In this document: in pieces, positions 1 to 64,000 of the stretch | How positions within the stretch are numbered: position 1 is the stretch's first letter | Layout of the letters: each line of letters starts with the position of its first letter | Assembly: GCA_964017235.1 (NCBI GenBank) | Contig: OZ024933.1 | Location: forward strand, 56,340,255-56,404,254 | From: Sabellastarte sp. h YS-2021 | Taxonomy: Eukaryota > Annelida > Polychaeta > Sabellida > Sabellidae | Direction of reading: 5' to 3' | DNA: 64,000 nucleotides | Notes under the pieces: model-generated | Databases searched by the model: none | Told to the model about the DNA's origin: nothing | Seen by the model: the letters and a program-made list of their open reading frames with translations, nothing else | Made by a program: the position numbers and the translations under genes

Positions 1-668
1 TCTGAAGATGTGGCCGGTAGATCAGAAGGCTGGGTAAAAGGCTGGTCGGCAGGGTTGATAAAGGGCTCAGACCTGGTGACATTAGCTGGTGGCGAGTGGG
101 TAGGGACCACCTTCACAGTGCTGAATGTCGGTTCCTGCTGAGGTCGGTCTAGGGTCTTAGCTAGTAAGAGAGCCTCAAGCCGGTTGAACCGGTCCGACCA
201 TTTCTGATCCATCTCCTGAAATTTCTGGTCGGTGGAAACTGCAGCCGCAGTTGAGGTAGAAGGCTTGGGTTTAACCGACTTCTTCTTTTCCTCTACCCTT
301 TTCTTTTTCTCTGCTGGTTGTGCACTCAAACCAGTGTCCTGGCCATCCACTGCCCTTATTACCGACACTCGTGCCGGGTCCACAAGGGTGGGACTGAGAG
401 TGACTGACGCTGAAGAAGATGAATCTTTCTTAGATGGTGTAGATTCCGCCTTATCCCGCTTCTCCTTTTTAAGTTTATATGAAGGGGTTGCTAACTGGGA
501 AGCTTGCTCTGGAGTAAGGGTTTTACAAAGCTGACATTCAACATTAGGGTTCTCCACACAGGGGTCCTTACCCTTCTTCTTGTCGCGACAGCGTGCACAA
601 AAACTGTGCAAGTCAAAGCCAGCCATCATGTGGCCACAACCCCCCCTACGTTGACTTGGAGAAGACAT
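1..668 (-). CDS. DIRS-B Gag-like ORF1, N-terminal part (partial)
   Basis: The frame is open from the ATG at 668 to the window edge, about 222 codons without a stop. The N-terminus carries a cysteine cluster: CARC, then DPCV, then CQLC followed by KTLTPEQ, a spacing that recurs in the Gag-like ORFs of DIRS-A and DIRS-C here. Behind it comes a low-complexity region rich in Lys, Ser, Pro and Thr, then the segment FQEMDQKWSDRFNRLEALLL, which could form a short coiled coil. In DIRS elements the first ORF is taken to be a Gag-like nucleic-acid-binding protein; here that role is inferred from position and from the cysteines. The start was chosen because it is the first ATG downstream of the terminal repeat; a second pair of ATGs about 13 codons further in is possible. 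Confidence 0.7.
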   Translation of the reverse strand, partial: MSSPSQRRGGCGHMMAGFDLHSFCARCRDKKKGKDPCVENPNVECQLCKTLTPEQASQLATPSYKLKKEKRDKAESTPSKKDSSSSASVTLSPTLVDPARVSVIRAVDGQDTGLSAQPAEKKKRVEEKKKSVKPKPSTSTAAAVSTDQKFQEMDQKWSDRFNRLEALLLAKTLDRPQQEPTFSTVKVVPTHSPPANVTRSEPFINPADQPFTQPSDLPATSS

Positions 669-981
669 GAAGGTCTATAAGGTGTGAAGAATCCATAGAT
701 AAAATTTCACAACACTTTAGCAACTAATCTGGCAAAAAAACTGAAATTAAGCTCAGAAAAAATATTCGTGTACACTTGAACATGCGCCAAACGAAAAAGA
801 TGCTATGACGTCACGCTGTCTAGACAGGAAGGAAGTACGACACGCCATCTGGCGAGTGCACAGAACTGGGCCGGCCTAGCCGGTGGAGACACAGGACGTC
901 TTTTTCTGACGTTTGGCGGGCCGGTCTGCGCCGACCGGATAAGCTATTGTCCATTGGATAGGATGTATTAACGCAATAAAA
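1..981 (-). mobile_element. DIRS-B retrotransposon, 5' end (cut by window edge)
   Basis: This is the 5' part of a minus-strand DIRS-type retrotransposon. The segment from about 780 to 981 matches the right inverted terminal repeat of the nested DIRS-B copy at 48246-48458: both have the GCGCCAAACGAAAAAGATG block, a TGACGTCA-like site, TCTAGACAGGAAG, and the terminal block ending in GCAATAAAA. The Gag-like frame begins inside it at 668. The rest of the element lies left of the window. Its terminal repeat is less degraded than the gene remains of the nested copy, so this may be a younger insertion. Confidence 0.8.
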
Positions 982-1820
982 ACACATTTTCCATCTTTAT
1001 AATGACAATTAATTTGTATTCATGTAAATGTAATGCATGACAAGGCACCTACTACCTAGCAGTCACTCCTATGGTGAATTACCAAAGTTCTTAGCCAGCT
1101 CCTAGACATAACTTTTGTATGCAAATACAGCCAATGTAAGCCTGAGATCTGGCCAAGGCCCTTGCTGAATGTGGTCCCTGAGATACAGTGGATTTGGTCT
1201 TAGTTTAAGTTGCAAAATGTCAGCCATTTACTTCTACTTATGCCAATTTTTAGTTATATCCACTTTGAGAAATATAATATTATGAAGTACTAAACATACT
1301 ATGTAATTTAACTCTGTTTGCAATAATTAACATTTATGTTATCACTCTACTGGGAAATTTATTTGTATGGTGTTCAGACTTAATTAACACAAAAATGAGG
1401 AATTAGGTTCAGAAGGTCACAATGATACTATTTTGTCACCTCTTTCTGGGATATTGACACTTCTGTAAACACAAAATGTATAGGTTCTACTTATACCTTG
1501 TTGTTCCCATTGGAAAGTAACACTTTGGGCATCAAATTAGGTTATAGTTATGGCCACTTTCTGTAAGTCGAACTTCCAGTTATTCTTGTATTGTCAACTA
1601 ATAATTGTTGGGACTTAGAAACTACTTCTACTTATTGCAATATTCTACTTATGGCAGTTCCACTTATAACAAATGTATATATTATGTTAATTTTTTATTT
1701 ATTTTTTTTTATTTTGTTTATTTCTACAATGCAACAGTATTAATACATTTTACAAAGTTGATACATTTTTACAAATTAAAACACCTTTGTCCTTTTTCTG
1801 TTATTCACTCAATTAACTAG
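982..1820. other. AT-rich intronic or intergenic stretch with MITE-like piece
   Basis: No exon was recognised. At 1191 the sequence CAGTGGATTTGG, preceded by TA, begins a stretch that resembles the 386-bp inverted-repeat element at 15500-15885 over several patches, including AAGTTGCAAAATGT. No matching right terminus is clear, so this looks like a diverged or broken copy. The rest is AT-rich, with a T-run near 1690. Confidence 0.4.
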
Positions 1821-1920
1821 AGGAATGCTTTTGCTAACAAAAGCGAAGCATCCCTGAAAGTTTAAAATGCTTTGTGGTTTTAATAAGCATGCTGTAAAAC
1901 TAAGAATGCACAAAGCTGCA

Positions 1921-2452
1921 CCATATGCTTTCCCAATACCTCTTAATACATTCTGAAGCTATAAAAGCAACGATAAAGGAGATATAAGGCAAAAACTCCA
2001 AAGCAGCTATTTATGACCCCAGTTTGGCCCACAAGGGGGGGTCGGGGGGTAAAACTGACCGGCTATTTAGACTCTCCACATATGCTTTCCCAATACCTCT
2101 TAATACATTCTGAAGCTATAAAAGCAACAATAAAGGAGATATAAGGCAAAACTCCAAAGCAGCTATTTATGACCCCAGTTTGGACCATAAGGGGGGTCGG
2201 GGATAAAACTGACCGGCTATTTAGACTCTCCACATATGCTTTCCCAATACCTCTTAATACATTCTGAAGGTATAAAAGCAACAATAAAAGAGATATAAGG
2301 CAAAACTCCAAAGCAACTATTTTATGACCCCAGTTTGACCCATCAGGGGGGGTCGGGGGATAAAACTGACTGGCTATTTAGATTCTCCACATATGCTTTC
2401 CTAATACCTCTTAATACATTCTGAAGCTATAAAAGCAACGATAAAGGAGATA
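1921..2452. repeat. ~155-bp tandem array (3.4 units, resumes at 7168)
   Basis: Units begin near 1924, 2080, 2233 and 2390 with ATATGCTTTCCCAATACCTC and include ATTCTGAAGCTATAAAAGCAA and the segment ACTGACCGGCTATTTAGA. The fourth unit stops at GGAGATA (2452) and continues at 7168 with TAAGGCAAAAACTCC, so one unit was split by an insertion. Confidence 0.85.
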
Positions 2453-2499
2453 CAAGCATTCTGACGCATGCATTTATCTCCCGCCATATAAATTAGATG

Positions 2500-4110
2500 T
2501 ACTAAAAGATAGTGGAATATAAATTTTCTTGTGAGATGGAGGCACATGTAGAAGTGACAACAAGCAAGAGGCACTTTAATGTTTGATTGCAATACTTTTA
2601 AAGACAAAAGGCATTTACTCATTTTAGTAGCTATTACTCTGCCATCCAAAGAGCTACAGTTCTGCAACTTTATTATGCAGTAGATCAACCCAAAGTACGC
2701 GAAGGACATATTTAGAAGAAATTGCCTATCTGTAACACTTTCAGAGATAAAAGGCATTTACTCATTTCAGTGGCTATTACTGTGCCATCCAAAGAGCTAC
2801 AGTTCTGCAACTTCACTATATGGTAGATCGCCCAAAAGTAGGTGAAGGACTTACTTAGAAGAAATTGTCTATGTCCAATACTTGTAAAGATAAAAGACAT
2901 TTGCTCATTTTAGTAGCTATTACTCAGCTATCCAAAGAGCAACAGTTCTGCAACTTCACTATGTGGTAGATCAGCCAAAAGTAGGTGAATGACTTATTTA
3001 CAAGAAATTGCCTATCTGTAATACTTTTAAAGATAAAGGGTATTGACTCACTTTAGTAGTTATTACTCAGTTATGCAAAGAGCTGCAGTTTTGCAACTTC
3101 ACTATGTGGTAGATCAGCCAAAAGTAGGTGAATGACTTATTTAGAAGAAATTGCCTATCTGTAATACTTTTACAGATAAAAGACATTTACTCGTTTTAGT
3201 AGCTATGACCGAGCTATGCAAAGAGCTATAGATCTGATACCTCACTGTGTGGTAGATCAGCCAAAAGTAGGTGAATGACTTATTTAGAAGAAATTGCCTA
3301 CCTGTAATACTTTTACAGATAAAAGACATTTACTCATTTTAGTAGCTATGAGTGTGCTATGCAAACAGCTATAGATCTGCAACTTCACTATGTGGTAGAT
3401 CAGCCAAAAGTAGGTGAATGACTTATGTAGAAGAAATTATCTATCTGTAATACTTTTAAAGATAAAGGGTATTGACTCATTTTAGTAGCTATTACTCAGT
3501 TATGCAAAGAGCTACAGTTGTGCAACTTCACTATGTGGTAGATCAGCCAAAAGTAGGTGAATGACTTATTTAGAAGAAATTGCCTACCTGTAATACTTTT
3601 ACAGATAAAAGACATTTACTCATTTTAGTAACCATGAGTGTGCTATGCAAAGAGCTATAGATATGCAACTTCACTATGTGGTAGATCAGCCAAAAGTAGG
3701 TGAATGACTTATTTAGAAGAAATTGCCTACCTGTAATACTTTTAGAGATAAAAGACATTTGCTCATTTAGTAGCTATTACTCAGCTATCAAAAGAGCTAC
3801 AGTTCTGCAACTTCACTATGTGGTAGATCACTCAAAAGTACGTGAATGACTTATTTAGAAGAAATTGCGTGTATCCAATACTTTTACAGATAAAAGGCAT
3901 TTACTCATTTTAGTAGCCATGAGTGTGCTATGCAAAAAGTTACAGATCTGCAAGTTCACTATGTGGTAGATCACCCAAAAGTAGGTGAATGATTTATTTA
4001 CAAGAAATTGCCTACCTATAATACGTTTAGAGATAAAAGACATTTACTCATTTTGGTACCTATTACTCAGCTATCTACTCAGCTATTGACCTAATTCTGC
4101 AAAAGCAACA
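2500..4110. repeat. 143-bp tandem array (~11 units)
   Basis: Units share AGTAGGTGAATGACTTATTT, AGAAGAAATTGCCTA, TAATACTTTTACAGATAAAA and CTTCACTATGTGGTAGATCA. Equivalent points recur at spacings of about 143 bp or multiples of it (for example 3141, 3570, 3855). Short open frames here are only the repeat read through and are not genes. Confidence 0.9.
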
Positions 4111-4129
4111 AAAATATAAAGGACACAGG

Positions 4130-6960
4130 AAAGTAAGCTTATCAAAAAGTAGATGAATAACAAATTGAAAAGATTTGCCTAACTTTAATACTTGTGAAGG
4201 TATTTGACATTTATTTCCATCATAATTTTGCTACAAATAAGAAAATAGCTATTGCTCACTTATGACATGCAATGGAACCCAAGATGATATGCCATGTTAT
4301 AGTTAAGGAAAAAGTAGCTGAACAAATTATTTTAGGAAAATACTGTAACTGCAGTAGTTTTTGAGTTGCAATGGATTTACTCAACAGTCAGAATTTCAAA
4401 GTAGCTATTACTCAACTATCCAATGTGCAACAGGTCTGCAACTGTACTATCTGATAGCTTATCAAAAACTAGATGAATAACATATTTGAAAAGAATTCCC
4501 TAATTTTAATACTTTTGAAGATATTTGACATTTACTTATGTCGTTATTTTGCTACAAATAAGGAAATAGCTATTACTCACTTATGGCATGCAATAGAACC
4601 CCAAACTATAGGCCATCTTATACTTCAGGACAAAGTAGCTGAATAACATATTTTAGGAAAATACTCTAACTGCAATAGTTTTTGAGTTACAATAGATTTA
4701 CTCAACAGTCACAATTTCAAAGTAGCTATTACTCAGCTATCCAATGTGCAACATGTCTGAAACTTTACTATGTGATAGCTTACCAAAAACTAGATGAATA
4801 ACATATTTGAAAAGAATTCCCTAACTTTAATACTTTTGAAGATATTTGAAATTTACTTATGTTGTTATTTTGCTACAAATAAGGAAATAGCTATTACTCA
4901 CTTATGACATGCAATAGAATCCCAAACTATATGCCATCTTATAGTTAAGGAATAAGTAGCTGAACAACATATTTTAGGACAATACTCTAACTCCAATAGC
5001 TTGGGAGTTACAATGGATTTACTCAACAGTCAGAATTTCAAAGTAGCTATTACTCAGCTATCCAATGTGCAACATGTCTGAAACTTTACTATGTGATAGC
5101 TTATCAAAAACTAGATGAATAACATATTTGAAAAGAATTCCCTAATTTTAATACTTTTGAAGATATTTGACATTTACTTATGTCCTTATTTTGCTACAAA
5201 TAAGGAAATAGCTATTACTCACTTATGGCATGCAATAGAACCCCAAACTATAGGCCATCTTATACTTCAGGACAAAGTAGCTGAATAGCATATGTTAGGA
5301 AAATACTCTAACTGCAATAGTTTTTGAGTTACAATAGATTTACTCAACAGTCACAATTTCAAAGTAGCTATTACTCAGCTATCCAATGTGCAACATGTCT
5401 GAAACTTTACTATGTGATAGCTTACCAAAAACTAGATGAATAACATATTTGAAAAGAATTCCCTAACTTTAATACTTTTGAAGATATTTGATATTTACTT
5501 ATGTTGTTATTTTGCTACAAATAAGGAAATAGCTATTACTCACTTATGACATGCAACAGAACCCCAAACTATATGCCATCTTATAGTTAAGGAATAAGTA
5601 GCTGAACAACATATTTTAGGACAATACTCTAACTCCAATAGCTTGGGAGTTACAATGGATTTACTCAACAGTCAGAATTTCAAAGTAGCTATTACTCAGC
5701 TATCCAATGTGCAACATGTCTGAAACTTTACTATGTGATAGCTTATCAAAAACTAGATGAATAACATATTTGAAAAGAATTCCCTAATTTTAATACTTTT
5801 GAAGATATTTGACATTTACTTATGTCCTTATTTTGCTACAAATAAGGAAATAGCTATTACTCACTTATGGCATGCAATAGAACCCCAAACTATAGGCCAT
5901 CTTATACTTCAGGACAAAGTAGCTGAATAGCATATTTTAGGAAAATACTCTAACTGCAATAGTTTTTGAGTTACAATAGATTTACTCAACAGTCCCAATT
6001 TCAAAGTAGCTATTACTCAGCTATCCAATGTGCAACATGTCTGAAACTTTACTATGTGATAGCTTACCAAAAACTAGATGAATAACATATTTGAAAAGAA
6101 TTCCCTAACTTTAATACTTTTGAAGATATTTGACATTTACTTATGTCATTATTTTGCTACAAATAAGAAAATAGCTATTACTCACTTATGGCATGCAATA
6201 GAACCCCAAACTATATGCCATCTTATAGTTAAGGACAAAGTAGCTGAACAACATATTTTAGGAAAATACTCGAACTGCAATAGTTTTGGAGTTACAATAG
6301 ATTTACTCAACTGTAGAATTTCAAAGTAGCTATTACTCAGCTATCCAATGTTCAACAGGTCTGAAACTTTACTATGTGATAGCTTATCAAAAACTAGATG
6401 AATAACATATTTGAAAAGAATTCCCTAATTTTAATACTTTTGAAGATATTTGACATTTACTTATGTCGTTATTTTGCTGCAAATAAGGAAATAGCTATTA
6501 CTCACTTATGGCATGCAATAGAACCCCAAACTATAGGCCATCTTATACTTCAGGACAAAGTAGCTGAATAGCATATTTTAGGAAAATACTCTAACTGCAA
6601 TAGTTTTGGAGTTACAATAGATTTACTCAACTGTAGAATTTCAAAGTAGCTATTACTCAGCTATCCAATGTTCAACATGTCTGAAACTTTACTATGTGAT
6701 AGCTTATCAAAAAGTAGATGAATAACATATTTGAAAAGAATTCCCTAACTTTAATACTTTTGAAGATATTTGACATTTACTTATGTCATTATTTTGCTAC
6801 AAATAAGAAAATAGCTATTACTCACTTATGGCATGCAATGGGACCCCAAACTATGTACCATCTTGTAGCTAAGGACAAAGTAGCTGAACAACATATTTGA
6901 AGAAAAAGCTGTAACTGCAATAGTTTTTGAGTTATGAGCCCTTTACTCCAAGTAGCTAAG
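4130..6960. repeat. ~320-bp higher-order tandem array (~8.5 units)
   Basis: The marker AACTAGATGAATAACATATT recurs near 4468, 4788, 5110, 5431, 5750, 6072, 6391 and 6711. Each ~320-bp unit is itself two diverged half-units that share GTAGCTATTACTCA and ACATATTT. Alternating units are more alike than neighbours (for example the variants near 4560 and 5190 against those near 4870 and 5510), which suggests a further 640-bp period. Confidence 0.85.
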
Positions 6961-7097
6961 ATTGCTATTACTCACTTATCTTTAGGCCTAAGTCCATAAA
7001 ACCCAAAAAATTTTCAAGGGCGTGAAAATTCATTGGGACAATTAATTTACAAAAAATCTGTAGCTGTAGTAGTTTTGGAAAAATCTGCGTGACTAAC

Positions 7098-7166
7098 TAA
7101 CGCACGCACGCACACACAGGCATCACTTCATAATCTCCCTCCCGGGCTAAAGCCTGGCGGGAGATA
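7098..7166. repeat. CACG microsatellite and terminal hairpin of the inner element
   Basis: A short ACGC/ACAC tract is followed by ATCTCCCTCCCGGGCT facing AGCCTGGCGGGAGAT, which can fold into a stem of about 15 bp. The same pairing of microsatellite and hairpin ends the element at 32099-34977. Confidence 0.7.
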
Positions 7167-7425
7167 ATAAGGCAAAAACTCCAAAGCAGCTATTTATGAC
7201 CCCAGTTTGGCCCATAAGGGGGACCGTGGGGTAAAACTGACCGGCTATTTAGACTCTCCACATATGGTTTCCTATTACCTCCCAGTACATGGGAGGTAAT
7301 ATAACAAATAGCTAATTAGAATCACTCAGGCTTCGCCTTCCTGATCCTATTATTGCTATTTGTTGTAAAATCTCTTATAACCCCTCACCCATCATCGGTT
7401 ATTTCTATAATAACAAAAGACTCAC

Positions 7426-7554
7426 TCCATCTTGGTTTCTTGGGCCCCTTCTGACTGGCAAGTACTGTCAGGTACACATTCTCCTCCTGATTTTCGTCTG
7501 AGTCCCCCGCACAACTCACAATTGGAATATTATGCTCACTGTGACCTTTGACCT
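7426..7554 (-). CDS. Exon 5 of SH3/tyrosine-motif gene
   Basis: This 129-bp exon has a pyrimidine-rich acceptor (TTTTGCAG before 7554) and the donor GTGAGT after 7426. Only one frame is open. It starts with two bases that complete a codon with the last base of exon 4 (G+AG, Glu) and ends with one base. The 42 full codons are acidic in the middle and contain the tyrosine motif NVYLTVLASQKGPKKPRW, similar to an ITIM-like or SH2-binding YxxV site. It lies directly after the SH3 domain in the joined reading. The next exon is not visible; it should lie left of the window or be hidden among repeats. The protein family is not recognised. Confidence 0.65.
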
Positions 7555-8052
7555 CTGCAAAACAAAAAATAGTGTTTTTAAGTCCCCTTCACCAGCTAGC
7601 TAGGGGGAATATTTGAATGGGCCCAACCTTTCAAACATAGTAAAACATTCTATTAAATATGTAACTGCATCCTGGTAAAATTCTTACATTATTCTTACTA
7701 GTGTTCATGTTTTGATTTGCCTAAACATGGTCAACATATCCTCAATGTTGTCTTTTTAGAGAAATATTCTATAGTTGTTGATAACTGTGCAGTTAGGAAC
7801 TGTTTATGTGTACGGTTATTAGCAACCATCTTCTCTTTACATTTCTGACACTTTGGTACTTAAGATATTGTAGTCTCTCCTCAGAAGTTAATGTTTTTGA
7901 ACTCAATTGATGGGGACATGTTAAAATGATCTTTTGTAACTTATGGGTCATGTATGCTCATGGTTAAATATCCGTTTTCATTCATTTCATACTGTTTTAA
8001 TTTTACTTAACAGTCTGTCCAAAACTAAAACTACTTCAAACAAAAATAGCAT
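7555..8052. other. Intron sequence, no feature seen
   Basis: AT-rich sequence between exon 5 and the next repeat element. I see no exon, clear repeat or RNA gene here. Confidence 0.4.
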
Positions 8053-10335
8053 CAGAGATGCCCGTACCCCACAGCCTGGGGAAATATTTTTCAACACCAT
8101 GAGATAAAGAAGTAGTGTAACAGTACAAAGTTCAAGATACTTTCAGAGCAGTGTCAGTTATACTAAGGTCCAAATAATGCTTAAGTAGAGAAAATAATAT
8201 CCAAGGAAAAGAAATGTATGTAAAGATGAAGTATTAAAACAAGACAATTCAATAATAAAATGACAGCATTTATCAGTAAACCAAAAATGGTCGAATTATG
8301 GTTTGGATGTTTTGAATATTACCCATGCATACAGAAGTGGCAATACATTCAATGAATGCTTATGTGTGGTGTTGGAGAAAAGCCTGTGACTCACTTGATG
8401 AAATTCCATCTGTTACAACGGGAACTTGCAAAAGGAAATTCTTAATGAATTCTAATATGACTTTAACAGTGCTTAATCTGCATCAACAGACAGACCCAAA
8501 GGTGCAATAATATTTTAAAAGTCACTACAGCAAGGTCAAAGGTCAATCAGTGTCACACCATGACGTGGCACACCTAAAACCCTCAACCAATGTCCCTACA
8601 AATTATAAACTTCCTACACCTTACAGTCTCTGAGATATTGACCCTTTGCATCTTACGTCACAATGTTACGCATCATCGTTTGGACGGCAAAACATCACGC
8701 TTGAACGAACATGTCTGTAAAACAGACGGGATATATTGGAAGAAATACCTTATTTTAAAAATGAATTATAAAATAAATATGCATCTTATCGACTTCAAAA
8801 TTGCACACATGAAAGTACAAGCATTAGTCTATCTGGTCCATTTTGCAAAATAACATTAGGATGCATATTTGTCGAGATATAGAGCATTGAACTTGTAGTA
8901 AAATGCAAAATATCCGTTTTTTTATAATGTCTGTCCCAAGTACAGACAGATATAAAAATGTTAGGCCACAGAATAATTCTTTATTTTCATTTTACCGAAT
9001 TGTTGATTTCCTACTCATCAATATACTTTTTATAGAACAACAATGGACAAATTATTCAAAGAGAAATTTTCATTTAAATGTTGTGTACTTTCGATATATA
9101 TAATTTTGTGTAAGGTTTTCTCGATTGTAAGTGAAATCTAACAAATATTCGCATAAAATATCAAAATGACTGTTAATATTTTTAAAAGCTGTGCCTTCAT
9201 AAAGGAAATATATTTAGTATTATTTCCCTTTTTACAGAACTCAAATATATGATCTATAAAAGAAATTTAATTTTTTTTGTCAAAGTTCAGCAGTAATAAT
9301 CCTTTTTTTGCCGTCCAAAATGGACGTTGTTCACTGAAAACGTCATCCTGACGTCACATAATGACGTCGATGCAAAGGGTCAATAGCCAGGATAAGATTT
9401 TATAGGTCAAGTTCACTACAGCAAGATCAAAGGTCAAATCAAGGTCACACCATGACGTTGCACATCTACTACCCCGAAGCAATGTCCTCACCAAGTATCA
9501 GCTTCCTACACCTTACAGTTTCCGAAATATAGCCCAGACAAGATTTTATAGGTCAATGTCACTACGGCAAAGGTCAAATCAAGGTCACACTATGACGTTG
9601 CACATCTACACCCCCTAACCAATGTCCCTACCAAGTACCAACTTCCTACACCTTACAGTTGCTGAGATACACCCCGGACAAGGTTTTATAGGTCAAGGTC
9701 ACTACGGCAAGGTCAAATCAAGGTCAGACCATGATGTTGCACACCTACAACTCCTAACCAATGTTCCTACCGAGTATCAACTTCCTACACCTTACGGTTT
9801 CCGAGATATAGCCAGGACAAGATTTTATAGGTCAAGGTCACTACAGCAAGGTCAAATCAAGGTCAGACCATGACGTTGCACACCTACACCCCCTAACCAA
9901 TGTCCCTACCAAGTATCAACTTCCTACACATACGGTTTCTGAGATATAGCCTGGACAAGATTTTAAAGGTCAAGGTCACTACGGCAAGGTCAAATCAAGG
10001 TCAGACCATGACGTCGCACACCTACAACTCCTAACTAATGTCCATGCCACGTATCAACTTCCTACACCTTATGGTTGCTGAGATATAGCCCGGACAAGAT
10101 TTTCAAACTCAAGGTCACTACAGCAAGGTCAAAGGTCAAATCAAGGTCAGACCATGACGTTGCACACCTACACCCCCCAACCAATGTCCCTGCCAAGGAT
10201 GAACTTCCTACACCTTACGGTTTCTGAGATACAGCCCGGACAAACTATTTCCTGCCACCCGCCCGAACGCCCGCCCATTCGGACACCATGGGTGAAAACA
10301 ATACCCCGACAGCCCTTAAGGGCTGTGGGGTAAAA
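8053..10335. mobile_element. AAGGTCA-array element with terminal hairpin (copy 1)
   Basis: The left end has a small hairpin, ACCCCACAGCCTGGGG (8069 region), in a block that recurs at 10557. The core consists of ~140-150-bp units rich in AAGGTCACTAC and AAGGTCAAATCAAGGTCA, each with TATCAACTTCCTACACCTTA and GAGATATAGCC. The right end (10290-10335) is a near-perfect hairpin, TACCCCGACAGCCC facing GGGCTGTGGGGTA, followed by A's. The layout matches the other hairpin-ended arrays in this window. One unit carries a 746-bp insertion (8638-9383). Confidence 0.65.
8638..9383. mobile_element. 746-bp terminal-inverted-repeat element
   Basis: The ends are TTGACCCTTTGCATC and GATGCAAAGGGTCAA. The inverted similarity runs on imperfectly for about 60 bp through ACGTCA-containing sequence to TGGACGGCAAAA. 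The flanks, GAGATA on the left and TAGCCAGGA on the right, form GAGATATAGCCAGGA as found in intact neighbouring units near 9803, so the borders are exact. It has no coding capacity, so it is non-autonomous. The superfamily is not determined. Confidence 0.7.
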
Positions 10336-10556
10336 AACCATAGACACTAAACATTTAATAAATGAGGTTATGAGTAATATGAAAATATGTGCATGGTACA
10401 ATTCCATGATTAACTTTACTCAGTTACTTTTAAAATTCAGGTTGCTTTTTACATGTCTTGTTGTTAATTCTGATAAATTTTGAATTCTGATAAATGGGTT
10501 ACTGTTACTACAATTAAGCAGTAAATTAAATTAAAACAGTACATTAAAAAAGTCTT

Positions 10557-11115
10557 AGAGATGCCAATATCCCACAGCCTGGGGACATAGTTTTTAACAC
10601 CATGAGTTATAGAAGAATTGACACCAAGTATGAACTTCCTACACCTCACGATTTCCGAGATATAGCCTGGACAAGATTTTAAAGGTTAGGGTCACTATGG
10701 CAAAGGTCAAATCAAGGCCACATCATGACATTGCAGACCAACACTCCCTGAACAATGACCTTACCAAGTATCAACCTCCTACACCTTACAGTTTTCGAGA
10801 TATAACCCGGACAAGATTCTAAAGTTCAAGGTCACAATCGCAAGGTCTAAGGTATACCACAGCCTTGCAGACCTACACCTCCAACCAATATCTCTACTAA
10901 GTATCAACCTTCTACACCCTACGATTTCCAAGAAATAGCCTGGACAAGTATTAAAAGGTCAAGGTCACTACAGCAAGGTCAAATGAAGGTCACTCCATGA
11001 TAATGTATGTCCCTACTAAGTATTAGCTTCCTATACCTTTGGTTTCTCAGATAAACCCCAGACAAGACTTTAAGGGTCAAGGTCACTACAGTAAGGTCAA
11101 AAGTCAAACTAGATA
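10557..11115. mobile_element. AAGGTCA-array element (copy 2)
   Basis: It begins with the same left block as copy 1 (AGAGATGCC, then CCCACAGCCTGGGG). About three diverged AAGGTCA units follow, with TATCAACCTCCTACACCTTA-type words. The right hairpin is not found; the array fades out near 11115. Confidence 0.55.
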
Positions 11116-11235
11116 TTGCGTCTCGATGCAGTGTATGTGCCGGACGGGGCATGGTTGAAGCGTGACCTACAGAGTATTATGTTTTCATGTTTTCAGTAAT
11201 TTTTGGGAAGATTACAGATCACTGGCAAGTTAAGA

Positions 11236-12185
11236 AAAACTAGACCTAGCGCATCAGAGAACCGATGCAAATTGTATCCACCAGAAAGGAAACTCACCAA
11301 AGCCAATCAACCATCGCTTAACCTTGAAGGAAGAGCCCAAGGTGAAATCTGACCAGATCAAAAGATTCTCAGCCCATGATTTTATATTGGTTGGTGTGAC
11401 ATTGCAAACCTGTAGGAACAAGAATAAGCGAGTTATAAGCACTTTTAATTTTGGCTATCCTCATTTGACCTTGAAGGAGGGGCCAAAGCTTAAATCTGAT
11501 CACATCAAAAGATTCCTAGCCCATAATTTCCTATAGGATGGTTTCACATTACAAACCTCTAGGACCAAGAAAAAGTGATTTATAAGCACTTTTAGATTTT
11601 GCTATTCTCGTTTGACCGTGAAGGAGGGGCACAAGGTCAAATCTGACCACATCAAAAGATTCCCAGGCCATGATTTAATATAGGATGGTTTCACATTACA
11701 AACCTCTAGGACCAAGAAAAAGCGATTTATAAGCACTTTTAGATTTTGGTATTCTCGTTTGACCATGAAGGAGGGGCACAAGGTCAAATCTGACCACATC
11801 AAAAGATTCCCAGGTCATGATTTAATATAGGTTGGTTTACCATCCCAAACCTCTAGGACCAATAATAAACAAGTTATAAGCACTTTTAAGTTTGGGTATT
11901 CCCGTTTGACCTTGAAGGAGGGGCCCAAGGTCAAATCTGGCCACACCAGAAGATTCCCAGCCCATGATTTCCTATAGGTTGGTTTACCATCCCAAACCTC
12001 TACGACCAATAATAAGTGAGTTATAAGCACTTTTAAGTTTGGCTATCCTTGTTTGACCTTGAAGGATGGGCCCCAGGTCAAATCTGACCACACCAGAAGA
12101 TTCCCAGCCCATGATTTCCTATAGGTTGGCTTCACATACCAAGCCTCAAGGACCAATAATAAGGGAGATATAAGCACTTTTCATG
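11236..12185. repeat. ~147-bp tandem array (about 6 units)
   Basis: Units repeat ACCTTGAAGGAGGGGCC followed by CAAGGTCAAATCTGACCAC, ATCAAAAGATTCCCAG and TTATAAGCACTTTTAA. The marker falls near 11324, 11471, 11615, 11762, 11911 and 12057. Two further units of this family occur at 54310-54510. Open frames across it are repeat read-through. Confidence 0.85.
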
Positions 12186-12560
12186 ACTGACAAAGAAACC
12201 CTGTGGCGGCCATCTTGTTTTTCAAAATGAGGCTAAAACTATTCAAGATTTTGTAATGAGGAACATATCCCGCAAATTTGAAATCTCTACCTATAATACC
12301 CTTTGCTCTAGAGGGCCAACAAAAGTCCTTGCTGAAAGTCGAAAAAAAGCCCGTGGCGGCCATCTAGTTTTTTAAAATGAGGCCAAAAATATTCCCAGGC
12401 AAGATTTTATAATTATGAATATATCCTACAAATTTGAGAAGACTAGCTATAATATTTTTTTCATTAGAGCGGTAACGGTGAAATCTCTCTACACACTACA
12501 GCGGCGGCGGCGTAGTGAAGTGAAATCCATAGCTATCCAGTGGATACAATAAGAGAAAGT
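12186..12560. repeat. Right-end segment of an array element, with hairpin
   Basis: It contains GTGGCGGCCATCTTG at 12203 and a diverged second copy near 12353. It then has a block (GAAATCTCTCTACACACTAC, a CGG run, CTATCCAGTGGATACAAT, 12480-12550) that recurs at 55745-55785. CTATCCA/TGGATA forms a short stem. This looks like the shared 3' terminus of a hairpin-ended family. Confidence 0.5.
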
Positions 12561-13463
12561 TATTGGCAGGGTGCATACCACTGTATACAGCTGAAAAGTG
12601 TGACCACAACGTCTACTGGGTACAAAAATGGGTGGCTGAGGAAGGGGAAGTGAAGGGTGAGAATAGGGGAAGGTTAAAAACTGAATATAGCTATTACACA
12701 CGTAGCTATTGAGACAGACCTCTGAAAAAGTTACCATCTTGTAGGCATGGAGAAAGTAGCTAAACAACATATTTTACCAAAATGTTGTAAATGCAGTCAT
12801 TTTTTCATTTACATAATCTCCTGTCCAGCGGGCCATCTAGAGATAATCAACATGAGCCAGTAAGTTATACAGCCAATACTAAAGGAGGTATATGGCCTCA
12901 CAGTCTTATTTAGGCATATATATGCAGTAAAATGTACCATTTTGAGTCATTTTCGCAGGCCTAAGGTGACCTTGAAAACAATAGCCAAGGTCAACAAACT
13001 GGATGCTGGTACTCCATCATGTACTCAACCTCAAAAGCCATTTTCAATAGTTTCCAGGCAATATAGTTAGCATTAAGTGTGAAAATATCTCCAAAAAGGC
13101 CAAAAATAGCCTCAGTCAGGTACTTTGGTGGTCTGTGGATGACCTTCAATGAAGAGCTTCAAGGTCAAATTTCTGCATACTTACAGAGGACATATATATG
13201 TATTATATATACCAGCCATAGGATGATCCAACTTTCTGTATATGAGAACTGGGCCAAAATGTGAAAAAATGGCCAAAATCTGACCTTTAAGAGGCCACCA
13301 GTGACCTTGAAATTAAAGGTCAAGGTCACAAAACAAATTTGTAAGGTCTAACTAAAATATTCTTTAAGCTGTTGCGTCTGAAAGGAAATCTCTGCGGCAG
13401 TGGCAGAGGCGGCATGACTGTACTGAATACTAAGTATCCCCGACTTTTGTGCGGGGATACAAT
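12561..13463. other. Diffuse old repeat sequence
   Basis: No exon was recognised. There are fragments of array vocabulary (GTAGCTATTGAGACAGAC, ACATATTTTACCAAAATG) and AAGGTCA-containing text. Near 13385-13460 another terminal block appears: AAATCTCTGCGGCAG, then a hairpin TATCCCCGACTTTTGTGCGG with its partner GGGGATACAAT. The same terminus recurs at 57690-57765. Confidence 0.5.
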
Positions 13464-13803
13464 AAAGGTCATACCAATACATTGCACGCCTACACCTGCT
13501 AATCCATGTCCATACCAAGTTTCAACTTCCTATACCTTATAGTTCTGAGATCATATAGCCAGGACAAGATTTTCAAACTCAAGGTCACTCAGCTTAGGTC
13601 AAAGGTCAAATGAAGGTCACATCATGATGTTGCACACCTGCACCCCCCCAACCAATGTCCGTATCAGGTATCAACATTTTATACATGAGATTTTTCTGAG
13701 ATACAGCGAAGATAAGTTTTTTCTTGCCACCCAAACGCGTGCCCATGCAGATGCCATGGGTGAAATGAATACCCACAGAACCTTTAAAGCCTGTGGGGTA
13801 AAA
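13464..13803. mobile_element. AAGGTCA-array element, right part (copy 3)
   Basis: Two AAGGTCA units are followed by the conserved right end: GCCACCC, CATGGGTGAAA, and a degraded hairpin TACCCACAGAACC / GCCTGTGGGGTA. The left part is missing. AGGTCAAAGGTCA is present at 13596. Confidence 0.6.
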
Positions 13804-14916
13804 AGGAAAGTCCTTTGGTTTTTGAAGATTTGTACTGTTTCAGTATTATATTTATGATATTTAAAGTTGTGTATAAAATACATTTTGTGCTGCAATCACT
13901 TTTAAGGCAAAATAGATGATGACAATGATGACAGACACTAATTCTTTAAGACTGTATAGCCCTCTATTTAGCCTAAAGACAAATACGTTTACTGGTGAAT
14001 AATATATATCTGTATGCATCAAGCAAATTGATCCATTATGCTCAAATATGAGCACTCTTAAAGTGAAAAAATAATAAAATGACTTTCACAATTGGACCAG
14101 AAATAAGGAAGTTATGGCCATTTTAATTGAAGGATTCTGTAGTGTACGGTGGTAATTGTAAAAATTTTATTGTAATTTAACTTTTCTTTTCAAAAACATA
14201 TCCTTCCTTGCCAGCCATGTTGAAATTCTTTGGAAACGAAGATTGTGTCAAACGATGTTTACTCCCTCATGACCAAAATAAAAGGGAGACTTAACAGGGT
14301 TCTTCCGGTGCACGCGCATGTGCGGTCATGCATATACATACTGGTACCGACAAGAATATTTATTTTAAAAATATTCTCGTTTGGTCGTATATGTTTGCTC
14401 CCGCCAACACGTAAGCACTAGTGAGGATAAGGTAAGGGTATTTTACGCAATAAAAAGATAATATTCATTAAAATTCCTTTTCTAGAATAAGAATTTTCTT
14501 GGAACAGGTATTTCCTAAGAAAATTTTTTTTTGAAGAAAAAAAAACTATTCTGAGAATGAAATATTTTAGAAATTTCCACAAAAACATTTCATTTCAAAA
14601 ACATAGTAATCAACTAAAATACTAATACTTCCTGGTTTCTTTTTCACACAGTTATTGCATCCAATTTTCATTTAATTCATTACCTTTAGAAGGTTAATAA
14701 TTCTCATTAATCTAAAAATTACTGTTAGAAATTTTTCTCATTCCAAGAAATTTTCGTAGAAAACCATCATTTTCTTAAAAAATTCTAAGAAGAAGAAGAA
14801 TTTCAGGAATAAGGATGTTGGTGAGTATGGACACAGATTGTATCGTTTGTGGTGTAAATTGGACCATCACTGGTTCATATGATCTTTTAAAGGTTTTGTC
14901 CATTATCCAGCCTTAC
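13804..14916. other. AT-rich intron, no gene seen
   Basis: Mostly AT-rich, with long A and T runs and imperfect foldbacks around 14460-14800 (AAGAAAATTTTTT facing AAAAAATTCT-type runs). No exon or recognised element. Confidence 0.4.
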
Positions 14917-15031
14917 CAACTTGCACATCGACCAGATGACTTTTGGGGATCCAGCCTTCGCATGGCTTTGATTCCTCCCCTTCTTTCAGACACATCAAAC
15001 AAAATGCCCGCGTAGCTTCATCCTCTGTAAC
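14917..15031 (-). CDS. Exon 4, C-terminal half of SH3 domain
   Basis: This 115-bp exon has the acceptor TTGTTCACAG and the donor GGTAAGG. It begins in phase 0 (VTEDEATRAF) and ends with one base that pairs with the two leading bases of exon 5. The 38 codons include CEGWIPKSHLVDV, which matches the end of an SH3 fold (Gly-Trp-x-Pro, then a hydrophobic strand). With exon 3 it gives an SH3-sized domain of about 65 residues. The usual Trp pair of the RT/n-Src region is replaced by FCLMCL, so ligand binding may be atypical. SH3 domains bind proline-rich peptides; the gene's own PPKKP and PVSPKPK stretches are possible partners (inference). Confidence 0.7.
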
Positions 15032-15499
15032 CTGTGAACAATACATTGAAGAAATAAAGTCCAAAAATATGTACTTTGTTGACAATTTATAGGAATGCAT
15101 TCTAGCAGAATATGAGATGAAGGTTGTATAACCTTTAATGACTTTATTACTATTATAAAAATTTAAAGGAAGCTATCAGATATATATGCCAAATTTCCTG
15201 TATTATTTTTTATCTATAATTTAAGAGGAAGCTGTTTTGTATATCCTGCTATTTAGGTCTTAGGACAAATAACTTTGTCAAAATAGGCTATTCAGAATTA
15301 CCTATTCAGACTAACCTATTCTCCTCCATAGTTTTCTCCCCTATTAGATGCTAACACGGAGAGGGGCTCTTTCAAGAAATGAACATCGCTTTTTGGACAT
15401 CAGTGTGCTAGTCTGCTAGAGGATGTCCATATCATTTCAACATGTTACAATGCTTCTTTACTTTTATTACCATTAAATCCTGTGATTGTCAATAGCCCA
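15032..15499. other. Intron between exons 3 and 4 (part)
   Basis: AT-rich sequence with no recognised element apart from the start of the inverted-repeat element at 15500. Confidence 0.4.
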
Positions 15500-15885
15500 C
15501 AGTGGATTTGGTTTAAGTGAAAGTTGCAAAATGTAAGCAGTTTATTTCTTAGGATTCCTATGGTTGAAACTAGTTCTACCGACATGAGAAATATTCAGTT
15601 TTCAATTTACAAAATTATTAATGTCACACCTATATTATCCATGTATTTGGTATAAGGGCTTAATAAAACAGCTATGGTTTTTCAACAGGTTACTCTTACA
15701 TATCTTGTACCAGTAAGGCAATGGCACACTTGGTGCATTAATTAGGTTCTTAGTTAGGGCTACTTACTGTCAGTTGAATGTCAGTTTTCCTTACAGTTAG
15801 CATGAATCAATGTTGGAACTTGGAAATTACTTATTCCTTTGGGAAATTCAGAATTTCGGCACTTCTGATTAAACTAAATCCACTG
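15500..15885. mobile_element. 386-bp MITE with CAGTGGATTT termini
   Basis: The left end reads CAGTGGATTTGGTTTAAGTG. The right end, read on the other strand, is CAGTGGATTTAGTTTAATC. It has no coding capacity. Ends that start with CAGT are common in Tc1/mariner-type elements, but no clean TA duplication is seen here, so the class is tentative. It stops 11 bases before the donor-side end of exon 3. A diverged relative starts at 1191. Confidence 0.65.
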
Positions 15886-15896
15886 TATTGCCTTAC

Positions 15897-15986
15897 CTTT
15901 ACAATGTCATCTTTACTTGCTGGCATACCCTCGGAGTGATTGTTCTGTGGACTGTAATCTTGAATCAACTGGCAGTACTTGTCAGG
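15897..15986 (-). CDS. Exon 3, N-terminal half of SH3 domain
   Basis: This 90-bp exon is 30 codons in phase 0 at both ends. The acceptor is CTGTTTTAG and the donor is GTAAGG. It reads PDKYCQLIQDYSPQNNHSEG and continues to SKDDIVK. This resembles the start of an SH3 domain: a hydrophobic strand with DY, then a polar loop, then the D-D-I-V strand. It joins exon 4 in phase. The first 36 bases are part of a 62-bp tandem repeat that runs back into the intron (15951-16255). Confidence 0.7.
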
Positions 15987-16255
15987 CTAAAACAGTGCAC
16001 ATAGTTTCATTGAATGTAATCTTGTATCAACTGACAGAACTTGTCACTCTAAAACAGTGCACATAGTTCATTGAATGTAATCTTGTATCAACTTACAGAT
16101 CTTGTCAGGGTAAAACAGTGTACATGGATTCATTGACTGTAATCTTGTATCAGCATGCAGTACTTGTCAGGGTAAAACAGCATACATAGTTCCACTGACT
16201 GTAATCTTGTATCAACGGACAGAGCTTGTCATGGTAAAACAGTGTTCATTGACTC
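15951..16255. repeat. 62-bp tandem repeat made from the exon 3 splice acceptor
   Basis: There are five units of about 62 bp, each containing TGTAATCTTGTATCAAC, a CAGNNCTTGTCA-like core and TAAAACAG. Unit 1 includes the first 36 bases of exon 3 and its acceptor. Unit 2 keeps a TTTTAG acceptor-like sequence, whereas units 3-5 have TTTTAC instead. The duplication therefore started from, or includes, the intron-exon border. Confidence 0.8.
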
Positions 16256-16700
16256 TTTTGTGGCCTAAGTACACAAGATGACATATGGAGTTGTATTCAC
16301 AAAAGGGATTACAAACAATCAGTTAAAAATCAGCTCAAGTGCATAACTTTTTATACTTAAGCCAATATTTTTGTTTATCTTTCACTGATAACTATTGTGA
16401 ATACAACTTTTGAATGTTCTGCTGGTAGTCAAATGTCAGAGAGTATATTCAGTGACCTATTTATATTTAATATTCTTAAAAGGTTTTTATTTTAAGAGAA
16501 AATGTTACTCTTTTTCACTCAAATTTTACTCAAATAATGGCATGTGTCCACCAGGGAAATATGGTTTTTAAAATTACATATCGTTAATCATGCAATATCA
16601 AGTTATCAACTATATCTACCTGTGTGCATCAACATCATATCACTGTTTTTATGACAACCTACATCCACTTTTTAGTTCAAATATCCCTCCATCTTTAGCT
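16256..16700. other. Intron sequence, no feature seen
   Basis: AT-rich, with no clear repeat or exon. Confidence 0.4.
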
Positions 16701-17200
16701 GGTTAGTTTCCTGTGTTAGCCGCAATTATAGCCGTCATTCCCTGTTATCAAGGACTGTCACATTACCAACACATATTAGTTTTCACATTTACTGCCCTGA
16801 TGTTGTTAGTTTCTCACTTTTCAAACACCCATTCACTACTTTCTGCTTACAACTTCTGATTAAACCCGACATCTTAATTCCACCAAGCCTTCCACCTTTC
16901 TGTCTTTTGATTTTAATCTTGTTAGCTGGTGACATCAGCCCAATCCCAGGCCCCTCAAAGTTCTTAAATGTTTCATATGCTAATATCAGATCGATTTGAA
17001 ATAAGTATCCCGCCAAACCAAGTATCTTTCTGACAATAACACAGATAGGTTCCCTATATCAAACGCTTGATTGTAACATGACATGGATGTGTCCGTCGTT
17101 CTGAATGATCGAGAGCGATTTCTAAACCGTCTAAAATTCTGCATCAACATTACGGCTGTTATCAACTTCCCCATGCATAATTATTGGTTGAAAAACAATA
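16701..17200 (+). pseudogene. LINE ORF2 5' fragment (endonuclease start), degraded
   Basis: On the plus strand at about 16905-17000 the frame reads LLAGDISPIPGPSKFLNVSY and continues ANIRS before a stop. The pattern 'LL.GD..PNPGP ... ANIRS' is typical just ahead of the endonuclease domain of CR1/L2-type LINEs. Downstream the frame is broken, with remnants such as NMTWMCPSF. The upstream sequence would be its 5' leader. No reverse transcriptase remains here. Confidence 0.5.
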
Positions 17201-17517
17201 GGCTATAAGTTTGTTTTCATAATTATATTTTAATTACTATGCAATAGTGTATAAAGTTGTGCGTTTTTGAATTGTTTGCTTTACCTTGATTCAGAAAAAG
17301 TATATCTTTGGAGAAAAAAACAAGCAATCAGTGCCCGTGAACGGGCTCTGTGTCAGCTGACTGTGTTTTGAGTTTCAGAGTAGAAGTGACAGAAGAAAAG
17401 GACACAAAAGTTGTGCCCTGGAAATGGTATTCAGAAGGAAAGTAACAAGGTAACTGACTACTAACTGTTAAGGTGTAAAAAGTAGGTTAAAACATATTTA
17501 AAGATAATACTGCAAAT
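17201..17517. other. Intron, ending in a remnant of a tandem-array unit
   Basis: Nothing is recognised up to about 17478. The last 40 bases (AGTAGGTTAAAACATATTTA onward) match the start of a GTAGGTGAATAACATATTT array unit whose continuation lies at 31802, beyond DIRS-A1. Confidence 0.55.
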
Positions 17518-17706
17518 TTGAAAATTTTAATTACTTAAATGTAGCTTTTATAAGCTACAAGCTTACCATGTTGGACTCATTGCTGTTCTCGGATGGCCAC
17601 AAGGCATCATGGCCAACGTCTAAGAAAAATAGACATTTATAGTTGGCCGTAGCCTCTCGTTGTCGTCACGTGATAACTTCTGACCAATCACCCTACTTTC
17701 TCGTTG
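17518..17706. repeat. DIRS-A1 left inverted terminal repeat
   Basis: It is inverted relative to 31637-31801. Shared blocks include CGGATGGCCACAAGGCATCA, GGCCAACGTCTAAGAAAAAT and CCCTACTTTCTCGTTG. It contains CACGTG (17667 region), which the right repeat has lost. DIRS-A3 at 63316 is nearly the same. Confidence 0.85.
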
Positions 17707-17764
17707 AAATTTTCTAAAACCTACCCCTCAGCTGTAAACAGCGGGGAGGCAGGGTGGGACTCTT

Positions 17765-17862
17765 CTCAGTCCCACATGGTAAGCTTGTAGCTTATAAAAG
17801 CTACATTTAAGTAATCAAAATTTTCAATTTTATTACGCTACAATAGCTTACCATGTGGGACT
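17765..17862. repeat. DIRS-A1 internal complementary region
   Basis: The first half (GTCCCACATGGTAAGCTTGT onward to TAAGTAAT) is the reverse complement of the outer left end. The second half (TTATTACGCTACAATAGCTT onward) is the reverse complement of the outer right end. The two meet at TTTTCAATTTTATTA. In DIRS elements this region serves to join the two ends into a circle during replication, so it is a diagnostic mark of the class. Confidence 0.85.
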
Positions 17863-18276
17863 CAATGCTGAATCCAACCGCCCGGTGGCGGGATTACAGC
17901 TGAGACTGGAAGATATATCGATTTTTCTTAGATTTGAAGTAATATATATCAGAAAGAGTGTTAGAAATACTAGTCTGAGTCCCGAAGACTGGGCCTGTAA
18001 AGAGCCAAAAACCTAAATAGAATGGAAGATAGTGCTAAAAACTGTCTAGATGTTTTGATTGTAGGACGGAAGTGCAGCAGTGCTCACTTAGAGGTCTAAG
18101 GGTCCTTAGGGGCCTTTCACGAGTGACAAACCAGCCCAATGGTTGGAATTCTCATAAAATTTTTGCCACCGAATATGAGATTAATGACAACTTTAATAAG
18201 TCCTTAATACATATTATATTTGATAAACTAAAAACAGAATAACCTTACCCGTAACATCTTGAAGGTAAAACTATAC

Positions 18277-19450
18277 CTAGATCCTGGGATTAGACTCTGA
18301 AGACTTGGTTGTAGCGGATGTGCCCCCCCCCCCCCCCCCCCTTTTTTCTTTCCGAGGACAACTGGTCTGAGGGGAAGGATCTAGGACTTGTTGTGCTGCC
18401 ACCACTGGTCCCAGATACATATTGTTGTCATTGTCTGACCAAGTAAGGTCTTTTAGGTAAAAATTTGTTAATGTGTTTTGAGCTTTCCAGTGACAGGCTT
18501 GCATGATTTGGTCCACCGATACCCCACCGTAAAAGGCCTCAGAGGCTGCGAAGGCCCGAATGTCATGCACTTTAACTTGGACCAAGTCCAAGGCTTGTTG
18601 ATCTGCTTGTTTATAACAAAGTAGAATAGTTTGTTTCAACCAGGAAGAGAGAGTAGCGGGTCTGATGTCTGAGGTATGTCCTTTCTTGAAGGAGATGAAA
18701 AGGAGGGATCGAGACCCTCTCAGGTCTTTGGTTCGATCCAAACAGTACCTCAGGGCCCGCACCGGACACAGGGTCCTGTCTTCTTTGAATTGTCTATCTA
18801 CAATGGTAGTCAAAGCAGGAATAGTCACCGGAGACACACTTTGAGAACCTTCTCTTGCTAGTTGGTTTTTGGCTATAAAGTCAGAAGAAGGGAACAAGGC
18901 AACCTTTTCCCATTGGCCTAGATTAGATACTTTGTTTGCAACCCAGGCATGGATTTCGCTGCGGTGCTTGCCAGAGGCCAAAGCTAGCAAGAAAGCAGTT
19001 TTGAAAGTAAGATGTTTGAGGTCTGTGTCTTTCATAGGCTCAAAGGGTGCTTTTGTTAGCTCATTAAGAACAACAGAAAGGTTCCACTTAGGAAGATTCC
19101 TGGGACAGGAGATACGTACAGTGTAAGTTTGATCCCTATGAAAGCTGGAGAGTAACCTATGAAGGTCTGAACTTTGTGCAATATGGTGGCCCATTGGGCC
19201 CAAAGTGTCCACAATGGCCGTCCTGTAACCATTGATGGTCGAGGGGCGCCTGTTTAGATCTTGGTACAGGTACATGAAAAAGTCTGAGACTTGTTTCACA
19301 GATGGAGTGGAGAAGTCCACCGAATTTTCTCTGCACCATTTCTCAAATAAGGCCCACTTTGAATTGTAGATGGTTCTTGTTGATGACCTCTGAGGTGCAG
19401 CAATTCTCTCTGCCTCCTCCACAGAGAAGCTTTGTTCTTGGAGCTGTCCA
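18277..19450 (-). CDS. DIRS-A1 tyrosine recombinase
   Basis: This is the integrase of the element: it joins circular element DNA to the target by a tyrosine-DNA intermediate. The N-terminal region (RSSTRTIYNSKWALFEKWC onward) matches the SAM-like core-binding domain. The catalytic set is visible: Arg in GKHRSEIHAW near 18962, His-x-x-Arg in VHDIRAFAAS near 18560, and the nucleophile Tyr in TNFYLKDLTW near 18457. The C-terminus holds a Gly run encoded by a C-homopolymer at 18321-18341. The frame overlaps the RNase H frame by about 150 bp, as in DIRS1. It is open through to the stop at 18277 and may be intact. The exact start is uncertain, because an upstream deletion fuses this frame with that of the reverse transcriptase. 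Confidence 0.85.
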
Positions 19451-20202
19451 CTCCTAGACACCAGGCGTGGAGGTTGAGATGCTGTGGATTGCTGTGGAAC
19501 ATATAATTGTGGGACTGTTTGAGAAGAGTCGTTGACACCAGAAGTTGCAGTGGGATCTCTGTTGAGCGCTGCACTAGGTCCCAAGACCAGGGCATCCCTG
19601 GCCAGCCTGGGGCTATTACAATGATCAGGCAATAGCATTGCCTGATTTTTTGGATCACCCTGTGAAAGAGAGCCGTCGGAGGGTAAGCATAGGCAGTGAG
19701 ACCCGTCCAGTTTATGTTCAGAGCATCTATGTCCCAAGCCTTTGGGTCTGGGACAGGAGATAAGTACAGTGTAAGTTTGTGGTTCAGATGAGTGGCAAAT
19801 AAGTCTACATGAGGTGTGAACCACTTTTGGCAGATCTGTTTGAACACCTGCGGATGCAGTGACCATTCTGTTAACTGCACTTGGTTTGACCTGGACAGAA
19901 GGTCGGCCATCACATTCAGACACCCTGGAATGTATCTGGCTTTCAATGTTATGTGATAGTGATGGCACCAGGTCATGATCTTCCACAGGAGAGCACACAT
20001 CTCTGCTGAGTGAGTTCCTCCTTGTTTGTTTATGTAGGCTACCACTGTTGAGTTGTCCGTTGCAACTAGCACTGTTTGGTTCTGGCACTGGTCCTTGAAG
20101 CTTCGTAGGGCCAGGGAGACCGCCTTCAATTCTAGGACGTTTATGTGTAGCCTTTTTTCCCAGTCTGACCACAGACCCTTTGTAGAACTTTGATCTAAGT
20201 GA
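19296..20202 (-). pseudogene. DIRS-A1 RNase H domain and linker
   Basis: The true RNase H frame reads VLVATDNSTVVAYINKQGG, then LLWKIMTW, then ARYIPGCLNVMADLLSR, giving the acidic residues expected of RNase H. It continues into HVDLFATHLN...PDPKAWDIDALN, a stretch common between RNase H and recombinase in DIRS elements. It ends at 19296. It has lost its link to the reverse transcriptase because eight bases are missing at 20203 compared with DIRS-A2 (GAAGGCTGGGACGCTCACTT there). Without them, translation from the reverse transcriptase side leaves this frame. Confidence 0.8.
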
Positions 20203-21086
20203 GCCTTCGTTTGAGGTGTCTGTAAAGAGTTGGATACTGTGGTCTTTGGGATGAAGGTCTGTACCTTTCATCACATTTGAGGGATTTTGCCACCAGTCTA
20301 AGTGGGCTGCAATGGCTTCTGTCCAAGGAAGGAGGCTGTTCAGTGACTGAGGATATCTCCAGTGCTCCTTGAGATGAAACTGAAAGGGACTCATGTGAAG
20401 GCGTCCCTCCGGGACCATTTTCTCCATTGAGGCAAGCAACCCAATTAGCGACATCAAACATCTTGCAGTCAAAACACGTTTTGACTTGAGTCGTAGGATC
20501 AAATCCTGAAGTTTGAGCCATCTCTCTTGAGTGGGTTTTCCAAGGGCTGAATCTAGGTGGTATTCGTAGCCCATGAACGAAAACACCTGAGTAGGTTTCA
20601 GTTCTAATTTTTCCTGATTTATTATCCAACCCAAGGACTGGGTTAGATCTACCACTGCTTGAGTGTTTACTTGGGCTTCCTCCTGAGACTGGGAGCTGAT
20701 CGGCCAGTCGTCCAGGTATTGGTGAAGTCTGAGTCCTCTGGAGAGGGCCATTAGCTTCACTTTCTTTACAATCATTGTAAAGACCTGGGGGGCTGTGGCT
20801 AGTCCGAATGGGAGGGAGGTGAACTGGAACACCTGAGACTTGTAGCAAAACCTTAGGTATTTCCTTGAGGTTGGATGGATGGGGATGTGCAGGCAATTGT
20901 CCGACAGATCTATTGACGATACCCATTCCCCTGGAATCAGGGAGGTCCTGATGGACTCTGGAGTTTCCGTTTTGAACTTTTCTATGTGTAGAAAAGTGTT
21001 GAGCCTGCTTAAGTCTATGACTGGCCTCCACCTTTGGTGAGGCTTGGGTACTAGGAACAGGCGACAGTAAAACCCGAGAGATTTGT
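20203..21086 (-). pseudogene. DIRS-A1 reverse transcriptase (5' cut by insertion)
   Basis: The frame is open from the insertion border near 21086. Motifs in order are LFLVPKPHQRWRPVIDLSRL, VSSIDLSDNCLHIPIHP (first catalytic Asp), FTSLPFGLATAPQVFT, and HQYLDDW (20712-20723, the Y-x-D-D box). This is the Ty3-related reverse transcriptase typical of DIRS. The N-terminal part lies beyond the nested DIRS-C, at 26384-26526. A frameshift at its end (see the RNase H entry) disables the polyprotein. Confidence 0.8.
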
Positions 21087-21134
21087 CGCAAGTAAAAGAA
21101 TGACTTGCGGGGAGGCGGGAGGAAAATTTGAGTC

Positions 21135-21222
21135 TTAGGAAATGGTAAGTATTTCTAATAAAAATTTAAATTACTATTAAATTTTCCAATTTTATAGCGA
21201 AATACCCTTACCATTTCCTAAC
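21135..21222. repeat. DIRS-C internal complementary region
   Basis: TAGGAAATGGTAAGTATTTC is followed, after an AT-rich joint containing TTTTCCAATTTTATAGCG, by AAATACCCTTACCATTTCCT. The second half is the reverse complement of the right terminus at 26350-26383. The joint has the same form as in DIRS-A and DIRS-B. Confidence 0.7.
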
Positions 21223-22399
21223 AGTAGCTGAATCCAGCCTTGTAGGAAGGAGGGAATTCTTTTAAGAAAACCACTACCTAACCTACAACTAAACATCATG
21301 AGAACTTTGCAATGGAATTTTCATGCACTAATGAACATATAAACTTCCAACAATCACAACATACAACTCCCAAAAAATGGCAGTATGTAGCTGTAGTTCT
21401 GACAACTGCTGACAATGTTGGTGCTGCAATTAGATGTCATAAATAGAAAATAGATAACCCATCTACATTGTAACATCCGACCCCAAGACAAGGTCAAACC
21501 AACCTGAAAGTGTCATCAGCGTAATGCCTAATCCTTTCCAAGTCAGATTTAGGCAACATTGATGTTTACTACAAATACATCCAGCATTGCAGACATACCA
21601 GCCACAACCTGCAAATGTACAAATATAAGTATCACACACATACTTATAAAGTAACAGAAATTGGTATACATACAATGGAATTTCCAATAAGATGTATCAA
21701 GAACTCATGTAAGGAAATCACCTATAAAACTAAAGATGCAATCCAAAACATACACCAATAGCTTCTGTGACTCAATCTTGACTCAATCAAGATGAAAAAG
21801 TTGCCAAGAGGTAAGTTTTTTAAGAAACTTTCTTAATGGCAGTAAAACAAAAGATTTTGTTTTATCCCAAACCTTTTGATCATCCAACTATATATCAAAC
21901 CCTTAACAGTACAGAACAGACCCATATTGAGTCAAACTGCTGTCCAAAGAGGCTAAGAGCTGGCATGATCAAATTGTAGTAGGCCCATCCAAAACCAACC
22001 GGTTCTGGCAATTGATGGGGCCAGAGTTACTTGTGACCAATTCTCCTTATAACTAAAGGAAGAATATGTCCAAGCATGAATGTCACTCCTTTACCATGAA
22101 TCTGTAGTCCACAGACTAAGACCACCAGCTTAATTGCAGTAGGCCCATCTGAAGCCAACTGGTTCTTGGCCAAAAGGCAGTCAATGGGCCCGAGTTACTT
22201 GTGACCAATTCTCCCTATAACTAAGGGAAGGGTCCAAACATGAATGTCACTACTTTACCTGAAGCTAAAATCAAAGACTTTCTTGAAAGATAATAACTTC
22301 AAGAAAGCCTTCCTCACAAGCTCAAAGGTTGTTTGATAAGAGCATGTAGGACCAATGACAAAATCCAAAACTATTGGTTTGTCTGTTACTAAAAGTTGC

Positions 22400-24660
22400 T
22401 AATCTCTTATTCATCTCACCTTTTAGACACTTCTTGACCCTTTAAGCCCCAAACCATCTGCAATTGCTGTTCTATAGCCCACAATAGTGGATGATATTAG
22501 GATGTTTTCCTTAAACTAGTAGTTCAGGAAATTTGCTCCATCTAAAACAGTGGGGTCTGAGATACACACCTGGCTCTCTTCACACCACTTCCCAAAATAG
22601 ACCAATTGATTCACAGATTCTCCTTGAGGAGTACCCCTAAGGCTCCTTAATTGTTCACCACTTCCTCTGGGAATCTTCCTGAATATTCATGACTGACTCT
22701 CGATGCCAAACATGAAGATTCAAGTAAGCTAGATTGTTGTGTAGTCTGTTGCTGAATGGTTGAGTAAACAGATTCACCCACAAAGGAAGTCTTGGAAAGA
22801 GTTTTGTGGACAAATTCACCAAAACCCAAAACCAACACATCCCTGGCCACCCTGGTGTAATCATGATGATTCTGCACCTGTAGGTGGTCATCTGGTGAAA
22901 CACCTGAGGGATGAGGGCCACTGGACAAAACACATAACTGACCAGACCCTCCCAAGATACGTTCAATGCATCTGTTTCCCAAGCCCAACTGCCTGGGACT
23001 TGAGACACATACATCTTTTGCACCGCCTGCAGAACCAACGCCCTGGGCAAAACACATGTCCATCCAGACCTTCACAAGAGATGCTCAAGCATCTGTTTTC
23101 CAAGCCTGACAGGAGACCTACATAGGAAGCCTGTGATTCATTTTTGTTGTAAACACACCAACCACTGATTGATGCCAGCAATGGCTAATTTGATTGAAAA
23201 CCTGTCACAATTCATAGCCCCTTTGGTTTGAAACACCTTATCCCTCTGGACAAGGAATCTGCTAGAACATTGAGATTCCCTGGGATGCACTTCCCTGAAT
23301 CTGAATCATCCTGGCATTCATCCAAACCATGATTCTTCACATTCAGGTACATATTACCTGAGAGTAGGTGCCTCCCTGCTTGTTCATATGGGCAACCACT
23401 AATGGACTGTCTGTGGAAATCAACAAATTTTGAATTAGCAGCTGATTTCTGAATCAATTTAAAGCTAACCACATTGCTTTTAGCTACAGAATGTTACATG
23501 GAGCCTTGACTCTACCTGATTCCACAGATCACTGGCTATTCGATGCTTCCAGTGAGCACCCTAACCCTTTTGAGAAGTATCTGTGAAGGGAAGGAGACTG
23601 TGCTCCTTCTGAAGGAGTGGTTAGTCCTAGTTCAAAATTGAAAGATTTGACCACCACTGAAGATGATCCCTGTGAACCAGAGAAGTGGGATATCCAGAGA
23701 TTGAGAATATCTGCAGAGTTCTTCAGATACCATTGCAGTGACTTCACCTACAGATAACCCATGGTATCGTCCTCTCCAATGAAGCCATGCTTTCAACGTG
23801 ACATGAGCTTCCCTGGAAATATATGACAAGCTTTCAACATGGTAACTGTCTTTTCGAGAAGACAATCGATTTTCTTTTGAGTAGGGAAGACTAGCCCTAC
23901 CCTGAGGTAGAATTTGTAACCAAAAATTCGATTTCTTGAGTTGGAAATAAATCTGTTTTTTTTTTAGAAATTTGTGATCCAACCTAGGCTTTTGACAAAA
24001 TGAACCAACCAGTGGGTGTTTTCTTGGTATAGCTGTTTTGAGTTTGTTCTCATTAGCCAACCGTCTATATACTGGCAAATACTGATGCCGTCTGCAAGAG
24101 CCATCAGTTTCAACTCTTTTGCTACCATGGTGAACCCGAGAGAAACTAGCAATACTGAAGGGTAAGGCAGTGAACTGGTAGAATCTGTAGCCTCAAATGA
24201 AGCGAAGATACTTTTGATAGCTGGGTCTATCGGTGAAGAGTGTGTACCCATAAGGTCGAGTGGCGTCATCCACTCGCCTTCTATAAACAAATTCCGAATA
24301 TTGAACAGTTTCATATTAAGTATTACTAAGGTACATGAAAGCTTGTTTACCTGACCTTAACTATTACTGGCTGCCATTTGTTCCTTGCTTATCACAAGAA
24401 ATAAACTGTAAAATTCCAGCGATATGACACTTGACTGGTGTTATCGCCCTTTTGTCGATCATTTCATAAACAGCTTCTATCAAAAACTCTGTTTCTTGTC
24501 TTTTTTTTTTTTTTTTACTACTGCCCTGTAAGGCAATCACTTCCTCCTGCAAACTTGCCCTTGAAAAGTCTGGATAAAAATATCCTCCTGCAAGAGTAAA
24601 GACTTGTATACTGGCAAAGCTGGACAAAAACTTCCTAAAAACACAGGAAGCCACATACCA
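22400..24660 (-). pseudogene. DIRS-C reverse transcriptase, RNase H and recombinase remnants
   Basis: Reverse transcriptase remnants run from about 24314 to 23964: FTMVAKELKLMALADGISIC then QYIDGW in place of YLDD, so the catalytic box is lost. Around 23470-23210 there are RNase H-linker remains (GNLNVLADSLSRG). At 23050-22655 there are pieces resembling the DIRS-A linker (WETDALNVSWEGLVSYVF). The frames switch repeatedly. Confidence 0.65.
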
Positions 24661-25657
24661 CTCCTGCTTCTATAGGGCCTAGAAAAACAAGATCCTCTCC
24701 TCTTGTAACTAGCTCAGGAGAAGGAGCCACTTGTCCCTGAAGTTAAGAGTAAATGTCTTGAACATCTGACAATATGTCCAGCAAGAAAAACCTCATAAGG
24801 AGCGAATAATACATTGTATGTTGCTAAATACATTTTAAATTACAGCCCTCCTGTTGAGTCACATGTTGTTGTTAGACATGGTCAAACTCCAACAAGAAGA
24901 TTGACTGTGGACTGGAAATGCAAACACATAGCACACAGTCCAAGGCATTATTGAAGTCTATAACATTTCATGCTGATCCCTTACATTGTTAAGTTAGACC
25001 TGAAACTGAAGAGTGAGTCAATACATGTTGGCCCTCTCTTACAGTCTACTAAAAGGGAAATTGTTTCAAAGTGTCTGAAAAGTGATCTTCCTGTAGATCT
25101 CCTGCAACTAAGGAGCTGTCAAGGAAAGTGATTTAAGTAAAGAACTGGAAATATTGGTCACATTCTTTGCTGGTTGTGGCAATTCCTTGATATAGGTAAC
25201 TATGACAAAACAGAGGGAACATTCACAGTGCCCACCTCTGTTATATCAATCTCTAGCCTTTAACTAACAGTCAGCCAAGTGTCTGAAAAATATGGACCAG
25301 CTTGTTGGTATCTTGAGATGAATCACAATCCCATCATCTGACAACCTGATTCTAAACCTTCTGGGAGGCATAGAAACGTAATTGTACTGTAAATGACACT
25401 TTGTATTTCAACAATGTGAACCTGTGTAAATTCATTGAATAAAACAACTTTCTTGCTGAGATGAATGACAGGCCCCGTCATCTGACAACCCGATTCTAAA
25501 CCTTTTGGGAGGTATAGAAACTCGATTGTCCATCAGTGACGTCATGCAAGCATTTTCCTCCACAGAATGTTTTGACTGAACCCCGATGGAAATGTTTTCC
25601 GAAGAGGCAGTCTTTCCTGCATTCAAAACTCCTTCACGGTGCAGTGTCCATGGCAAC

Positions 25658-26065
25658 TTAAATGGCTGCCCCCAAGGGAGATTCCTTCTTCTGGTGAATC
25701 GACAATCTATTCAACTGGGAAGCATATTGTGATAAAGATGCTGCCAAAGCCTGGCTATTAGAACCCGACGTGTGAACACCATTTGTGACAATCGAATTGT
25801 CATTGTCGTCGAAGATGGCGTCGTCCATAACTGGTTTTTGTTCTTCAAGAGTACATTCTTCTAGGCATGTATGCTGCAAAATTATAGCTTCCAACGTCCA
25901 GCAAACTGAACCAAATGACTGGCAAGCTATATAAAATATTATTGTTGCATTATGACCTTCTTTATGTTGATTTATTTCCTCAAGGTTGAAGACGATCGAA
26001 CTTTCGATGTCACCATCCAAAAGTCCTTTATTTACATAATATAATGCATACCTTCGAAGATTCAA
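25658..26065 (-). pseudogene. DIRS-C Gag-like N-terminal remnant
   Basis: This is an open stretch of 135 codons. It has a diverged version of the Gag cysteine cluster (YIAC...SVC...TCLEECTLEEQKP) at the same relative place as in DIRS-A and DIRS-B. Later sequence is Ser/Asn rich. It is the first frame inside the right terminal repeat, as expected for Gag. Confidence 0.5.
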
Positions 26066-26526
26066 TAAATGTATAAGTTCTGTATCATATATATGTAAAA
26101 TATGAAGTGAGATTCACTATAAAATCTCAAAAAATAAATAAAACCCTGACAAAACTTCTCCTAATTCCCAAAGACGTCCATACTGTTGATGGCCAACAAA
26201 AATAATTAAGTAAACAATGTGGTCATGTGACCTAATTGGCGGGAGGACGGACTACTGTAACCCAATGGCTTGGTTAAGGTTGTTACATAACCTTAAAAAT
26301 CGCATCTCTGCGTTGGCCATTGGGTTGGATGGCTCCAACAAATAGTTACTGTTAGGAAATGGTAAGGGTATTTCGCTATAAAATTCACACTTTTCCACCC
26401 TTTCAATTGCGTTCTTTGACAGAAGAGACTGGATACAAGTGGCCAGTGATTGGTCTCTTGACGGGCCTTGTACTCTGACAGAATCAGAGGGAATCTGACC
26501 AAATTTGGTTTTGAAAGGAATGGCAG

Positions 26527-29107
26527 TATCCCAGATAGCAAGACTCTGTAGGGCCACCGCTGGCCCATTGGCGGCATAGCTGTCGGTCCGACGTTGGCTG
26601 CAGGCGGTGGCCAGCCGTTGGCGTGACCGGCTGATAGGCAGTGGTCCACCGTTGGTAGCCGACAATACGGTTTTCTGATGGACCTTCAGTGGCCCACTGT
26701 CGGCAGCCAATGATAAGCTTTTCTATTGGCCCACCAGTGGCCCACCTTCAGTAGCCGACAAGGTTGACTGGTGGTCCACCAGTGGCCCACTGTTGGGTGC
26801 CATCAAAGGTGGTTCTCTGGTGCCGTGACCAGCTGATAGACAGTGGCCCACTGTTGGCAGCCAACAATAAGGTTTACTGGTGGCCCATCAGTGGCCCACT
26901 GTTGGGTGCCATCAATGGTGGTTCTCTGGTGGCGTGACCAGCTGATAGACAGTGGCTCACTGTTGGCAGCCAACAATAAGGTTTACTGGTGGCCCATCAG
27001 TGGCCCACTGTTGAGTGCCAACAGTGGTGGTTCTCTGGTGGCGTGACCAGCTGATAGACAGTGGTCCACTGTTGGCAGCCAACAATAAGGTTTACTAGTG
27101 GCCCATCAGTGGCCCACTGGCTTTTTGGCCGGTGGATGTGTCGGTCTGACATTGGCAAGCCACTGGTAAAATTTTACTACCACTATAATATAGCATCAGC
27201 CAATCAGATTGCAGCATGAAGTTATGTGGCCATTGTTTAACAGAAAGCAAATAATTGACAGATTGTGGGTGGATTTTAGTTAAGGGAATCCCTGATAAGT
27301 CACATGACCAAACATAAACAATGGTGGAACAGTATCTTAGGATGATATGTTCCATAGTCAAATAATAAAATTATAATGTTCAGAAACAACTTTTCTTACT
27401 GTGAATTTCTAATGAGAATGTTATTTTTATGTCTAAAATTGTTAAATAGTTAGTTAAAAATTGTGGGCCCACTGAAATATGATTTTTAGACATACCATAA
27501 TAAATAATTTTTTACTAAGTGTCTCAATATCCCCTATTATTGCTCGCCGCCATCTTGAATAAAAAGCCACCATTGGCCCACCGTTGGCCCAACCTTGGCA
27601 GCCTGAGTTTTGCTTGGCAAGCCTTCATTGGGCCAGCATTGGCATGGGTAATTCGGCCACTGATTGGAATATATTTCAAGGGTAATTCAGCTACTAATTG
27701 GAATATGTTTCAAGTGTAATTATTCCTTTCAACTTAAGAAACTTTATATTTTATCGGACACATACATATTGCAGCCAGTGGACCAAGGGTCGTCCAGTGG
27801 TGGCTACACCTCAACCCCAATTAATAGGGTTTTGATTGAATATCATATTTTTCTCCTGTACATGTTTTATGGTTTGTTTACAGGGGAAACTTTCACTTCT
27901 GTTAACTTTTCTGTGTAATTATCAGATGATTTTATTGATTAGATCTAAAATCCGGGTGGAAATTAGAAAATTCCCATCAGTGGCCCATCGATCATAGCTT
28001 ATATACCACTGATATAGTTGGTGGGCTGCCAGTGGTAAATCTTGGAAGAAATTTGTGGCCCAAGAATGGGAAGAAAAGAAATATATATTAAGGCAGAGAT
28101 GTGACATCTGTTATTTAAAAATGTTGGTGTCTCGGTGATATACACACACATACATAAAGTATCCAATTACTTTGCCGTCTGTGGGCCACCGGTGGGCCAA
28201 CAGTATGTGTATCATGCAGGCAGAAGGTGGACCACTGATGGACCACCAGTGGCAAATCTTACAATTTTTTCATGTAATAAAATTCAGAACAGCTACTTTT
28301 GGAAAGTAATTCACTTGAAACAAATGAATTTAAGCCAAGACAGCCTCTCTTCAAGATCTGTCAAAACAAATGCCGTTCAGCAGAGCTTGAGGTGTAGCCA
28401 CCAGAGGACCACCATTGGTCCACCAACTAAGTATAGCTTTTACAGATGATAGTTGCATGTGTCAGACAAAAACAAATTCTGCGATAGTTTTAGGTTTCAT
28501 CAAAAAACAAATTAATATCAAAAGGAAAAAATGAAAATATCTTTCTTTAACCTTCACTAAAAAAATATATATATGCGCCACCAGTGGCCCACTGGCTGCC
28601 CATCATGGGTCATGTACTACTTATGTAGTGGGTGGACCATTGATGGACCACCTGTGGCAAATATATAAGCAAGTAATATATAAAGTAATAAAGTGGAGAA
28701 AAGACTGACTGAGCAAAATGAAGGAATACAGAATAAGTTTGTTAAAAAATGACACTAACTTATGTTAAGTGAAAGAAAACACACATTTTATCTAATTTTT
28801 CCCAGGATTTTACACCAGTGGGTGTAGGCTGGTACCTGAGCTACAGCCACTGACTCTGGTAGTTGGTGGGCCAACTGTGGGCCATGCAATGTATTTATAT
28901 TTTGAAATAATATGTTTTTAACATTGAATATTGTTAAATAATATGTCAGAAAACAGTATTTGAGGTTGCTTTTGAAGTTGTTTATAATGCTTTAAAATTT
29001 TGAAAAAAAAATGCAGTCAGTGGGCCACCAGTGGCTCAATGGTGGCCCACAAGCTATATTTTGCCACCCATAGCCAACGGTGGCCCACTAGCGTCTTGCT
29101 ATCTGGG
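26527..29107. mobile_element. 2.6-kb terminal-inverted-repeat element of TGGCCCAC words
   Basis: The termini are ATCCCAGATAGCAAGAC and GTCTTGCTATCTGGGAT. Imperfect inverted similarity continues inward through GGGCCACCGCTGGCCCATTG against its partner. The inside holds dozens of degenerate copies of TGGCCCACTGTTGG/CCAGTGGCCCAC in both orientations, densest at 26570-27140 as ~110-bp tandem units and scattered between AT-rich spacers to 29100. It has no coding capacity. The DIRS-A2 homologue (49190-49210) lacks it, which fixes the borders to within a few bases. Target duplication is not resolved. Confidence 0.75.
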
Positions 29108-31406
29108 ATGTAGCCATTGGTGATAATGTTTAACACGTTTGAAGAACATTAATTTTGTTTGTTTGCCAGTCTCTTCTGAAAGAACGGAGGCGACCTCCTA
29201 CTGGTGGACTGAGGGAGGCTTTTAAGGAGTCATTGGGGAGAGGAGTTTCCACGCCCCCGCCCGATGTGGTGGGGTCGAAAACGACCCCTGGAGCCTCTGA
29301 AGTTCGGTTTCCCCCTTCCTGAGGAAAACGATTGGTTATTGCTTTGTGAGGAGTTGCCCCCATACGGGCGTTTCCTGTAGGAGCCTCTTTTCTTGTTGTG
29401 GGGACCGCAAAAGGGCTTATAGGGTCCGAAACCCTAGGAGTCTTTAGAGGTGCCTTTTTTGAGGAGGAAGTCTTGACGTTCCTTCACAAGTTGAGACTGG
29501 AACAAGGAGGGGTCCCAAAAGGACGGGTTCCTGAGTTCTTGGCGTCTCGTTTCCCCTAACTGTGGTTGCAAGAGGGTCATTTCGGCTTTGCGCCTAAGCA
29601 AGCCAGTGTTACCCATAGAATATAGTTCCCTCTGGAGAATATGGGCTAGGGATTTGCTGAGGCATGTAAGAGCCCTGTGTTGGATAAGAACCGTCTTATT
29701 CCAAAAATCTAAGTACTCACAGGTTTGTTCATAGCCACGCTTTGCTGCTTTCTCAGGATTGGCACCTTTCTGGATCTGAGTTTTAACCTTCTTGATGGTT
29801 CATTTAATGCTATGTTGACACTTTTCAAGAGAAGCATTGCAAGAAGATGAAGTTTTGGCAAAGGCAGGAGTGAAGTTGAGCGTGGAGATATTTTACCTAG
29901 CTTGGTGTTCCAATTCCTTAAGAATTGGTAGGGGAAACTTGCCCATAGGAGCCCCAGGGGGTTTAGGAGTAATACAGATTTGGGCAAAATCCGTATTCAA
30001 CTCCTGAAATTTTTCCTGATAACAGGGCTGTCCCACACTGTACCACTTTGTAGTGGAAGGAGGAGGTTTGATATATTTACCCTCAGGTAAATTAGCGGCC
30101 TGAAAGTCATGTTCAAATTTATCAAAGGCATCTTTGATAACTGAGCTAAGTGGAAGTATAGAGGAAGGACCTCTAGGTCTGAGCTCTTGACGGCCTTTCT
30201 CATCGTCCAGACCCATGACTGAAGTTGAGGACCTAGGCATAGACTCCCTGGGTCAGGGAGGGAAAGAATGCGGCTAAAAGTGTCAACCTCTTCAGCATAC
30301 TGTGACGGAATGTCAGACAGAGCTACTTCCCTATAATAAGGGGGGGTCTGGATCATTTTGAGGTTGGTCTTGATCAGAGACAGCCCCTGAGGGCTGAGCC
30401 CCAGAGGGCTTAGAAGACCTGTGTCTGGCTACAGAGGACTGATCCTCCTCTGAGGAGGATGACACATATCTGGACCTGGTTTTATGTTTACTCTTATCAG
30501 AATGTTTTTTAGGTTTGGCAGATGGAATCCGAGATTCATTGGATTCCTCATTGAATTGATCCGAGGCAGACCTGGGTTCAACCTCATGCCTACTGCGAGA
30601 ATGACAGTGTTTTTTAAGTCTACCCAAGACCTTCTTAGAAGGTTCCTCGGATGCTCTAGCATTCTGATCTGATGCATTATGAGGATCAGATCCGAGACGT
30701 GGAGGAATTGCTGGACCATAGTCCACATCCATATCCTCGGTCTGAATGGTAGTTCTAGGTCTCGGAGGGGGTAGGTGCAGATATAACAACAGCACGAGAT
30801 GATGTACCAGGTTTAGAAGCAGAAACCGAGGTCTGATCCACCTCGGTTTGTTTTTTAGAAGTCAACTCCTCTCGGAGTGACTGAAAAGCTTGCAACATAG
30901 ATGCCTAGAAAGAACCCATTTGCTGCTGTAAATGGATGTTAAGTGAATTACCCAGGGATTTTTCTAGATTTGTTTCAATTTTCTGCTGTAAGGCAGTACC
31001 TGGGGTGGGTGAGACAGTTTTGGCTGGAGTTTTGAGAGACAATGAACTGAAGCGTAGGGGCTGAGGACGTGGGGGTGAGGTAAATAAATTGTCTGCAGCA
31101 CTCTCAAGGTCTGCATTGGAACCAGTTAAGGAATCCCCATCGCCCTCACCCAAAAGATCAAGTTCATCATCTTTTGCACTAGAAGCGTCCGCCTTTTGTT
31201 TCTTTATATAGCGTTTCCTGTGTTGAATTTTGTTCATCTGTGAAAGATGCACAGATATCACAGGGCGCTTCAAAGGACACACAGGGGTCATCACCCTTGC
31301 CAGATTCCCTACAGGTAGGGCAATAGTTGTTTAAATCAAAAGAAAAACAAAAATGACGGCATTTTCTAGCTCTCAGTTTGTCTTTATTCGTTTGATGGGT
31401 GGACAT
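29108..31406 (-). pseudogene. DIRS-A1 Gag-like ORF, frameshifted
   Basis: The start at 31406 (MSTHQTNKDKLRARKCRHFC) is followed by CPTCRESGKGDDPCV and CDICASFTDEQ, the same cysteine spacing as DIRS-B Gag. The reading then shifts frame several times: charged and Ser-rich segments at 31294-30905 and 30795-30331; a more conserved block at 30240-29893 (FEHDFQAANLPEGKYIKPPP); and a basic C-terminal part at 29363-29130. Homologous blocks occur in DIRS-A2 at 49200-50100. Gag function is inferred from position. Confidence 0.7.
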
Positions 31407-31636
31407 TTTAAATGCAATAAAGGACGTAGATGTAAAAAGCCTGAACCGAGGAAAACTCAAAACACGCGAAAATAAGAAATATACTTATCCTGAAAAAACA
31501 GAAATTTTACAGAATAATCCATGTTATATAATAAAAGAAAATTAATAACCAAAAATAGACATCCAAGAATACGCAAAAGCTGAGATATAAATGAAAATGT
31601 CTGTATAATTTACAGAAAGCTACCAGTTCAACATGG

Positions 31637-31801
31637 CCAACGAGAAAGTAGGGCGATTGGTCAGAAGTTATCAAAGTGACACAACTTGAGGCTACGGCCA
31701 ACTATAAATGTCTATTTTTCTTAGACGTTGGCCATGATGCCTTGTGGCCATCCGAGAACAGCATTCAGTCCCACATGGTAAGCTATTGTAGCATAATAAA
31801 A
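31637..31801. repeat. DIRS-A1 right inverted terminal repeat
   Basis: It is the reverse complement of 17518-17706 over most of its length, outermost part GTAGCATAATAAAA. It lies immediately upstream of the Gag start on the minus strand, so promoter activity is expected here. Confidence 0.85.
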
Positions 31802-32098
31802 TCAATACTTTTCTAGTTACAACTGATTTACTCAACAGTGAGAATCCCAAAGTAGCTTTTGCTCAGCTATGCAATCAGTTAAAGGGCTTTAATTTTGATA
31901 TGGTATAGCTCACGCAAAAGTATGTGAATAACATATTTAAAGGAATACTGTAAATGAAATAGTTTTCAAGTTACAACTAATTTACTCAACAGTGAGAACC
32001 CGAAAGTAGCTATTACTCAGCTATGCAAGGAGCTACAGGTCTGCAATTTTACTATGTTATAGCTGACCCAAAAGTACATCAAAAACATATTAAAACAA
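31802..32098. repeat. GTAGCTATTACTCA-family array, left part
   Basis: Two units of about 155 bp contain CAACTGATTTACTCAACAGT, AAGTAGCTATTACTCAGCTA and AAAAGTANNTGAATAACATA-like words. The array is interrupted at 32098 by an element and resumes at 34978. Confidence 0.75.
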
Positions 32099-32389
32099 GA
32101 CCACTGCCATGGTATGATCTCCCGCCGCACTACATCAAAAAGTAGGTCAACAACATATTTGACAAAACTCCTTTAAATTGAATAGTTTTGCTGTTATAAA
32201 TTATTTAAATCAAAAAAGTCAAAGTAGCTATTACTGAGTTTGGCCATCGAATGGCCACATTCCAGAGTTAGAGCCACTGAATGTACATATTCCGCAGTTA
32301 TGTACATGTAAGATATGCACTAAAAAGGTTTGGATATCTTCATTCCACCTCAAAGAAGGGGCCCAAGGTCTTACCCTTACCCTGTGCTT

Positions 32390-33770
32390 TTCCACAGGTT
32401 GGTTTGAAGCTCTCCCAAAAGTAGGTGAATGAGTTATTTGAGAAAAATTGGCCATCTGCAATACTTCTAGAGATAATTCGCATATACTCATTTTCAGTAG
32501 GCGAGTAATTAGCTATGGGTCTGAAACTTCACTATGTGAAGGCCCTTGCAAAAGTAGGTGAATGAGTTATTTGAGAAAAAATTGGCTATCTGCAATACTT
32601 TTCAGAGATAATTCGCATTTACTCATTTTGAGTAGGTGAGTAATTAGCTATGGGTGTGAAACTTCACCAAGTGAAAGCTCTCCCAAAAGTAGGTGAATGA
32701 GTTATTTGAGAAAAATTGGCTATCTGCAATACTTTTACAGATAATTCGCATTTACTCATTTTCAGTAGGTGAGTAATTAGCTATGGGTCTGAAACTTCAC
32801 CAAGTGAAAGCTCTCCCAAAAGTAGGTGAATGAGTTATTTGAGAAAAATTGGCTATCTGCAATACTTTTAGAGATAATTCGCATTTACTCATTTTGAGTA
32901 TGTGAGTAATTAGCTATGGGTCTGAAACTTCACCAAGTGAAAGCTCTCCCAAAAGTAGGTGAATGAGTTATTTGAGAAAAATTGGCTATCTGCAATACTT
33001 TTACAGATAATTCGCATTTACTCATTTTCAGTAGGTGAGTAATTAGCTATGGGTCTGAAACTTCACCATGTGAAAGGTCTCCCAAAAGTAGGTGAATGAG
33101 TTATTTGAGAAAAATTGGCTATCTGCAATACTTTTAGCGATAATTCGCATTTACTCATTTTGAGTAGGTGAGTAATTAGCTATGGGTGTGAAACTTCACC
33201 AAGTGAAAGTTCTCCCAAAAGTAGTTGAATGAGTTATTTGAGAAAAATTGGCCATCTGCAATACTTTTAGAGATAATTAGCATTTACTCATTTTCAGTAG
33301 CTGAGTAATTAGCTATGGGTCTGAAACTTCACCATGTGAAAGCTCTCCCAAAAGTAGGTGAACGAGTTATTTGAGAAAAATTGGCTATCTGCAATACTTT
33401 TAGCGATAATTCACATTTACTCATTTTCAGTAGGTGAGTAATTATCTATAGGTCTGAAATTTCACCATGTGAAAGCTCTCCCAAAAGTAGATGAAGGAGT
33501 TATTTGAGAAAAATTGGCTATCTGCAATACTTTTACACATAATTCGCATTTACTCATTTTGAGTAGGTGAGTAATTAGCTATGGGTCTGAAACTTTATCA
33601 AGTGAAAGCTCTCCCAAAAGTAGGTGAATGAGTTATTTGAGAAAAATTGGCTATCTGCAATAGTTTTAGAGATAATTCACATTTACTCATTTTGAGTAGG
33701 TGAGTAATTATCTACGGGTCTGAAACTTCACCATGTCAAAGCTCTCCCAAAAGTAGATGAATGACTTAAA
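32390..33770. repeat. ~134-bp tandem array (about 10 units)
   Basis: Units carry AAAAGTAGGTGAATGAGTTA, TTTGAGAAAAATTGGCTATC, TGCAATACTTTTAGAGATAA and GTGAGTAATTAGCTATGGGT. The same family recurs at 54530-55620. Confidence 0.9.
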
Positions 33771-34760
33771 AAGTAGATGAACAACTTGTTTGAGAGAAAT
33801 TGTGTAGCTGCAATACTTTTGAAGATATAAGGCATTTACTCATTATGGTTATCATTAAAAATTGACGAAGTAGCTATTACGGTTTGCGAGATATTTGTCA
33901 TTTTTCACATTTTCACCAAAAGTAGCAATAAAGTAGCCATTACTCACTTGTACATTGAGCAACAGTTGTGAAACTTAAATATGTTACAGTTCACAAAAAA
34001 GTAGATGAACAACTTATTTGAGAGAAATTGTGTAGCTGCAATACTTTTGAAGATATAAGGCGTTTACTCATTATGGTTATCATTAAAAATTGACAAAGTA
34101 GCTATTACTCACTTAGCTATGGAGATACACTTCCAAACTAGTGACCATGTTGTAGCTGTAGAGATAGTAGCTGAACAACATATTGGAACAAAATTGTGTA
34201 GCTGCAATACTTTTGAAGATATAAGCCATTTACTCATTATGGTTATCATCAAAGTAGCTATTACTCAGTTAGCTATGGAGTTACAGCTGTGAAAATTCAC
34301 AATACAGTATATCCAAAAGATAGGTGAACAACATATTCAACAAAAATCCTCTATATTCAATAGTTTTTGAGTTATAAGTGACTTGCTCAATGGTCAAATG
34401 TTAAACTTAGTATTATAGCTATTACTCAGTTAGCTATGGTGCTACACCTTGGACACCTCACCATGATATAGTACATGAAGGAGTTGTTGAACAACATATT
34501 TCAGGCCAATATTGTAAGTAACAGTTACAAAGACAAAATCAATTTACTCATTTTGCTCATTGTTAATAACAGAAAATAGCTATTACTCACTTAGCTATGA
34601 AGATAGAACCCTAAAAATGGTACCATCTTGTAGGCATGGAGAAAGTAGCTGAACAATGTATTTTACAGAAACACTCTAAATGCAGTCGTTTTGGAGTTAT
34701 GAGCACTTTACTCAAAGTAGCCACCATTGCTATTACTCACTTAGCTATGGTCCTAGGTGT
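33771..34760. repeat. Mixed ~180-bp array units
   Basis: Five to six diverged units contain TTTGAAGATATAAGGCATTT, CATTATGGTTATCATTAAAA and AAGTAGCTATTACTCACTTA. It is less regular than the preceding array. Confidence 0.7.
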
Positions 34761-34977
34761 GAAATAACAGCATCAAATGAAAGGACATAAGCAATAAGGT
34801 CATCAAAAACATTGAAAAGGCCAAGGAGAAACAACCAGTGTGATGTACAGCCCTTTTAATTATAAAAGCGTGACACACACTCAATAACACACGAACACAC
34901 GCACACACGCACGCACGCACGCACGCACACACGCACGGAATGCGTTTTATAATCTCCCGCCCGGCCGGCGGAAGATA

Positions 34978-35345
34978 AAAATACTCTAAATCAAATAGTT
35001 TTGAAGATACAAGTAATTTACTCAATTTGATAGCCTCAAAGTAGCTATTACTCGGCTATGCAATGAGCTATGGGGCTGCAATTGTACTATGTTATAGCTG
35101 ACCCAAAAGTAGCTGAATAACATATAATATACAAAATTCTCTAAATGCAATAGTTTTTGAGTTATAAGTGATTTTACTCATTATGAAAGGTACTGAAAAA
35201 TCAGAAAGTAGCTATTACTCACTTAGCTATTGGAATAGACAACCAAGTTACTCACCATGTTGTAGCTGTGGAAAAAGTAGCTGAATAACATATTTTAACA
35301 AAATACTCTAAATGCAATACTTTTCAAGTTATAGGTTATTTAGTG
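34978..35345. repeat. GTAGCTATTACTCA-family array, right part
   Basis: This continues the array split by the element at 32099-34977, with two diverged units (CTCGGCTATGCAATGAGCTA; CATGTTGTAGCTGTGGAAAA). Confidence 0.7.
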
Positions 35346-36168
35346 TATGATTTCTTGAATTTTAATGCATTAAAAATTATTTTAAAAATTTATAAAAAAA
35401 TAACAAAACGATTCTGGCCTGATACTCACACAAGGGAATCTACTAGTGGCTTAGTACATATATGCAAGATATGGGAGAAATCCCTGCAATAGTCAATGGG
35501 AAAATTGTGATAAAGTCTTGAAATTTTCACACTTTTGGTGGGGGTACCTCCCTTGTAATGGCTCTAGCAAACAGACGAACATACAGATTTGCATGCCTTG
35601 AAATACTTTCATCCTCGATAGATAAGGTATCTTTTAAAAAAAAACAGCATGTCTCTAGGCCTTGTAGTTTTGGAGGAGAAGTTGTTCACGCGTACACGAA
35701 CACCGCAGAGTGACAACATAATGTCAGTTGACTGACAAGTCAGCTGACATAAAAATCACCCCTGTTCACTTGATGGAACAGGCAACATGGCGGAGCCCTA
35801 TTGGCTTCACTTGGATACTTTTTGTTAATCATATAATCATGTCAAGTGTTTTAGGTATTTTATTTTAAACAGTCATATTAGAATAGGATTCACCTTCGTG
35901 CTCTGACCACGCCAACCAGTCTAAAATTCTGCGTTTAAACGGCTTTTTCACGCTATATTCCTATAATCACAACTGATACCACAAGCCCTCATCTCAGTGA
36001 GATCACACCAGTAAGTCAAAAGCTATACCAACTGGCCTGTGAGGCTCGACATGGTGGTTGACAGTGTTAAAAATAAACACATGCAACATTTCGCAATGTG
36101 ATAATAACAAATATAATACATCTATAATTCAAAGCAAATTTGTTTAATATTAATTTTATAACACAAAC
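35346..36168. other. Intron between exon 2 and the array, no exon seen
   Basis: It contains a block near 35400-35760 of repeat-like character. This includes GGTGGGGGTACCTCCCTTGT and an imperfect 30-bp palindrome at 35722-35752 (ATGTCAGTTGACT...AGTCAGCTGACAT). Nothing else is recognised. Confidence 0.4.
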
Positions 36169-36346
36169 CTCTGGTTTAGTTCTGACAACATTCATGTATC
36201 CGTCCTGTGTAGAAGCCTTGCCTTTTCCATGGACTGGCTCTCCTTTTGGTTTTGGTGATACTGGTGGCACTTCTACATCACTGTATGTCACTTTATCCTC
36301 AGACTCTCTGATTTTAAAGCGAGGGGGTTGGGCCTTAGTGGCACCA
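36169..36346 (-). CDS. Exon 2 of SH3/tyrosine-motif gene
   Basis: This 178-bp exon has the acceptor TTCTCTTTCAG and the donor GAG|GTTTGT (weak but GT). It starts with one base that completes a Ser codon with exon 1 (AG+T) and ends in phase 0, which fits exon 3. The 59 codons include KVTYSDVEVPPVSPKPKGEP and DGYMNVVRTKPE. The tyrosines sit in SH2-type contexts (YSDV; YMNV, where Asn at +2 favours Grb2-like SH2 domains), and PPVSPKPK is a possible SH3 ligand. This supports a role as a phosphorylated cytoplasmic scaffold or receptor tail. The family is not recognised. Confidence 0.7.
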
Positions 36347-37244
36347 CTGAAAGAGAAGACAACAAACGTGTTTGTAAAATTTATAAACTGCTGTTGTTAA
36401 AAGTGAGATAAAAGTCTCAAGTTTAAGATAATTGTCACAATATTGTGACAAAATTGATGCTCAGATGAAATGAAATTCACAAAAGGCTGATTTTTAATCT
36501 ATGTGTGGTAATGTTAACTTTAAAGATTTTCAAAAAGGTCTTCAGTTATTACGATCATACACTTTTGCATTTTCTAGAAAATATTTCATAAATTTGAATT
36601 ATGTTAGGGACCTTTTGTAAAGTCACTTTTTCTAACTATAAAATATTCTCATAACTTAATAAAACGTTTCATTCACATAAAGTTTCCATTCCTCAACAAT
36701 TTTTGAAATGGCAGATTCGTAAAGAGATTTTCAAAATAGCAAATTCAGATTTGACAGGTTTCACTTAATACACCCCAGTTCCAATCCATACTGTCCTGAT
36801 CAAGTTAAGACTGGAATGTAATCTTATTGGTCCTATTTACTTATCGTTTAACTTGTAAAGGTCAGGAAAGTAAGAACGGCGATCACAGATACTTGTCCAG
36901 GTTTTAAACACACAAGTGAGCACTTTTGTTCCCAGTAGTTATGATTGATCCTTTTGGTTGTAATTGACTTATGAATTATCTCTGTGATGCTACATCTTAT
37001 CCTTAGGTTTTAAAGTTTAATGTCTTTGTGGTATTGTGGCCATTCTGTGCATTTTTCTATGAAAATGGACCTGAGTGAATTTGTCTCTTGAGAATCTTAG
37101 TGGCATAAATATGCTGACTGATGCACAAGTTGTCATGGTTTGGTGGTACATGAATGACTGATTTATATAGTTTCGCACCTAGTACTTTGTTTCGGTTCTA
37201 TTGCCGCGATGGGACCACCATATAAGGGATCATCTGAGTAATAG
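36347..37244. other. Intron, no feature seen
   Basis: AT-rich unique-looking sequence. No exon, repeat or RNA gene was recognised. Confidence 0.4.
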
Positions 37245-37370
37245 TATATACCCCGCCCATACCTGGCCAAGAACTCAGAAAACCACTCATTGCAGTTCTA
37301 ACTAAGCTCGGTGCTGCTTAACTTCACTGAACATTCAGAAACTGGTCAAGCTATACCACATAGGCAGATA
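37245..37370 (-). pseudogene. 5S rRNA-derived sequence
   Basis: Read on the minus strand, GAAGTTAAGCAGCACCGAGC and TTAGTTAGAACT, then ATGAGTGG, follow the order of the conserved 5S rRNA internal promoter and loop region (GAAGTTAAGC, GGGC, GTTAGTACT, ATGGGTG). Weaker matches continue both ways: CTTGACCAG on the 5' side and CCAGGTATGGGCGGGG on the 3' side. It is too diverged and carries too many small gaps to be a working 5S gene. It could be a pseudogene or the head of a 5S-derived SINE. No oligo-T stop was found. Confidence 0.65.
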
Positions 37371-37639
37371 GCTTGGTGTTACAACTAATTTTTATGAATC
37401 CTTTTTGGAGCAGGTTGTAAGGTCGATTTTTTTGGTCGCAAAACACTTACCATTTTTACAAATTACATCTTTTACTAGCTTTTTGACCTTTTTTTCAACA
37501 CGAATTGTCATAGCAGCCTCCAAGGGCAGTACTCACTAACATGGGTAAAGATCTGATCAGCATCAGATCAAATTTCAGAAAAAACTTTCAAGTGAACCAT
37601 GGATCAAATAGCTATTCACATACCATGGATCACTTAAAC

Positions 37640-37830
37640 TCGAAAATTTTAATTACTTAAATGTAGCTTTTATAAGCTACAAGCTTACCATGTGGGACTG
37701 AATGCTAACTCGGGAGGCCGCAGGACTCCAGCCAACGACCAAGAAAAATGGACGTTTGGAATTGACCGAGTCCATGGTTTAGTATGTACCATAGCAGTTT
37801 CGTTTGGTAATTCGTCCTTCTTCTCTCGTG
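37640..37830. repeat. DIRS-A2 left inverted terminal repeat
   Basis: It begins TCGAAAATTTTAATTACTTA and is inverted relative to 51618-51790. Confidence 0.8.
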
Positions 37831-38154
37831 GTAAATTTAGCCCATACCCCCTCAGCTGAAATATAGCGGGGAGGTAGGGTGCCACATGGTAAGCTTGTAG
37901 CTAATAAAAACTACATTTAAGTAATTAAAATTTTCAATAAAATTTTCAAGAAAAATGGACGTTTGGAATTGACCGAGTCCGTGGTTTAGTATGTACCATA
38001 GCAGTTTCGTTTGGTAATTCGTCCTTCTTCTCTCGTGGTAAATTTAGCCCATACCCCCTCAGCTGAAATATAGCGGGGAGGTAGGGTGCCACATAGTAAG
38101 CTTGTAGCTAATAAAAACTACATTTAAGTAATTAAAATTTTCAATTTTATTGCG
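37741..38154. repeat. ~207-bp tandem duplication across terminal repeat and complementary region
   Basis: AAGAAAAATGGACGTTTGGA occurs at 37741 and again at 37948, and the following ~200 bases are nearly the same. Each copy ends with the first half of the internal complementary region (GTAAGCTTGTAGCTAATAAA). Only after the second copy does the other half follow (TTATTGCGCTTCAATAGCTT, 38145 onward). Confidence 0.85.
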
Positions 38155-38515
38155 CTTCAATAGCTTACCATGTGGCACTGAATGCTGAATTCAACCGCTC
38201 TGTGGCGGGATTACAGCTGAGACTGGAAGAATGTTTTCCATTTTTCTTGAATTTAGAATTTAAAAATATACCAAAGTCCCAGTTACAGAGCCCCAGTTTT
38301 AAAGTCGGGTAAGTAAGTAGCCAAAAACCGAAATTTAATGAATGACAGTACGGGTACTGTCTGGATGTTTTGAAAGAAGAGAGTGCAGCCGTGCTCACTC
38401 AAGGTAGTAGCCCCTAAATGCATCACTGCTATAATAATACAGCCCTAGGCTTGAATCTCATCAATTTTGCCACCCTAAATGTGAGATTATGGTACACTGA
38501 TAAACACTAAAGACA

Positions 38516-39700
38516 TTATACAGTTAAAAATATAAGAGACCTTACCGTAAGCATCTGGAGAGGTAACCAATACCTGGACCCTGGGCTAGACTCCTGAAGA
38601 CTTGGCTGCAGCGGGTGTGCCCCCCCCCCCCCCCTTTCTTTTCTTCCCGAAGATGAGTATGCTGAGGGGAAGGGTCTAGGACTTGTTGTGCCGCTACTAC
38701 TGGTCCTAGATACATATTGTTGTTGTCTGACCAAGTAAGGTCTTTCAGGTAAAAAAGTGTGTGAGCTTTCCAGTGACACGCTTGCATGATTTGGTCCACC
38801 GATACCCCACCGTAAAAGGCCTTAGAGGCCGCAAAGGCCCTAATGTCATGCTTTGACTTGGACCAGGTCCAAGGATGATGATCTGCTTGTTTATAACAAA
38901 GTAGGATGGTTTGTTTAGATAGGAAGACAGTGTAGCGGGTCTGATGTCTGAGGTATATCCTTTCTTAAAGGGGATAAAAAGAAGGGCTCGAGACCCTCTT
39001 AGGTCTATGGTTCGATCCAAATAGTACCACAGGGCCCGTACCGGACATAAGGTCCTGTCTTCCCTGAATTGTCTATCTACAATGGTAGTTAGAGCAGGAA
39101 TAGTCACCGGAGACACACTTGAGAACCTTCTCTTGCTAGTTGGTTTTTGGCTATGGAATCTGAAGAGGGGAACAAGGCAACCTTTTCCCATTGGCCTAGA
39201 TTAGATACCTTGTTTGCAACCCAGGCATGGATTTCGCTGTGGCGAGCAAGGCTAGCAAGAAAGCAGTTTTGAGAGTAAGATGTTTGAGGTCTGTGTCTTT
39301 CATAGGCTCAAAGGGTGCTTTTGTAAGCTCACTGGGAACAACAGAAAGGTTCCATTTAGGAAGATTCCTGGAACTTTTGGGACGATCCCTGTGAAACTGG
39401 AGAGTAACCTGTTGAGGTCTGAACTCTGAGAGATATGGAGTCCCGTTGGGGCCAGGGTGTCAATAATGGCTGTCCTAGAACGGTTACCATCAATGGTCGA
39501 AGGGCGCCTGTTTAGATCTTGGTACAGGTACATAAAGAAGTCTGAGACTTGCTTTACAGAGGGAGTGGAGAAATCCACCGAATTTTCTCTGCACCATTTC
39601 TCAAATAGGGCCCACTTTGACTTGTAGATGGTCCTTGTTGACGATCTCTGAGGGGCAGCAATTCTCTTTGCCACCTACACAGCGAAGCCTTGTTTTAGAG
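38516..39700 (-). pseudogene. DIRS-A2 tyrosine recombinase, frameshifted
   Basis: It is homologous to the DIRS-A1 recombinase in pieces: RSSTRTIYKSKWALFEKWC (39640-39590), RTLCPVRALWYYLDRTIDLR (39060-38990), MDQIMQACHWKAHTLFYLKD (38799-38745, with the nucleophile Tyr). The His-x-x-Arg region near 38850 is disrupted, and several short indels shift the frame. A C-run at 38619-38633 encodes the Gly stretch. Confidence 0.75.
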
Positions 39701-40730
39701 CTGTCCACTCCTAGATACCAGGGGTGGAGGTTGAGATGCTGTGGATTGCTGTGGAACACATGATTGTGGGACTGTTTGAGAAGAGTTCTTGACACTGGAA
39801 GTTGAAGTGGGATCTCTGTTGAGAGCTGCACTAGGTCCCAAAACCAGGGCATCCCTGGCCAGCCTGGGGTTATTACAGTGATTAGGCAACTGGATTGCCT
39901 GATTTTGGATCACCCTGTGAAGGAGAGCCATGGGAGGGTAAGCATAAGCAGTGAGACCCGACCAGTGTATGTTCAGAGCATCTATGTCCCAAGCATTTTG
40001 GTCTGGGACTGGAGACACGTATAGAACTTTGTGGTTCAGGTGAGTGGCAAAAGATCTACATGAGGAGTGAACCACTTGAGACAGATCTGTTTGAACACCT
40101 GCAGATGCAGTGACCATTCTGTTGATTGGACTTGGTTTGACCTGGACAGAAGGTCGGCCATCACATTCAGACACCCTGGAATGTATCTGGCTTTTAAGGT
40201 TATCTGGTAAAGATGGCACCAGGTCATGATCTTCCACAGGAGAGCGCACATCTCCGCCGAGTGGGCTCCTCCTTATTTATTTATGTAGGCTACTATTGTT
40301 GAGTTGTCTGTAGCAACCAACACTGTTTTGTTTAAACACTGGTCCTTGAACCTTTGAAGGGCCAGAAAAAACACCTTCAGCCCTAGAACATTTATGGGTA
40401 GAATTATTCCCCGGTCTGACCACAGATACTTGTAGAGGTTTGCTCTAAGTGAGCGTCCCAGCCTTCGTTTGAGGCGTCTGTAAAAAGTTGGATACTGTGG
40501 TCTTGGGATGAAGGTCTGTGCCTTTCATCACGTTTGTGGGATTCTGCCACCATTCTAGGTGTGCTGCAAGGCTTCTGTCCAAAGAAGGAGGCTGTCCAAT
40601 GACTGAGGAAATCTCCAGTGCTCCTTGAGGTAAAACTGAAAGGGCCTCGTGTGAAGGCTTCCCTCCGGGACCATTTTCTCCGTTGAGGCAAGCAACCCAA
40701 TTAGGGACATCAAACATCTTGTAGTCAAAA
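39700..40730 (-). pseudogene. DIRS-A2 RNase H region (copy 1; copy 2 at 41487-42517)
   Basis: Fragments read FTDASNEGWDAHLEQ (40480 region), MCALLWKIMTWCHLYQITLK and ARYIPGCLNVMADLLSRSNQ, then the DALNIHWSGLTAYAYPP linker, in shifting frames. This copy keeps the GWDAH codons that DIRS-A1 lost. It ends at GTCAAAA, where DIRS-B begins. Confidence 0.75.
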
Positions 40731-41004
40731 TTGCAAATTTAATAAGTAAATTAAATTTTTATAAGTTAATACCCTATCCAATGGACAATTGCTTTACCAG
40801 TTGGCGCAACCGGTCCCGCCAAACGCCAGAAAAAGACGTCCTGTATATAATACCGGCAGGACCGGTCAGTAGTGTGCATTCGCTAGGTGGCGCATCATAC
40901 TTGCTTCCTGTCTGGACAAAGTGACGTCAGTTCATCTTTTTCGTTGTCTAAACAGATTTAGACCCCTAGTAAGCTGGTAGCGGGGTTGGTTGGGAGGGCC
41001 TTGC

Positions 41005-41101
41005 CTGTCCATTGGATAGGGTATTAACTTATAAAAATTTAATTTACCTATTAAATTTGCAATTTTATTGCGTTAATACATCCTATTCAATGGACAATTG
41101 C
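41005..41101. repeat. DIRS-B internal complementary region (second copy at 42792-42888)
   Basis: TGTCCATTGGATAGGGTATT, to AATTTACC, mirrors the outer left end. TTATTGCGTTAATACATCCT, to ATGGACAATTGC, mirrors the outer right end. They join at AAATTTGCAATTTTATTG. Confidence 0.85.
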
Positions 41102-43299
41102 TGAATAACTACCGCTTGGTCGGAGGGTAAGTTACTAGGGACTTAGGTGAACTCATAAATGATAAGAAAATTCCCTCTGGCCTAGGTTAACTTTCAGTCA
41201 GGAACCTGTAGGCCCTTGGTCGGATACCAGTGCCCGGTTGCCGGGGGTATACCGACGTTTCCTAGAACGGTTACCATCAATGGTCGAAGGGCGCCTGTTT
41301 AGATCTTGGTACAGGTACATAAAGAAGTCTGAGACTTGCTTTACAGAGGGAGTGGAGAAATCCACCGAATTTTCTCTGCACCATTTCTCAAATAGGGCCC
41401 ACTTTGACTTGTAGATGGTCCTTGTTGACGATCTCTGAGGGGCAGCAATTCTCTTTGCCACCTACACAGCGAAGCCTTGTTTTAGAGCTGTCCACTCCTA
41501 GATACCAGGGGTGGAGGTTGAGATGCTGTGGATTGCTGTGGAACACATGATTGTGGGACTGTTTGAGAAGAGTTCTTGACACTGGAAGTTGAAGTGGGAT
41601 CTCTGTTGAGAGCTGCACTAGGTCCCAAAACCAGGGCATCCCTGGCCAGCCTGGGGTTATTACAGTGATTAGGCAACTGGATTGCCTGATTTTGGATCAC
41701 CCTGTGAAGGAGAGCCATGGGAGGGTAAGCATAAGCAGTGAGACCCGACCAGTGTATGTTCAGAGCATCTATGTCCCAAGCATTTTGGTCTGGGACTGGA
41801 GACACGTATAGAACTTTGTGGTTCAGGTGAGTGGCAAAAGATCTACATGAGGAGTGAACCACTTGAGACAGATCTGTTTGAACACCTGCAGATGCAGTGA
41901 CCATTCTGTTGATTGGACTTGGTTTGACCTGGACAGAAGGTCGGCCATCACATTCAGACACCCTGGAATGTATCTGGCTTTTAAGGTTATCTGGTAAAGA
42001 TGGCACCAGGTCATGATCTTCCACAGGAGAGCGCACATCTCCGCCGAGTGGGCTCCTCCTTATTTATTTATGTAGGCTACTATTGTTGAGTTGTCTGTAG
42101 CAACCAACACTGTTTTGTTTAAACACTGGTCCTTGAACCTTTGAAGGGCCAGAAAAAACACCTTCAGCCCTAGAACATTTATGGGTAGAATTATTCCCCG
42201 GTCTGACCACAGATACTTGTAGAGGTTTGCTCTAAGTGAGCGTCCCAGCCTTCGTTTGAGGCGTCTGTAAAAAGTTGGATACTGTGGTCTTGGGATGAAG
42301 GTCTGTGCCTTTCATCACGTTTGTGGGATTCTGCCACCATTCTAGGTGTGCTGCAAGGCTTCTGTCCAAAGAAGGAGGCTGTCCAATGACTGAGGAAATC
42401 TCCAGTGCTCCTTGAGGTAAAACTGAAAGGGCCTCGTGTGAAGGCTTCCCTCCGGGACCATTTTCTCCGTTGAGGCAAGCAACCCAATTAGGGACATCAA
42501 ACATCTTGTAGTCAAAATTGCAAATTTAATAAGTAAATTAAATTTTTATAAGTTAATACCCTATCCAATGGACAATTGCTTTACCAGTTGGCGCAACCGG
42601 TCCCGCCAAACGCCAGAAAAAGACGTCCTGTATATAATACCGGCAGGACCGGTCAGTAGTGTGCATTCGCTAGGTGGCGCATCATACTTGCTTCCTGTCT
42701 GGACAAAGTGACGTCAGTTCATCTTTTTCGTTGTCTAAACAGATTTAGACCCCTAGTAAGCTGGTAGCGGGGTTGGTTGGGAGGGCCTTGCCTGTCCATT
42801 GGATAGGGTATTAACTTATAAAAATTTAATTTACCTATTAAATTTGCAATTTTATTGCGTTAATACATCCTATTCAATGGACAATTGCTGAATAACTACC
42901 GCTTGGTCGGAGGGTAAGTTACTAGGGACTTAGGTGAACTCATAAATGATAAGAAAATTCCCTCTGGCCTAGGTTAACTTTCAGTCAGGAACCTGTAGGC
43001 CCTTGGTCGGATACCAGTGCCCGGTTGCCGGGGGTATACCGACGTTGCCCCCCCCTTTTAACAGACCTGCTCTGTGGTAGGGGAAGAGAGGGATGAGTTC
43101 AGTCCCAGAAGGCAATAACCTCCCAAAGGCAGGAGTGTAGTTAGCTCCAAAAACTATCAACACTACATATATACAAATCTCAATATAAGGGCTAATTGTG
43201 GATCTGCTGAGCAGCCACAACTGGGCCCAATTGAAGGGTCTCTGAAACAGCCCAAGCCACATCCTTCAAATAGAACTGTGTGAAGGTGTTGTTACTTCA

Positions 43300-45600
43300 G
43301 TGGCCGGCTGAAAAATTGTTCTAAGGAGACTCCCAACTGGAATGCCTTAGAAGCAGCAAGAGGGCCTGACAACATGGACTTTAACCTGATGTAGGGTTGA
43401 GGGCCTCCCGATCAGAGAGCTCATAACATAGGATCACAGTTGCTTGATCCATGAGGAGATAGAGGCAGGTGAGATGTCTTGTCAAAACCTTTCTAAAGGG
43501 AGAAGACTAACTCATTGTTCTGTTTGAGATCCTGTCCCAAAAGCACAGTACTCTGAACAGACACAGGACCTATCAGACTTGTGGGAGTGATCCAGAGTTA
43601 GGGCCCGGCTTGGTATAACCACTGGTGCCACACTGTCCAGATTCTCCTTGGCCAGCTGGTTCTTGGAAAAAAGGGCTAGGTGTTGGGTACAAAGACCCCT
43701 TTGAACAGTCTGACTGGTGTCTGATGTGTTTCTTTTACTAAGCATGAATCTCACTCCTGTGTTTGGCAGAACCTAGGGTCAAGAGGAAAAACAGTCTTGA
43801 AGCTCAATGCTGCAAAGAGGCCTCTTTAAGGGGTTCCAATGGAGCCTCGCCAATTGGTGCAACACCAGGGGGAGGTTCCAGGAGGGGATGCCCCTCCGAC
43901 CCTTAGGTCTGTCTCTGTAAACTATCCAAAAGACGAGCAAGATTCTCATTGTGCTGAATTGATTGGTGAATTACCCAGTTGTCAGCAATGACTGATCTAA
44001 TTGATCCTCTTGAGGAGCCTCAATTCCTACTGCCACTGCCTTAGAGAAACCCTGCTCCTTGGTTGCCGAGGCTCTAGGAGCCATGCATGCAGACCTAATT
44101 TTGACAGATTCCTGTGAGGAGTCTGATTAAATGGTTGAGAGAGCAGGTTGGACAGGTACCAAGGAATCGGACTTGACATGAACAAGAGATCCCCGAACCA
44201 GGCATGTTGGGCCACTTGGAGCAATCAGAATGATTTCCCTGCATGGGTAGTCCTGCAACTTCTCCACTCCTTGCCCAAGATGGCTACCAGTGGGAAGGCA
44301 TATGGGTCCAGATCCTCCCATGGCAGACCGATTGTATCATTGTCCAATTGGGGGATCTATCCCCAGTGATGAAAGTTGAGCCAGGTGGCAAAAAACAGGC
44401 CCACTTAGCCTTGGTGCCACCAGAGGCATCTTGTTTCGAAAACCTCTGACAGGAGGGACCCTTCTGTCTGCTCTGTTTAGTTGCGTGAGACTGGATAGCT
44501 TGTGTGCTATGACACTCAGCCGCCTGGAATGTGTCGGGCTAGAGTCACCTGTTTCCTGGAATAGCAGGTCAGGATTCTCCACAGAAGAGCACAAAGAGGG
44601 CCTGACTTCATCCCCCCTCTCCCTTCATACAGGCAACCACTGCTGTGTTGTCTGCAGCTATAACAGCAATATTGTTCAACTAGAGGACTTGGAATTCTTA
44701 AGGGGCCAAATGACCACCTTAGTTCCAGAAAGTTACTGTGCAACTTGCTTCTGGAAGGGACCATGGTTCCCCTTGCAGTGTGTTCTCCTAAGTGAGAACC
44801 CCACCTTTCTTGATGCATCTGTAAGGACTGAAGAGCATATATAGCGGGTGTAATGGTTGACCCTGAAGCACCTGGTCTTCCTGCAGCCACCATTTAAGAT
44901 GAGGGTGGAGGAAACTGGGGTCACCTTTTCTAGTGATCCTGGAACCCCCCAGCTGTACTTCTAGTGCCACTTTATCAGCCTCATGTGGAGGTGAGCTAGG
45001 TGCACTTGCTTCTCTATGACTGCCAGTAATCCTATCAGGGACATCAGGTACCAGACCGGGCATGAAGGTCCGGGGAGAAGCTTCTGGATAAGCATTCAAG
45101 GTCTACCAACGCTCTAGGGTGGGTCTGACCTTACGCTCTTCTGAGCTAACTGGAAGCCTACTAAGTCGAAGACTTGCTCGAGGTCCAGTTCTAATTTTTC
45201 ATGTTTACCATTCAAGCTTACTCCTGACACTGATATCCTAGAGAATGTGTATGCTGGAGACAGGCTTGGTGGGAAAAACTGGCTTGACCAACCAGTTGTA
45301 CTGGTGGGTTGTGGTACCCTGTAATGCCATAGTTAGACCTCCTTCGCCACCACCGAGAGAAGACTCCCATTGTACTGTGAACATACCAAGGGGAGTGACT
45401 TGAACTGGTGGGGAAGACCCTGGACATGAAAAATTCTGGTACTTCCTTGTTGGTGGAAAGCGGTGAGGGAGTAGGGAACCTTGAAGTTATCCACTCCCCT
45501 GCTGAATTGAGGTTAATATAGTTCTCAAAGTTTCCCAAACTGAATTACTCAGGGTACTGGGCCACTTCTCCAGCCTGGAGATCTGGTCAAGCCGGTCATC
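43300..45600 (-). pseudogene. DIRS-B reverse transcriptase, RNase H and recombinase remnants
   Basis: From right to left there is a faint reverse transcriptase (45538-45218, INLNSAGEWITSRFPTPSP) and RNase H remains (LCALLWRILTC and ARHIPGG near 44590). A linker and recombinase start follow (44224-44027). Further recombinase text reads ALFSKNQLAKENLDSVAPVV near 43690-43620, matching AKNQLAREGSQSVSPV of DIRS-A1. Stops and shifts are frequent, and catalytic residues cannot be followed. Confidence 0.6.
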
Positions 45601-48120
45601 TCCGGAAGGTGAGGGTGTAGCCTTCCTGGGAGATTTCTTTCGAACTTGGGCTAACCCCTAGGACGGCCCAAGTTTGAGGAGGCATAGTTAGCCCAAAATA
45701 GTGTCAACACTGGTGACAGACTAGACCTCACTCATCCCCATAGCCATTTATAACATCGGTGACCCCTGGTCAGATTACAGATATTTTACCCACTGCTTGA
45801 GTTTTGAAAACTAGCCAAACGGGTTATAATCTTGAGGGGAAGGCTGAGCTTACCAACTCAGGACCCCTTGAGGCAGCTGACACTGGTCACAGGTTGGGTA
45901 CAAGACAAACTGGATGGCCAGTCTACAAGGTGTGAGGTCTGATAAGGGGAGGTTGACTGGTAGTGGACAATTCCTGCTTGACAGTCTCCCTCTTATCTAT
46001 AGCTACTGTCTGACCAGCTGGGTCCCGAAAGGGTAGGCTGGCTGACTGGTCAGGTAGCTTGACAGGCATTTCACCGGGACCAGTGACTGGTCAAAGAATT
46101 CCTCTGTAACCAGTTCCTTAGGCTGCCACTGGTTGGCCTAAACAGCTGTTTGGGCCTTTAAGGAACTTCTGCTGGTCTGTTAGTCAGTCCTTGAGACCTG
46201 CCCAGTACCAGGCCTTAAACGGTTATACGCGAGGCAATGCTCTGTAACTGGTTCCTGGTGGCTCCACAGTTCTGCATAAACTCACCGGAGTTGGCAGAAC
46301 TGGGTGAACTACTTCTTAGCAAGGATAGGCTCATATGAAGTTGCCTTCTTCCAGTCCACAGTGGTGGTTCAGCAGCTTTTCTCTGCAATCAACAAACTCT
46401 GTAACCGGTCAAACCCGTAGGCTCTGAGAGAAGGCTAACTGTTGAACCTGTTGTCAGCACTGGATTTGAAGCTGGTTCCTTGCCAGTAAGGATGGGAACA
46501 GCAGATTTTTTTGTAACCAGCAGCACTCCGGTTCCGGAACCAGCAACACTCCGGAACCGGCAATTCTCTGTAACCGGCAAACCTGTTGTCAGCACTGGAT
46601 TTGAAGCTGGTTTCTTGCCTTTAAGTATGGGTACAACAGATTCCTCTGTAACCGGCAATACTCCAGAACCGGCAACACTCAGGAATGGGCAACACTCCGG
46701 AACCAGCAACACTCAGGAGCCGGTAATTCTCTGAACCAGTAGCCCTGCTGTATGTCACCAGCAACTCTGTGTAACCGGTAATCCTGTTTAACCGGTAGCC
46801 CTTGCTGGATTTCTGTGACCACAACCGGCAGTCTGAACAGAACTGGTGCCGGTATCCCTCATCCCTGGCTGGCTAGTGACCCTACCGGTAGCCTGAACAG
46901 GACCGGTACCAGTCCAAAATTCTGCACTGGGGAGATAAGGGTCTCAATGGTCACCGCGACTTCTGGTAGGCGAACCCTCTGAGCAGCCGCACCGGTGGTC
47001 TGAACAAGACTGGAACCGGTACCCCCAACAGTCACGCCAGTGGAAAGGCCTCTGGTGGAGGTTCCAGTATCAAAACAGGGCTGATCACTGGTAACCACTG
47101 AAGGGGGGTTCCTTGACAGCTTCACAGGAACATGACTGGAACCGGTACCCCAACAGTCCCACCAGTGGAAAGGCCTCTGGTGGAGGTTCCAGGATGAAAA
47201 AGGGGTGATCACTGGGAACCACTGAAGGGGTTTCTTCACAGGAACAGCACCCACCGGTAGTCTGTACAGACCGGAACCGGTACCCCCAACAGTCCCACCA
47301 GTGGAAAGGCCTCTGGTGAAGGTTCCAGTATCAACACAGGGCAGATCACTGGAACCACTGAAGGGGGGGTTTCTTGACAGCTTCACAGGAACATGACTGG
47401 AACCGGTACCCCAACAGTCCCACCAGTGGAAAGGCCTCTGGTGGAGGTTCCAGGGTCAAACAGGGCTGATCACTGGCAACCACTGAAGGGGTTTCTTCAC
47501 AGGAACAGCACCCACCGGTAGTCTGTACAGACTGGAACCGGTAAAACTCATCACTAGTGCTCCCCACCGGTAGTCTGACCAGAACTGGTACCGGTAAAAT
47601 TCATCACTTCTTGTCAACTGAACCAGTCACGCCTGGGGATTTGCTTGCTGGTAGTTGTGTTGAGATCTGTGAAGTCACATGACCGGCACCGGCAAAAATT
47701 CGCAGAGTTCAATGACCATTTGTCATCTAACTTCTTCAGGCCAACAGACGAGTTTGCTGGATTTCTTCTTGCCAGTTAAAGAGGGTGTTGAGTAATAAAT
47801 GGTCGCCTTCTTCTGTGAAAACTTCTGTTGAAAACACGATTCCTCCATTGTTGAATGCGTATCACGTGACCAGGTCCGTGTCACGTGACAAGCATAAGCT
47901 GGAATTGATGACGTCAGACGATGCATTCTTCTTTCCTTCTAAATTCTTATCATCGACATACACTCAGTGTTACTCGACTACGAAGAATTAAATGGAGGGT
48001 AGATACAACCTTCTGTGCAGAAGAAGGAATGCTGCAGGGACAACACATGACCTCTCACCCACGATTTCCTCTCGACGACAAGTACACAGAAAATCTTCAA
48101 AACTGGCTATAAAATGCCTC
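45600..48120 (-). pseudogene. DIRS-B Gag region with repeat expansions, decayed
   Basis: No long frame survives. The stretch 46390-47620 is dense in ACCGGTACC-like words. It includes at least four copies of CAGTGGAAAGGCCTCTGGTG (47037, 47163, 47297, 47424) in ~125-bp units, and shorter repeats around CCGGAACCAGCAACACTC at 46500-46730. The right part (47700-48120) has CACGTGAC twice and TGACGTCA once, ahead of the terminal repeat. Confidence 0.6.
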
Positions 48121-48458
48121 GTTAAAGTCCTGGAGAGGCCATGATATGTATGTAACACAATAAATATATTTTCAGATGAAAATAAGCTTTAAATTCGTAG
48201 AATAAGCCGCGTTTTCTTCAAAACTGGAGATCACTTCAAAACACGTCTGCACACTACACGCGCCAAACGAAAAAGATGAACTGACGTCACTCTGTCTAGA
48301 CAGGAAGCAAGTATGATGCGCCACCTAGCGAATGCACACTACTGACCGGTCCTGCCGGTATTATATACAGGACGTCTTTTTCTGGCGTTAGGCAGGACCG
48401 GTCGCGCCGACCGGTAAAGCAATTGTCCATTGGATAGGATGTATTAACGCAATAAAAA

Positions 48459-49080
48459 CATGTTTTGACTTGAGTCGTAGGAACAAATCCTGAAATTTGA
48501 GCCATCTCTCTTGAGAGGGTTTTACAAGGGCTGAATCTAGATGGAATTCGTAGCCCACAAACAAAAACACTTGAGTAGGTTTACTTCAGACTTCTCTTGA
48601 TTTATTATCCAGTCTAAGGACTGGTTAGGTCCACCACTGTCTGAGTGTTTATTGTGCTTCTTCCTGAGACTGGGCCCTATCAGTCAGTCGTCCAGGTACT
48701 GTTGAAGTCTGATTACCCTTGTCAGGGCCATCAACTTCACTTCTTTTACAATCATTGTAAAGACCTGAGGGGCTGTGGCCAGCCTGAAGGGAAGGGGGGT
48801 GAACTGAAAACTTGTGACCTGTGGCAAAACCTTAGGTATTTCCTTGAGTTTGGGAGAATGGAGATGTGAAAGTAGGCATCTGATAGGTCTATCGACGACA
48901 CCCATTCCCCTAGAATCAGAGAGGCCCTGAAGGACTCTGGTGTTGCAATTTTGAACCTTTCCACAAGTAGGAAGGTGTTGAGCCTGCTTAAGTCTATTAC
49001 TGGCCTCCACCTTCGTGAGGCTTGGGTACAAGAAATAGGCGACTATAAAATCTGAGAGATTTAGATTTTCCACCCTTTCT
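48459..49080 (-). pseudogene. DIRS-A2 reverse transcriptase, frameshifted
   Basis: Homologous to DIRS-A1 20480-21086: fragments FVGYEFHLDSALVKPSQERW, VFTMIVKEVKLMALTR and GEWVSSIDLSDAYFHISI, followed by FTPLPFRLATAPQVF, in different frames. YLDD survives as QQYLDD near 48690. The position next to GTCAAAACATGTTTTGAC marks the DIRS-B insertion site. Confidence 0.75.
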
Positions 49081-51000
49081 ATTGCGTTCTTTGACAGAAG
49101 AGACTGGATACAAGAGGTCAGAGCTTGTTCTTTGAAGGGCCTTGTAACCTGATAGAATCAGTGGAGCTCTGACCAATTTGGTTTGAGATGAATGGAAGAA
49201 TGTAACCATTGGTGATAATGTTTAGCACGTTGTCTGAACATTTGTTTGTGAGCCAGTCTTTTCTGAAAGAACGGAGGCGACCTACTGGTGGACTGAGGGA
49301 GGCTTGAAAGGAGTTATAGGAGGAGGGGTTTCCATGCCCTCGTCCCTTGAATGGGGTCGAAAGAGACCCTTGAAGCCTCTTAAGTTTGATTTCCCCCTAC
49401 CTGAGGAAAACGATTGGTTACTGCTTGAGAGGAATTTGCCCCCATAGTAGTGTTTCCTGTAGGAGCCTCATTCTATTGTGGTGGGGAACACGAAAGGGGA
49501 ATTTGATAGGGTCTAAAAGCCCTGTGGGTCTTTGGGGTGCCTTAAGGAGGAAGTCTTCTCCATCCTTGACTAATTGTGACTTGAATAGAGGAAAAGGCCA
49601 AAAAGGGCGAATTCCTGAGTTCTTGATATCTAGAATCCCCTAGATGTGATTGAAGGAGGGTTATGTTGGCCCCATGTCCTAGCAAGCCAGAGTTTGCCCA
49701 CTGTATACAATTCCCTCTGGAGGATATGGGCTACAGACGGTTTAGGAGAGATACAGATCTTGGCAAAATCTATATTGAGCTCCTGAAGATTGTCCTCAAA
49801 AACAAGGTTGTCTCACCTTGTAACAATTTGCTGTTGAAGTAGGGGTTTATAAATTTACCCTCAGGTAAATTGGAGGCCAGGGAGACCTATTCAAATATTT
49901 TAAAGATATCTTTGAGGTATGGACTTTGAGGGAGCATAGCTAAAGGGCCTCTTGGCCTGAGCTGCTGTTGCTCTTTCATCACCCAGGACCAGCATGGTAG
50001 ACGAGGACCTAAGCAAGTTTTCCTGGGTCAGGAAAAGGAAGAACATGCCGAAGGTCTACTTCTGTATGCTATGAAGGTAGGTCAGACATATCTACCTCCC
50101 TGTTGCTGGTCATGTTCAGCAGGAGCCTGTTGAGGCTTTAGAGGAACGCACCCCTTGAGGTCGTTCCAAGTGATCGGATTGGGGATCCGAGTAATCGGAT
50201 TGGGTCCAACCATCCAAGTGCTTGGATTCAGGATCCAAGTGCTTGGAGCCATGGTCGGACTGAACACTCTGGGTAATATGCAAGTAAGATTCCAAGTTGG
50301 ATCTGACCATCCGATTGATTGGATTCAGGATTCGAGTGCTTGGAGCCATCCGACCATCTGAGTGATTGGATTCAGGATCCGAGTGCTTGGAGCCATGGTC
50401 GGACTGAACACTCTGGGTGATATGCAAGTAAGATTCCAAGTTGGATCTGACCATCCGAGTGATTGGATTCAGGATTCGAGTGCTTGGAGCCATCCGACCA
50501 TCCGAGTGATTGGATTCAGGATCCGAGTGCTTGGAGCCATGGTCGGACTGAACACTCTGGGTGATATGCAAGTAAGATTCCAAGTTGGATCTGACCATCC
50601 GAGTGATTGGATTCAGGATTCGAGTGCTTGGAGCCATGGTTGGATTGTGGATCCGATCATCCGAGTGATCGGATGCAATTGGAAATAAAACCAGGCATCA
50701 TATTGGAAGGGAGATCTGGTCCACCTCCCATCCAAGTCAAAGATTGACTTGGCCAGGATTAGGGTTCGAAACTCTGAACTAATGCAGAGAATAAGTTAAA
50801 AGAGGAACCCCATGAAGCAAATTTAGGAGGGCAATGCAAAAGAGTGACACTTCCTGAAATGAAAGAGTGCATTAAATAACATAATAAAATATACGTATTC
50901 TCACCAAGAATTGTACAGACAAAATTCTAGACATTTAGATAAAAATAACTAATAAAACAGCACAAGGAAAAGGACTTGCTATTGCCTAACCAACGTCACG
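49081..51000 (-). pseudogene. DIRS-A2 Gag-like region, decayed, with repeat expansion
   Basis: 49081-50110 aligns block by block with DIRS-A1 26384-26526 and 29108-30380 (for example CTTTTCTGAAAGAACGGAGG against CTCTTCTGAAAGAACGGAGG). Beyond 50150 a tandem repeat replaces the Ser-rich Gag segment. Frames are broken throughout. Confidence 0.7.
50155..50680. repeat. 144-bp coding-phase tandem repeat in Gag (3 units)
   Basis: On the minus strand three near-identical 48-codon units stand in one open frame (50637 to 50116). In another frame each has the pattern SDHGSKHSDPESNHSDG. The unit length is a multiple of three, so expansion kept the frame open. Inside each unit a shorter word (ATCCGAGTGATTGGATTCAG) recurs. 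Confidence 0.8.
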
Positions 51001-51617
51001 CAACCAGAGTTGGTGACCCTAGAATGGCAAGCACCTGTTGTGCAGAAGAAGACGTTGAGAACAAAGACTTGTATTTGTGCTTTATTTCATATTTAAACCC
51101 TATAAATGGACCAATCATGTAGCAGATAGGGGTTACATTATTTATTTTATATTATTTCGACAGGTACAGGACCTGCATATAAGCTACATAGTTACACGAG
51201 TTGGACGTCTAATGTTTTCTTCAAAACGAAGACGAATCGGAAGTTTGGAAAAGAAATTCCGACATCAAACACTCAAATTTGTGCTTTATTTGAAATTTAA
51301 ACTCTTTCAATGGTCCAATAATGTAGCAGATAGGGAATAAACCCTCAAAATATTTTATTTTATTTCGACAGGTACTGATCCTGTATATAAGCTACATGTA
51401 CATGTCGGAAGTTCAACTTGTTTCTTCACGACTTGACCCGGAAGTGGATTAAATTGTAAAATATGTTAGATATACTTATCTGTTCTGTGATTTGTCACAA
51501 AAATAGGATTTTATATATATATATAAAGAGAAATTGATGTAGTTTCAGTATCCGACGACAAGTATATCTTGAGAAAACAGTAAAATATTGTGAATTTATT
51601 TCAACGCTTTATAAGAT

Positions 51618-51790
51618 GGGGGCCAACGAGAGAAGAAGGACGAATTACCAAATGACACTGCTATGGTACATACTAAACCACGGATTTGGTCAAACCCAAA
51701 CGTCCATTTTTCTTGGTCATTGGCTGGAGTCCTGCGGCCTCCCGAGTTAGCATTCAGTCCCACATGGCAAGCTATTGTAGCGCAACTGAA
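51618..51790. repeat. DIRS-A2 right inverted terminal repeat
   Basis: Reverse complement of 37640-37830. The extreme end (GTAGCGCAACTGAAAAG) has diverged from the AATAAAA seen in DIRS-A1 and DIRS-B. Confidence 0.8.
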
Positions 51791-52615
51791 AAGATTAAAT
51801 ATTTGATCTGTTTTTTTTTATTATTTCTCACAATTTTGAGTAGAGTTCTTCATCACTCAGGAAATCCTAACGGTTAATTCAATCATGATGAAGTCCCCTC
51901 TGGCTCTGTAACTACTGCTTAAAACATTCCTTGAGAAATCTTGTGAATCAGCCTCTTTCGTATCTGTCTGGATCCAAAAGTTAATCCATTAAAGTGCATG
52001 TATCACAGTTGATCAATAATTGATCAAAAGATAATATCAAGTGTTTTGTGAATACCAATCTGAGATGACCCAAAAATCTGTTCAAAACTTGATCAGTTTG
52101 TTCAATTATGATCTGATCTTTACTGTATTTGGTGAATACTAGTCACGCGATTATATATAATTATGAACATCTGAATATAAAATAATGTATATGCCTGAAT
52201 TTCAATAAGTATTAATATCAATATGATCATTTCCAGTACCTGTCATGAGACTTTTCAAAACAGTCCAATAGTTTATCACATCATGATCATCAATATTCAA
52301 ACATTAGAAGATTTATTCTGAGATTACTCTACATGAAATTGAATCGCTATAGCCAGTCTGTGTTAAATTAATGAGTAAGTTTAGTATATGTTCTGCGTTA
52401 ACAAATCAGTTTTTTTTTGCATGAAACAATATTTCAATATAACTGATGAATATGCAAAGCAAAATTAGAGTTTGATATCAATATAAAATAATTAAAGATG
52501 CATTTCAATCCCTACACTAGTGAATACTGCCCCTCAGTTGTAAACTGGCTAGCTCTTGCAATAAGCCTTGGAACTGGGTTATAAAAAGCACCACAATATA
52601 ACACCATGAATATAC
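51791..52615. other. Intron between exon 1 and DIRS-A2
   Basis: AT-rich, with many TGATCA/GATCAA words also found left of DIRS-A2 (37550-37635). It looks like one old TGATCA-rich repeat split by DIRS-A2. No exon seen. Confidence 0.45.
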
Positions 52616-52828
52616 CTCTGCTGCTCCTGAGAAAACTCAATCTCACAATAACTTAGGTGAGATAGGCCAGGCTTTTTGGGTGGCACCGCAGGTTTATCTT
52701 TGAGCGAGTACAAAGCATCCTCATCGTATTCGTCACCCTCAGAGATGTGTTTCTGAAGTGGTTTGGATTTGGCCTTCACTTCTACCGTGGCATAGAGTTC
52801 CGATAGAGACATGCGGTGAGATGAATTC
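52616..52828 (-). CDS. Exon 1 (first visible) of SH3/tyrosine-motif gene
   Basis: This 213-bp exon has the acceptor TTTCTATTCCAG and the donor AGAG|GTATAT. It starts with one base and ends with two, which fit exon 2. The 70 codons contain SLSELYATVEVKAKSKP, EYDEDALYSLKDKPAVPPKK and LSYCEIEFSQEQQ: three tyrosines in SH2/ITIM-like settings (YATV, YSLK, YCEI) plus the SH3-ligand-like AVPPKKP. It is not the start of the protein, because an acceptor precedes it and more exons must lie to the right. Tyrosine-motif tails of this kind are seen in invertebrate scavenger and immune-type receptors and in adaptors; the sequence alone does not decide. Confidence 0.7.
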
Positions 52829-52873
52829 CTGGAATAGAAACATCATACTATGGCTTTGGATTTACGTGTAATT

Positions 52874-53000
52874 ATCTAATCTAATCTAATCTACTGCTTT
52901 GCAGGCGCACTATCTTCCCCACAAAGGGGAATTCAATGCGGTAGTTAACAACATACATTTATCACAAGGACATCGAGCGGTGGTCAAGGTCAGTGATTAT
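52874..53000 (-). mobile_element. LINE 3' end fragment with GATTA tail
   Basis: TAATCTAATCTAATCTACTG followed by CTTTGCAGGCGCACTATCTT is closely related to 58573-58690. Read on the minus strand it is the 3' untranslated end and (GATTA)n tail of a CR1/L2-like LINE. It is truncated soon after. Confidence 0.65.
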
Positions 53001-54300
53001 GTAGATATATAGTGGATGATCGTAAAGTCGATCAGTTAAGGGAGACTTACAAAGAGTGATTGTTCTCGCTTAATAAAATTAAAATTAACCTCAAAATATT
53101 AAGGTACATTGAAAAATACGACTTCGTAAAGAAAATAAACTAACAAATTGTTGCAAGACTTCTAAGATTTTTTTTTAACAGAAAGTTCAAACTTGGGTTT
53201 GAAAATGCAGAAAAAAGACTATCGTTTGTAACATTGATCATTGAGTCGATCACCTAGTACCACCACTTCCATTGAGATCAACAAGATGAAAGATTTGTTA
53301 CAAGATGATCAACTATTATATCTACCAAACAAAAATTTGTACACAGATTTTATATTAGTTGTATTATAATAAACCAGACGGTTTGTTTCTGTATTGAGGT
53401 AATATTTTAGTGTTTATTTCTGAAAATATAAAAATATATCTGCTTGAAGCACATTGCAGAGTAGTTTTGTAGAATATGTTCAAGAAAAGGGGGTTTATTT
53501 ATTTGCAAATTCAAATGAAGTTTGCTATGTTCGGTAAAGCTGTCAATGTGAGTGCTTTAATACAGCAGATCGATAGTTTAAAACCATCATAAAGCACGAG
53601 AATTTGTCTTTCATTCCTATTCTAAAATGGTAACATTGATATTTTGTTCCAAATAAGGGGTAAATCTTACGCAAAAATCAACACAAATCCAATGTCATGT
53701 TGGCTGTTCCATTAACTAAACATGCATAGTGATGGATGTGCAAACAACCTTTTGCTTAAAATATTGTGTGGAAATCCCCAACAGAATTCTGTGATCTCAT
53801 AAAATATATTAATGAGTAGTCGATCTTTAAATGAAATATTGATAAAAATCCCCACTGAATTATTTGACTTCATATTAGCTGCATATAATTTACATTTTAT
53901 TTACCGCTAGTTGTTTACAGTTGTACGCAAAGGATGATGCACGCAGAATTCAACAGCGTTGTTTTATTTACCGTTCTATATTCGTGATTCCAGACGTGTC
54001 CAAGGTCACTGTGCAGTGTACCATTTTAGAATAGCAATTATTATTGTCGTATGTCCCTTGTGAATTACAAATGAAAAGAGGCATTAAGTGCAGACCAACA
54101 CAAAGTACTAAATATCGAAGATTAGAAATAAGTTTATAAAATTGAATATTTGGATAAAACTTGTTGGCTCTACTATATTTCCAAGACTGAAAAATTAGAC
54201 ACAACTAGACTAAGGACGCATCTGTGGCCAGATGCTGGATGTATCTACCGACAAAGGCCAACTAACATAGTTTAGAAGATAAACAGCATTTTTCGTTAAT
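53001..54300. other. AT-rich stretch with old dispersed repeats
   Basis: No exon recognised. A block at 53560-53725 (GTTTAAAACCATCATAAAGC; CATGTTGGCTGTTCCATTAA) has relatives at 61388-61640, one part inverted and one part direct. The rest is not recognised. Confidence 0.45.
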
Positions 54301-55790
54301 AAGCAAGCTGAAAGCACTTTTAAGTTTGGTTACCCTTATTTGACCCTGTAGCAGGGGCCCAAAGTGAAGTCTGACCTGATCAAAAGATTCGCAGCCCATG
54401 ATTTCCTATAAGTCGTTTTCACATTGCAAACCTCTAGGACCAATAATAAGCAGGAGGGGCCCAAGGTCAAATCTGACCACATGAAAAGATTTGCAGCCCA
54501 TGACTTCCTATAAGTTGTTTTTATATTAATGAGTTATTTGAGAAATACTGGCTATCTGCAATACTTCTAGAGATAATTCGCATTTACTCATTTTGAGTAG
54601 GTGAATAATTAGCTACAGGTCTGAAACTTCACCAAGTGAAAGCTCTCTCAAAAGTAGGCGAATGAGTTATTTGAGAAAAATTGGCTACCTACAATACTTT
54701 TACAGATAATTCGAATTTACTCATTTTCAGTAGGTGAGTAATTACCTACGGATCTGGAACTTCACCATGTGAAAGCTCTCCCAAAAGTAGATGAATGAGT
54801 TATTTGATAAAAATTGGATATCTGCAATACTTTTAGAGATAATTAGTATTTACTCATTTTGAGTAGGTGAATAATTAGCTACAGGTCTGAAACTTCACCA
54901 AGTGAAAGCTCTCCCAAAAGTAGGTGAAGGAGTTATTTGACAAAAATTGGCTATCTGGAATACTTTTAGAGATAATTTGCATTTACTCATTTTCAGTAGG
55001 TGAGTAATTACCTACGGGTCTGAAACTTCACCAAGTGAAAGCTCTCTCAAAAGTAGGCGAATGAGTTATTTGAGAAAAATTGGCTACCTACAATACTTTT
55101 ACAGATAATTCGAATTTACTCATTTTCAGTAGGTGAGTAATTACCTACGGATCTGGAACTTCACCATGTGAAAGCTCTCCCAAAAGTAGATGAATGAGTT
55201 ATTTGATAAAAATTGGATATCTGCAATACTTTTAGAGATAATTAGTATTTACTCATTTTGAGTAGGTGAATAATTAGCTACAGGTCTGAAACTTCACCAA
55301 GTGAAAGCTCTCCCAAAAGTAGGTGAAGGAGTTATTTGACAAAAATTGGCTATCTGGAATACTTTTAGAGATAATTTGCATTTACTCATTTTCAGTAGGT
55401 GAGTAATTACCTACGGGTCTGAAACTTCACCAAGTGAAAGCTCTCCCAAAAGTAGGTGAATGAGTTATTCGAGAAAAATTGGCTATCTGCAATACTTTTA
55501 GAGATAATTCGCATTTACTCATTTTGAGTAGGTGAGTAATTACCTACAGGTCTGGAACTTCAGCTATCTGCAATACTTTTAGAGAAAATGCAGAATTACT
55601 CATTTTTAGTAGGCAAGTAATTTAGCCACAGGCCTAATTTAGACATAAAGCCTACCAATAGAATACTGTGGTGCACCCTCTAATATACCTTGCAAACTTG
55701 AGAAGGCTAGCTATAATATTTTTTTCGTTAGAGCGGTAATGGTGAAATCTCTCTACACACTGCGGCTATCCAGTGGATACAATGATTTAC
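54301..55790. repeat. Composite array: 147-bp units, 134-bp units and terminal block
   Basis: 54301-54525 holds two units of the 147-bp family known from 11236-12185. 54530-55620 is the 134-bp family of 32390-33770, arranged as a three-unit higher-order repeat (GCTCTCTCAAAAGTAGGCGA at 54642 and 55041, about 399 bp apart). 55625-55785 is a terminal block like 12480-12550, ending CTATCCAGTGGATACAATG. Confidence 0.8.
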
Positions 55791-57770
55791 TCAACAGTGA
55801 GAACCTGAAAGTAGATATTGGTAAGCTATGCCATGACATAGAGGTCTGCAATTTCACTCTGTTATAGCTGACCAAAAATTATGTGAATAACATATTTAAA
55901 CAAAATACTGTAAATGTAATAGTTTTCACGTTATAACTGATTTACTCAACAGTGATAACCTCAAAGTAGCTATTACTTGGCTATGCAATGAGCTACATGT
56001 CTGAATTTTTTCTATGTTATAGCTGACCCAAAATTAGGTGAACAACATATTTAAGCAAAATACTGTAAATGCAATAGTTTTCAAGTTACAACTGATTTAC
56101 TCAATAGTGAGAACCTGAAAATAGCTATTGCTCAGCTATGCCATGAGCTATAAGTCTGTAATTTCACGACGTTATAGCTGACCCAAAAGTAGGTGAACAA
56201 CATATTTTAACAAAATACTCCAAATGCAATATTTTTCAAGTTACAAGTCATTTACTCAACAGTCAGTACCTGAAAATAGCTATTGCTCAGTTGTGCCATG
56301 AGCTACAGGTCTGTAATTTCACTATGTTATAGCTGACCCAAAAGTAGCTGAATAACATATTTACACAAATTTCTGTAAATGCAATAGTTTTCCAATTACA
56401 ACTGATTTACTCAACAGTGTGAACTTCAAAGTAGCTATTACTCAGCTATGCAATGAGCCACAGGTCTGGAACTTCACTATGTTATAGCTGACTCCGAAAT
56501 AGGTGAATAACATATTGAAACAAAATACTCTAAATGTAATATTTTTGAAGTTATAAGCAATTTACTCAACAGTGATAACCTAAAAGTAGCTATTACTCAG
56601 CTATGCCATGAGCTACAGGTCTGAAATTTTACTATGTTATAGCTGACCCAAAAGTAGCTGAATAACATATTTACACAAATTTCTGTAAATGCAATAGTTT
56701 TCCAATTACAACTGATTTACTCAACAGTGTGAACTTCAAAGTAGCTATTACTCAGCTATGCAATGAGCCACAGGTCTGGAACTTCACTATGTTATAGCTG
56801 ACTCCGAAATAGGTGAATAACATATTGAAACAAAATACTCTAAATGTAATACTTTTGAAGTTATAAGCAATTTACTCAACAGTAATAACCTAAAAGTAGC
56901 TATTACTCAGCTATGCCATGAGCTACAGGTCTGAAATTTTACTATGTTATAGCTGACCCAAAAACAGCTGAATAACATATTTACACAAATTTCTGTAAAT
57001 GCAATAGTTTTCCAATTACAACTGATTTACTCAACAGTGTGAATTTCAAAGTAGCTATTACTCAGCTATGCAATGAGCCACAGGTCTGGAACTTCACTAT
57101 GTTATAGCTGACTCCGAAATAGGTGAATAACATACTGAAACAAAATACTCTAAATGTAATACTTTTGAAGTTATAAGCAATTTACTCCACAGTGATAACC
57201 TAAAAGTAGCTATTACTCAGCTATGCCATGAGCTACAGGTCTGAAATTTTACTATGTTATAGCTGACCCAAAAATAGCTGAATAACATATGAAACAAAAT
57301 ACTCTAAATGCAATAGTTTTCAAGTTACAAGTGCTTTTACTCACGATGGAAGTTACTGAAAAGCCCCAAAGTAGCTATTACTCACTTAGCTATTGAGACA
57401 GACACCCAAGTTACTCACCATGTTGTAGCTATGAAAAAAGTATCTGAATAACATATTTTAACAAAATGCTCTAAATGCAACACTTTTCAAGTTACAAGTG
57501 ATTTAGTGCATGATTTCATGAATTTTAATGCATTTTAGACATTTTTGTCTACCACAGGCCTAATTTAGACATAAAGCCTACCAAAAAGATAGGGTGGCGA
57601 GTCCTCTACCATATCAAGCCACCTGCCAAATATGAAAGAAATCTGGAAAGAAATGTGGACTGTAGGTCGCTAACAAGAAATCTCTGCGGACGCGGACGAG
57701 GGCGCGGACGACGACGATGATGAATCCATAGTATCCCCGCTTCGCGTCGGGGATACAATTAACATTCATA
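55791..57770. repeat. ~155-bp array with 310-bp higher-order units and terminal hairpin
   Basis: Units repeat TTTACTCAACAGT, AAGTAGCTATTACTCAGCTA, ACTATGTTATAGCTGAC and GAATAACATATT. From 56390 pairs of units recur every 310 bp (56397, 56707, 57017). The right end carries GAAATCTCTGCGGACGCGGA and then the hairpin GTATCCCCGCTTCGCGTCGG with GGGGATACAATT (57732-57759). Confidence 0.85.
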
Positions 57771-58344
57771 AAGCAGAGAGAATAAAGAGCTTTAGGTTTT
57801 GAGTTGCATGAATCTATTGTTTGCAGATTAAAAACTGAGAAAATGAATTTACACTGAAATTAATAAATATTCGTATGACTAACTCATTGCTCTATTCTGA
57901 TAACTTCATTTTTTCAAAACAGCCATAAAATGGTGTTTGCTACAGAGTTTTTACACAAGTCATATTTTCGAGCATGTCAAGAAACTAAATATTAAGTAAA
58001 TTCTATTTTCCACTGGGCTTTTATTTATAACTTGTCATTAGTATTTTCAGAATCCCACAAATTCTCAGGAAATAAAAAATTCTTGTACTCAGAAATTTTT
58101 CTTATGCTTAGACTTATTTCTCTGAAAAAATCCAAATGTTCAAAGAGAAGAACCTTAAAATAAAGATACCACTGAATATTGGGCCAATGTATACTATGAA
58201 TCTGTGAAATTAGTAATACAGAGGGCAAAATTTAGCTGAAATCACACATCCACAAAATATTTTCAATACTAAACTCCAATGTGGGCATTTTGAAAGTGAG
58301 TACCTCACACCCAAAGGATAATGTAATGAGTACTTCAATTTATA
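57771..58344. other. AT-rich intron or flank, no feature seen
   Basis: No exon or element recognised up to the start of the LINE at about 58345. Confidence 0.4.
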
Positions 58345-60870
58345 GTTGGAGATTTCATATCTGATCATGCTGCTATAAGATGCCAACTTCTCCCGCCCAT
58401 CAACCGGTATTGACAAATTAGTCTCTTACCGTTGGTATCGTAAGATCGATATCGACCAGTTCCGCAATGACCTCAAAAATATACCATTTGCTCTGTCCCC
58501 TGAAGAAACTGCTGCTGAATTATATGATCAGTATGTGGACAGTCTAACCCATGTACTGGACATGCTCCTATCTAATCTAATCTATTGTTTTGCAGGCGCA
58601 ATATCTTCCCCACTAAGGGGAACTCAGTGCGCTAGTTAACAAAAATCATTTTTATAAGGAGAGTCGAGGGGCGTTCAAGGTCAGTGTTCCAGAGTTATAG
58701 GTGAGACCGAAAGAGAAGGAGACTAAGTTGGGAAACTAGAATTGAAAAGGTGGGTTTTGAGGTGTTTCCTACAAGATGCGACTGAGGGACTGTTTCTTAT
58801 TTGGAAGGGGAAAGAGTTCCAAAGAACTGGGGCGTAGTGACTAAAAGAGTCCTATCATCTCACGCATGGCAAAATGGCAGCCAGAAGAGTGGTTGTCTGA
58901 CTCATATCGCATGGCTCACTCTCTAAGGCGGCAATTTGAATGGATGTGGAGAAAACATAAGAGTCAGTTGAACAGGTCAAGGCTCCGCAAGCAAATTGCC
59001 TGGTGCAACTGACTAGCCCAAAAAGACAAGGGTTCCTACTATACCAGTCTTATAACTGCAAATAGTGATAACCCCAAGAAGTTATGGCAATCATTAAGGA
59101 AGGTATTGTCCTGCACCTCTGAGACTGTTCTGCCTGCTCACAGCTCAGATAAAAGCAAAATATAGTACCTTGTGCTTTCAATGCCTTTCTGCCTGTTACT
59201 GAAGATGAGGTTCACAAGTTTATAAATGAGTCTCCTGCTAAATCATGCTTATTGGACCCTTTACCAACATTCCTCCTTAAGGATTGTGTTGATATCCTCC
59301 TGCCATCTATTGCCAATTTCATTGAAGGCTCTTTCCTTAACGTTCAAGAAAGCAGTTGTCACCCCCTCATAAAAAAGGCTTCCCTACCCAGAAATGACCT
59401 GAAGAATTATCGCCCTGTGTCTGGTCTTTACTTCCTGTCAAAGTTGGTTGAGCGAGTTGTTGCTAAGCAATTAACATCATACATCAACAACAACATACTG
59501 GGCAATCCTCATCAGTCAGCTTATAAGCCAGATCACTCCACTGAAATTGCCTTACTGTCAATAAAAAATGAAATCCATCTCTCTTTAGAACGTGGTGAAC
59601 ACACAGCTCTAGTACTACTTGACTTGTCAGTCGCGTTTGATACTATCGATCATAATATTCTCCTTGGTTACCTTAAATCATGGTTTGGTCTTGGTGGAAC
59701 CATTCTAGAGTGGTTTGTATCCTACCTGAGTAATCATTGTCAGGCCATCAAGATAGGTTCGACACTATCTGAATTAAGCAAGCTCATCTATGGGGTTCCC
59801 CAAGGTTCTGTTCTGGGTCCATTGTTGTACTCTATAACACCACTCGGCAAAATCATCAGCCTCCATCCGGATATTAAATTCCATTTCTATACAGATGATA
59901 CTCAGTTATATACATCCATCTCTCCCATAAGAATGCCTCTGCTGCTCTTGCCAAGCTAAATGGCTGCCTTCAGGATGTACAAGGATGGATGGCTCTCAGT
60001 AAGTTGAAGCTCAACCCTGAAAAAACTGAATTTATTGTTTTTGGTTCTAAGGCTCAACATCAGAAAATTTCCTCCCCCTTTCCTGTTAGTATTTTTGGAA
60101 GCCTTCTTCATCCAGTTTACTTTGTCAAAAATCTAGGTGTGTGGTTTGATGAAGAATTTTCCTTTTCTGAACATGTCAAGAAGACTTGCAAAGTGTGCTT
60201 TCTCTAGATGAGTGACCTTCGTAGAATAAGACAGTATCTTACTCCTGAAGTGGCAGTCCTAGCTGCAAATGCCTTGGTTAGGAGTCGTTTGACTAATGCA
60301 ACTCTCTGTTTCGAGGTTTGTCATGTCTCAATCAGCACAAATTGCAGAGTATTCAGAACACCCTTGCTCATATTGTTACAAATGATAGAAGGTATGCTCA
60401 TGTTACACCCATCCTAAAGCAACTCCACTGGTTGCCTGTTAAGTACTGTAAATGTTGTATGTTCAAAACTTCAACACTGGTTTACAAATTTTTACATAGC
60501 GGTTCTCCTTCCTATTTCGAACCGTACTTGTCTCTCTGTGGTTGTTCCTATATAGCACCAGGTGTAGTCACCCTGATCGTCAATACCTCCATTTCACTCA
60601 TCAGTCTTTAAGTCAGTCAAACATTTTGGCCATAGTTTTGCCTTTGATGCTTCTAAGATCTGGAATGAACTCCCTAATGATGTGTGCTGCAAACATCAGT
60701 TGCCTCCTTCAGGAAAAAGCTCAAAACTTTGCAAAAGCCTATCCGCCATAGCCCTCCCTGTCACCCCTGTGTTTCCTTGGTTACGATCTGGCTATGTCAT
60801 TGGATTAACATTTATTGCCTTGTTTTATGTTCAGATGCACCTTAGAGTCTGTCATTGATTAAGCGCCATA
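58345..60870 (+). pseudogene. CR1/L2-like LINE, 5'-truncated and frameshifted
   Basis: This non-LTR retrotransposon encodes the end of an endonuclease (SDHAAIRCQLL, then VSYRWYRKIDIDQFRNDL) and a reverse transcriptase. Reverse transcriptase motifs run in order: LKNYRPVSGLYFLSKLVERV, HQSAYKPDHSTEIALL, LVLLDLSVAFDTIDH (catalytic Asp), YGVPQGSVLGPLLYS, FYTDDTQLY (YTDD for the usual YADD), then LSKLKLNPEKTEFIVFGS. The tail retains CKHQLPP-type remnants and a 3' end with AAGCGCCATAAAA. The frame breaks at the insertion 58573-58849, near 59940, and at a TAG at 60205. The largest open part is 59252-59959. It is dead on its own. Confidence 0.85.
58573..58849 (-). mobile_element. Second LINE 3' end nested in the CR1-like LINE
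   Basis: It is flanked by direct repeats TCCTATC (58566-58572 and 58850-58856). On the minus strand it reads APVLWNSFPFQIRNSPSVAS then CRKHLKTHLFNS, the typical C-terminal end of CR1/L2-type reverse transcriptase proteins, then a 3' untranslated region and a (GATTA)n tail. It is a strongly 5'-truncated insertion. Confidence 0.8.
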
Positions 60871-62439
60871 AAAGTCCACATTAGCTTACAGTGCTTGATC
60901 TCCATCATATGACACATTCTAAGGTGCTAGAAGAGAAACAGAATCCACAAACATAGCAGGCCAATACCATACAGATGCCAGGGGGACAGGAGAGCTAAAA
61001 CTGAGTATTGTAAAATGGTACACTGTGCAGTGACCATGGACACATCTTTTGCGCAATTCTGAAATCCCTTTTAATGAATGGTAAATAGTGTAATGCTGTT
61101 GAATTCTGCATAAATTGTCCCTTAGCTTACAAATGTAAACAAACAACTCACAATATAATAAGTGGTTAAAAATTCATAATTTTAAATTGTCATTTTATGC
61201 TTGATTTTAACAAATAATATCGTTTTAAAGCTTAAAACAAATTGAAAGTATCTGTAACGACAATCTCTCAAATTCTATGAAAATAGAGTAACAAAAATAC
61301 TTGTTACAATCTCAATATTTTATAACAAATTCTATGAAAATAGAGTAACAAAAATACTTGTTTTTTTACCCTAGATATCACAATATATGTTTCATTGATG
61401 GAACAGCCAACATGACCTTGGATTTGTTTTGATTTTTGCTTACACCTTGTTTTGATCAGAATATTATTGTAACCATTTTAGAATACGAATAAATGACTAA
61501 TTCTCCTGCTTTTAGGTGGTTTTCAACTATCGATCATCTATATTAAACTACTCAGCATACTGGGCTTCGTGGGTTTAATACAGGCAATCAACTGAGTTTA
61601 AAACCATCATAACGCACTCCGATATGTCATTTATTCCTATATTATAATCAGGGCAGGGTCAGTAGAATATTTTCCATTTTGGTACCCCACAAAAACAAAA
61701 TTGTTGAAATTCTGGGACACTGAAAAAGTAGTGTTCTAGCATGTCCCCAATAAAACAACCCCGATAACAGGAAGTGACATAAAAAATTTTAGTTCTTCTC
61801 AAAGAAATTACCATATAACTATGTGTTAATCTCAAGATAACAGTTTATAAGTTCTTCAGACTGAGTGCTTGTTTCATATATATTTATGTTTTTCCACAAT
61901 TACAAGACCTGACAATCAAAAGACCAGTTGTAAAGTGAAATCACAGGATTTAAGTGAAATGATCTCAAAACTGACCCTGCTCTACTTAAAATAGGTTTGT
62001 AGTAATTTATAAAGACCAGAAGTGTGCAGATAACCTAAAAACCTGCTGCAGTGATCATATTTTTGCCATATATTATCCAGAGCCAAAAATGGATAATCGT
62101 TAATAATAGAAGACAAACTGATACAGCCAAAATATAGTGTGACAAATAGATGTGTGGGAAATAATATAATTATAATTTTAAATAATAATATAGTGTATTA
62201 TTAAACTAGAAATAGGACGCCCTGTTGATAGTAGCTGCGACATATGAATAGAAACAGGATAGTATAGAAGAACACACATTATCATGACTGTGTGATGTCC
62301 ACCCCATGAATCTTTTGCAAAAATTGTACAGTAGTCTTACAAGACCCTGTTTCATTTGTAAAATATATCAATGATGCTTAAATATTTATTGGTATACATG
62401 TAAATTATTTCAGCTTAATGCCTTTTTGCATTGGTAGGG
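60871..62439. other. AT-rich flank with dispersed repeat pieces
   Basis: It contains a direct repeat of about 60 bp (AATTCTATGAAAATAGAGTA at 61272 and 61328) and the 61388-61640 block related to 53560-53725. No gene recognised. Confidence 0.45.
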
Positions 62440-63315
62440 TCGAAAGTTTTGACGAAATCGCTCGATCTCGCACGGTTAAGGAGATAGAAGCAAATTTCTG
62501 TTTTTCGATTTTTGGCAAAAATTCGAAAATTCAAAATGGCCGCCATTTTGGGAAGGGGAAAATATTTTGAAAGTACATTTCTCAGATACCCTGTGGGTCG
62601 AAAATTTTGATGAAATCACTCTATCTCGCACGGTTAAGGAGATAGAAGCAAATTTGTGTTTTGCCATTTTTGGCAAAAATTTGAAAATTCAAAATGGCCG
62701 CCATTTTTGGGGAGGGGAAAATTTTTTTTAAAATTGCCAAGAGTACATTTCTCAGATACCCTGTGGGTCGAAAATTTTGACGAAATCGCTCTATCTCGCA
62801 CGGTTAAGGAGATAGAAGCAAATTTATGTTTTGCCATTTTTGGCAAAAATTTGAAAATTCGAAATGGCCGCCATTTTTGGGGAGGGGAAAATTTTTTGAA
62901 AATTGCCAAGAGTACATTTCTCAGATACCCTGTGGGTCAAAAATTTCGACGAAATCTCGCACGGTTAAGGAGATAGAAGCAAATTTGTGTTTTGCCATTT
63001 TTGGCAAAAATTCAAAAATTCAAAATGGCCGCCATTTTTAGGGAGGGGAAAATTTTTTGAAAATTGCCAAGAGTACATTTCTCAGATACCCTGTGGGTCA
63101 AACAATTTTGACGAAATCGCTCTATCTCGCACGGTTAAGGAGATAGAAGCAAATTTGTGTTTTTCCATTTTTGACAAAAATTCGAAAATTCAAAATGGCC
63201 GCCATTTTTGGGGAGGGGAAACTTTTTTGAAAATTGCCAAGAGTACATTTCTCAGATACCCTGTGGGTCGAAAATTTCGACGAAATCTCGCACGGTTAAG
63301 GAGATAGAAGCAAAT
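62440..63315. repeat. ~165-bp tandem array with YY1-like palindrome (5.3 units)
   Basis: Units carry TCTCGCACGGTTAAGGAGAT, AGAAGCAAATTTGTGTTTT, a foldback TTTGCCATTTTTGGCAAA, and AAAATGGCCGCCATTTT (62533, 62691, 62861 with one change, 63022, 63192). They end CAGATACCCTGTGGGTC. The array breaks off at GCAAAT, where DIRS-A3 begins. Confidence 0.9.
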
Positions 63316-64000
63316 TTGAAAATTTTAATTACTTAAATGTAGCTTTTATAAGCTACAAGCTTACCATGTGGGACTCATTGCTGTTCTCGGATGGCCACAA
63401 GGCATCATGGCCAACGTCTAAGAAAAATAGACATTTATAGTTGGCCATAGCCTCTCGTTGTCGTCACGTGATAACTTCTGACCAATCGCCCTACTTTCTC
63501 GTTGAAATTTTCTAAAACCTACCCCTCAGCTGTAAACAGCGGGGAGGCAGGGTGGGACTCTTCTGAGTCCCACATGGTAAGCTTGTAGCTTATAAAAGCT
63601 ACATTTAAGTAATTAAAATTTTCAATTTTATTACGCTACAATAGCTTACCATGTAGGACTCATTGCTGAATCCAACCGCCCGGTGGCGGGATTACAGCTG
63701 AGACTGGAAGGAATGTCAATTTTTCTTAGATTTGAAGTAATATATATTAGAATAGTGTTAGAAATACCAGTCTGAGTCCCATTTACAGTGCCCCAATCCC
63801 GAAGACTGGGCCTGTAAAGAGCCAAAAACCTATATAGAATGGAAGACAGTGCTAAAACTGTCAAGATGTTTTGATTGTAGGACGGAAGTGCAGCAGTGCT
63901 CACTTAGAGGTCTAAGGGTCCCTAGGGGACCTTCACGAGTGACAGACCAGCCCAATGGTTGGAATTCTCATAAAATTTTTTGCCACCTGGATATGAGATT
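63316..64000 (-). mobile_element. DIRS-A3 retrotransposon, 3' end (cut by window edge)
   Basis: It starts TTGAAAATTTTAATT like DIRS-A1 and follows 17518-18230 closely. It has a terminal repeat with CGGATGGCCACAAGGCATCA, CACGTG, the internal complementary region (63563-63660), then the ATTACAGCTGAGACTGGAAG trailer. The coding part lies right of the window. The small frame at 63646-63903 is in non-coding trailer sequence. Confidence 0.8.

Follow-up and report, generated by a model that had tools for sequence, protein, structure and literature searches.

Five short segments on the minus strand of the window (the whole 64,000-nucleotide stretch of DNA that was analysed) are, with a probability that we put at about 0.85, coding exons that follow one another directly, or nearly so, in a single animal gene with repeat-filled introns and an adaptor-type product. 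Judged from its sequence, this is very probably a normal rather than a new kind of gene, either an ordinary cytosolic adaptor gene or a receptor tail; its orthologues, host and function we infer. A reading of raw DNA appears here to have recovered a correctly phased five-exon gene across 45 kb of repeats, which adds one probable SH3/tyrosine-motif adaptor and raises no new mechanistic question.

Exon set, borders and frame

The exons (E1–E5; Table 1) lie in five pieces over 45 kb of repeat-filled DNA, with separations of about 16 kb between E1 and E2 and about 20 kb between E2 and E3. A sequence-only reading, which assumed a mollusc origin, had picked them out by their AG and GT borders and matching phases. 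All five are present as it described them, their translations contain the motifs that it named, and the phases (2+1, 0+0, 0+0 and 1+2) agree at four of four junctions. Joined, they form 725 nt, or 241 codons, in one frame without a stop, with many stops in the two remaining frames. All five are richer in G+C than their 150-base flanks (43–49% versus 29–37%), and no second copies of them occur within the window, save for the start of E3.

Table 1. Minus-strand features of the window, with the rank of their splice sites among AG or GT sites
Feature	Positions	Strand	Content	Borders
E1	52616–52828	-	Coding exon; YATV, YSLK, PPKKP, YCEI	Acceptor top 1.2% of AG; donor top 8.2% of GT
E2	36169–36346	-	Coding exon; YSDV, PKPK, YMNV	Acceptor top 0.4%; donor top 11.9%
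E3	15897–15986	-	First half of SH3	Weak acceptor, exact start uncertain; donor top 0.05%
E4	14917–15031	-	Second half of SH3; GWIPKSHLV	
E5	7426–7554	-	Coding exon; YLTV	Ambiguous 3′ end: either of two donors, after 7426 and after 7389, or the in-frame TGA at 7387–7385
62-bp tandem array	15953–16244	-	4.7 copies, 84% matches	Duplicates the end of the E2–E3 intron and the first 35–37 bases of E3
Candidate extra exon	37179–37262	-	Tyrosine-rich; between E1 and E2	Phase-compatible (1/2)

E2 is the top-scoring exon in the unmasked sequence. The E3 acceptor is matched or beaten in score by 28.6% of the AG sites on the minus strand; an E3 shortened to begin at 15944 gains in score, but loses the first SH3 residues. 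The E5 frame continues for 13 codons beyond the donor after 7426 to its stop codon, and the donor after 7389 scores better than the one originally chosen.

The stop-to-stop frames that hold the exons span 51–109 codons; the earlier statement that no frame exceeds 71 codons fits only the longest exon, which has 71. Nor is there support for the expectation that gene finders are likely to miss the gene. At 90–213 nt, the exons fall somewhat short of, but within the same order of magnitude as, the 232-bp mean given for one clam, the genome of which was annotated by RNA-seq plus spliced predictors (PMC5499747).

A probable SH3 fold with an altered pocket among tyrosine motifs

The SH3-like domain proposed from E3 and E4 is supported by Pfam. 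As a 68-amino-acid piece, the join matches SH3_2 (PF07653, Variant SH3 domain) at 24.0 bits (E = 3.2e-5; curated cut-off, 21.8) over model positions 1–52 of 55, and a 72-amino-acid version scores 23.7 bits; in longer joins the match lies below the cut-off (20.0 bits in the whole join and 19.7 in a 277-amino-acid variant to which the candidate exon and the tail were added). Neither E3 nor E4 alone matches SH3_2. The solved SH3 structures nearest to the 68-amino-acid piece are those of myosin-3 (over residues 10–64), myosin-5 (14–63) and kalirin (21–63), in matches that are weak (E = 0.075 to 1.4, with a non-SH3 tryptophan synthase chain among them at E = 0.64); the kalirin match is lost with a 62-amino-acid query, and the 241-amino-acid join yields two PDB matches, both to myosin-3, at E = 0.49. 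With the SH3 domains of yeast myosin-3/5 and Kalirin-9a we claim a shared fold family and nothing beyond the fold.

In human Src, the canonical PxxP-binding pocket comprises Y93, W121, P136 and Y139 (PMC8152464). In the HMMER alignment of E3 and E4 to myosin-3, the Trp is replaced by Phe and the Tyr of TAYM by His, and the Pro is kept; the first Tyr of the ALYDY-type motif looks like Gln in our own reading by eye, and four residues are inserted ahead of EGW relative to the SH3 of myosin-3/5. The conserved aromatic/proline pocket of a canonical PxxP-binding SH3 is not seen, and the domain is probably slightly unusual. Although the peptide has PxxP-like stretches, the proposal that the product could bind itself is weakly founded, since in place of the pocket Trp and the last pocket Tyr of the nearest solved SH3s the domain has Phe and His.

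Five of the nine tyrosines in the joined peptide have V or I at +3. At least five Y..[VI] motifs occurred in 0.135% of 20,000 shuffles, a measure picked after the peptide was known. YSLK has no hydrophobic residue at +3, and YMNV fits the Grb2-type pYxN rule. The product would be short and probably mostly disordered, with tyrosine motifs and proline/lysine stretches followed by one SH3-fold domain and a further tyrosine motif. Its YxxV/I tyrosines may be phosphorylated by tyrosine kinases and so recruit SH2 proteins, and the SH3 fold may hold a partner or the membrane. An in-frame ATG in E1 (52812–52810) may serve as the start codon, giving 249 amino acids if E5 runs to its own stop; alternatively, the protein may extend past the window at either end.

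In how it might work, this product would be like ADAP/FYB1 and PRAM1, which are cytosolic adaptors with YxxV motifs, proline-rich stretches and an atypical SH3; the likeness is one without demonstrated sequence similarity, and only one SH3 lies in the visible part of the product. Pfam holds a model of the helically extended SH3, the family of ADAP and PRAM1 in which an amphipathic N-terminal helix packs against the domain; this model is not among the matches at E up to 10 (SH3_2 and a sub-threshold CLN5 only; HMMER filters drop weak matches). ADAP carries a YDDV motif (PMC2908683) and SH3 domains of the ADAP/PRAM1 type lack canonical pocket residues (PMC8152464). Key aromatic residues have likewise been lost from the pocket of the Caskin1 SH3, which binds lipid and has no known proline-motif partner (PMC7830187); this likeness too is without demonstrated sequence similarity, and Pfam matched no other Caskin domain in E1–E5. 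SH2, kinase and SAM domains, as in Src-like or HACS1-like proteins, are absent from E1–E5, but the gene may have further parts beyond the window.

Exon scan, gene ends and alternative readings

Across 21,265 unmasked bases, we scanned for exons of 90–300 nt with an acceptor score of at least 3.5, a donor score of at least −0.5 and an exon score of at least 10 bits. The minus strand gave five acceptor loci, namely E1, E2, E4, E5 and one repeat copy, and the plus strand gave none, compared with a mean of 0.083 and a maximum of 2 in 300 third-order Markov simulations; the masks, the thresholds and the splice and amino-acid tables were picked after the exons were known, and the 10-bit cut-off was placed just below the 10.1 of E1. 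E3 is missed because its acceptor is weak, and E5 was counted with its longer donor (11.4 with the donor after 7426). A plus-strand segment of 84 nt scores 11.1 and falls narrowly under the length cut. Part of the masked stretches was judged transposon-like by eye only, and exons inside masked repeats might be missed.

That the segments are merely open by chance and were chosen by eye is extremely unlikely. The choice among many open segments was free, and under relaxed site criteria the minus strand yields 25,342 phase-compatible pairs, for which about 0.8 matches this good to any Pfam family are expected by chance. With sites as good as those of E3/E4 within 1 kb, however, there are 18 such pairs (none on the plus strand), for which arithmetic gives about 6e-4 expected chance matches to any Pfam model; the SH3 match, moreover, arises only across the E3/E4 splice, and no simulation reached the five loci of the real strand. 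A decayed pseudogene, the exons of which are open yet unused, might be suggested by the repeat invasion and by the weak E3 acceptor, which sits among tandem repeats beside a decoy that scores about the same, but 241 codons run over five exons without a stop or frameshift and the other acceptors are good, which makes decay very unlikely.

Two further readings concern the extent of the gene, and we consider each of them unlikely. The exons could belong to a larger receptor as its cytoplasmic tail, with the membrane and outer parts upstream of the window and the E1 ATG an internal methionine: E1 begins one base ahead of a full codon, no stop interrupts its frame upstream of the ATG, and receptor tails often bear YxxV/I motifs. 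Against this, no convincing coding exon lies in what is unmasked of the 11 kb upstream of E1 (52829–64000), and an SH3 domain within a receptor tail would be unusual. It is equally improbable that only E3, E4 and some neighbours form one gene, with E1/E2 or E5 belonging to another or with extra exons between them. The gaps of many kilobases on either side of E2 leave room for such a split, both introns being largely masked and exons there lying outside the strict scan, and a phase-compatible candidate exists between E1 and E2. All segments, however, share a strand, their phases match throughout (a chance of 1 in 81 with frames and borders fixed), and the unmasked E1–E5 interval holds only a repeat copy besides the exons in the strict scan.

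The candidate at 37179–37262 is not significant alone, as loci scoring at least 9.6, as it does, occur 0.72 times per simulated set. It has no second copy in the window, and its upstream flank, which we suspected of resembling a 5S-rRNA-derived SINE, gave no 5S match within 36900–38200 (Rfam, E up to 1). A second candidate, at 13638–13790, has strong sites and is phase-compatible between E4 and E5, but was rejected as a further copy of the repeat near 10130–10336 (identity 72% for the exon itself and 76% once its flanks are included).

Below E5, the unmasked part of 1–7425 contains no convincing exon. The best phase-compatible score there, 16.8 at 111–403, was set aside for its weak sites and its position inside a 224-codon frame (3–674) that leaves the window, and a segment at 7118–7153 (12.3) has the wrong phase for both E5 donors. 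The 224-codon frame looks retrotransposon-like by eye and matches no Pfam family. No AATAAA or ATTAAA follows the in-frame stop of E5 within 7387–6901. In the whole window, Rfam at gathering thresholds gave no matches and ARAGORN no genes; the E1 and E2 peptides gave 16 and 11 pattern matches in viral_contigs and, as expected, no relative.

A tandem array at the E3 border

The E3 acceptor sits inside the 62-bp array, and other acceptors near E3 score equally well or better; a decoy before 16048, for example, scores −1.56 versus −1.71 for the acceptor of E3 itself. Use of this decoy would give 13 codons followed by a stop, so that poison splicing could in principle switch the SH3-bearing isoform off. 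It is highly unlikely, though, that the array serves in this way as a series of rival 3′ splice sites, with the SH3 acting via lipid or non-PxxP contacts. In a limited search of open-licence papers, no title among those listed dealt with this gene or with duplicated acceptor borders. The most unusual detail of the locus is that a splice-acceptor/exon border is tandemly duplicated within an SH3 exon.

Five exons in one frame

The five minus-strand coding exons that a sequence-only reading had proposed (E1–E5), as an SH3/tyrosine-motif gene spanning 45 kb among transposons, have a good probability of forming a real gene, and an ordinary one, a member of a familiar gene kind. At the level of sequence, the exon structure, the SH3-type sequence and the motif enrichment are established here. 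All five segments, each with AG before and GT after, are present, all four junction phases are compatible and the join gives 241 stop-free codons in one frame; the listed peptide motifs were also read correctly. The sequence-only reading had put the limit for a single frame showing the gene at 71 codons; between stops, the frames that contain the exons measure 51 to 109 codons.

Minus-strand exons, scanned locus and tandem array, with scores (bits) in the strict exon scan
Feature	Position	Strand	Description	Score
E1	52616-52828	minus	open AG-to-GT segment	10.1
E2	36169-36346	minus	open AG-to-GT segment	15.9
E3	15897-15986	minus	open AG-to-GT segment	
E4	14917-15031	minus	open AG-to-GT segment	11.8
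E5	7426-7554	minus	open AG-to-GT segment	15.3 (longer donor)
Scan locus	13638-13790	minus		15.0
62-bp array	15953-16244	minus	4.7 copies (Tandem Repeats Finder)	

Splice sites were scored with matrices of textbook animal consensus values and ranked against every AG or GT on the minus strand. The acceptors of E1, E2, E4 and E5 rank within the top 0.4 to 2.3%; the donors of E1 to E5 are in the top 8.2, 11.9, 0.05, 1.6 and 3.9%, respectively; the E3 acceptor is unremarkable, its score being equalled or beaten by 28.6% of AG sites. The donor first proposed for E5 (GT after 7426) is outscored by a second, 37 bases further on (GT after 7389). Because the frame continues past the first donor for 13 more codons to a TGA (7385-7426, minus strand), E5 may be the terminal coding exon; neither AATAAA nor ATTAAA occurs at 7387-6901, 3' of this TGA. 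Set against the averages in an excerpted account of the Manila clam (exon 232 bp, intron 1,230 bp; PMC5499747), exon sizes are of the same order; the introns are far longer in three cases out of four (~7 to 20 kb).

For comparison with chance, 42,735 of the 64,000 bases were hand-masked as tandem repeats or transposon-like (part of the latter by eye only). In the remaining 21,265, every open segment 90-300 nt long between an AG acceptor (score 3.5 or more) and a GT donor (-0.5 or more) was scored on splice sites and amino-acid composition. At 10 bits or more this strict scan yields five acceptor loci on the minus strand and none on the plus strand, versus 0.083 on average, and never more than 2, in 300 third-order Markov simulations of the unmasked segments, the mask and the threshold (just below the score of E1) having been set after the exons were seen. 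E3 fails the strict scan, and the locus at 13638-13790 was rejected as an exon, being a repeat copy. In a laxer scan, of segments of 36-300 nt with acceptors scoring -2 or higher, the separation is less clean, with 16 minus- and 4 plus-strand loci at 7.5 or more (simulated mean 2.3, maximum 11) and 10 minus-strand loci at 9.6 or more (mean 0.72, maximum 4); a plus-strand segment at 52905-52988 scores 11.1. Between E1 and E2 lies an open, tyrosine-rich, phase-compatible candidate exon (37179-37262, minus strand; YGRGIYYYSDDPLYGGPIAAIEPKQST), which alone is without significance.

An SH3-type domain across E3 and E4

E3 and E4 do join into the SH3-like domain that had been suggested. Their spliced 68-residue peptide matches SH3_2 (Pfam PF07653, Variant SH3 domain) with E 3.2e-5 and 24.0 bits (cut-off 21.8), over profile positions 1-52 of 55, and neither exon alone has a Pfam match at E up to 10. 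The score drops below the cut-off in longer peptides (20.0 in the full 241-residue join, 19.7 in a 277-residue variant with the candidate exon and the E5 tail). Phase-compatible pairs with sites as good as those of E3/E4 and less than 1 kb apart number 18 on the minus strand and none on the plus strand, so that ~6e-4 chance matches to any Pfam family are expected (18 x 3.2e-5). Loose sites give 25,342 minus- and 5,939 plus-strand pairs, and the minus-strand number implies ~0.8 chance matches to any family, only ~3e-5 to SH3_2 itself. The E1+E2 peptide (130 residues) matched no Pfam family, and E5 matched only AKAP_110, far below cut-off. The solved SH3 sequences closest to the 68-residue peptide in the PDB are those of yeast myosin-3/5 and kalirin, at E 0.075 to 1.4, among which a tryptophan synthase chain also ranks (E 0.64); the 241-residue query returned myosin-3 only (E 0.49).

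The 62-bp array repeats the last part of the E2–E3 intron and, with it, the opening 35-37 bases of E3, in a unit length not divisible by three. Its copies read HDKLCPLIQDY, PDKYCMLIQDY, PDKICKLIQDY and SDKFCQLIQDY, and E3 itself PDKYCQLIQDY. Only one of the four upstream copies, that adjoining E3, has the equivalent AG (acceptor before 16048); this decoy scores -1.56 versus -1.71 for E3's own acceptor and, in E2's phase, reads 13 codons to a stop. Some other AGs, within the array or next to it, equal or outscore that of E3 (16100, -1.05; 16264, 1.92), and all 18 listed sites upstream of 15986 run into a stop in E2's phase. An E3 starting at 15944 scores 9.5 in the laxer scan, above full-length E3 (below 7.5), and would lose the first part of the SH3_2 match, whose start is residue 4 of the 68-residue peptide. 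The duplicated acceptor border is the one detail that merits a later look.

Tyrosine motifs and a putative adaptor

Of the nine tyrosines in the 241-residue join, five are followed at +3 by V or I (YATV, YCEI, YSDV, YMNV and YLTV), and a count of five or more arises in 0.135% of 20,000 peptide shuffles, on a measure picked after the peptide was seen; YSLK has K at this position. YMNV, in E2, may be a Grb2-type motif, and LSYCEI and VTYSDV may be of inhibitory type. The product is most likely a small adaptor protein, whose phosphorylated tyrosines would recruit SH2 partners and whose SH3 fold would anchor it, perhaps not through PxxP. The main rival is that E1–E5 encode a receptor tail.

In the HMMER alignment with the yeast myosin-3 SH3 domain, EGW and the next proline are retained, whereas F (in AFCL) stands opposite the tryptophan of GWSL and H (in KSHL) opposite the tyrosine of TAYM. 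The hydrophobic pocket areas of the human Src SH3 domain involve Y93, W121, P136 and Y139, as a review describes (PMC8152464). Self-binding through PPKKP or PKPK, as the sequence-only reading had envisaged, is possible but not favoured, because the aligned pocket residues would be F and H, and the SH3 domains of ADAP and Caskin1, which are without such residues, are described in excerpted sources as binding lipids (PMC8152464; PMC7830187).

Repeats around the exons

The introns contain a DIRS-like element with Pfam matches to RVT_1 (3.6e-15, frame 18277-21165) and, in an overlapping frame (19296-20267), RVT_3 (1.4e-4); its tyrosine-recombinase-like part and the DIRS label were assigned by eye. 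A second, divergent copy is present (17724-20474 versus 38055-40730, 83%). Upstream of E1 lies a plus-strand reverse transcriptase frame (59153-59959; RVT_1, 4.1e-19), LINE-like by eye. Satellite arrays are numerous in the window; in the Mercenaria clam genome, satellites make up ~10% and Ngaro/DIRS elements 0.2-0.3%, according to an excerpt (PMC8905726). The presence of elements of this sort in clam genomes agrees with the mollusc origin assumed in the sequence-only reading, without proving it.

Within DIRS-like sequence, two abutting 1,787-bp copies (39473-41259 and 41260-43046) are 100% identical, either the product of a tandem duplication of very recent date or an artefact of assembly. A 133-bp satellite is common to 32407-33768 and 54528-55562, ~21 kb apart, with inner copies mostly more than 90% identical, and arrays at 2591-6934 and 55778-57343 are more distantly related to it. 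A dispersed repeat pair (17512-18182 and 63310-64000) shares 93% identity over 693 bp; related pieces, part of them in inverted orientation, lie near 31.7 kb and 37.7 kb.
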